DNA of 34,330 nucleotides from Pseudonocardia sp. KRD291. GTDB lineage: Bacteria; Actinomycetota; Actinomycetes; Mycobacteriales; Pseudonocardiaceae. The stretch lies in the NCBI RefSeq assembly GCF_019263595.1, contig NZ_JADQDD010000026.1, positions 1-34,330 on the forward strand, written 5' to 3'. Both the position numbers and the translations under genes were made by a program. Below the pieces are notes generated by a model. It saw only the letters and a list, made by a program, of their open reading frames with translations, searched no databases and had not been told where the DNA came from. Within the stretch, counting starts at the first letter, position 1; each line of letters opens with the position of its first letter. Positions 1-34,330 of this stretch are shown piece by piece.

Positions 1-315
1 GTGATCGATCCGACGCATGATTTCGGGAAGAACACCCGGCACGGGCTGGCGTTGTTGCGTCATGCTGACCGGCTGGTGGCCACGGGGTGGCCGGTGTTGA
101 TGTCGTTGTCGCACAAGGATTTCATTGGCGAGACGCTGGATGTCGAGCTGTCCGGGCGCACGGAGGGGACGTTGGCGGCGACCGCGTTGGCTGCGTGGGC
201 GGGGTCGCGGGTGTTCCGGGCGCACGATGTCCGGGCGACCCGGCGTGTGGTGGAGATGGTGGCCAGTGTGGCCGGGACGCGGCAGCCGTCGCGGGGTGTG
301 CGCGGCCTGGCGTAG
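1..315 (+). CDS. folP2: Dihydropteroate synthase homologue (FolP2-like), C-terminal part
   Basis: Only the last 104 codons are present; the gene begins left of the window, so the GTG at position 1 is not its start. The segment reads as the C-terminal part of the DHPS TIM barrel: DPTHDFGKNT near the start, then SHKDFIGETL, which corresponds to the SRKSFIG-type substrate-binding loop of DHPS, and RVFRAHDV, the RxHDV-like motif at the end. DHPS condenses p-aminobenzoate with pterin diphosphate in folate synthesis. The neighbour is gpgS, and that order is the Mycobacterium folP2-gpgS arrangement, where FolP2 is a paralogue of the folate enzyme with doubtful DHPS activity. The stop codon TAG at 313-315 merges into the gpgS ribosome-binding site, so the two are co-transcribed. 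Codons here end in G more often than in the catabolic genes further right. Family assignment is secure; folP versus folP2 rests on context. Confidence 0.85.
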   Translation: MIDPTHDFGKNTRHGLALLRHADRLVATGWPVLMSLSHKDFIGETLDVELSGRTEGTLAATALAAWAGSRVFRAHDVRATRRVVEMVASVAGTRQPSRGVRGLA

Positions 316-326
316 GAGGGGACCGG

Positions 327-1277
327 ATGGAACGGGAGCTGGAGGCGTGGTTCGCCCGCCGCACGTGGCAGTCCCCGGTCCTCGGGGCTGAGGAGCTGTC
401 TGCTCTCAAGCGGGGGCGTCGGGTGTCGGTGGTGCTGCCGGCGTTGAACGAGGAGGCGACGGTCGGGGCGATCGTGGCCGAGTTGGTGCCGTTGACGTGT
501 GGGCCGGCGCCGTTGGTCGACGAGGTGGTGGTCGTGGACTCCGGGTCGAGTGACCGGACGATGGCGGTGGCGGCCGCGGCCGGGGCACGCGTCGTCGAGT
601 GCGCTGCGGTGCTTCCGGAGGTGGCGGTGCGGCCGGGTAAGGGTGAGGTGCTGTGGCGATCGCTGGCGGTGACGTCGGGGGATGTCGTGGTGTTCCTGGA
701 CTCGGATCTGGTCGAGTTCGATGCCGGGTTCGTGCCGGCCCTGCTGGAGCCGTTGTTGACCGCGGACGGGGTCTGTTTTGTCAAGGGCTTCTACCGGCGT
801 CCTCTGCGTGTTCGTGACGGCGAGTCAGACACCGGGGGTGGGCGGGTGACCGAGCTGTTGGTGCGGCCCCTCCTGGCGGCGCTGTGTCCGCGTCTGTGCG
901 GGGTGATCCAGCCCCTCGGGGGGGAGTATGCGGCCACGCGTGGGCTGCTCGAGTCGGTGCCGTTCGCTCCGGGGTACGGGGTGGAGATCGGGTTGTTGAT
1001 GGACACCGAGGCCGGGCGGGGGCTGGACGCGCTGGCCCAGGTGAACCTCGGGGTGCGTAAGCATCGGAACCGGACACTGCTGGAGCTGGGGGTGATGTCG
1101 CGCCAGATCGTGTCCGCGATGTTCACCCGCGCGCGGTGTCCTGACATTGGAGGGGCGATCACCCAGTTCCACCAGGCGGGCGACGACTGGGTGCCGGTCA
1201 GCCACGACGTCGAGGTCCGGGACCGGGCACCGATGGGTGAGCTCCTGACCGGAGCCATCGACGGGCCGTTCTGCTGA
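327..1277 (+). CDS. gpgS: Glucosyl-3-phosphoglycerate synthase GpgS
   Basis: Retaining GT-A glycosyltransferase (GT81) of 316 aa that transfers glucose from a nucleotide sugar to 3-phosphoglycerate, the first step towards glucosylglycerate and methylglucose lipopolysaccharide. Visible features: PALNEE at residues 38-43, VVVVDSGSSDRT in the nucleotide-binding fold at 67-78, PGKGEVLWR near 103-111, and the metal-binding DSD at 125-127 inside VVFLDSDLV. The later GGEYAATR and GYGVEIGLL stretches are also typical of the family. The ATG at 327 was chosen because GGAGGGG lies six bases upstream, overlapping the folP2 stop; the frame is open further upstream but there it only shadows folP2. Length matches mycobacterial GpgS. 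It is a housekeeping gene and probably marks the left border of the catabolic region. Confidence 0.93.
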   Translation: MERELEAWFARRTWQSPVLGAEELSALKRGRRVSVVLPALNEEATVGAIVAELVPLTCGPAPLVDEVVVVDSGSSDRTMAVAAAAGARVVECAAVLPEVAVRPGKGEVLWRSLAVTSGDVVVFLDSDLVEFDAGFVPALLEPLLTADGVCFVKGFYRRPLRVRDGESDTGGGRVTELLVRPLLAALCPRLCGVIQPLGGEYAATRGLLESVPFAPGYGVEIGLLMDTEAGRGLDALAQVNLGVRKHRNRTLLELGVMSRQIVSAMFTRARCPDIGGAITQFHQAGDDWVPVSHDVEVRDRAPMGELLTGAIDGPFC

Positions 1278-1334
1278 GCTGAGTTCACTCGACAGTTCGG
1301 CCTAACCCGAGCCCGAGCACTCAACCCGATAGCT

Positions 1335-1351
1335 CTCCGGACGCGCCGGAG
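1335..1351 (+). terminator. Small hairpin after gpgS
   Basis: CTCCGG (1335-1340) and CCGGAG (1346-1351) form a 6-bp stem with a 5-base loop, 58 bases after the gpgS stop. There is no T-run. It is a weak candidate terminator for folP2-gpgS. Confidence 0.3.
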
Positions 1352-1375
1352 CGGTTCGGCTTCACCGCGTAGGCC

Positions 1376-1393
1376 ATCTACGTTCGCGTTGAT
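1376..1393 (+). promoter_or_regulatory. Operator A, RTYTAC-N6-GTNRAY family
   Basis: ATCTAC-GTTCGC-GTTGAT. This 18-bp inverted repeat matches the sites in front of several other catabolic units here. A TAAGCT -10-like hexamer (1393-1398) shares its last base, and the SDR start codon lies 42 bases downstream of the operator. No good -35 is visible. Likely a repressor site for the SDR gene at 1436. Confidence 0.6.
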
Positions 1394-1435
1394 AAGCTCG
1401 GCGGACTTTGAACCTCGACGATGAGGAGATCGCTG

Positions 1436-2269
1436 ATGTCCGGAGCACTGGAAGGCAGGGTCGCACTGGTGACCGGGGCTGCGCGAGGCCAGGGCCGTAG
1501 CCACGCTGTGCGACTGGCCGAGGAAGGCGCAGACGTCATCGCGGTGGACATCTGCGCGCAGATCGCGTCGGTGGAGATCCCGATGTCTACCCAGGACGAT
1601 CTCGACGAGACCGTGCGCCAGGTCGAGGCTCTGGACCGACGCATCGTCGCGTCGGTCGCCGACGTTCGTGACGGGCTCGCCCTGAGAGAGGCGGTGCAGG
1701 CAGGTGTCGCCGAGTTCGGCCGACTCGACGTGGTGTGCGCCAACGCCGGCGTCTACGCCCTCACCCTTGACGAACCGACCGATCCGGTCGAACGTCGGCA
1801 GTTCTGGCAGGACACCATCGACGTCAACCTCACCGGTGTGTGGAACACCGTCGACGCCGCGGCTCCGGCCATGATCGAGGCCGGGAACGGTGGGGCCATC
1901 GTGCTCACCGCTTCGACGGCGGCGTCGAAGTCGGCCGCGAACCAGAGCCTGGCGATGAACGCCTACACCGCGGCCAAGCACGGCGTCGTCGGCCTGATGC
2001 GCAACTTCGCGGTCGACCTGGCTCCGCACATGATCAGGGTCAACACCGTCCACCCGACAGGCGTCCATACACCGATGGTCGAGAACGAGGTGGTCGAGCG
2101 GTACATGACGGCGAACTCGGGCTTTGCCAAGCTCGTGCAGAACACGCTGCCGGTACCGGCGGTGGATCCGGTGGACATCAGCAACGCGATCGTCTTCCTG
2201 GCCTCCGACGCGGGTCGCTACGTCACCGGTGTTCAGCTGCCGGTCGACGCGGGCTTCCTGGTCAAGTAG
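1436..2269 (+). CDS. Mycofactocin-coupled SDR family oxidoreductase
   Basis: Short-chain dehydrogenase/reductase of 277 aa. The Rossmann glycine motif is TGAARGQG (13-20) and the catalytic residues are S160, Y177 and K181 (YTAAKHG). Between the second beta strand and its helix sits the extra segment of about 30 residues ending in DDLDETVRQVEALDRRI (54-70). That insertion marks the mycofactocin-coupled SDR family, which includes carveol dehydrogenase: nicotinoproteins that hold NAD(H) tightly and pass electrons to mycofactocin. It probably oxidises a secondary alcohol to a ketone. ATG 1436 was chosen because GAGGAG (1423-1428) is correctly spaced; the in-frame ATG at 1421 has no ribosome-binding site. 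It converges on the acyl-CoA ligase at 2320 with a 50-bp gap. It is close in sequence to the SDR at 26641-27462. Confidence 0.88.
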   Translation: MSGALEGRVALVTGAARGQGRSHAVRLAEEGADVIAVDICAQIASVEIPMSTQDDLDETVRQVEALDRRIVASVADVRDGLALREAVQAGVAEFGRLDVVCANAGVYALTLDEPTDPVERRQFWQDTIDVNLTGVWNTVDAAAPAMIEAGNGGAIVLTASTAASKSAANQSLAMNAYTAAKHGVVGLMRNFAVDLAPHMIRVNTVHPTGVHTPMVENEVVERYMTANSGFAKLVQNTLPVPAVDPVDISNAIVFLASDAGRYVTGVQLPVDAGFLVK

Positions 2270-2319
2270 CCCTGACGAGGGCGGCTGGGTACTCGTGCGC
2301 GGCTCCGCAGGATCCGTGC

Positions 2320-4011
2320 TCAGTCCGCGACGGTCGTCAGCGCGGCAAGCTCCTTGCGCAGGTCCACCTTGTTGATCTTGGTGGCGGACATGGGCCACTC
2401 GGACGCGGTCTTGAAATGGACGGCGCGGGGAACTTTGAAGCTTGCGATCTTCCCCCGGCACCAGGCGATGATCTCGTCGGCGTCCAGGGCGACGCCCTGC
2501 TCGATCTCGATGAACGCGACCGGGACCTCGTCGAGCAGGTCGTCCGGCATGCCGACGACCTCGGCGACCCGGATGTGCGGGTGGGTGCACAGGAACGCTT
2601 CAACCTCGATCGCCGGTACGTTCTCGCCGCCTACCTTGAGCATGTCCTTGAGTCTGCCCTCGAAGGAGATGCGCCCGGCATCGTCCATCCGGTACAGGTC
2701 GCCGGAGTGCAGCCACCCCTCGTCGTCGATCGTCGCGGCGGTGCGTTCGGGGTCGCGGTAGTAGCCGTCCATCTGCAGGTACCCGCGAATGAGGATCTCT
2801 CCGATGGTGTGCGGCGGCACATCCTGGCCGGTCTCCGGGTCGATGATCCGTACCTCGACCCCGCTGACGGGCTTGCCGCCGGTGGTCGCGCGGGCCTCCT
2901 GGTCGTCGTCGAGCGGGGACATCGCGTAGTAACCGGACAGCTCGGACATTCCGCATCCGTTGATGTGGGCAGCTCCGGGGAACATCGCCTGGATGCGCCG
3001 GAGGAAGGCCGGGGGCCCGATGAGGCTCAGTGCGCTGACGTTCGGGATCGCGGTCGGATCGAACCCCTTCGCGCCCTCCAGGCCCAGCATCACCGCCTGG
3101 AACCAGGGCCACAGCGAGGTGACGTCGTGCTCGACGATCTGCTCCCACGCGATGTCCGGGCGGAAATGTGAGTCGGTGACGAACGTGCCACCCAGTCCGA
3201 TCGAGGCGAGGAAGACCTGCATGCATGCGATGTGGAACATCGGGGCCGGGCACCAGAACACGTTCCGCTCTCCGAGCGGGACGTTCTCCCTCATCCGGCC
3301 CATGCTCCCGCGTGAGATGGCCTCGTGGCTGATCATGCAGCCCTTGGGATGGGCGGTGGTTCCCGACGTGTACATCACCAGAGCGACGTCGCGGGAGCTC
3401 ACCCGGGCTCTGGCGGTGCTCACGACGGACGGGTCGACGTCGTCCGCGCGGACCAGGAACTCGTCCGGGCCCAGGAAGGGGCCACCTCCCCGGCCGTGCA
3501 GCATGACCAGGTTCCGCAACGCCGGGGCCTCGGCGAACGCCCCCTCACGCGAGTCGGCCGCCTCCACCGAGGCGGCTGAGGGGAGGGCCTCGGTGAGGAT
3601 CCTGCGGAAATCGGTGTGTTCGGCGATGCGGTCCGTAGTCAGCACGACCCGGAGCCGGGCGTGGTCGATGACGTATCCGAGCTCGGCGCTGCGGTAGCGG
3701 GCGTTCAACGGCACGACCACCGCGCCGAGCATGCCGGCACCGAAGAGGGCCTCGGCGAACTCGGGAGCGTTGGGCATGAGTACGCCCACGTGGTCGCCCC
3801 GGCGTACCCCGAGCCCGTACAGCGCCCTGGCCACCCGGGTGGACTTCTCGAGCAGCTCGGCGTAGCTGAGTCGCACCCCCGGGAACGCCAACGCCGTCCG
3901 GTCGGGACACGTGTGCGCCGAGCGGACCAGGAGGTCGGCGATGGGCACGCTCTCGCTGAAGACCACCGGACCTGCGACCGGTCGTGCGTCGTCGGTGCTG
4001 GCGCGCTGCAT
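2320..4011 (-). CDS. AMP-forming acyl-CoA synthetase (FadD-like)
   Basis: ANL-superfamily ligase of 563 aa that activates a carboxylic acid to its CoA thioester through an acyl-adenylate. Motifs: phosphate-binding loop MYTSGTTAHPKG (213-224), GWLHSGDLY with the ribose-binding Asp, the hinge region GRLKDMLKVGGENV, and a C-terminal SATKINKVDLRKEL that carries the catalytic lysine. No transit peptide or membrane segment is seen. ATG 4011 was chosen because GGGAGG lies about nine bases upstream; the frame stays open a further 48 codons but that overlaps the MFS gene. It follows the MFS gene on the same strand after 62 bases, so the pair looks like an uptake-and-activation unit for an organic acid. 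The substrate cannot be named: the fold covers aromatic, alicyclic and fatty acids. Confidence 0.88.
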   Translation of the reverse strand: MQRASTDDARPVAGPVVFSESVPIADLLVRSAHTCPDRTALAFPGVRLSYAELLEKSTRVARALYGLGVRRGDHVGVLMPNAPEFAEALFGAGMLGAVVVPLNARYRSAELGYVIDHARLRVVLTTDRIAEHTDFRRILTEALPSAASVEAADSREGAFAEAPALRNLVMLHGRGGGPFLGPDEFLVRADDVDPSVVSTARARVSSRDVALVMYTSGTTAHPKGCMISHEAISRGSMGRMRENVPLGERNVFWCPAPMFHIACMQVFLASIGLGGTFVTDSHFRPDIAWEQIVEHDVTSLWPWFQAVMLGLEGAKGFDPTAIPNVSALSLIGPPAFLRRIQAMFPGAAHINGCGMSELSGYYAMSPLDDDQEARATTGGKPVSGVEVRIIDPETGQDVPPHTIGEILIRGYLQMDGYYRDPERTAATIDDEGWLHSGDLYRMDDAGRISFEGRLKDMLKVGGENVPAIEVEAFLCTHPHIRVAEVVGMPDDLLDEVPVAFIEIEQGVALDADEIIAWCRGKIASFKVPRAVHFKTASEWPMSATKINKVDLRKELAALTTVAD

Positions 4012-4073
4012 GGGTGTCCCCCTCCCGGGGATGGCCCCGGCTGGATCACGGTATCGGTCGGACGAGCTCGGGA

Positions 4074-5423
4074 TCAGTCCTCGAGCGCTGTCCGGTGCTG
4101 GTCCCGGTGCGCGCGGCTGATGGCCAGGAGACCGACCAGGCTGATCAGCCCGCACCCGAGGGTGTAGTAGGCGGCGGAGAGCGGATCGCCGGTCGCGTCC
4201 GCGATGGCGGTGATGGCGTACGGCGCGGTGCCGCCGAAGATCGCCACGGTGAGGGCGTAGGTCAAGGAGACCCCCGCCGCGCGGTTACGGGTTCGGAAGC
4301 GCTCGGACATGAAGGCGGGCATGGGGCCGCCGACGACCCCGATGAGCACGCCGGCCACGAACAGCGCGAGGAGCCCGCCACCGAAACCCAACCCGATCAG
4401 CATGTACATCGGGTAGGACAGCACGACGACGCCGATCGTCCCGGCGAGCAGGATCGGGCGCCTGCCGATCCTGTCGGACAGGGCGCCGAACAGGGGCATC
4501 GTCGCTCCGCCGACCAGGCCGGTGACCAACGCCAGCACCGAGGACTGGGTGAACGTCATCTGGTAGCTCTTCGACAGGAAGGTCGGCATCCCCACCATGA
4601 AGGTGTTGCCGATCGCGTTGTAGACGACCACCACGGCTGCGGTGGCGAGCAGGTAGCCGAGCGGGCGCCGGACCAGTGCGGGTGTCCGCACGCCCGTCCC
4701 GGAGGTGGTCTCGCGCTCCGCGACGAGCTCCTTGAAGTGGGGCGTCTCGTCGACCTTGAGCCGGATGTAGACGACCACGATGCCCATCGGGAGGGCGAGC
4801 AGGAAGGCGACCCGCCAGCCCCATGAGGCCAGGGCCTCGGGGGACAGGGCCAACGACAGCACCGTGGCGACGCCTCCGCCGAGGACGTAGCCCAGCGTCG
4901 TGCCGGTGAAGGACCACGCACCGTACGCGCCGCGCTTGCCGGGTGGGGCGGACTCGACCATGAGGGACACGGCCCCGCCCATCTCTCCACCCGCCGAGAT
5001 GCCCTGCACGACGCGGCAGAGGGTCAGCAGGATCGGAGCGAGGGCGCCGACGGCCGCGTGGGTCGGCAGCACGCCGATCGCCGCCGTCGCCAGCGCCATC
5101 ATGGTGATGATCAGCAGCAGGACCGGTCTGCGGCCCCAACGGTCGGTCAGCGGTCCGAAGACGGCCGCACCGAGCGGGCGCAGGAAGAAGGCGAGCGCGA
5201 AGACCAGGAATGTCGACAGAACGCTGGCGGTCGAACTCACGGAGGGAAAGAAGATCGGAGCGATGATCGGCGCCATGTAGGCGTAGATCGCGAACTCGTA
5301 CCACTCCACGAGGTTGCCGAGGGAGCCGGCCACGAGCGCCCGTCGAGAAGCCTTGATGTCAATGATCTGCGTGGCCGCCGTCGCCGATTGAATCGGCGCG
5401 CTCCCCACGTCGTCGACCGACAC
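4074..5423 (-). CDS. MFS transporter, metabolite:H+ symporter (MHS) type
   Basis: Integral membrane protein of about 449 aa with twelve hydrophobic segments visible by eye. The N-terminal ASRRALVAGSLGNLVEWYEF and the loop GPLTDRWGRRPVL between helices 2 and 3 are typical of the MHS family (KgtP/ShiA/ProP relatives), which import organic acids or betaines with protons. A second such loop, GALSDRIGRRPILL, lies in the C-terminal half. Start choice: GTG 5423 is preceded by AGGAGG four bases upstream, the same spacing as in the BVMO gene at 7575; an upstream in-frame GTG at 5462 has no ribosome-binding site. Downstream on the same strand is a CoA ligase, so the cargo is probably the acid that ligase activates. 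No member of the 18-bp operator family lies upstream. Confidence 0.85.
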   Translation of the reverse strand: MSVDDVGSAPIQSATAATQIIDIKASRRALVAGSLGNLVEWYEFAIYAYMAPIIAPIFFPSVSSTASVLSTFLVFALAFFLRPLGAAVFGPLTDRWGRRPVLLLIITMMALATAAIGVLPTHAAVGALAPILLTLCRVVQGISAGGEMGGAVSLMVESAPPGKRGAYGAWSFTGTTLGYVLGGGVATVLSLALSPEALASWGWRVAFLLALPMGIVVVYIRLKVDETPHFKELVAERETTSGTGVRTPALVRRPLGYLLATAAVVVVYNAIGNTFMVGMPTFLSKSYQMTFTQSSVLALVTGLVGGATMPLFGALSDRIGRRPILLAGTIGVVVLSYPMYMLIGLGFGGGLLALFVAGVLIGVVGGPMPAFMSERFRTRNRAAGVSLTYALTVAIFGGTAPYAITAIADATGDPLSAAYYTLGCGLISLVGLLAISRAHRDQHRTALED

Positions 5424-5513
5424 GACTCCTCCTGCGTTGCTCGGCCCGAGCGTCTCTGTCACGGGCTCAGATAACCGTTCGTGCGCATTGCCCGATCGGG
5501 TGTGTCGACGGCC

Positions 5514-5542
5514 ACGCTGACACGGCCTCGGCGCGTTGTCAA
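5514..5542 (-). promoter_or_regulatory. Candidate promoter of the MFS-ligase unit
   Basis: On the minus strand TTGACA (5542-5537) is followed after 17 bases by CAGCGT (5519-5514), about 90 bases before the MFS start. The -35 is perfect, the -10 is poor. Confidence 0.35.
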
Positions 5543-5627
5543 CGCCTTAGTGAGCGCTGCAAAAAATGGTGAGCAGCGGCCTCGCGGGCACGCTGAACGA
5601 CCGGATCTCGGCAGCTCAAGACCCGTG

Positions 5628-5652
5628 ATCGTCAATTAACGATATATTATCG
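5628..5652. promoter_or_regulatory. AT-rich double dyad between BVMO and MFS genes
   Basis: ATCGTCAATTAACGAT (5628-5643) is a 16-bp palindrome with one mismatched pair. It runs into CGATA-TAT-TATCG (5640-5652), which overlaps the BVMO stop codon at 5647-5649. This is the most AT-rich spot in the window. It may be an operator for the MFS unit or a transcription stop for the BVMO gene; the sequence does not decide. Confidence 0.4.
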
Positions 5653-7575
5653 GATCGTGTAGTCGGACAGGTCGAGTTCCTTGGTCATCTGCCAGTACTC
5701 CGCGTTCAGGAACGGCATTACGAAGATGACTCGACCACGCGAGTTGCGGTAGTACGTCTGCATTCCCGGATGGGTCCAGACGGTCCGGTCGTGGGTGTCG
5801 TCCACGAGCTCGTTGTAGGTCGCGGTGACGTCCGCACGCGCATCCAGAGCGCTGATCCCGCGGTCGAACATCGTCGTGATCAGCCCCCGCACATACCGCA
5901 TCTGTACTTCCATGAAGTAGAGGAAGCTGCCGCTGCCGGGGAACGAGTTCGGTCCGCCCAGCATGAAGAAGTTGGGGAAACCCGGAACGGACACGCCCAG
6001 GTAGGCCTTCGGGTTGTCGTCCTCCCAGACCTCGCTCAGCCGTGCCCCGCCGACACCGCGGACGTCGACGCTGGACAGGAACCGCGCGGCGTGGAAGCCG
6101 GTCGCCCAGATGACGACGTCGGCAGGTAGCTCGGCGCCGGCGGACGTGACGATGCCATCGGGTCGTACCTCGGCCACGGAGTCCGTCACCAGGTCGACGT
6201 CGTCGCGGCGGATCGTCGCGAACCAGCCGTTGTCGAGCAGGATGCGCTTGCCGAAGGGTGGGTAGCCCGGCAGCGACTTCTCGATCAGGTCCGGCCGGCC
6301 GGCCAGCTGGTCGGTCAGGTACCGGGTGAAGAACTCGCGGTGCCCGTCGTTGCGGGCGTTGACCGAGCGCTCGGGGTGCTCCCACTCCGGGTCGACCCGC
6401 AGGGCCTCGATCACCTTGTCGCCGAACTGCCAGAACAGCCGGGTCCAGTACCACGCGAAGTACAGCGAGCAGCTCTGCAGCAGGCGGCGCAGCTCGGGGG
6501 TGATGGGCTGCAGGAACTTGTCGAACGGGGCGACCCACTGCGGAGAGCGCTGGACGATCGTCAGGTGACCGACCCGGTCCGCGATCGCGGGCGAGATCTG
6601 CATGGAGCTCGCACCCGCCCCCACGATGACGACCCGCTTGCCGTCGAGGTCCAGGTCCTCGGGCCACTGCGACGAGTGGAACTGCGTGCCGGTGAACGTG
6701 TCGCGGCCGGGCACATCGGGCAACCGCGGCCGGTTCAGCGAGCCGACGCCGGTCAGCACGATGTCGGCGGCCAGGGTCTCCTCGACCCCACCGGTGCGGA
6801 CACGCACGGTCCACTTGGTGCGATCCTCGTCGTAGGTCGCCGAGAGAACCTCGGTGTTGTACCGGACGCGCTGGTCGGCGCCGAGATCCTTCAGCGTCTG
6901 CGCGAAGTAGCGCTGGATGTCGTCACGCAGCTCGAAATGCTTGCCCCAGTCGTTGCGGGCGAACGAGAACGAGTACAGGTGGCTCGGGGTGTCGACACCG
7001 GCACCGGGATAGGTGTTCGTCCACCAGACCCCGCCCGCGTCGGGCTGGCGTTCCAGGATCTCGTAGTCGACTCCCATGTCCTCGAGCTGGTGCGCGGCAG
7101 CGAGGCCCGCCACCCCGGTGCCGATCAGAAGGATCTTGAAGCCCTCCGGGGCGTGCACCGGCGGCAGCGCGAGCTCGGGCTGGTCGGGGTCGATCCGGCG
7201 GGCGACCTCGGAGGCCAGCATCTCGCCCTGCTCGACACCCACCGGCTCGCCCATGCAGACGCTCATCATGCGCGCGGTCAGTTCGGGGGAGGGAGCGGTG
7301 ATCGCCGGCCTCTCGCCGTCCTGTATCCGGAGCACGACCCCCACGGAGGCCTCGCGGATCTCCGCCTGTACCGGCTCGGGGAGGCCGCCGGAGTCGTGGT
7401 CGACCAGGCCCTTGCCACGGGTGGGGAGGTACGGGGCGGCGAGCCAGCGCTCATCGCCGCTGAACTGGAAGAGCACCATGAGCAGGCTCGGCACGTTCGC
7501 GACGTCGACGGCGGCGCGCACCTGTTCCTCGGTCATCCGCTCGGTCGTGGCACCCGTGGCGGTGGGGTCGTCCAT
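5647..7575 (-). CDS. Baeyer-Villiger monooxygenase, 4-hydroxyacetophenone monooxygenase-like
   Basis: Flavoprotein monooxygenase of 642 aa using FAD, NADPH and O2 to convert ketones to esters or lactones. An N-terminal extension of about 140 residues precedes the FAD fold, as in 4-hydroxyacetophenone monooxygenase (about 640 aa). Motifs: FAD-binding GTGVAG (152-157), the BVMO fingerprint FTGTQFHSSQWP (294-305, a full match to FxGxxxHxxxWP), the NADPH-binding GAGASS (319-324), and ATGFH later on. ATG 7575 has AGGAGG four bases upstream. Downstream of the acyl-CoA carboxylase by 94 bp on the same strand, it may be the last gene of the ligase-carboxylase transcript or have its own promoter. The ketone substrate is unknown; the family takes aryl and cyclic ketones. 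Confidence 0.9.
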   Translation of the reverse strand: MDDPTATGATTERMTEEQVRAAVDVANVPSLLMVLFQFSGDERWLAAPYLPTRGKGLVDHDSGGLPEPVQAEIREASVGVVLRIQDGERPAITAPSPELTARMMSVCMGEPVGVEQGEMLASEVARRIDPDQPELALPPVHAPEGFKILLIGTGVAGLAAAHQLEDMGVDYEILERQPDAGGVWWTNTYPGAGVDTPSHLYSFSFARNDWGKHFELRDDIQRYFAQTLKDLGADQRVRYNTEVLSATYDEDRTKWTVRVRTGGVEETLAADIVLTGVGSLNRPRLPDVPGRDTFTGTQFHSSQWPEDLDLDGKRVVIVGAGASSMQISPAIADRVGHLTIVQRSPQWVAPFDKFLQPITPELRRLLQSCSLYFAWYWTRLFWQFGDKVIEALRVDPEWEHPERSVNARNDGHREFFTRYLTDQLAGRPDLIEKSLPGYPPFGKRILLDNGWFATIRRDDVDLVTDSVAEVRPDGIVTSAGAELPADVVIWATGFHAARFLSSVDVRGVGGARLSEVWEDDNPKAYLGVSVPGFPNFFMLGGPNSFPGSGSFLYFMEVQMRYVRGLITTMFDRGISALDARADVTATYNELVDDTHDRTVWTHPGMQTYYRNSRGRVIFVMPFLNAEYWQMTKELDLSDYTIR

Positions 7576-7669
7576 CTGTCCTCCTAGCTGGTGGCGGTGA
7601 TCGCCTCGGTGCGTTCCGCCGGCTGCGCGTTCGGTCGGGCGCCGACGTGGTCGGCGGTGTGTGGCGTGA

Positions 7670-10600
7670 TCACCATGTGTCGATCCGTCTCCGCGCCGGG
7701 ACCTGCTCCGCGGGATCGTGGGTGGCGAGGGTGTTACGGATCCAGGCGCGGGTGTCGGCCGGGTCGATGACGTCGTCGAGCTCGAAGACCGATGCGGTGT
7801 TGACGGCGCTGCCCTGGGCGACGTAGTCGGCGAGCAGTTCCTCGTAGCGCTCGCGCCGGCTCTCCGGGTCCGTGATGGCATCGAGCTCGCGGCGGTAGCC
7901 CAGCGTGACGGCGCCCTCGGGCCCCATGGCGCCGAACTCGGCCGTCGGCCAGCCGACGATCGCGTTCGGCACGCGGAAGCTCCCGCCCGCCATGGCCTGG
8001 CCGCCGAGTCCGTAGGCCTTGCGGACCACCACGGTGCACAGCGGCACGGACAGGTTCGGAGCGGTCACGAACAGCCGGCCGAAATGCCGGACGCCGCCCG
8101 CCAGCTCCGCGTCCGGACCGACCAGGAACCCGGGGGTGTCGCACAGCGACACGACCGGGAGGCCGTGCGCGTCGCAGAGCTGCAGGAACCGGGCCATCTT
8201 GTCCGCGGTGTCGCTGTCCAGGGCGCCGCCGCCGCGGGCCGGGTCGTTCGCGACGAGACCCACGGTCGCGCCCTCGATCCGGCACAGCGCGGTGAGCACG
8301 GCACCGCCGAACCCCCGGCGCAGCTCCAGCACCGAGCCGGTGTCGCAGAGGACGTCGACCAACTCGCGCACCTCGTACACGCGGTGTCGGTTCTCCGGGA
8401 CGACGTGGCGCAGCAGCCGCTGGTCGGCGCAGGCCCAGTCGGTGACCGAGCCCTGGAAGTAGGACAGGTAGCGGCGCGCGACGGCGGCGGCCTCGACCTC
8501 ATCGGTGACCGCGACGTCGACGACGCCGTTGCGCACCTGGACCTCCAGCGGCCCGATCTCCTCGGGCGCGAACCGGCCCAGTCCACCGTGTTCGATCATG
8601 GCGGGACCGCCCATACCGAGGTTGACGTCCTCGGTGGCGATCAGCAGCTCGCAGGCGCCCGCGAGCGCGGCGTTGCCGGCGAAGCAGCGGCCCGATGCGA
8701 CGGCGACGGTGGGCACCAGCCCGTTCAGCCTTCCCAGGGCCACGAACGTGCCGAGGTCCATGCCGGTGGCCTTGGCCGCGTTGTCGACGTCACCGGGCCG
8801 GCCGCCGCCGCCCTCGGCGAACACCACGACCGGAGTCCGCCTGCGAGCCGCCACCTCGAACAACCGCTCGGCCTTCTTGTGCATCTGCACGCCCTGCGTG
8901 CCCGCCATGACCGTGTAGTCGTGGGCGAGGACGGCCACGGGATGACCGTGGACCCGCCCGAAGCCGGCGACGAGACCGTCGGCGGGAGTGGTGAGCTCGA
9001 GTTCCGCGACCGGTCGCCGGGTGCGCTGGGCGGCGATCACGAGGGCGCCGTACTCCTGGAACGCCACGGCTCCGTGCGCCGCCGCATCGTTCACCGGCAC
9101 CTCGGCGTCGCAGACGGCCGCGACGTTCTCCCGCGCCGTCCGCTTGCCGAGCCGGCGCCGCTTCGCCACCGCGTCCGGACGGTGTTCGTCCCGGCCGCGC
9201 TCGTGGCGCCACCGCACGTCGGCGAGATCGGTACGCACGTGGCCGGGATCGACCGCGACGGGCGCCTCGTCGGCCGGATCGGCGTCGGGCGCGGGTCGCA
9301 GCTCGGCGACGACGTCGCCCTCGGCGACCACGTCGCCGATCGCCGGCCGCACGGCCAGCAGCGTCCCGGACACCGGCGCGACGATCTCGTGCTCCATCTT
9401 CATCGCCTCGACGACGACGATCGGCTCGCCCCGCCGGACACGCGTGTCCGACGTACCGGGCACCGCGACGACCGTCCCGGAGATACCCGAGCGAACGGTC
9501 GCGGTGTTCGCGCCGGAGGGCTCCGGCGGCAGATCGCGCAGGGCGTCGGCCCAGGCTGTGGTCGCCTGCCCCGTGCGCAGCTCGGATCGTCCCAGCAGAT
9601 CGCGCAATCGGGCCAGGTCCGTGGGCATGCCCTCGATGGTGAACGCGGCGAGCGCGGCGTCCAGGGCATCGATCGCGACGGCGAGGTCACCGCCGCGGTC
9701 CCGGGTGATGACCTTGGCCAGGAGCGGGTCGTAGGCCGTGGCCACCGATCTGCCCTGCTCGGCGTGGGTCTCCACGCGCACCCCCGGGCCGGTGGGCGGC
9801 GTGAACCGGGCGAGTGGGACGGCGGGCCCGCCGGTGAGGGTGACCCGGGCCTCGACGGCGACCCCGCCCGGTGCGAGGTCCCCACCTGCGTGCGCGACGT
9901 TCAGCTCGGCGAGCGGGATGCCCTCGGCGACGGCGATCTGCGCCGAGACGAGGTCGATCCCGAGGACCTCCTCGGTGACCGGGTGCTCGACCTGCAGCCG
10001 CGGGTTTACCTCGAGGAACCGGTGCTCGCCGGTGTCGGCGTCGACCAGGAACTCGACGGTGGCCAGCCCGGCCAGGCCGACGTGCACGCCGATCCGCCGG
10101 GCCGCCTCTGCGAGGCGTTCCCGGGTCTCACCGGGCACGGTGACGGCCGGCGCGATCTCGATCATCTTCTGGTGCCGGTGCTGCACGCTGCAGTCCCGGT
10201 CGCTGAGGGTCACGACGTCGCGGCCGTCACCGAGCAGCTGCACCTCGATGTGCCGGGCGCGGCGCAGGTAGCGCTCCAGATACACGCCCCCGCGACCGGA
10301 GGTGCGGCCGGCCTGGGCGCGGCAGCGGGCCAGCGCGTCGGGCAGTAGGTCCGGGTCGCCGACCACGCGCATGCCCCGGCCGCCGCCGCCCGAGCGCGCC
10401 TTGACCATCACCACGGCGCCCGGTCCGAGCCCGCGCGCGAACGCGACCGCCGCGGCGTCCGAGAGCTCGTCCTCGGTGGTGGCCACGAGCACCGGCACAC
10501 CGAGTGACACCGCCAGCTCCCGGGCCGCGGTCTTGTCCCCGAGCAGTGCCAGGACCTCGGGCGAGGGACCGACGAACGCGATCCCCCGCTCGGCGCAGCG

Positions 10601-10873
10601 CCGGGCCAGCTCCGGGTCCTCGCTGAGGAACCCGTAGCCGGGGTGCAGCAGGTGGCAGCCCGTCCGGACGGCGGCGTCGACGACCTGCTCGACGTCGAGG
10701 AACGGTGCGGGCCCCGTCCCGTCGAGGGCGACGGCCTCATCGGCGGCGCGAACGTGCGCGGCCTCGGCTTCGTCCGCGGCGTACACCGCGACCGCACGCA
10801 GCCCGCGGGCGTGCGCGGCGCGCATGATCCGCAGCGCGATCTCGCCCCGGTTGGCGATCAGCAGGCCCGGCAT
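7670..10873 (-). CDS. Single-chain acyl-CoA carboxylase (biotin carboxylase-BCCP-carboxyltransferase)
   Basis: A 1067-aa protein carrying all three parts of a biotin-dependent acyl-CoA carboxylase. The biotin carboxylase domain covers about 1-450 (LIANRGEIALRI at the start, ATP-grasp SGGGGRGM at 161-168, FLEVNPRLQVEHPVTE at 286-301). A biotinyl domain follows at about 458-526 with VVEAMKM, K492 being the biotinylated lysine. The carboxyltransferase domain covers about 545-1067. Most actinobacterial acyl-CoA carboxylases are split into alpha and beta chains; this order resembles the single-chain long-chain acyl-CoA carboxylases. It adds CO2 to an acyl-CoA, here perhaps a branched product of ring opening. 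ATG 10873 overlaps the stop of the upstream ligase gene (TGATG), which implies translational coupling; the frame is open further upstream but only inside that ligase gene. Substrate class is not predictable from the motifs. Confidence 0.92.
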   Translation of the reverse strand: MPGLLIANRGEIALRIMRAAHARGLRAVAVYAADEAEAAHVRAADEAVALDGTGPAPFLDVEQVVDAAVRTGCHLLHPGYGFLSEDPELARRCAERGIAFVGPSPEVLALLGDKTAARELAVSLGVPVLVATTEDELSDAAAVAFARGLGPGAVVMVKARSGGGGRGMRVVGDPDLLPDALARCRAQAGRTSGRGGVYLERYLRRARHIEVQLLGDGRDVVTLSDRDCSVQHRHQKMIEIAPAVTVPGETRERLAEAARRIGVHVGLAGLATVEFLVDADTGEHRFLEVNPRLQVEHPVTEEVLGIDLVSAQIAVAEGIPLAELNVAHAGGDLAPGGVAVEARVTLTGGPAVPLARFTPPTGPGVRVETHAEQGRSVATAYDPLLAKVITRDRGGDLAVAIDALDAALAAFTIEGMPTDLARLRDLLGRSELRTGQATTAWADALRDLPPEPSGANTATVRSGISGTVVAVPGTSDTRVRRGEPIVVVEAMKMEHEIVAPVSGTLLAVRPAIGDVVAEGDVVAELRPAPDADPADEAPVAVDPGHVRTDLADVRWRHERGRDEHRPDAVAKRRRLGKRTARENVAAVCDAEVPVNDAAAHGAVAFQEYGALVIAAQRTRRPVAELELTTPADGLVAGFGRVHGHPVAVLAHDYTVMAGTQGVQMHKKAERLFEVAARRRTPVVVFAEGGGGRPGDVDNAAKATGMDLGTFVALGRLNGLVPTVAVASGRCFAGNAALAGACELLIATEDVNLGMGGPAMIEHGGLGRFAPEEIGPLEVQVRNGVVDVAVTDEVEAAAVARRYLSYFQGSVTDWACADQRLLRHVVPENRHRVYEVRELVDVLCDTGSVLELRRGFGGAVLTALCRIEGATVGLVANDPARGGGALDSDTADKMARFLQLCDAHGLPVVSLCDTPGFLVGPDAELAGGVRHFGRLFVTAPNLSVPLCTVVVRKAYGLGGQAMAGGSFRVPNAIVGWPTAEFGAMGPEGAVTLGYRRELDAITDPESRRERYEELLADYVAQGSAVNTASVFELDDVIDPADTRAWIRNTLATHDPAEQVPARRRIDTW

Positions 10874-12387
10874 CAGAGCACCGCCGACACGGTCGGCCAG
10901 AGTGCATGGGCGGCCGACCGGTCGTTCTTCAGGCTCGCGGACAGCGGGAAGGCGGACTCGTCGACCGGGCGCAGCTCGGGCACCTTGTAGGAGGACAGCT
11001 CGCGGCGGCACCGTGCGGCGACCTCCTCCGGGGCGGTGCCGGGGTCGAGCACCACCAGCGCACCGATTCCGGACGACTCATGGCCCGCGCCGAGCCCGGT
11101 CACGACGGCACGGCGCACGCCGGGGGAGGCCATCAGGACGGCCTCGACCTCCTCGGGCTGCACCGTGAGCCCCTTGAGCTTGATCATGGTTTTGGTACGG
11201 CCGGTGTAGCGGACATGTCCGTCCGGGCCCAGCCACCCGAGGTCACCGGTGTGGAAGAAGCCGTCCTCGTCGGTCAGGGCGGCATGGCTGCCGTCGGTGT
11301 AGCCGGTCATCGTGTTCGGTCCGCGGACGAGGAGCTCGCCCGGCTCTCCCGCTCTCAGTTCGCGGCCGGTGTCCGGGTCGACGACCCGCAGCCGGTTGCC
11401 GGGCAGCGGCCGGCCCTGCGTGCTCTGCCGCAGCTCCGCAGGGTCGCGGTGGTCGCCACAGGTGAAGGCGGTGGCGGTCTCGGTCATGCCGTACATGTCG
11501 ACGCCGAGGTCCCCCGTCACGCCGTGGGCCGCGAGCAGCTCGGCGTCGAGCACCAGACCGCGGCGCATCCGGCGGAGGTCGTCGGCGGTGAGCGCGGGTT
11601 CGGCGACCACCCGCGCGAGGCCGTCGTGCCAGACGTCGCGGGCCGAGCACTGTCGGGTGTGGATCAGTGCGGCGGCCCCGGCCGGGGTGAACCGGGCCTG
11701 CGTGACGAGCTCGCCCCCGACCGAGATCGTGGAGGACAGCGCGTTGCAGAGCCCGCCGCTGAAGAACAGCGGGAAGTAGGTGTAGACGCGCTCGCCGTCG
11801 GTGAGGCCCATCCGCTCGGCGATCAACGCCGCGTTGCGCACGACGGCGCCCTGGGAGAGCACCACGCCCTTCGGGGCACCGGTGCTGCCGGAGGTGTAGA
11901 GCACCACGAAGTCGTCGTCGGCACGCGGCGCCTCGACCGCGGCCCGCCAGCGCGTGTCGTCGACCCGCGCGCGCAGCTCGAGCAGGGCGGCAACGGGCGT
12001 GGCGTCCGGGTGGTCGCCCCAGGCGAAGGCGCCGCCCGGCAGCTCACGCTGCCCGCCGGGCACCGTATCCGCGGTGAGCACGAGGGCGGGGCACGCGGCG
12101 TCGAGGACCCGCGCCAGCTCCGCGCCGGTCGCCCAGGTGCTGACCGGGACCGCCGTGATGCCCACACGCGCACAGGCGTAGAGCGTCGTCAGAAGCTCGG
12201 GTCCGTTGGGCAGCACGGTCGCGACCCGGGCGCCGGGGGACAGACCCGCGCCGAGGAACGCCCGGGCCAGAGCGTCGCCCTCGTCCACCCAGCTCTGGTA
12301 GGTGAGCCCGGGACCGTCGTCGGTGGTGAGAGCACGCCGTCCGGACCCGGCCCAGTGCCGCACCCGCTCCGCCCAGGCGCCGCTCAT
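10873..12387 (-). CDS. AMP-dependent acyl-CoA synthetase, second ligase
   Basis: ANL-superfamily ligase of 504 aa, on the short side for the family. Motifs: P-loop YTSGSTGAPKG (164-174), YGMTETAT, FFHTGDLGWLG with the ribose-binding Asp, and YTGRTKTMIKLKGL at the hinge. The C-terminal ends in LSASLKNDR, which keeps a lysine at the place of the adenylation lysine. It lies in the middle of a three-gene run: its ATG overlaps the stop of the upstream ligase by four bases (ATGA, 12384-12387) and its own stop overlaps the carboxylase start by one base. The three proteins are therefore probably made in balanced amounts. It presumably forms the CoA ester that the carboxylase uses, or a later acid in the same route. 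Confidence 0.87.
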   Translation of the reverse strand: MSGAWAERVRHWAGSGRRALTTDDGPGLTYQSWVDEGDALARAFLGAGLSPGARVATVLPNGPELLTTLYACARVGITAVPVSTWATGAELARVLDAACPALVLTADTVPGGQRELPGGAFAWGDHPDATPVAALLELRARVDDTRWRAAVEAPRADDDFVVLYTSGSTGAPKGVVLSQGAVVRNAALIAERMGLTDGERVYTYFPLFFSGGLCNALSSTISVGGELVTQARFTPAGAAALIHTRQCSARDVWHDGLARVVAEPALTADDLRRMRRGLVLDAELLAAHGVTGDLGVDMYGMTETATAFTCGDHRDPAELRQSTQGRPLPGNRLRVVDPDTGRELRAGEPGELLVRGPNTMTGYTDGSHAALTDEDGFFHTGDLGWLGPDGHVRYTGRTKTMIKLKGLTVQPEEVEAVLMASPGVRRAVVTGLGAGHESSGIGALVVLDPGTAPEEVAARCRRELSSYKVPELRPVDESAFPLSASLKNDRSAAHALWPTVSAVL

Positions 12388-13985
12388 CCCAGCTCCCGGG
12401 TGATCACACGGCCACTGCCGGTGCGCGGAAACGACTGGTGGACTTCGACGACGTCGGGCACCCCGCGCTTACCGAGGTTCTCCAGACACCACGCGCGGAA
12501 CGCGGTCTCGTCGTAGCCCTGCGCCGCGATCACGTGAGCGACCACGATGGCGTCGAGGGTGTCGTCCTCCCGGGCGGTGACCGCGACGTCGCCCACGAGC
12601 GGGCAGGACTGCAGGTCGAGCTCGAGTCCGTAGGTGGACAGGTTCTCCCCACCGCGGCGGATGATGTGCATCCGGCGGCCGCGGAACTCGAACCGCCCGT
12701 CGGGGTGGCGCACCATGAGGTCGCCGGTTCGCAGCCAGGCTCCGCTGCTGTCGGCGACCAGGGTCTCCGCGGTCGTCTCCGGCGCGTTGTCGTAGCCGAG
12801 CATCAGCGAGCGGCCGGGGATGCCCCGGACCCAGAGTTCGCCGGGCTCGCCGTCCGGGACCTCGGCGCCGGCGTCGGTGACATCGGCGGCGCCGGCGGGG
12901 ACCAGCCGGACGCGCTCGACACCGACGAACGGGCGCCCGATGGTCCGCCGGTCGTCGACCTCCCATGGCGCGCCGCCGAGGACCCCGGTGACCGACTCGG
13001 TCTGGCCGTAGATCTGGCGGGTGTCGATGCCGGGCAGCAGCGCGTCCCAGGCCCGCCAGTCGCTCTCGCTGAGGTTCATCCCGTACTGCACGAGCCGCAG
13101 CCCGCCCGGGTCGACGGTGCCACCGCGCTCCATGGCCCGGTGCAGGGCCATCCGCATCGGCGGGGCGACCATCGAGCTGACCGTGGCGCCGGTCCAGCGG
13201 GCGGCGTCGAAGTAGGAGGACGCGCTGAACCGCGGCACCACCGCGACCGAACCGCCGGTGACGAACGCGGGGGCACACAGGTAGAGCTGGCCGTTGGTGT
13301 GGAAGAACGGCGAGCACAAGTAGTGCCGGTCCGAGGTGAGGAACCCGGTGTTGCGGGCCAGCCGCTCGGCGGCCGTCACGTAGTTGTGGTGGGTCAGCTG
13401 CACGAGCTTCGGGGCGCCGGACGTGCCGGAGGTGGGCAGCAGCCCGGCCACCTGGTCCGGTGTGGCGTCGGGGGCTCCGGCCCTCGAGGAGCGCAACCCG
13501 TCGATGTCGTGCCGCAGTGCGTCGACCCCGAGCTCGGTCGGGACCACCAGACGGGTCGACACACCCGCCCGGGAGATCGCCTCGCGCATCGTGGCGGCAT
13601 TGCCCGGCGCCGCCACGACGAGCACCGGACGGGTCGCGGCGACGGCGCGCTCGAAGGCCAGGGCCCCGCCGTCCGGGTCGACGACCTGGATTACCGCACC
13701 GTTCGCGGGGACGGCCAGCCACATCGCGACGGCGAGCGGCGAGTTCGGCAGGGCGAGGACGACGGTGCGCTGGTCCGCGACGCCGGCCGCGGCCAGCGTC
13801 CGGCGCAGCTGCGCGACGTCGTGGACCAACCGCCCCCAGCTCATCGACCGCATCCCCTCGGGCGAACCGGGCTCGGGAAGGTGCACCAGCACGTCATCGT
13901 CGCCCCGTCGGTCCGCCCAGCCGATGGCCAGCGACCAGAGGGTGCGACCGGTGGCGGCATCGGTGTCGCCGTGCGAGCCGGTCAT
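12384..13985 (-). CDS. AMP-dependent acyl-CoA synthetase, third ligase, catalytic Lys replaced by Arg
   Basis: ANL-superfamily ligase of 533 aa, first gene of the ligase-ligase-carboxylase run. P-loop PTSGTSGAPK is at 184-193; YGQTESVTG and WLRTGDLM follow. The C-terminal motif reads PRTGSGRVITREL: the usual TxxGK lysine needed for adenylate formation is R526. The enzyme may be slow at adenylation, use another residue, or serve only one half-reaction. ATG 13985 was chosen because AAGGGG lies upstream at good spacing; an in-frame GTG at 14018 sits inside the predicted operator (14013-14030) and has no ribosome-binding site. Its 3' end overlaps the next ligase by four bases. The family is clear; the substrate is not. 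Confidence 0.86.
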   Translation of the reverse strand: MTGSHGDTDAATGRTLWSLAIGWADRRGDDDVLVHLPEPGSPEGMRSMSWGRLVHDVAQLRRTLAAAGVADQRTVVLALPNSPLAVAMWLAVPANGAVIQVVDPDGGALAFERAVAATRPVLVVAAPGNAATMREAISRAGVSTRLVVPTELGVDALRHDIDGLRSSRAGAPDATPDQVAGLLPTSGTSGAPKLVQLTHHNYVTAAERLARNTGFLTSDRHYLCSPFFHTNGQLYLCAPAFVTGGSVAVVPRFSASSYFDAARWTGATVSSMVAPPMRMALHRAMERGGTVDPGGLRLVQYGMNLSESDWRAWDALLPGIDTRQIYGQTESVTGVLGGAPWEVDDRRTIGRPFVGVERVRLVPAGAADVTDAGAEVPDGEPGELWVRGIPGRSLMLGYDNAPETTAETLVADSSGAWLRTGDLMVRHPDGRFEFRGRRMHIIRRGGENLSTYGLELDLQSCPLVGDVAVTAREDDTLDAIVVAHVIAAQGYDETAFRAWCLENLGKRGVPDVVEVHQSFPRTGSGRVITRELG

Positions 13986-14012
13986 GGACCGCCCCTTCCG
14001 TTCGATCGACGG

Positions 14013-14030
14013 GTTCACGTCTTTGTAGAT
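14013..14030 (-). promoter_or_regulatory. Operator I, upstream of the ligase-carboxylase operon
   Basis: On the minus strand ATCTAC-AAAGAC-GTGAAC, one departure from the strict RTYTAC-N6-GTARAY inverted repeat. It ends 27 bases before the start codon of the ligase at 13985, so a bound repressor would block transcription or early elongation. No -10/-35 pair could be placed with confidence. Confidence 0.55.
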
Positions 14031-14131
14031 CCCTGCGCCAGGGTGGCGCGGTCCCCCGGCTCCCGGGGAGGCGAGCCGGCGGCGCTACGACCTCCCGCCG
14101 GACGGAGCTACGGGTCGCACCACACCGGCAG

Positions 14132-14157
14132 CGTCGACCTCCACGTGGTCATCGACG
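14132..14157 (-). terminator. Hairpin after the SnoaL-hydratase pair
   Basis: CGTCGA (14132-14137) pairs with TCGACG (14152-14157), with a self-complementary CCACGTGG in between. It begins 15 bases beyond the hydratase stop. A second repeat, CCGGCTC/GAGCCGG, lies at 14056-14079. Either could end this transcript; neither has a T-run. Confidence 0.35.
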
Positions 14158-14171
14158 GATCGGTGGCCGCC

Positions 14172-14948
14172 TCAGCGACCCGTCCACTGTGGTGCCCGGC
14201 GCTCGGTGAACGCCGCCCGCCCCTCCTTCACGTCCTCGGAGTTGGCGTAGGCCTCGATCGGCTCGTACTTCGTGGACAGGGCGGTCTCCAGTGAGCCCTG
14301 CAGACCCTTCAGTACGGCCTGTTTCGCGGCCTGCTGGGCCAGTGGCGAGGCCGCGGTCAGCTTCGTGGCCCACCGTCGTGCGGCGTCGGTCAGCTCCGGG
14401 TACGGCACGACCTCATTGACCAGCCCGTACGAACGGGCATCGGCGGCCGGCAGCCGGTCGCCGGTGAGGACGAGCGCGAGGGCGATGTGGTGCGGCAACT
14501 GGCGGATCGCCCGGTGCATCACGCCGCTCTCACCGATGATCCCGGCCTTGACCTCGGGCAGTCCGAACTGGGCGGTGTCCGCGGCAACGATGATGTCGGC
14601 GCACATCGCCAGCTCGAACCCGCCCCCGAGGGCGTAACCCTGCACGGCGGCGATCAGCGGCTTCGTGAGCACGCGCAGCGGACCGCCGATGCCGGTGAGC
14701 CCGCCGCCGAGGGCCAACCGGGACGCGTCGGCCTCGGTGCCGCCACTGATGTCGGCACCCGCACAGAAGGCCTTCTCGCCCGAGGCTCCCAGGACCGCGA
14801 CCCAGATGTCCGGGTCGGCGTCGATCGTGTCCCAGGTCCGCGCCAGCTCGACGTCGAGATCATGGGAGATCGAGTTGAGGGCTTTCGGACGGTTCAGCGT
14901 CACCGTGGCGACGTGGTCGGTCACCTCGAAGAGCAGTTCGTCGGACAC
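14172..14948 (-). CDS. Enoyl-CoA hydratase/isomerase family protein
   Basis: Crotonase-fold protein of 258 aa. The two oxyanion-hole segments are FCAGADISGG (about 61-70) and QGYALGGGFELAMCADIIVA (about 104-123). Where many hydratases have a PGxGG segment with the second catalytic Glu, this one reads GIIGESGVMHR, so hydration is not certain and isomerase, hydrolase or C-C lyase chemistry is possible. The start is GTG 14948, with GAGGAAG about nine bases upstream. The SnoaL-like gene upstream on the same strand ends 29 bases away, so the two form one unit behind operator B. It would act on CoA esters made by the ligases nearby. It is a distant relative of the crotonase at 17845-18693. Confidence 0.87.
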   Translation of the reverse strand: MSDELLFEVTDHVATVTLNRPKALNSISHDLDVELARTWDTIDADPDIWVAVLGASGEKAFCAGADISGGTEADASRLALGGGLTGIGGPLRVLTKPLIAAVQGYALGGGFELAMCADIIVAADTAQFGLPEVKAGIIGESGVMHRAIRQLPHHIALALVLTGDRLPAADARSYGLVNEVVPYPELTDAARRWATKLTAASPLAQQAAKQAVLKGLQGSLETALSTKYEPIEAYANSEDVKEGRAAFTERRAPQWTGR

Positions 14949-14977
14949 TCTGGCTCGCTTCCTCGCGTCGGTCCGGC

Positions 14978-15478
14978 TCAGACCGCGTTGTTGCGCGGGA
15001 TGGGGTTCAGGGCGTCACCCTTGGCGTGGTAGGTCTCGGTCCCGGTGTGCTTGAGCTCCCGGCGGGAGATCCGCCAGCCGTCGGCGGTCCGGACGAACAC
15101 GTCGTGGTACTGGCCCATGACGATGCCGTCAGGACGCTCCCGGTTGTAGCGGTGCCACGCGTAGAGCTGTGAGCGCACGTTGGCGGTGTCGTCGTCGGTG
15201 AAGTCGATGACGACGTTCGACACGTGGTGGCTCGTGCCCGCGAAGAAGGCGCCGATTCCGAACTTCTCGTGCTCCAGGGTGGCCAGGTAGGCCTCGGCGC
15301 CGTCGGCGCCGTGGTCGGGGCCGTAGGCGATGTGGCAGTCCGGAGTGAACAGCGCGACCAGGCTCTTCGGCTCGTTGTGGTCGAGGTAGTGGGCGTAGTC
15401 GTAGAGGACCCGCTCGATCTCCCGGTGGTCGACCAGGCGCTGGACCGTCGCAGCGAGGTTGTCGTCGTTGACCTTCAT
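14978..15478 (-). CDS. SnoaL-like (NTF2-fold) protein
   Basis: A 166-aa protein of the nuclear transport factor 2 / SnoaL-like superfamily, the group with an N-terminal helix and the pattern HREIERVLYDYAHYLD (about 17-32), then ALFTPDCHIAYG, SHHVSNVVIDF and a closing DGWRISRRELKHTGTE. Members are small cone-shaped barrels: isomerases, cyclases, dehydratases or ring-hydroxylating dioxygenase small subunits. No signal peptide is seen. ATG 15478 has GGAG five bases upstream; an in-frame GTG at 15520 lies close to the promoter and has no good site. It is first in a two-gene unit with the crotonase at 14172. The catalytic role is unknown, but pairing with a crotonase recurs at 17249-18693. Confidence 0.82.
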   Translation of the reverse strand: MKVNDDNLAATVQRLVDHREIERVLYDYAHYLDHNEPKSLVALFTPDCHIAYGPDHGADGAEAYLATLEHEKFGIGAFFAGTSHHVSNVVIDFTDDDTANVRSQLYAWHRYNRERPDGIVMGQYHDVFVRTADGWRISRRELKHTGTETYHAKGDALNPIPRNNAV

Positions 15479-15521
15479 CGTCACTCCGTTCTCGGTCCGG
15501 GCAGGGACCGTCGATGGCAAC

Positions 15522-15551
15522 AGTTTACGTTCACGTTGATAACTGGGTCAA
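15522..15551 (-). promoter_or_regulatory. Promoter of the SnoaL-hydratase unit with operator B
   Basis: On the minus strand TTGACC (15551-15546) and TAAACT (15527-15522) are 18 bases apart, 43 bases before the start codon. The spacer holds the inverted repeat (plus strand GTTTAC-GTTCAC-GTTGAT, 15523-15540). A protein bound there would exclude RNA polymerase. Confidence 0.6.
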
Positions 15552-15660
15552 CCGTCGGGGCGACGGCGACTTGAAGGGTCGAGGGTCGAGGTTCGGTTCT
15601 GTACAGCGGATCGGCGCAGGTAGGCGCTGCTCCGCTGTGGGGTCGGCCCGGCCGAGATCC

Positions 15661-15678
15661 ATCTACAGTCGTGTGAAT
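15661..15678 (+). promoter_or_regulatory. Operator J, second site before the SnoaL-hydratase unit
   Basis: ATCTAC-AGTCGT-GTGAAT, one departure from RTYTAC-N6-GTARAY. It is 120 bases upstream of operator B and between the two same-strand genes at 14978-15478 and 15716-16399. It may serve as an auxiliary site. Confidence 0.45.
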
Positions 15679-15715
15679 TACGACGACCAGCGGTGTCGCC
15701 GGCCACCCGTTCCCG

Positions 15716-16399
15716 TCACTCGGCCGCGGGCACTCCGGGGTGGAGGGGAGCGGCGGCGGCGATGTCGAGTGCATGCAGGATCGCGGTCCGGCCGACGCCG
15801 AGCTTCACCGAGTTCGCCAGGTGAAGGCGCATCCCCGGCAGGTAGCGATGGGTCGGGGTCGCGTCGGTCGCCATCGACATCAGCTCCTTGACCCGTGCGC
15901 GGACCGCACCGGTCCGCCACGGCACGGCGCAGTAGTCGAAGAACGCCTGGTAAGCCTGGGGGGAGAGTCGGAGCAGGGCGTCGAGGAAGCCGGGGACCTC
16001 CTTCTCGAACGCCTCCCAGTACCGGTCGTCGCCCTGCATGCGGTCGCGGAGCGTGATGCGCTCCTCGTCGAGCGGCTCGGTCGACCCGTCCCCCCGCTCC
16101 GCGACCGCGGCCAGGACACGGCGCGAGCCCTCCATCAGGCTGTGGACTCCGAGTCCGGACACCACGACGAGCGTCTCGTGCACCTGGGCGGCGGTGGCAC
16201 CCGCGTCGAGCGCGCTCCGGATCTCCCGGTCGATACCGTCGGGGTCCAGCGCCGACACGGAGGCATGGACGGCCAGCTTGATCAGTGCGGCGGCGACGCC
16301 ATCGAGGTCCTCACCGGGCGCGGCGTCGGCGAGCAACGCCTCGGCCTCGGCGCGAACTCCTGCCAGGGTCACCGGGGCGGATCGTCGGGAATCGGTCAC
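15716..16399 (-). CDS. Carboxymuconolactone decarboxylase (CMD) family protein lacking the CxxC pair
   Basis: A 227-aa helical protein with two CMD-like halves, one at about 32-80 (DGVAAALIKLAVHASVSA, then ALDAGATAAQVHETL) and one at about 170-215 (VKELMSMATDATPTHRYLP, then LHLANSVKLGVGRTAILHAL). AhpD-type members carry CxxC in the second position; here that place has TPTHRY, so peroxidase activity is unlikely and a lactone decarboxylase-like or non-redox role fits better. Start: GTG 16399 follows AAGGAG by about 11 bases; a TTG at 16423 would remove any spacing to that site. Divergent from the TetR gene at 16518. It has no operator of the 18-bp family directly upstream. Confidence 0.72.
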   Translation of the reverse strand: MTDSRRSAPVTLAGVRAEAEALLADAAPGEDLDGVAAALIKLAVHASVSALDPDGIDREIRSALDAGATAAQVHETLVVVSGLGVHSLMEGSRRVLAAVAERGDGSTEPLDEERITLRDRMQGDDRYWEAFEKEVPGFLDALLRLSPQAYQAFFDYCAVPWRTGAVRARVKELMSMATDATPTHRYLPGMRLHLANSVKLGVGRTAILHALDIAAAAPLHPGVPAAE

Positions 16400-16517
16400 G
16401 GGTGGATAATCTCCTTCTGCCAATTGGGCGGAGCTACCTGTCTCACAGATCGCTCTTGCTCGAATTCAATGACTGCCGGCCGGTAGGGCATCCGATTCCT
16501 GAAAACGCGGTGGTAGC

Positions 16518-17219
16518 ATGCGGTCCATGGCCTCTCCGACTCGCCGGCCTCCCGCGTCCAGTGGCAGCGGCCTGGCTCAGCGCCGCCGTAGCGCCCAGGT
16601 CGAGGGTGGCGCGGCCTATCAGGCAAAGCGCAGTGAGTTGCTCCAGATCGCCGGGGACGTCTTCAAGGAGAAGGGCTTCGAGGCCGCGACCCTGAACGAC
16701 ATCGCCGCACGGTTCGGTACGGACCGGGCCGCAATCTACTATTACTTCGCCAGCAAGGACGAAATCTTCCAGGAGGTCTTCCAGGCCACCGCGAAGAAGG
16801 TGCTCGACGACAACCTCGCCGAGGCGACGCGGATCGCCGCGCTGGAGATCAGTGCTCGCGAGCGGCTCCGGAGGCTGATCGAGCTGCAGATCACCTCGTA
16901 CGAGACGAACTACCCCTATGTCTATGTCTACATTCAGGAGGACATGGGGAAGGTGGCCTTTCAGGCGACCCCCTGGGCGAAGGAGATGGTGAGCAAGACC
17001 CGCCGTTTCGAGTCCCTTGTCACCAGCATCATCAACTCGGGCATCAAGGCGGGTGAGTTCCGTGATGATCTCTCCGTTCCGTTGGTCGTGAAGACGCTTT
17101 TCGGAATGGTGAACTGGACGCACCGCTGGTTCAAGCCGGGTGATCGCAAGTATTCGGCGAAGCAGACTGTGGACACTTTCTCGGCGATCTTCTTCGACGG
17201 CCTCCACCGGACTTCCTGA
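16518..17219 (+). CDS. TetR family transcriptional regulator (KstR2-like)
   Basis: A 233-aa regulator. After a basic N-terminal tail of about 33 residues comes the TetR DNA-binding domain: KRSELLQIAGDVFKEKGF (37-54), then the helix-turn-helix ATLNDIAARFGTDRAAIYYYFASKDEIF (57-84). The C-terminal ligand domain resembles that of KstR2-type regulators, which sense CoA thioesters of degradation intermediates. The ATG at 16518 is preceded by GGTGG; a second ATG at 16527 is possible. It sits between two SnoaL-crotonase pairs, divergent from the CMD gene and convergent with the SnoaL-like gene at 17249 (29-bp gap). Position makes it the best candidate for the repressor of the RTYTAC-N6-GTNRAY sites, although none of those sites lies in front of it. 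Confidence 0.88.
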   Translation: MRSMASPTRRPPASSGSGLAQRRRSAQVEGGAAYQAKRSELLQIAGDVFKEKGFEAATLNDIAARFGTDRAAIYYYFASKDEIFQEVFQATAKKVLDDNLAEATRIAALEISARERLRRLIELQITSYETNYPYVYVYIQEDMGKVAFQATPWAKEMVSKTRRFESLVTSIINSGIKAGEFRDDLSVPLVVKTLFGMVNWTHRWFKPGDRKYSAKQTVDTFSAIFFDGLHRTS

Positions 17220-17248
17220 CCGCCCGGCGCAGGCCATCGATTCCGCGC

Positions 17249-17755
17249 TCAGGTACGGGGGAGATCTGCGGGCGCCGGGTCGGTCCCTGGCCACCGGGCG
17301 CGGTTCGGCGCGGTGAGTGAGGTGCCGACCTCGTCCCACGGGCCGACATGGATGATCGCCATTTCGCGCGACCCGAACCGCCAGCCCTCGGACGTGCGGA
17401 CGTAGGTGTCGTAGTAGCGCACCGCTCCGTAGACCGTGGTGCCGCCACGCGCGAGTTCCAGGTGAGCTCCGACGACACCGCCGGCGTGGTCGTCGTCGGT
17501 GAAGGTGATCAACGTGGTGTTCTGGGTGTGCACGGTGACGCCCATGCTCTGGCGATCCGTCTGGATGAACTTCACGACGGATTCCCGGTCACTCCCGCCG
17601 GGGAACGCGCCGGCCGAAAACGACCCGTTCTCGGCGAACGTCCGGCCGAGGGTCTCCCAGTCGTCGTCGTCCGCGGCGAGGAAGTACCGCAGGACGAGAT
17701 CCTCGATCTCGGCCCGGTCCTCGAGTCGACGGATCCTTGCGTCGAGGTCTGACAT
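17249..17755 (-). CDS. SnoaL-like (NTF2-fold) protein
   Basis: A 168-aa NTF2/SnoaL-like protein related in layout to the one at 14978-15478: RIRRLEDRAEIEDLVLRYFL (about 7-26), AENGSFSAGAFPGG, an antiparallel stretch with HTQNTTLITF, and YYDTYVRTSEGWRFGSREM near the end. The ATG at 17755 follows AAGGGA by eight bases. It is the second gene behind the crotonase at 17845-18693 (89-bp gap, same strand), so both are probably controlled by operator C. The reaction is unknown; fold and partnering suggest isomerisation, dehydration or lyase chemistry on a CoA ester or cyclic intermediate. Some relatives only bind small molecules. Confidence 0.8.
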   Translation of the reverse strand: MSDLDARIRRLEDRAEIEDLVLRYFLAADDDDWETLGRTFAENGSFSAGAFPGGSDRESVVKFIQTDRQSMGVTVHTQNTTLITFTDDDHAGGVVGAHLELARGGTTVYGAVRYYDTYVRTSEGWRFGSREMAIIHVGPWDEVGTSLTAPNRARWPGTDPAPADLPRT

Positions 17756-17844
17756 CGTGGTCGTCCCTTCTCGCCGTTGTCGCGTGCCGACGGCGATGTC
17801 GGTGGTGCCTGCCGCGCCGCCGGAGGTGGCGGGCGGGTGGTCGG

Positions 17845-18693
17845 TCAGCTCGTGCCGGAGGTGGGCTTGCGGAACTCCGCGATGGCAGCCTTCAGGCCGA
17901 CCTCGCCGATCCACTCGCGCAGGGCGGTCACGGAGGGCGAGAGGTGGAGAAGGGCGTCCATCTCGGACACCTGCGCGGCTGCGGTGCGGACCCCCATCGC
18001 GTCCATCGTCCGGTTGATCGACAACTTCTTGATCCGCAGAACGTCCGAGGGGATGCGGGCCATCCGTTCGGCCATGTCCTCGGCGGTGCGGACGACCTCG
18101 TCGGCGGGGACGGCGTGGTTCGCCCATCCCCATTCGACAGCCGTGCTGCCGTCTATCGTGTTCCCCGGTAGGAAGGCGAGTTCCTTGGCGCGTTTCGGCC
18201 CGACCAGCGGGGCCCACAGGGGCGCGATGTACCCACCGCCCATCGGCAATGCGGGCTCGCCGATCTTGGCGTCCTCGGCGACGATCGTGATGTCGCAGAA
18301 GACGCAGAGTTGAGTGGCTCCGGCGATGCAGTACCCGTGCACCGCGGCGATCACGGGTTTCGGATGGTCCCAGATCGCGAGGTAGCGGTTTACGTTGCGC
18401 GCCAGCCGCTCCCGGTCTGCGATCGGGTCTGCGGCCTTCGGCTTGCCGACCTGGTCGACGTCATAGCCCGCGCAGAATCCCTTGCCCTCGCCGCGGACGC
18501 CGATGATCGGGCCCCCGGTGTCGGCGAGCCTGGACAGCGCGTCGGAGAACTCGTCCAGCATCGCGTTGGACAGCGCGTTGGCCTTCTCGGGTCGGTTCAG
18601 CACGATCCACGAGATCGGCCCGCGGTGCTCGACGCGGATGTCGCAATACTCCGGCAGCCCGGTCGCGGCTCCGTCCGCCGCCGTTGCAGTCAT
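17845..18693 (-). CDS. Enoyl-CoA hydratase/isomerase family protein
   Basis: Crotonase-fold protein of 282 aa. The oxyanion-hole segments are GFCAGYDVD (72-80) and VHGYCIAGATQL (118-129); the second has IAGA in place of the common LGGG. The region after it, AKIGEPALPMGGGYIAPLW, lacks the usual catalytic Glu arrangement, so the exact reaction is open. ATG 18693 follows GGGAG by seven bases; the frame is open upstream but that stretch carries the promoter. Transcription probably starts at the promoter overlapping operator C (18810-18838) and continues into the SnoaL-like gene. It is divergent from the flavin reductase operon across a 636-bp region. Confidence 0.86.
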   Translation of the reverse strand: MTATAADGAATGLPEYCDIRVEHRGPISWIVLNRPEKANALSNAMLDEFSDALSRLADTGGPIIGVRGEGKGFCAGYDVDQVGKPKAADPIADRERLARNVNRYLAIWDHPKPVIAAVHGYCIAGATQLCVFCDITIVAEDAKIGEPALPMGGGYIAPLWAPLVGPKRAKELAFLPGNTIDGSTAVEWGWANHAVPADEVVRTAEDMAERMARIPSDVLRIKKLSINRTMDAMGVRTAAAQVSEMDALLHLSPSVTALREWIGEVGLKAAIAEFRKPTSGTS

Positions 18694-18809
18694 CGCCGCG
18701 CTCCCTTCGTAGACACCTCGTGCCGAGATGGGGACGCGCCTCGCCGCACGGCGGGCCGGTTCCGTGGCGTCACCGACGAGCCACGAGGGCGTCTCCCGGC
18801 CCGTCCCAG

Positions 18810-18838
18810 ACACTATCTACATACGCGTAAACGGTCAA
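18810..18838 (-). promoter_or_regulatory. Promoter of the crotonase-SnoaL unit with operator C
   Basis: Minus strand TTGACC (18838-18833), 17-base spacer, TAGTGT (18815-18810). The spacer holds GTTTAC-GCGTAT-GTAGAT, a perfect match to RTYTAC-N6-GTARAY (18815-18832). This is one of the two best members of the operator family. Confidence 0.72.
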
Positions 18839-19110
18839 CGACTCGCCGGAGGACCCAGCGGCCCGATGCTCGGTGAAGCCGCGTCGATCGTCGCCATCTC
18901 CTCGATGACCTGCGCTCGGCGGGTGACGCGTGCAGATCCGGACCTGTCGGAGGATGGGTTCCGGTCCGGTCGGGTGCGAGACGGTCGACCTGTCACATCG
19001 TTCGGTTTCCGGTCGCAGCGGTAGCTGCCGCTCCCGGACGATTCCCGCAGGCGACAGAGCTCCTCGTCGATCCTCAGAGGTCTACGCCCGGTCCGGACGG
19101 CGCCGCCTTC

Positions 19111-19128
19111 ATCTATATGGCTGTCAAC
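19111..19128 (+). promoter_or_regulatory. Operator-like site D
   Basis: ATCTAT-ATGGCT-GTCAAC has two departures from RTYTAC-N6-GTARAY. It lies about 85 bases before site E and could help a repressor bridge the divergent promoters. It is the weakest site next to G. Confidence 0.35.
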
Positions 19129-19205
19129 TATCGGTTCCCACTGGGTGTCGGTCGACAGAACCTGGATCGCCTGCGGCGGTGCACTCTCGCGCGGTTACAT
19201 GGGCG

Positions 19206-19234
19206 TTGACAGTTTACGGTGATGTAGATAGCTT
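19206..19234 (+). promoter_or_regulatory. Promoter of the flavin reductase-RibBA-LLM run with operator E
   Basis: TTGACA (19206-19211), 17-base spacer, TAGCTT (19229-19234), about 95 bases before the start codon at 19330. The spacer is filled by GTTTAC-GGTGAT-GTAGAT (19212-19229), a perfect RTYTAC-N6-GTARAY match and nearly identical to operator C. The layout is classic repressor occlusion. Confidence 0.75.
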
Positions 19235-19329
19235 TTCGATGCGCTCGAGATGGCAGTTCGCCGCTGCCGAGAGGTGGCGAAGCCCGTCCGGAGCTGAAAA
19301 GCAGGCACGACCCCGAAGGAGAGGGCCGC

Positions 19330-19830
19330 ATGATCGATCTCGAACCGACTACAGGGGATCCGGTCCAGCTGCGCCGTGCGTACGGGTGCTTCCCCAGCGG
19401 GGTCACCGCGATCTGCGCACTCGACGGCAGCGGGACCCCGGTGGGTATCGCCGCGAGCTCGTTCACCTCGGTATCGGTGGAGCCCGCGCTCGTGTCCGTG
19501 TGCGTGCAGAACTCCTCCACCACCTGGCCGCGTCTGCGTGGCCTGCCTCGACTCGGGGTGAGCGTGCTGGCCGAGGAGCAGAACGCGGCGGCGCAGCGCC
19601 TGGCGACGAAGGAGGGGGACCGCTTCGCCGAGCTCGACTGGGTCAGCACCGATGATGGCAGTGTCCTGGTCGAGGGCGCTGTGGCGTGGCTGGACTGCTC
19701 GATCCATGCCGAGGTGGCCGCCGGCGATCATGAGATCGTCCTGCTGGCGATCCACGCGGTGCGCGCCGACCCGGACCGCGCTCCGCTGGTGTTCCACGGC
19801 AGCCGCTTTCGCCAGCTGGCGGCGGTCTGA
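19330..19830 (+). CDS. Flavin reductase (HpaC/split-barrel family)
   Basis: A 166-aa NAD(P)H:flavin oxidoreductase-like protein with the FMN-binding split-barrel signature: RRAYGCFPSGVTAICA (15-30), VGIAASSFTSVSVEPALVSV (38-57) and GDHEIVLLAIHAV towards the end. Such enzymes supply free FMNH2 or FADH2 to a separate monooxygenase. Here the likely clients are the three luciferase-like monooxygenases downstream. ATG 19330 follows AAGGAG at good spacing. Its stop overlaps the RibBA start by one base (TGATG, 19828-19832), so the two are translationally coupled. Expression should follow the promoter and operator at 19206-19234. Confidence 0.88.
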   Translation: MIDLEPTTGDPVQLRRAYGCFPSGVTAICALDGSGTPVGIAASSFTSVSVEPALVSVCVQNSSTTWPRLRGLPRLGVSVLAEEQNAAAQRLATKEGDRFAELDWVSTDDGSVLVEGAVAWLDCSIHAEVAAGDHEIVLLAIHAVRADPDRAPLVFHGSRFRQLAAV

Positions 19831-20969
19831 TGGACACGATCGGGACGGCGATCGCCGCGGTCGCCGCAGGACGACCGGTGGTGGTCGTCGACGACGAGGA
19901 CCGCGAGAACGAGGGCGACCTGATCATCGCGGCCGAACTGGTCGACCCCGCCACGATGTCGTTCCTCGTCCGGCACACCTCGGGATTCGTCTGTGTGGCG
20001 CTACCGCAGGACGAGTGCGAACGGTTGGCGCTGCCGCCGTTGCACCACAGCAACTCCGACAGCTTCGGTACGGCCTACCGGGTGACCGTCGATGCCGTCG
20101 ACGGAGTCTCGACCGGCATCTCCGCCCGCGACCGGGCGAGCACCGCACGCCTGCTCGCCTCCGCCTCGACCCTGCCCGCGCAGCTGTCGCGGCCGGGGCA
20201 CGTCGTGCCCCTCGCCGCACGGAGCGGTGGCGTTCTGGAGCGTGGCGGCCACACCGAGGCCGCGGTCGACCTGACCCGGTTGGCGGGGCTGCGCCCGGCC
20301 GGCGTGCTCTGCGAGATCGTCAGTGTTCGCGATCCGGGGCGGATGGCGCAGCGCGACGAGCTCGTCGACTTCGCCACCGAGCACGACCTGCCCATCGTCA
20401 CCATCGCCGACCTGGCACGGCACCGGCGGGCGACCGAGCAGCCGGTCGAGCGGGTGGTGACCACGGGCCTGCCCACGTCGGCCGGTAACGGGCGAACCGT
20501 GGGCTACCGAGCCAGCGGCACCGGCGCGGAGCATCTGGCCTTCGTCACCGGAGACATCGCAGGGGCCCGGGATGTCCCGGTTCACGTGCACGTCGAGTGC
20601 CTGCTCGGCGATGTGTTCGGATCGCTGCGCTGCCGCTGTTCCGGCGATCTCGACACCGCGATGCGCGAGATCACCGCCACCGGTCGCGGCGTCGTGGTCT
20701 ACCTGAGACCGGGAACCCGCAGCCCGTTGCTCGCCCTGCAGGAGCAGGACGCCCAGGTGAGTCGCCTCGACGGCCGCGCCGACATCGCGTGCACTCCCTT
20801 CACCCCCGCGGACGCCGCCGTCACCACCGCGATCCTCGCCGATCTCGGCGTCGGATCGGCCCGCCACCTGCACAACTCGCTCTCCGTCCAGACCGCTCTG
20901 TGCGCCCGCGTGCCCGATGCGGCAGCGACGGCCGGCTCGGAGGCCCGGCCGTCGGGAGCGGTCGCCTGA
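19830..20969 (+). CDS. ribBA: RibBA: 3,4-dihydroxy-2-butanone 4-phosphate synthase with degenerate GTP cyclohydrolase II domain
   Basis: A 379-aa two-domain riboflavin-synthesis protein. The RibB half (about 1-198) is intact: acidic loop DDEDRENEGD (21-30), RHTSGFVCV, DGVSTGISARDR, RPGHVVPL and HTEAAVDL (141-148). It would make dihydroxybutanone phosphate from ribulose 5-phosphate. The RibA half (about 210-365) keeps the zinc cysteines C257, C268 and C270 but has PGTRSPLL (294-301) where active enzymes read QEGRxIGL. The AYxLQD and LGFxxDxRDY segments are also missing, and LHNSLSVQ stands in for LLTNNPxK. GTP cyclohydrolase II activity is therefore doubtful. Coupling to a flavin reductase and LLM monooxygenases suggests a dedicated boost of flavin supply rather than the housekeeping rib gene. 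Confidence 0.88.
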   Translation: MDTIGTAIAAVAAGRPVVVVDDEDRENEGDLIIAAELVDPATMSFLVRHTSGFVCVALPQDECERLALPPLHHSNSDSFGTAYRVTVDAVDGVSTGISARDRASTARLLASASTLPAQLSRPGHVVPLAARSGGVLERGGHTEAAVDLTRLAGLRPAGVLCEIVSVRDPGRMAQRDELVDFATEHDLPIVTIADLARHRRATEQPVERVVTTGLPTSAGNGRTVGYRASGTGAEHLAFVTGDIAGARDVPVHVHVECLLGDVFGSLRCRCSGDLDTAMREITATGRGVVVYLRPGTRSPLLALQEQDAQVSRLDGRADIACTPFTPADAAVTTAILADLGVGSARHLHNSLSVQTALCARVPDAAATAGSEARPSGAVA

Positions 20970-21015
20970 TGACAGTTCCGCGTCTCGACCTCGACGACAG
21001 CGAGGAGATCTCCCG

Positions 21016-22170
21016 GTGAAATTCCACCTGATGCAGACCGGCGTCATCGGCCGTCGCCACGAGCTCGAGGCGGGGATGGCCGGGCAGCGCCCCGAGCTCT
21101 ACCAACGGTTCCTCGAGGAGATGAAGGGCTACGTGCAGCTGGCCGACGAGCTGGGGTACGAGTCCTACTGCTCGCCGGAGCACCACCTGCAGATCGAGGG
21201 CTTCGAGATCACCAACCACCCCGGGATGATGGGACTGTTCGTGGGTTCGCACGCCAAGCGGCTCAAGGCCGGGCTGCTCGGCTACGTGCTGCCCACACAC
21301 AACCCGGTCCGCGTCGCCGAGGAGATCGCGACGCTGGACCACATGCTGCAGGGCAGGCTCATCGTCGGTTTCGCCCGCGGCTACCACGCCCGGTGGGTCG
21401 ACGCCTACGCCGCGATCCGCGGCAGCGGGGCGACCAACGTCGCGCACGCCAAGGCCAAGGACGAGCAGGACGCGGTCAACCGGGAGATCTTCGAGGAGTC
21501 GGTCCAGGTCCTGAAGAAGGCCTGGGAGAACTCGACGTTCAGCCACAAGGGCAAGTACTGGCAGTTCCCTCCCGAGGACGGCTCCGTCGGACACCCGGGT
21601 TACGCGGAGTTCGGCGCGGGCCAGGACGAGAACGGCATCGTCCGCGAGATCGGCATCGCGCCGCGACCGTTCCAGAACCCGCACCCGAGGATCTACGGAC
21701 AGTTCGCCTACAGCATGCGCACGGTCGACATGTGGGCCCGTGAGGGCGGCAAGCAGGTCGTGTTCGCCAACGACATGGACTTCTGCGAGGCCCTCTGGAA
21801 CCGCTACGCCGAGACGGCCAAGAAGGCAGGCCGCGACGTCCCGCGCGAGGAGATCGGCGCCTGGGGCGGGTTCCTCATCCTGACCGACAGCAAGGAGGAG
21901 GCCCAGGCGCTCGAGGCCGAGCACCGCTGGTTCTGGGACAAGTGGTTCATCCCGCACGGCCAGCAGTTCCCGAACGTGCTGATCGGTACCCCGGACGACA
22001 TCTCGCGCCAGATCGAGCAGGCCCACGACCGGCTCGGCTTCAACGAGTGCTTCCTGATGTTCGGCCAGGGCCACCTCGAGCCGCAGCGGCAGAACGCCGA
22101 GCTCGTGCGCTTCGCCGAGGAGGTCGCTCCCCGTTTCGCCACGAAGGACGCCGCCGGCGGCTTCGTCTGA
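21016..22170 (+). CDS. LLM class flavin-dependent oxidoreductase 1
   Basis: A 384-aa bacterial-luciferase-like protein, a TIM-barrel monooxygenase class using FMNH2 or F420. Typical segments are ADELGYESYCSPEHH (about 41-55), TNHPGMMGLF, LPTHNPVRVAEEIATLDHM (about 95-113) and GRLIVGFARGYHARW. Because a flavin reductase and RibBA lie directly upstream (46-bp gap), FMNH2 is the likelier cofactor. Length is close to that of limonene 1,2-monooxygenase and of the type II BVMO/alkane-type LLM proteins, but no substrate can be read. The start is GTG 21016 with GAGGAG eight bases upstream. It diverges clearly from the other two LLM proteins in this window and so is not part of their recent duplication. 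Confidence 0.87.
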   Translation: MKFHLMQTGVIGRRHELEAGMAGQRPELYQRFLEEMKGYVQLADELGYESYCSPEHHLQIEGFEITNHPGMMGLFVGSHAKRLKAGLLGYVLPTHNPVRVAEEIATLDHMLQGRLIVGFARGYHARWVDAYAAIRGSGATNVAHAKAKDEQDAVNREIFEESVQVLKKAWENSTFSHKGKYWQFPPEDGSVGHPGYAEFGAGQDENGIVREIGIAPRPFQNPHPRIYGQFAYSMRTVDMWAREGGKQVVFANDMDFCEALWNRYAETAKKAGRDVPREEIGAWGGFLILTDSKEEAQALEAEHRWFWDKWFIPHGQQFPNVLIGTPDDISRQIEQAHDRLGFNECFLMFGQGHLEPQRQNAELVRFAEEVAPRFATKDAAGGFV

Positions 22171-22201
22171 CCCGCAGCAACCACACCGGAGGAAGGCAAC
22201 G

Positions 22202-22606
22202 ATGCCCAGTACCGAGGACAACAAGGCCGCCGTCACCGCGTTCCTGGAGATCTTCTCCGCGGGCGACGTGGAGAAGACCCTCGCGGCGCTGAGTGACGAC
22301 GTGACGTGGTGGGTGTCCGGGAAGCTCGACGGGATGTCCGGCTCGTACGACAAGGCGGGTTTCGGGGCGCTGATCGGGGGGGTGGCCGACGTCTACGTCG
22401 AGCCGCTGAGGGTCACCCCGCTCTCGATGGTCGCCGAGGGCGACAAGGTCGCGGTCGAGGCCGACTCCTACGCCGAGCTCAAGGACGGCCGGGTCTACGA
22501 CCCGCGCTGTCACTTCCTGTTCCAGGTCGCTCCCGACGGCCGGATGGCCGTCGTGCACGAGTACCTCGACACCAAGCACGCCTACGACACCTTCTTCGCG
22601 TCGTAG
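22202..22606 (+). CDS. Small SnoaL-like / ketosteroid-isomerase-like protein
   Basis: A 134-aa NTF2-fold protein: NKAAVTAFLEIFSAGDVEKT (about 7-26), LSDDVTWWVSG, then GDKVAVEADSYAEL and VVHEYLDTKHAYDTFF at the end. The layout is that of SnoaL/KSI proteins and of limonene-1,2-epoxide hydrolase, and its position between two LLM monooxygenases would suit an epoxide hydrolase. However, the Arg/Asp arrangement of that enzyme is not clearly kept, so I do not assign the activity. ATG 22202 follows GGAGGAAGG. It is 31 bp after LLM 1 and 97 bp before LLM 2, on the same transcript. Confidence 0.8.
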   Translation: MPSTEDNKAAVTAFLEIFSAGDVEKTLAALSDDVTWWVSGKLDGMSGSYDKAGFGALIGGVADVYVEPLRVTPLSMVAEGDKVAVEADSYAELKDGRVYDPRCHFLFQVAPDGRMAVVHEYLDTKHAYDTFFAS

Positions 22607-22703
22607 GACGAGGGCCCGACCGCTTCCGTCCCGACGACGCCGCACCGCGTCCGACCGATATGTCCAGCACGACCAGCCCAGCACCCTCAGGAGAGCAGAT
22701 CCG

Positions 22704-23810
22704 ATGGAATCCGGACTCATCCACATCCCTTACATGCGCCCCGAGCGCAGCTCACGGCAGACGTTCGACTGGGCGCTGGCCAACGCCCGTGAGGCTGACA
22801 AGGCCGGCTTCACCGAGTTCATGGTCGCCGAGCACGCGACCCAGAAGTGGGAGTGCATCCCGACCCCCGAGCTGGTGATCGCCGCGGCGGCCGTGCAGAC
22901 CGAGCGGATCAAGTTCGCGCCGATGGCGCACCTGCTGCCCCAGCACCACCCGGCCGCGCTGGCCATCCAGGTCGGCTGGCTGTCCCAGATCCTCGAGGGC
23001 CGCTACTTCCTGGGCATCGGGGCCGGCGCCTACCCGCAGGCGGCCGAGCTGCACGGCATCACCGACATCTCCACCAACCCCGCCCGCGTGCGGGAGTCGC
23101 TGGAGATCATGGAGCGGATCTGGAAGCGCGAGCCCTTCCACTACGAGGGCGAGTACTGGAACGCCGGCTACCCGGCCGAGCTCGACGACGGCAAGGGCCA
23201 CGACGACCACAAGATCGCCGACTACAGCCCGTGGGGCGGCAAGCTCGACATCGCCGTCACCGGGCTCAGCGTGAACTCCCCGTCCATCCGGTTCGCCGGC
23301 GAGCGCGGGTTCATGCCGGTCTCGATCTACTCCGGGTCGTCGATCCTCAAGACCCACTGGGAGACCTACGAGAAGGCGGCGCTGGCCAACGGCCACACCC
23401 CGGATCGCAGCAAGTACCACGTCTCGCAGACCGTGTTCGTGGCCGAGACCGACGCCGAGGCGAAGAAGCTCGCGATGGAGGGCGGCATCGGGTACGCCTT
23501 CGAGCGCTACCTGTGGCCCATCTGGGAGCGCTTCGGAATGCTCGAGGGCTACATGAAGGACGTCGGTGCCACCAAGGCAGACGTCGACCTCGAGTGGATC
23601 TGCGACAACGTCTGGGTGGTCGGCTCCCCGGAGACGGTGATCGAGAAGCTGAACAAGCTCTACGAGTTCACCGGCGGCTGGGGCGTGCTGCAGGTCGAGA
23701 CCCACGACTACATGGACGATCCGTCCCCCTGGTTCCAGTCGCTGCGGCTGCTCGCCCAGGAGGTCGCCCCGAAGATCCAGCTCCCGTTCGGCGTCTCCGC
23801 CGGAAGCTGA
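22704..23810 (+). CDS. LLM class flavin-dependent oxidoreductase 2
   Basis: A 368-aa luciferase-like TIM-barrel protein. Segments: ADKAGFTEFMVAEHAT (31-46), FAPMAHLL (71-78), LAIQVGWLSQILEGRYFLG (86-104), and a late VVGSPETVIEKL typical of LLM proteins. It aligns without gaps to LLM 3 (25169-26284) over the first 110 residues with about 71 identities by hand count, so the two are paralogues from a local duplication. It probably hydroxylates, epoxidises or Baeyer-Villiger-oxidises a substrate with FMNH2 from the upstream reductase. ATG 22704 follows CAGGAGAG. A very strong hairpin begins seven bases after its stop, separating it from the alcohol dehydrogenase. Confidence 0.88.
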   Translation: MESGLIHIPYMRPERSSRQTFDWALANAREADKAGFTEFMVAEHATQKWECIPTPELVIAAAAVQTERIKFAPMAHLLPQHHPAALAIQVGWLSQILEGRYFLGIGAGAYPQAAELHGITDISTNPARVRESLEIMERIWKREPFHYEGEYWNAGYPAELDDGKGHDDHKIADYSPWGGKLDIAVTGLSVNSPSIRFAGERGFMPVSIYSGSSILKTHWETYEKAALANGHTPDRSKYHVSQTVFVAETDAEAKKLAMEGGIGYAFERYLWPIWERFGMLEGYMKDVGATKADVDLEWICDNVWVVGSPETVIEKLNKLYEFTGGWGVLQVETHDYMDDPSPWFQSLRLLAQEVAPKIQLPFGVSAGS

Positions 23811-23816
23811 GATCCC

Positions 23817-23859
23817 GCGGACGGCCGGGTGGAGCCCGTGGCTCCACCCGGCCGTCCGC
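23817..23859 (+). terminator. Perfect 20-bp hairpin after LLM 2
   Basis: The arms 23817-23836 and 23840-23859 are exact reverse complements around the three-base centre CGT. The stem is almost all G-C, and no T-run follows, as is common for actinobacterial terminators. It lies between the LLM 2 stop (23810) and the dehydrogenase start (23891), so it may be a full terminator, a partial one, or an RNA-stabilising 3' end. Confidence 0.75.
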
Positions 23860-23890
23860 CCCCGTTCACGCCCACCGAATCGGAGTGCCG

Positions 23891-25018
23891 ATGAAGACCA
23901 GAGGCGCGATCCTGCGTGAGATCCCCGGCCGGTTCGAGGTCGTCGAGCTCGACCTCGAAGGGCCACGACGTGGGGAGATCGTCGTCCGTGTCGCGGCGTC
24001 GGGGATGTGTCATTCCGACGACCACGTCGCCACCGGCGACCTGCCGTCGGAGACGTTGCCGACGTGCGGCGGACACGAGGGCGCCGGCGTTGTCGTCGAG
24101 GTCGGCCCGGACACCCCCGGCTGGGCGGAGGGCGACCACGTCGTGCTCTCGTGTCTGCCCAGCTGTGGTCGCTGCCGCTGGTGCGCGGTCGGCATGGGCA
24201 ATCTCTGCGATCTGGCCGCGAACCTGCTCCGCGGCGCCAGGTTCGAGGACCCGACCAGCTTCCGCATGTCCCTCGACGGGCGTCCGGTCGGACAGTGGTG
24301 CGGCATCTCGACGTTCTCCGAGTACACGACCGTCGGCGTGAACTCCGCAGTCAAGATCGACCCGTCCATCTCGCTGGAGGCCGCCTGCCTCGTCGGATGC
24401 GGTGTGAATACGGGGTGGGGGTCGGCGGTCAATATCGCGCAGGTGCAGCCCAACGACACCGTGATCGTCATGGGGATCGGCGGGATCGGTGCGTTCGCCG
24501 TGCAGGGGGCGGTGCACGCCGGCGCGGCGAACGTCATCGCTGTCGACCCGCTCCCGTTCAAGCGGGAGATGGCCGAACAGGTCGGCGCCACGCACACCGC
24601 CCCGGACATGGAGCAGGCCACCGAGCTGGCCCGCTCGATGACGAACGGTCAGGGCGCGGACAGCGCGATCATCACCGTCGGCGTGCTCGATCCGGACTAC
24701 GTCCGACAAGCCTTCGCGTCCATCCGGAAGGCGGGATCGTGCGTGGTGACCTCGCTCGGTCCGTCCACCGACTTCGGGGCCCCGATCTCACTGTTCGAGC
24801 TGACGCTCTACCAGAAGCGTCTGCTCGGTTCGATGTTCGGCGGCGTCGCGCCGATGCGAGACATCACCAAGATGCTCGAGCTCTACACCGCGGGCCGGCT
24901 CAAGCTCGACGAGATCATCACGACCACCTACACGCTGGACCAGATCAATCAGGGTTACTCGGACATGCACGCAGGCCGCAACGTCCGCGGCGTCATCACG
25001 TTCGACACCGCCGCCTGA
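23891..25018 (+). CDS. NDMA-dependent (mycofactocin-linked) alcohol dehydrogenase
   Basis: Zinc-containing medium-chain dehydrogenase of 375 aa. The catalytic zinc ligands include C40 (GMCHSDDH) and H62-E63 (GGHEGAG); the structural zinc cysteines are C92, C95, C98 and C106. GCGVNTGWGSAVN and the Rossmann GIGGIGAFAVQG follow. The whole matches the actinobacterial nicotinoprotein alcohol dehydrogenases assayed with N,N-dimethyl-4-nitrosoaniline, whose bound NADH is reoxidised through mycofactocin. It would oxidise an alcohol intermediate. ATG 23891 follows GGAG by about five bases; the frame is open far upstream, but only as a shadow of LLM 2. The hairpin at 23817-23859 lies just 31 bases before it, so its expression may be uncoupled from the genes upstream. 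Confidence 0.88.
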   Translation: MKTRGAILREIPGRFEVVELDLEGPRRGEIVVRVAASGMCHSDDHVATGDLPSETLPTCGGHEGAGVVVEVGPDTPGWAEGDHVVLSCLPSCGRCRWCAVGMGNLCDLAANLLRGARFEDPTSFRMSLDGRPVGQWCGISTFSEYTTVGVNSAVKIDPSISLEAACLVGCGVNTGWGSAVNIAQVQPNDTVIVMGIGGIGAFAVQGAVHAGAANVIAVDPLPFKREMAEQVGATHTAPDMEQATELARSMTNGQGADSAIITVGVLDPDYVRQAFASIRKAGSCVVTSLGPSTDFGAPISLFELTLYQKRLLGSMFGGVAPMRDITKMLELYTAGRLKLDEIITTTYTLDQINQGYSDMHAGRNVRGVITFDTAA

Positions 25019-25168
25019 GCGCAGCCGCGAGGCCGTCGCCGGCCCGCTTCCCATCGATCCAGGAGGTTCCGCCGGTCACCTTCCGCGTCCGTGTCGACGC
25101 CCCCGGCCAAGCCCCCGATACCTGCACGAGTCATGACGACTTCCCGCGTTCATTGGAGAGCACAGGAT

Positions 25169-26284
25169 ATGAAGAGTGGCATCTTCCACGTCCCGTACAT
25201 GCAGCCGCGGCGGAACCCGCGCGAGGTGTTCGACTACTCCGTCGAGATCGCCCGCGAAGCCGACCAGGCCGGCTTCGCCGACTTCATGGTCGGCGAGCAC
25301 GCCACCCAGGCATGGGAGAGCGTGCCCACCCCGGAAATCGTGATCGGGGCCTGCGCCCGCGAGACCGAGCAGCTGCGCTTCGCGCCGATGGCCCACCTTC
25401 TCGGCCTGCACAACCCCGGCTCGCTTGCCATCCAGGTCGGGTGGCTGTCTCAGGTCCTGCAGGGCCGCTACTTCCTGGGGGTGGGGCCGGGCGCGTACCC
25501 GCGGGACGCCCAGCTGCGTGGTCAGCCCGCGGACCTGTCCGAGGCTCGTCCCCGACGTGACGAGGCGCTCGAGATCATGCAGAAGGTGTGGGAGCGCGAG
25601 CCCTTCCACTTCGAGGGCAAGTTCTTCAAGGGCGGGTTCCCCGAGCACAGCGTCGTCGAGAACCCGGAGGACGAGTTCCATGTCATGCCGGACTTCGCCC
25701 CGTGGAACGGCGCGGAGAATCTCGAGATCGCCATGACCGCGCTGTCGTACAACTCGGCCACCATGAAGTACGCCGGAAGCAAGAACTTCTCGCCGATCTC
25801 CTTCTTCGGCGGGATGGAGGTCGGCAAGTCGCACTGGGCACAGTATGAGGCGGGGCAGCGGGAGAACGGGTTCACACCGGACCGCAACCGCTTCCGGATG
25901 TGCCGCGACATCGTCGTCGCCGACACCGACAAGGAGGCCAAGCGCATCGCCCTCGAGGGTGGCCTCGGCGTGTGCTGGGAGAAGTACCTCGTCCCGGTCT
26001 ACAAGGAGTTCAAGATCCTTCAGGGCTACATCGACGACTCCGGGACCGGGATCGACATCAACGACCTGACCATGGACTGGATCGCCGAGCACGTCTGGAT
26101 CTGCGGCTCCCCGGAGACCGTGACCGAGAAGCTGCAGAAGATGAACGACGACATCGGCGGCCTGGGTCAGATCGTGATGAACACCCACGACTACATCGAT
26201 GACCCCAAGCCCTGGATCGAGTCGATGCACCGCATCGCCAAGGAGGTCGTGCCGAACGTCAAGGACGTCGTCGCTACCGCCTGA
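25169..26284 (+). CDS. LLM class flavin-dependent oxidoreductase 3
   Basis: A 371-aa luciferase-like protein, paralogue of LLM 2: ADQAGFADFMVGEHAT (31-46), FAPMAHLL (71-78), LAIQVGWLSQVLQGRYFLG (86-104), CGSPETVTEKLQKM near the C-terminus. It differs from LLM 2 after the middle, for example HVMPDFAPWNGAENLEIAMT in place of the DYSPWGGKLDIAVTG stretch, so the substrates may differ. ATG 25169 was chosen because GGAGAG lies upstream and the sequence aligns from its first residue with LLM 2. The 150 bases before it hold no gene or clear hairpin. A strong terminator follows its stop. It is the last gene of the flavin-centred run. Confidence 0.88.
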   Translation: MKSGIFHVPYMQPRRNPREVFDYSVEIAREADQAGFADFMVGEHATQAWESVPTPEIVIGACARETEQLRFAPMAHLLGLHNPGSLAIQVGWLSQVLQGRYFLGVGPGAYPRDAQLRGQPADLSEARPRRDEALEIMQKVWEREPFHFEGKFFKGGFPEHSVVENPEDEFHVMPDFAPWNGAENLEIAMTALSYNSATMKYAGSKNFSPISFFGGMEVGKSHWAQYEAGQRENGFTPDRNRFRMCRDIVVADTDKEAKRIALEGGLGVCWEKYLVPVYKEFKILQGYIDDSGTGIDINDLTMDWIAEHVWICGSPETVTEKLQKMNDDIGGLGQIVMNTHDYIDDPKPWIESMHRIAKEVVPNVKDVVATA

Positions 26285-26295
26285 TCGCGCTCCAC

Positions 26296-26343
26296 GCCGA
26301 CGGCGGGTACCACCGGGAAGGCGCGGTGGCACCCGCCGTCGGC
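26296..26343 (+). terminator. Strong terminator hairpin after LLM 3
   Basis: A 13-bp perfect stem (26296-26308 with 26331-26343) continues after one mismatch into a 6-bp stem (CCACCG 26310-26315 with CGGTGG 26324-26329) and an 8-base loop. It starts 12 bases after the LLM 3 stop. This most likely ends the 19206-26284 transcript. Confidence 0.8.
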
Positions 26344-26640
26344 CGTGAACCGAGGTATGTAAGTGCTTCGACCTGTTCAGCCGGAAGGCGGGCGGCTCAC
26401 TGGCCGCCGATGCCGCGCACGTCCGCGAGACCCGGCATCCCCGCCGGCCCAGAGCGAGTGCGTGGCCGATCCTCGCCCGAGGCTTCGAGCCCGGCGACCT
26501 CCACACCGGCCACGGCCCGATGCTGACGCGGCCCTCAGCGCTCGCCGCGGTGGTCGCAAAGGCATGAGCTGGACCGGCGTCACCAACGGGGGAGCGGCCG
26601 GGCCAGCCGACACGAACTCGGATGACCCGGCCTCCCGGCC
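26344..26640. other. Intergenic stretch without a recognised gene
   Basis: With the hairpin before it, this makes a 356-bp gap between the LLM 3 stop and the SDR stop. Several short open frames exist on the plus strand, but none has a good ribosome-binding site or a domain I recognise. A plus-strand frame ending near 26567 (FEPGDLHTGHGPMLTRPSAL) could be the tail of a lost gene; I cannot name it. Confidence 0.4.
26596..26632 (-). terminator. Hairpin after the second SDR gene
   Basis: GGCCGGG (26596-26602) pairs with CCCGGCC (26626-26632), and inside it CCGA (26607-26610) pairs with TCGG (26618-26621). It lies nine bases beyond the SDR stop codon at 26641-26643 on the minus strand. Confidence 0.45.
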
Positions 26641-27462
26641 CTACTTGACGTTGAACCCGGCGTCGACCGGCAGGGTCACCCCGGTGACGTAACGGCCGTC
26701 GTCGCTGACCAGGAACAGGATCGCGTTGCTGATGTCGACCGGGTCCGTGAGACCGACCGGCATCAGGTTCGCTGCCATCTGCCCGGCCTGCGGGTTCTCC
26801 TGCAGGTAACGGCCCACGACGTCGTTCTCGACCATCGGCGTCGCCACACCGGTCGGGTGCACGGTGTTCACCCGGATGTTGTGCGGGGAGAGCCAGTTGG
26901 CGAAGCTGCGCATCAGTCCGACGACGCCGTGCTTGGCTGCGGCGTACCCGAGGGCACCCCCGGAGCCGTCGGCGCCGCGCCCGGAGAGCCCCTGCGTCGA
27001 ACTGGTCAGCACGATCGCGCCACCGGCGTCACGGTCGATCATGTCCTGAGCGGCTACGTAGACGGTGTTCCACACCCCGATCAGGTTGACCCCGACCACG
27101 TCGAGGAAGGCCCGCTCCGGATCCTTCTCGACACTGCCGAGCTGACAGATCCCCGCGTTGCCCAACACGATGTCCACCGGCCCGAGCTCGGCGACCCCGG
27201 CCCGGTACGCGGCCTGCACCGCAGTGAAGTCACGGACGTCGGCCTTCGCGGTGTGGATGCGGCGGTCCAGCGCCTCGACCTGCTTGACCGTCTCGTCCAG
27301 ATCGGACTGCGTGGCCATCGGGTAGTCGACCGTGTCGATGTCGGTGAGCCAGTCCACCGCGATGATGTCGGCCCCCTCCTGGGCCAGGCGGATCGCGTGA
27401 CTACGTCCCTGGCCGCGTGCTGCGCCGGTGATCAGCGCGACCTTCCCGTCGAGCTTGCCCAT
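26641..27462 (-). CDS. Mycofactocin-coupled SDR family oxidoreductase
   Basis: A 273-aa short-chain dehydrogenase with TGAARGQG (12-19), the family-specific insertion ending SDLDETVKQVEALDRRI (53-69), and catalytic Y173/K177 with a serine at 154 or 155 (VLTSSTQG). It shares long identical stretches with the SDR at 1436-2269, for example the GVVGLMR and RVNTVHPTGV regions and the closing PVDAGF. Like that protein it should be a nicotinoprotein that oxidises a secondary or cyclic alcohol and hands electrons to mycofactocin. ATG 27462 follows AAGGAGA at seven bases. It is divergent from a TetR gene, with a 15-bp dyad (27514-27528) between them that may be the TetR binding site. Confidence 0.88.
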   Translation of the reverse strand: MGKLDGKVALITGAARGQGRSHAIRLAQEGADIIAVDWLTDIDTVDYPMATQSDLDETVKQVEALDRRIHTAKADVRDFTAVQAAYRAGVAELGPVDIVLGNAGICQLGSVEKDPERAFLDVVGVNLIGVWNTVYVAAQDMIDRDAGGAIVLTSSTQGLSGRGADGSGGALGYAAAKHGVVGLMRSFANWLSPHNIRVNTVHPTGVATPMVENDVVGRYLQENPQAGQMAANLMPVGLTDPVDISNAILFLVSDDGRYVTGVTLPVDAGFNVK

Positions 27463-27513
27463 GTTCTCGTCTCCTTCGGCGAGTCGTTCCCGGTTGAGAG
27501 TCCTGCCAGCCTA

Positions 27514-27528
27514 TCCCCAAAACGGGGA
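27514..27528. promoter_or_regulatory. Dyad TCCCC-AAAAC-GGGGA in the SDR/TetR divergent gap
   Basis: A perfect 5-bp inverted repeat around a 5-base centre. On the minus strand it overlaps the spacer and start of a TAGGCT -10-like hexamer in front of the SDR gene. It is unlike the RTYTAC-N6-GTNRAY sites, so it is probably bound by another protein, most simply the adjacent TetR regulator. Confidence 0.45.
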
Positions 27529-27577
27529 CTACTGTACGTTTCGCCTCGTGGGGTGGGCTGGATCTACGTTGAGCGGC

Positions 27578-28330
27578 ATGGCCGCCAGTGCTTCCCGCCC
27601 GCGCAGGGACCAGCTGCGCAATCGCGAGGCGCTGATCACGGCGGCGAAGGAGGTCTTCGCCGAGCGCGGGCTGGAGGCGCCGCTGGACCTGATCGCGCGG
27701 AGGGCGAGGCTGAGCAACGCATCGCTCTACCGGCATTTTCCTCGCCGGGAGGACCTCGTGGTCGGGGTTCTGCTGCAGAACCTCGCACGGGCCGAGCGGG
27801 CGCTGGCCGAGGCGCTGGCCCGGAGGGACGGGTGGGCAGGCTTCGTGCACTACTTCAGCTGGCTGTTCACCGAGCAGATCGACAACCCCGCTTACCTCGG
27901 TGCGTTGCGTGCGGTACCTGCCGGTCACAGCGTTCCGGTCGACCGGATGCGCGACAAGCTCTTCACGGAGCTCGAGGAGCTGATCGCACGCGCGAAACGC
28001 CATGGGGGATTCCGTCCCGACCGCTGGCTGGAAGACGTCTTCCTGTACCTGGCTCTGAACGAGCACCTCGCGCAGGGATACAGCGACCCGCACAGTGCCT
28101 CGCAGCGCTTCCTGGAACTTGCCCTGTCGGCTCTGCGCTCGGACGAGGCGGAGCAGTCGGTGTCCGGGCGGTCGACCACGGAGGAGCCCGACGAGGTTGT
28201 GGCGTTGCGTCGGACCCTGGGGCACGAGATCGCCGGACTGCCGCTGGCGGACGGTGCCCGACGACGAGACTCGGCGGCAGAGCCTGTCGATCCGTGCCAA
28301 GGGTCGGGTTCGGATCCCGAACCCGGTTGA
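27578..28330 (+). CDS. TetR family transcriptional regulator
   Basis: A 250-aa TetR-type repressor. The DNA-binding domain is at about 14-60: RNREALITAAKEVFAERGLE (14-33), then LDLIARRARLSNASLYRHFPRREDL (36-60). The ligand domain follows to about 195; the last 50 residues are polar and low in structure, longer than usual. ATG 27578 was taken because the conserved domain starts soon after it, although the ribosome-binding site is weak; upstream in-frame starts would overlap the divergent SDR promoter. A lone ATCTAC half-site is at 27562. It probably controls the divergent SDR gene and itself, and possibly the alcohol dehydrogenase downstream. Confidence 0.84.
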   Translation: MAASASRPRRDQLRNREALITAAKEVFAERGLEAPLDLIARRARLSNASLYRHFPRREDLVVGVLLQNLARAERALAEALARRDGWAGFVHYFSWLFTEQIDNPAYLGALRAVPAGHSVPVDRMRDKLFTELEELIARAKRHGGFRPDRWLEDVFLYLALNEHLAQGYSDPHSASQRFLELALSALRSDEAEQSVSGRSTTEEPDEVVALRRTLGHEIAGLPLADGARRRDSAAEPVDPCQGSGSDPEPG

Positions 28331-28389
28331 CGCAGACCGCATCGGCTGTGCCTCCCTGGCGTCGATGCCTGCTTCACTCGACCGCTGAT

Positions 28390-28407
28390 GTTAACGCACG
28401 CGTAGAC
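28390..28407 (+). promoter_or_regulatory. Operator F, first site before the alcohol dehydrogenase
   Basis: GTTAAC-GCACGC-GTAGAC, one departure from the RTYTAC-N6-GTARAY inverted repeat. A TAGACT hexamer (28403-28408) overlaps its right arm and could be the -10, but the -35 is poor. The start codon is 118 bases downstream. Confidence 0.5.
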
Positions 28408-28447
28408 TGATTTGTCCGGTACGACGTCCGAAGATGGCCCCGGTTTC

Positions 28448-28465
28448 GTTTACGGCAACGTTGTG
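28448..28465 (+). promoter_or_regulatory. Operator-like site G, second site before the alcohol dehydrogenase
   Basis: GTTTAC-GGCAAC-GTTGTG has a perfect left arm but three departures in the right arm. It is 40 bases downstream of operator F, a spacing near four helical turns. Confidence 0.35.
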
Positions 28466-28525
28466 ATCTGGACCCGAGTTCCGTCGATGAGCCGGTTCGG
28501 ACGAGTCGGCCAGGAGGTGTGGGAC

Positions 28526-29470
28526 ATGAAGGCATGGCAGTTCACGAAGGTGGGAGACCCACTCGAGAAAGTGGGCATCCCCGATCCGGTGCCCGGCAGC
28601 GGCGATCTCGTCGTCGACGTCAGGGCCGCCGGGCTGTGTCACAGCGATGTCGGGTTCATCGACGGGACCCTCACTCCGCTGCTCGGGCACCTGCCGATCG
28701 TGCTCGGGCACGAGATCGCTGGAGTCGTCTCGGCGGTCGGCGCCGCCGTGACGAGCCACGCCCTCGGCGACCGGGTCGGGATCCCGGCGGTGACCTACGG
28801 CCCCGGCACCGCGATGAACGGGGGGTTCGCGGAGAAGGTGCGTGTACCCGCCGAGCTCGTCGTCCGGATCCCCGACGCGGTCGGCTTCGACCAGGCGGCG
28901 CCGGCGACGGATGCCGGGCGCACGGCCTACCGGGCGATCCACACGGCGGGACTGGTCCGGCCCGGCCAGAACGTCGGCATCATCGGGTTCGGGGGACTGG
29001 GCTCGCTCGGTGCGCAGATCGCGCTGGCCGCGGAGGCGAACGTGTACGTGGCCGAAACCGACGCCGGTGCGCAGGACGCGGCGCGTGGGCTCGGAGTGAG
29101 CGGGGTCGGAGCCGACATCCGGGACTTCGAGGATCGGGGCCTCGACGTCATCATCGACTTCGCCGGGTTCGGCACCACGACCGCTTCGGCGATCGACGCC
29201 GTCAGGGCTGGCGGCCGGGTGGTCCAGATCGGTCTGGCGGTCGAGATGGCCACGATCTCCACGCAGAAGATGGTCCTCAAGGACCTGACCTACGTCGGGG
29301 CCTCGAACGGGGAGCAGCACGAGTGCGTCGGGGCGCTCGACCTGCTCGCCGAGGGCAAGATTCGCGCCGACGTCATCCCCATCACGTTCGACGAGATTCC
29401 GGAGAGTCTGAGCCGGCTGCAGCAGGGCGGCGTTCGAGGGCGTTTCGTCGCGCTCGACGACGCGAGCTGA
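28526..29470 (+). CDS. Zinc-binding alcohol dehydrogenase lacking the structural zinc lobe
   Basis: Medium-chain dehydrogenase of 314 aa, shorter than the usual 340-375. The catalytic zinc site is present: C38 (GLCHSDVGF) and H62-E63 (LGHEIAG). The four-cysteine lobe that binds structural zinc is absent; after GDRVGIPAVTYG the chain passes directly to NGGFAEKV. The Rossmann motif is GFGGLGSLG. It probably oxidises an alcohol or reduces a carbonyl with NAD(P). ATG 28526 has AGGAGG eight bases upstream; an upstream in-frame ATG at 28412 is not preceded by a site and would include operator G. Two sites of the 18-bp family precede it, linking it to the rest of the cluster. The genes to its right are broken, so it may have lost its downstream partners. 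Confidence 0.84.
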   Translation: MKAWQFTKVGDPLEKVGIPDPVPGSGDLVVDVRAAGLCHSDVGFIDGTLTPLLGHLPIVLGHEIAGVVSAVGAAVTSHALGDRVGIPAVTYGPGTAMNGGFAEKVRVPAELVVRIPDAVGFDQAAPATDAGRTAYRAIHTAGLVRPGQNVGIIGFGGLGSLGAQIALAAEANVYVAETDAGAQDAARGLGVSGVGADIRDFEDRGLDVIIDFAGFGTTTASAIDAVRAGGRVVQIGLAVEMATISTQKMVLKDLTYVGASNGEQHECVGALDLLAEGKIRADVIPITFDEIPESLSRLQQGGVRGRFVALDDAS

Positions 29471-29691
29471 CGCCGGTGCAGGTGCGCCACCCGGAAGTCG
29501 TCGACATGGTCGGCGACGGCCGCGGCACCGCGCATCACCGTGGTGTCCTCGATGTCGCCGACCCGCAGTCCGGCATGTCGACCGAGATCAACGACATGTC
29601 CTCGCCGAACGCGGCGCCGGCGACGGGGAGCGGATCGCATGACCGAACACAACGGATCCCGCCCCGGTGACGCCCGGAGCTGCTCGCCCTG

Positions 29692-29850
29692 ATGCATGCG
29701 TTCCACCGGCTCGTCGCCGAGGACGCCCGCCTGTGTCAGGTATTCGTCAAGCACGGCGTGGTGCCCGACGTCGGCGGAGCGTCGCTGCTGCTCCGCCTGG
29801 ACGGGATGCAGCGGGCCAGGAAGCTGATGCTGCTGGCCGGTTTCGAGGAG
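29692..29850 (+). pseudogene. Fragment of an enoyl-CoA hydratase gene
   Basis: The open frame reads LVAEDARLCQVFVKHGVVPD, followed by GGASLLLRLDGMQRARKLML. This is the middle of a crotonase (the segment with the second catalytic region, normally VPDxGGxxLLPRLVG). The N-terminal third with the first oxyanion motif and the C-terminal third are missing, and the frame then runs into unrelated sequence. About 50 codons remain, so it is a remnant and not a small gene. It faces a truncated acyl-CoA dehydrogenase on the other strand. Confidence 0.7.
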
Positions 29851-29975
29851 CTCCGGGCCCGGGTGCCGGGCACTGAGCAGGAGCGCCGCCGCGACCCCCT
29901 CGCCTCAGCGATCTGCGAGAACGCGCTCACCGACGCCTTGAGCCCGAGCAGCGCGCGGCAACCCAGCGTAGGCGG

Positions 29976-30329
29976 TGGAGTGTAGGTCTGCAGCACCTGC
30001 GGGAGCTGCAGACCGCCCACCTCGGCGTCCATCCCGCTGCCGACGAGACCCGCCTCGCCCACCGCGTCGACCGCCACCTGAACCTCGGGGTTCAGCCGGA
30101 TCCGCCCGTCGACGAGCTCGGGCTCGTGGCTGTCGTTCAGCTTGTTGTGCGGTGCGAACCGCTCCGCGGCGACGGTGGCGCAGAGATCGAGCACGTCGTC
30201 GAAGGTCTCGCGGCTGTGCTCGGCGTACCGCTCGCGCTTGACCAGGCTCTCCACGTCGAGCCAGTCGTAGAGCTGGAAGTCCAGGTCTGCCCGGGAGAGC
30301 AGGAACCGTGCGGTGGTCGGGTTGCTCAT
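29976..30329 (-). pseudogene. N-terminal fragment of an acyl-CoA dehydrogenase
   Basis: About 118 codons resemble the start of the large actinobacterial acyl-CoA dehydrogenases with an N-terminal extension: FLLSRADLDFQLYDWLDVES, then ETFDDVLDLCATVAAERFAP and VDAVGEAGLVGSGMDAEVGG. The usual protein is near 600 residues and has its FAD- and substrate-binding parts after this point; here homology stops after GGLQLPQV and the frame continues only as the shadow of the crotonase fragment to a stop at 29736. In the +1 frame STAYAGLP follows, which hints at a small deletion near 29975 before the larger loss. ATG 30329 with GGAG upstream is intact, so a useless peptide may still be made. Confidence 0.72.
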
Positions 30330-30554
30330 CGTCACTCCGGTCGGCCGAGTAGTCGTACGGGGCGAGTGAACCCGGCTCGGCTGGGCGCGGCGAGCGTCGG
30401 CCGTCGTGTGGAGCCGCGACGCATGTCTCGGTCGATCGCGACCCCGGTCGCTACGCCCGGCGCCCACGAGTCGTTTGACTGGCGACCCGGGTGAGGTACC
30501 CGTCACGACGACGTCGGGCCCGTCGCACCCGGCACGCACGGCGAAGGGAACGAG

Positions 30555-31403
30555 ATGTCGGAGGATGCGCTCGTCGGGCAGCTGGATTTCGACCCGGCGG
30601 CCCTCAAGCTGAAGTACGTCGAGGAACGCGACAAGCGGATCCGCCCCGACGGCCAGGGTCAGTACGTCGGCACCGGCGGGAAGTTCGCGGCTTTCGGAGC
30701 CGACCCGTGGGCCGACCCGGACTTCGAGCGGGAGCCGATCCGTGACCACACCACGGTGATCGTGGCGGGGGGTGGCTTCGGTGGCCTCGTGATGGGCGCG
30801 CGGCTGCGCGAGGCCGGGGTCAGCGACATCCGGGTCATCGAGATCGGCGCCGACTTCGGCGGCACCTGGTACCGGAACCGCTACCCGGGGGCCATGTGCG
30901 ACCTCGAGGCGCACATCTACCTGCCGCTGCTCGAGGAGCTCGACTACGCGCCCCGGCACCGCTACTCGTACGCGCCGGAGATGCTGGAGCACAGCCGGCG
31001 GATCGGGGCGTCCTACGGGCTCTACGACAAGGCGCTGTTCCAGACCACGATCACAGGCGCCGAATGGCAGGAGGAGGAACAGCACTGGTTCCTGACCACC
31101 GACCGCGGCGACGAGCTCACGGCGGACCACCTCGTGCTCGCCTGCGGCAGGCAGAGCCTGCCCAAGCTTCCGAACCTGCCCGGAATCGACGTCTTCCGGC
31201 CACACACCTTCCACTCCAGCCGGTGGGACTACGGCTACACCGGCGGGGATGCCTCGCAGCCGGATCTGACGAAGCTACGGGACAAGCGCGTCGGCATCAT
31301 CGGTACCGGCGCCACCGCGGTCCAAATCGTCCCCGAGGTCGCCAAATGGGCGAAGGAGCTAATCGTGTTCCAGCGCACGCCCTCGACGGTCGGTGTCCGC
31401 AGC
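30555..31403 (+). pseudogene. Truncated Baeyer-Villiger monooxygenase fused to an IS remnant
   Basis: About 283 codons of a flavin monooxygenase of the type with an N-terminal lead (DFDPAALKLKYVEERDKRIR, 11-30). FAD motif GGGFGG is at 72-77, FGGTWYRNRYPG follows at 101-112, and the NAD(P) motif GTGATA is at 250-255. The BVMO fingerprint reads FRPHTFHSSRWD (214-225), with Pro where FxGxxxHxxxW[P/D] has Gly. Homology stops after RTPSTVGVR, where a full protein would have about 300 more residues. The frame then passes without a stop into IstB sequence and ends at 31913, so a 452-aa chimera could be translated, but the substrate-binding half is gone. ATG 30555 has AAGGGAACGAG upstream. Probably non-functional as a BVMO. 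Confidence 0.8.
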
Positions 31404-31863
31404 CAGTGCGAGACACCGGCGACCGCCGCGCAGTGGGTCGCCCGCCTGGCCGAGGCCCATCACGCCGGACGCCTTCAGGACGAGCTCGTCAAGCTGGGCC
31501 GGGTCGTCCCGCTGCTGATCATCGACGAGGTCGGCTACATCCCCTTCGAAGCCGAAGCGGCGAACCTGTTCTTCCAGCTCGTCTCATCCCGCTACGAACG
31601 CGCCTCGCTGATCGTCACCAGTAACAAGCCCTTCGGACGCTGGGGCGAGGTCTTCGGCGACGACGTCGTCGCCGCCGCGATGATCGACCGCCTCGTCCAC
31701 CACGCCGAAGTCGTCTCTCTCTCAAGGGCGACAGCTACCGGCTCAAGGACCGCGACCTCGGCCGCGTCCCAGCCGCGGGCAAGACCGACAGCTGAAGACC
31801 AACAACCAGGTGGGTCAAATTTCAAACGGATCACGCCGGGTCACGGTTCGGCCGGAGTTGACA
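31404..31863 (+). mobile_element. Right-end remnant of an IS21-family insertion sequence
   Basis: It contains the C-terminal two thirds of an IstB-type ATPase and the sequence after it. That ends in GGAGTTGACA (31854-31863), which looks like an IS21-type end with terminal CA. The transposase gene istA, the start of istB and the left end are all missing, so the element cannot move by itself. Its left junction lies inside the BVMO gene at about 31400-31430 and cannot be fixed to the base. The stop of the GntR gene is 40 bases to the right. Confidence 0.7.
31425..31795 (+). pseudogene. istB: IstB-like ATP-binding protein, truncated and frameshifted
   Basis: IS21 helper ATPase remnant: TAAQWVARLAEAHHAGRLQD, the Walker B-like LLIIDEVGYIPF, FFQLVSSRYERASLIVTSNK and AAAMIDRLVHHAEVVSL. 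The N-terminal Walker A part is missing. A (TC)5 run at 31714-31723 carries two extra bases: removing one TC restores the reading KGDSYRLKDRDLGRVPAAGK to a TGA at 31793-31795, which is the normal IstB ending. The protein is therefore broken at both ends. Confidence 0.75.
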
Positions 31864-31902
31864 GGCCCGGGTTCCCGGTAGATGACCTACCAGCGATGCG
31901 AG

Positions 31903-32553
31903 TCAGTCGGTGAAGGGCATGTCGGCGATGCGGGTACGCGCGGTGTCGAAGATGCGCCGGTACCTCGCTACCGCGTCGTTGCGTCGGTCCTGTTCGAGCA
32001 GGGCGATGACGTCGCGGTAGCCGTCGCGCCAGATCTGCCAGAGGTCGTCGTCCGCGGCGAGGGCGAGCAACCTGACGGTGCGGGTGACGGTCAGGTCGAC
32101 GTGCGACTGGAGCTCCAGGTTGCCGCTGGCGGAGATCATGATGGTGCTGACGTCGGCGCCGGCGGCGCTGGCTGCGGTGGTGTCGCCGCGCTCCAGGGCG
32201 GCCTCGGAGTCCGCGAGGCGGGCTCGCATGCGAGCGAACTCGGTGTCGGTCAGGTGTGGCAGTCCCCACTCGACGCCGGCGCTCGCCAGGACGCCCATGA
32301 CATCGATGAGGTCGAGCGCGTTCTTCCGTGTGATCACACTGACCCGGCGAACGCGGTTGGGTGCGAGGTCGACGAGTCCCTCGCTGGTCAGCTGGGCCAC
32401 GGCTTCGCGGATCGGGGTGATGCTGACCCCGAGCCTCGTCGCGAGCTCGGCGTCCTTGAGCACCGTCCCGGGGGCGAGCTCCCCAGTGACGATCTCGTCG
32501 CGGAGTTGGCGGACGATCGCCTCCCGGCGGCTCGGTGGCACGGCATAGGTCAT
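31903..32553 (-). CDS. GntR family transcriptional regulator (FadR/FCD subfamily)
   Basis: A 216-aa regulator. The N-terminal winged helix-turn-helix (about 8-75) shows AIVRQLRDEIVTGELAPGT (12-30), DAELATRLGVSITPIREAVA (34-53) and LTSEGLV, the GntR signature. The C-terminal part is helical and fits the FCD ligand-binding domain that senses organic acids or acyl-CoA. ATG 32553 has AGGAGA about ten bases upstream; an in-frame ATG at 32589 has none and would fall beside the terminator hairpin. It lies downstream of a complete BVMO gene on the same strand but behind a hairpin, so it may have its own promoter in the 32554-32604 gap. It likely controls the BVMO gene. Confidence 0.86.
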   Translation of the reverse strand: MTYAVPPSRREAIVRQLRDEIVTGELAPGTVLKDAELATRLGVSITPIREAVAQLTSEGLVDLAPNRVRRVSVITRKNALDLIDVMGVLASAGVEWGLPHLTDTEFARMRARLADSEAALERGDTTAASAAGADVSTIMISASGNLELQSHVDLTVTRTVRLLALAADDDLWQIWRDGYRDVIALLEQDRRNDAVARYRRIFDTARTRIADMPFTD

Positions 32554-32604
32554 CAGGGGCCGTTCTCCTGGATCGGGATTCTCGATCATGCCAGGAAGCC
32601 GGGC

Positions 32605-32642
32605 GGTGTGGGTGCCCGCTGGGCCGGGCGGGTACCCACACC
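32605..32642 (-). terminator. Terminator hairpin after the BVMO gene
   Basis: A 15-bp stem with one mismatch (32605-32619 with 32628-32642) and an 8-base loop. It lies 23 bases beyond the BVMO stop on the minus strand and before the GntR start. Confidence 0.7.
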
Positions 32643-32665
32643 ACCGTCCTCCTTCGTCGTCTGGG

Positions 32666-34285
32666 TCAGGCCGGGGTGAGCGCCGGGGTGAGGGCGAAGC
32701 CCCGGTAGCCGTTCTCGGCGATCTCGGTGCAGAGCTCCCGGTAGGGGCCGACACCGCCGATGTAGGCCATGAAGACCCGCGGCTTGCCGGGCACGTTGGA
32801 GCCCATGTACCAGGAGTCGGCCTGCGGGTAGAGCGTGGCGTTGCCGACCTCCTCGACGTGGGCGACCCAGCCGTCCTCGGCCTCGGCGGTGGCCTCGATG
32901 GTTCCGAGGCCGTTCTGGCGCAGGTGAGCGAGGGCGTCGGAGACCCATTCGACGTGCTGCTCGATGGAGACGATCATGTTGGACAGCACGCTGGGGCTGG
33001 ACGGCCCGGTGATGGTGAACAGGTTGGGGAACCCGGTCACGCAGAGGCCGAGGTAGGAGCGGGGTCCCTCGCTCCACTTCTCCTTCAAGGCGACTGCGCC
33101 ACGGCCGCGGATGTCGATCGCGGTCAGGGCCCCGGTCATGGCGTCGAAGCCGGTGGCGAACACGACGGCGTCGAGGTCGTAGGAGTCCTCGGAGGTCGCC
33201 ACACCGGTCTCGGTGAGCCCGACCAGCGGCGTCTTGCGCAGGTCGACCAGGTGCACGTGGGGCTGGTTGTAGGTCTCGTAGTAGTTCGTGTCCAGGCAGG
33301 GGCGCTTGGTGCCGATGGGGTAGCTGCGGGGTGAGAGCGTCTCGGCGACCTGGGGGTCGGTGACCCGCTCGCGAATCTTCTGGCGTACGAACTCGGCCGC
33401 GGTCTCGTTGGCCTCGCGGTCGGCCAGGATGTCGGTGTAGCCGCCGATGATCGCTGTCAGCGTGCCGCCGTCCCACGCTCCCTGGTACTTCGCGGTGCGT
33501 TCCGCCTCGCTGACCTCCAGCGCGGACTTGGTGGCCGGCTCGATCGGCACGCCGAAGCCGGAGGCGCGCTGGGCGGCCCGCCAGTCCCGGTAGCGGGCCT
33601 TCATCTGGTCGATCTCGCTCTGCTCGAGTGGGCGGTTGCGTGCGGCGAGGGAGAAGGCGGGGGTGCGTTGGAAGACGGTGAGCTCCGCGGCCTGCGAGGC
33701 GATGATCGGGATCGACTGCACGCCCGAGGAGCCGGTGCCGATGACGGCGACGCGCTGACCGGTGAAGTCCACCCCGCCGCGCGGCCAGTGCGCGGTGTGG
33801 AACGTCTGCCCCTGGAAGCGGTCGAGGCCGGGGACCTCGGGCAGCTTCGACGCCGACAGGCAGCCGGTGGCCATGATCAGGAACTGCGTGTCGACGGTCT
33901 CACCGGTGTCGGTGGTGACCAGCCAGCGCTCGCGCCCCTCGTCGTAAGCCGCCGAGGTCACCCGGGTCTCGAAGGTGATGTCGCGGCCCAGGTCGAAACG
34001 GTCGGCGACGTGCTCGGCGTAGCGCAGGATCTCCGGCTGCGCGGGATACTTCTCGGTCCACTCCCAGTCCTGCTCGAGCTCGGGGGAGAAGGAGTAGGAG
34101 TACGACATGCTCTCGACGTCGCAGCGGGCGCCGGGGTAGCGGTTCCAGTACCAGGTGCCGCCGACGCCGTCGCCGGCCTCGAAGACCCGGGTGGTGAACC
34201 CGAGCTCACGCAGTCGGTGGAGCTGGTACATCCCGGCGAAGCCGGCGCCGACGATGACGGCGTCGACCTCTCGTGGGTGGGTCAT
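32666..34285 (-). CDS. Baeyer-Villiger monooxygenase, cyclohexanone monooxygenase type
   Basis: Complete flavin-containing monooxygenase of 539 aa, the usual length for type I BVMOs. FAD motif GAGFAG (13-18), GGTWYWNRYPGARCDVES (42-59), the BVMO fingerprint FQGQTFHTAHWP (157-168), NADPH motif GTGSSG (183-188), ATGFDAMTG, and a C-terminal stretch with PQADSWYMGSNVPGKPR. It would convert a cyclic or linear ketone to a lactone or ester using NADPH and O2. ATG 34285 has GGAGAACG upstream at normal spacing. No lactone hydrolase lies beside it in this window. Its promoter is in the last 45 bases or beyond the right edge. It is followed by a hairpin and a GntR regulator. It may replace the broken BVMO at 30555. 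Confidence 0.92.
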   Translation of the reverse strand: MTHPREVDAVIVGAGFAGMYQLHRLRELGFTTRVFEAGDGVGGTWYWNRYPGARCDVESMSYSYSFSPELEQDWEWTEKYPAQPEILRYAEHVADRFDLGRDITFETRVTSAAYDEGRERWLVTTDTGETVDTQFLIMATGCLSASKLPEVPGLDRFQGQTFHTAHWPRGGVDFTGQRVAVIGTGSSGVQSIPIIASQAAELTVFQRTPAFSLAARNRPLEQSEIDQMKARYRDWRAAQRASGFGVPIEPATKSALEVSEAERTAKYQGAWDGGTLTAIIGGYTDILADREANETAAEFVRQKIRERVTDPQVAETLSPRSYPIGTKRPCLDTNYYETYNQPHVHLVDLRKTPLVGLTETGVATSEDSYDLDAVVFATGFDAMTGALTAIDIRGRGAVALKEKWSEGPRSYLGLCVTGFPNLFTITGPSSPSVLSNMIVSIEQHVEWVSDALAHLRQNGLGTIEATAEAEDGWVAHVEEVGNATLYPQADSWYMGSNVPGKPRVFMAYIGGVGPYRELCTEIAENGYRGFALTPALTPA

Positions 34286-34330
34286 GGTCGTTCTCCGTCT
34301 CCGGGCGCGCAGAGGCCGCCCTCGGGGGTT

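Follow-up and report, generated by a model that had tools for sequence, protein, structure and literature searches.

Candidate operators of a TetR-type regulator at a camphor-like catabolic gene cluster in Pseudonocardia sp. KRD291

Closest described systems and the gene content of the locus

KstR2, the repressor of steroid ring degradation, is a TetR protein over a CoA-ester catabolic regulon, and its operator has a consensus which we take to be ANCAAGNNCTTGNT. For KstR, also a TetR protein, the available portion of the account describes one palindrome that recurs across a catabolic regulon and overlaps promoter elements (PMC1995591). On the CAM plasmid of Pseudomonas putida, according to the part of the source at hand, the TetR genes for CamR, CamS, CamU and CamV accompany diketocamphane monooxygenase genes, camphor and its intermediates act as inducers, and CamS, CamU and CamV are called uncharacterised TetR regulators (PMC6027186). 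A TetR gene also stands beside BVMO and LLM genes in the Pdc cluster of Caenibius tardaugens, and the authors, in the accessible part of their report, suggest that its product is a possible repressor (PMC12239570).

We analysed a stretch of 34,330 nucleotides from the soil bacterium Pseudonocardia sp. KRD291 (contig NZ_JADQDD010000026.1, positions 1 to 34,330), hereafter the window. Judged by homology, it appears to carry a catabolic cluster of the diketocamphane (camphor-like) type: LLM2 (22704-23810, plus strand) is a relative of 3,6-diketocamphane 1,6-monooxygenase (PDB 4uwm, E 3.9e-162), LLM3 (25091-26284, plus strand) is a second such relative (4uwm, E 2e-109), and both co-occur, by sequence, with a flavin reductase (PF01613). 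The minus strand carries a carboxylase of the single-chain long-chain acyl-CoA type (7670-11011; 4rcn, E 3.5e-277) and a type I Baeyer-Villiger monooxygenase (BVMO; 5647-7881 as the longest ORF, its true start probably lying further in). Among the scanned ORFs, a subset of those in the window, there was no P450 that could serve as a P450cam-type hydroxylase, and the cluster may be truncated by the ends of the contig. The regulator genes encode TetR1 (16518-17219, plus strand), a second TetR protein, TetR2 (27578-28330), and a GntR/FCD protein (31903-32553). TetR1 has the domains TetR_N (PF00440, E 9e-15) and TetR_C_24 (PF17932, E 7e-18) and the recognition helix GTDRAAIYYYF; KstR2 (PDB 4w1u/4w97) is a solved relative (E about 3e-18), but the helices differ, with ILSGSLYHHF in KstR2 and TDRAAIYYYF in TetR1.

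The locus resembles the KstR system, as far as the available text describes the latter, in combining a TetR protein with a single palindrome that lies over a catabolic regulon and overlaps promoter elements, but in the KstR core, TnnAACnnGTTnnA, AAC and GTT are 2 bp apart, whereas the motif of the window reads AC-N6-GT (PMC1995591). Neither the KstR core nor the KstR2 consensus has a match in the window; operators of either type are thus rejected, and the original prediction was right to set its motif apart from both. As far as the available text describes it, the CAM plasmid is alike in having TetR genes alongside diketocamphane monooxygenase genes (PMC6027186), and the 30 plasmid records found with LLM2 include no Pseudomonas record. 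The Pdc cluster TetR has BVMO and LLM neighbours as in the window, and the portion of that report at hand describes no operator (PMC12239570). A link between the motif and the C. tardaugens progesterone cluster was sought by way of plasmid pNL2 of N. aromaticivorans, and nothing was found: the matches listed in a plasmid search with TetR1 (E <= 1e-20) include no pNL2 record, and two pNL2 stretches (98 kb, in which Saro_3709 was not located) hold no clear TetR1 homologue and no site. The literature matches listed contain no described operator of the RTYWAC-N6-GTWRAY kind.

The candidate operators

The original prediction described an 18-bp inverted repeat, RTYTAC-N6-GTNRAY, at nine intergenic places, and direct re-reading bore out both the letters of the nine 18-mers and the counts of departures from RTYTAC-N6-GTARAY: none at 18815 and 19212, one each at 1376, 14013, 15523, 15661 and 28390, two at 19111 and three at 28448. 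Seven of the nine match RTYTAC-N6-GTNRAY exactly on one strand; with up to two mismatches this pattern gives 84 matches, as against 32.6 ± 7.3 over 100 dinucleotide shuffles. Under a matrix derived from the nine sites they take ranks 1-9 in the window, which is partly circular, and a site left out of its own matrix ranks 3 to 12. At scores of at least 14 there are ten matches in gaps, which make up 11.4% of window positions, and a single coding match (20580, inside the RibBA-like gene, discarded as coding); the gap matches are the nine training sites and one at 19193. None of 1000 mirror-permuted matrices gave nine gap matches (mean 0.13 matches of any kind). When the spacer of RTYWAC-Nk-GTWRAY was varied from 0 to 20, the window had five matches at k=6 and none at any other k.

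Seven of the nine sites are strong. The site at 19111 is moderate (score 11.4 and rank 11 when left out) and gains support because seven relatives have an intact site at the aligned position. The site at 28448-28465 (plus strand), which scores 9.0 and ranks 12 when left out, is no better than noise and could not be upheld; the longest version of the alcohol dehydrogenase ORF (start 28412) contains it. Two sites had been overlooked. One, at 19193-19210, is conserved and forms a tandem with the site at 19212, which starts 19 bp further on; the other, at 5538-5555 (minus strand) upstream of the MFS gene, is a degenerate remnant whose counterpart at L054:3707 is intact.

The candidate operator at 1376-1393 (plus strand) lies upstream of a mycofactocin-coupled type of SDR gene (1421-2269), which has tandem candidate operators in three other loci as well (L049, L051 and L052). 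That at 14013-14030 (minus strand), seen elsewhere only in the near-identical locus L058, stands at the start of a minus-strand run of ligase, ligase, carboxylase, BVMO, MFS and ligase genes, which may form one operon; it touches the longest ligase ORF (start 14018), and codon usage prefers a start at 13985. Two candidates, 15523-15540 and 15661-15678 (both plus strand), precede SnoaL1-ECH1, the first of them overlapping a minus-strand sequence that resembles a promoter, TTGACC-N18-TAAACT, and sites upstream of SnoaL1 are also found in L056 and L059. A perfect palindrome match at 18815-18832 (plus strand) lies upstream of the minus-strand crotonase gene ECH2. Candidates A (19111-19128), B (19193-19210) and C (19212-19229, again a perfect match), all given on the plus strand, precede the flavin reductase, RibBA-like, LLM1 and SnoaL3 genes (19330-22606, plus strand; Pfam assignments), and the candidate at 28390-28407 (minus strand) lies upstream of a zinc alcohol dehydrogenase gene (about 28487-29470). 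Of the BVMO and MFS genes, for which the original prediction saw no good copy, neither has a strong one, which would fit an operon read from 14013; the MFS gene has the decayed copy, intact in Saccharopolyspora spinosa. No site was found in the window upstream of TetR1 itself.

Linkage of the motif to TetR1 homologues

Genome-wide, RTYTAC-N6-GTNRAY has 34 distinct exact places, seven of them in the window, and was dropped for this use because many of the 27 outside matches resemble, by eye, codon pairs. The palindrome with one mismatch occurs at 39 places (7 in the window; reversed control, 16), and RTYWAC-N6-GTWRAY, which is the better motif, at only eight exact places in 6.57 Mb, five of them in the window (control, 1). 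Two of the eight lie on another contig, C379, in the divergent gaps of a BVMO-LLM-SnoaL cluster that holds the closest paralogue of TetR1, and seven of the eight fall inside the window or no more than 8 kb from that paralogue. A TetR1 orthologue (at least 78% identical) is present in six of 60 genomes of the genus, and among these 60 only those six have clustered copies of RTYTAC-N6-GTARAY; isolated copies occur in 10 of the 54 genomes without the orthologue.

Beyond the genus, all 25 counted loci with TetR1 homologues (about 35-100% identical, from actinobacteria and alpha- and beta-proteobacteria) contain RTYWAC-N6-GTWRAY exactly, with 73 copies in 485 kb, and none of the 19 control loci (292 kb) does, although most loci were picked for holding TetR1, one (L100) was added once its sites were known, and the near-duplicate L058 and short loci were left out of the count. 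Copies with the 6-bp spacer number 5 in the window, 28 in close, 16 in mid and 16 in distant loci; any other spacer from 0 to 20 gives at most three per group. An origin of the matches in promoter hexamers (TTGAC) or in chance is therefore highly improbable. One variant of the half-site, GTTGAC, does overlap a -35 hexamer, but only one spacing is enriched, 20 dinucleotide shuffles gave a mean of 0.2 copies against the 73, and site A (ATCTAC..GTAAAC) has no -35 hexamer inside it.

In wider stretches, an exact motif was found in six of ten loci whose TetR has a DRA helix (11 copies) and in none of ten other TetR loci; one of the four DRA-helix loci without an exact site is on a 6.9-kb contig. 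Among short loci (1.5-kb flanks) with relatives at 33-41%, one of seven has an exact site. A control locus with an NRA helix in a 29% identical TetR (L116) has no site, and NRA-helix loci L064 and L068 do. The reverse test rests on plasmids because LLM2 (E <= 1e-80) was found in a phylum sample of 396 genomes in its own genome only; five of the 30 plasmid records found with LLM2 were used, and these loci, retrieved by way of a pathway enzyme, lack both a close TetR1 homologue and the motif. TetR1-type genes in L050 (a second copy), L055, L056, L057 and L067 also have matrix matches a short way upstream, positions in L050, L057 and L060 being judged from homology.

The putative reader of the sites and the promoters under it

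That one TetR-type repressor serves the whole pathway, as originally proposed, is the best reading of these sequences, and the data favour TetR1: we consider it very probable that the sites are operators through which TetR1 represses the promoters of a camphor-like degradation cluster. Its D/N-R-A-x-x-Y-Y-Y recognition helix is present in all 26 aligned TetR1-type rows. A TetR1 dimer would bind RTYWAC-N6-GTWRAY, here mostly with GTTTAC or ATCTAC half-sites, shut the promoters of a cluster for bicyclic-monoterpenoid (camphor-like) degradation, and be released by a compound of the pathway, which may be an acyl-CoA thioester. The sites with their spacing and conservation, their association with TetR1 homologues and the geometry of the promoter are plain in the sequence; binding and repression by TetR1, and the nature of the inducer and the substrate, are predictions.

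Two other readers have to be weighed. TetR2 or the GntR/FCD protein, both encoded in the window, might read the sites instead; 28390 and 28448 come directly after the TetR2 gene, and TetR2 relatives (E <= 1e-20) are found in five of six TetR1 genomes and in none of six others. However, the relatives outside its own genome are only 33-41% identical, apart from a 72% copy with an internal stop codon (G029), and none is on the TetR1 contig; a search of 11 other genomes with the GntR protein gave no relative at E <= 1e-30. TetR2 is missing from most relatives' loci, which counts for little because these span 10 kb on each side of TetR1 and TetR2 lies 10.4 kb away. We rejected TetR2 as the likeliest reader since its helix (LSNASLYRHF) differs from that of TetR1 and since one TetR1 genome (G081) has four exact copies of the motif and no TetR2 relative at E <= 1e-20, and we regard a reading by either protein as unlikely. 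Marginally less probable still is an unlinked regulator that travels with these clusters. Linkage is indeed different from binding, and four of ten DRA-helix loci lack an exact copy, but distant loci, which have fewer genes in common with the window, nonetheless keep a TetR1 homologue and the motif, and C379, with its TetR1 paralogue, bears motif copies of its own.

The geometry of the flavin-reductase promoter suits repression by TetR1. The first 17 bases of operator C form the spacer of TTGACA-N17-TAGCTT and its last base opens the -10 element, while the right half of B overlaps TTGACA. Among eight flavin-reductase upstream regions, site C is exact in eight, A in seven and B in four; GTTGAC at site B is kept in all eight, as is TTGACA-N17-TANNNT around C (TTGACG in L053). 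The proposed -10 agrees with the consensus in three of its six bases, and around 19212, 28390 and 1376 a promoter scan gave no prediction. Overlap of a palindromic operator with spacer and -35, as in repressors of the TetR family, is thus present by sequence in eight of eight, and an operator within a 17-bp promoter spacer suits repression by blocking polymerase: with C filling the space between -35 and -10 and B overlapping -35, bound TetR1 would exclude RNA polymerase.

This reading gives a camphor-like pathway of actinobacteria a putative regulator, together with the DNA code that it would read and the genes that it would control, and the motif could be used to find further BVMO/LLM catabolic clusters or as an inducible switch; because the same pair of protein and signal recurs in distant bacteria, it is directly testable. 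More tentatively, TetR1 may be the founder of a TetR subfamily, as yet undescribed, that spans phyla, has the helix DRAxxYYY and is devoted to BVMO/LLM ketone-lactonising pathways, and in which A72 sets the operator; if so, the genome would run two insulated copies of the system, TetR1 and the C379 paralogue. Half-sites fall into two types, which offer a testable specificity rule: where the recognition helix has Ala at residue 72, position 4 is T in 53 of 66 half-sites, and where it has Ser or Thr, 69 of 80 half-sites have A at position 4 and all 80 have C at position 3.

Operator sites and their co-occurrence with TetR1

The nine 18-bp sites of the original prediction are all present, each with the departures from the palindrome ascribed to it. 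Within the window, a matrix built from these sites ranks them 1 to 9; at a score of at least 14 there are 10 matches in gaps (the nine training sites and one at 19193) versus one in coding DNA. In a control of 1000 permuted matrices the mean was 0.13 matches, and none placed nine in gaps. Two sites prove weak once they are withheld from the matrix that scores them (28448, score 9.0, rank 12; 19111, score 11.4, rank 11), and the site at 19193, 19 bp ahead of that at 19212, is partly conserved. We conclude that the operator set is real and conserved.

Comparative sequence analysis makes TetR1 (16518–17219, +) a strong candidate for the repressor of this set. Exact copies of the sharpened motif, RTYWAC-N6-GTWRAY, occur in 25/25 TetR1-family loci, namely the window, L049–L057, L059–L069, plasmid loci L075–L077, and the locus of TetR1's closest own-genome paralogue (L100), which was fetched once its sites were already known; L058, a near-duplicate from a Pseudonocardia MAG whose TetR1 is 97% identical to that of the window, and 3.6-kb loci of TetR1 relatives lie outside this count. 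None was found in 19 control loci (11 at TetR genes 27–34% identical, L070, five plasmid loci with relatives of LLM2, the monooxygenase gene at 22704, and two pNL2 stretches), and spacer lengths other than 6 bp gave at most three copies per group. The TetR1 search of genome contigs had yielded 22 loci (L049–L070), of which 21 have matrix matches of at least 13, the exception being L070, where the TetR1 match spans only 53 residues. Among short loci of relatives at 33–41% identity, one of seven (L036) has an exact copy. In wider stretches, one or two exact copies were found at 6/10 TetR genes sharing the D-R-A recognition helix of TetR1 (11 copies in 171 kb) versus zero at all 10 of the other TetR genes (193 kb), a comparison only partly fresh, in that six of the ten D-R-A loci lacked an exact copy in short form, two are neighbors in one genome, and all 10 controls extend control loci counted before. 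LLM2 relatives occur in 30 plasmid records, five of which were fetched, and all five lack the motif and have no TetR1 match above 26%; a sixth plasmid, Sphingobium xenophagum pSH1, found in both the LLM2 and TetR1 searches, has both TetR1 match and motif. No published description of the regulator-motif pair appeared among the matches listed in literature searches; the mechanism itself is ordinary.

On a Rhodococcus ruber plasmid (L075), exact sites at 1070 and 1171 lie ∼8 kb from the TetR1 homologue, between an acyl-CoA dehydrogenase gene and a hypothetical gene adjoining an AtuA-family gene. The TetR1 subfamily may have a role in acyclic terpenoid pathways too.

Same-genus genomes and other regulators

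TetR1 was found at 78% identity or above in 6/60 same-genus genomes (G000, G001, G029, G031, G076, and G081), all of which carry two or three exact copies of the stricter palindrome, RTYTAC-N6-GTARAY, on the TetR1 contig; 10 of the 54 others have one to three, never two less than 100 kb apart. Copies of RTYWAC-N6-GTWRAY number 8, 6, 2, 4, 7, and 4 in the TetR1 genomes and 0, 0, 1, 0, 1, and 0 in six genomes picked from those lacking an orthologue, and a reversed control pattern gave 0 or 1 per genome (four in one case). The own genome (6.57 Mb, 525 contigs; the window is bases 1–34330 of contig C179) has three copies outside the window. Two are on C379, the contig of the paralogous TetR, 4.5 and 7.5 kb from it, one between enoyl-CoA hydratase and BVMO genes and the other between LLM and SnoaL genes; the third (C2:28537) may be background.

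The proposal of one TetR-type repressor stands with TetR1 as its candidate, and TetR2 (27578–28330, +) is the poorer pick. Relatives of TetR2 (E≤1e-20) occur in 5/6 TetR1 genomes versus 0/6 others, so it is possible that TetR2 is a second regulator travelling with the pathway. However, beyond the own genome none is on the TetR1 contig, identities are 33–41% except for one G029 copy (72%) that is interrupted by a stop codon, and G081 has four exact sites yet no such relative. A GntR/FCD regulator (31903–32553, −), absent from the original prediction, found no counterpart at E≤1e-30 when 11 other same-genus genomes were searched. Another palindrome, RTCTACC-N4-GGTAGRY, lies at C486:22681 of the own genome, ∼50 bp before a match to a different TetR gene (C486:22751), for whose product it is possibly the operator, and recurs in two relatives (G067 C1:3653620; G071 C1:1217618).

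Possible half-site specificity and promoter geometry

Half-site position 4 tracks helix residue 72, being T in 53/66 cases with Ala and A in 69/80 with Ser/Thr, and position 3 is C in 80/80 with Ser/Thr versus 34/66 with Ala; because close relatives were tallied separately, the pattern allows just A or T at position 4, and the Ala-72 group may be one clade, this link may reflect a single evolutionary event.

Three operators (19111, 19193, and 19212) precede the flavin reductase gene, and the first 17 bases of the last form the spacer of TTGACA-N17-TANNNT in 8/8 flavin-reductase promoters, with a variant first hexamer, TTGACG, in L053; the promoter scan did not report a flavin-reductase promoter there. 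Ahead of the SDR gene in L049, L051, and L052, operators likewise stand in tandem, 19 bp from one to the next. The simplest mode would be steric repression by the regulator at the promoter. Autoregulation appears to vary, because TetR1 in the window has no site of its own upstream while its relatives have matrix matches there.

Putative catabolic genes

Two genes, at 22704 (4uwm, E 3.9e-162) and 25091 (4uwm, E 2e-109), encode relatives of diketocamphane monooxygenase, of which the LLM gene at 20917 is a remoter relative. The window also encodes a flavin reductase, a RibBA-like protein, a type I BVMO, a single-chain acyl-CoA carboxylase (4rcn match), three acyl-CoA ligases, two crotonases, and three SnoaL-fold proteins. 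Judged by gene families, this set resembles one for ring lactonization, CoA activation, and carboxylation of a branched acid, the same step types as in camphor breakdown; the substrate could alternatively be another bicyclic terpenoid. No P450 was found among the window ORFs scanned. Two mycofactocin-coupled SDRs and one NDMA-dependent alcohol dehydrogenase are also encoded (1421–2269, 23891–25018, and 26641–27462), so mycofactocin may be required for the alcohol steps. A single ORF at 30555–31913 (+), in which a BVMO-like FAD/NAD-binding N-terminal part is fused to an IstB (IS21) C-terminal part, is probably a BVMO gene disrupted by an insertion element.
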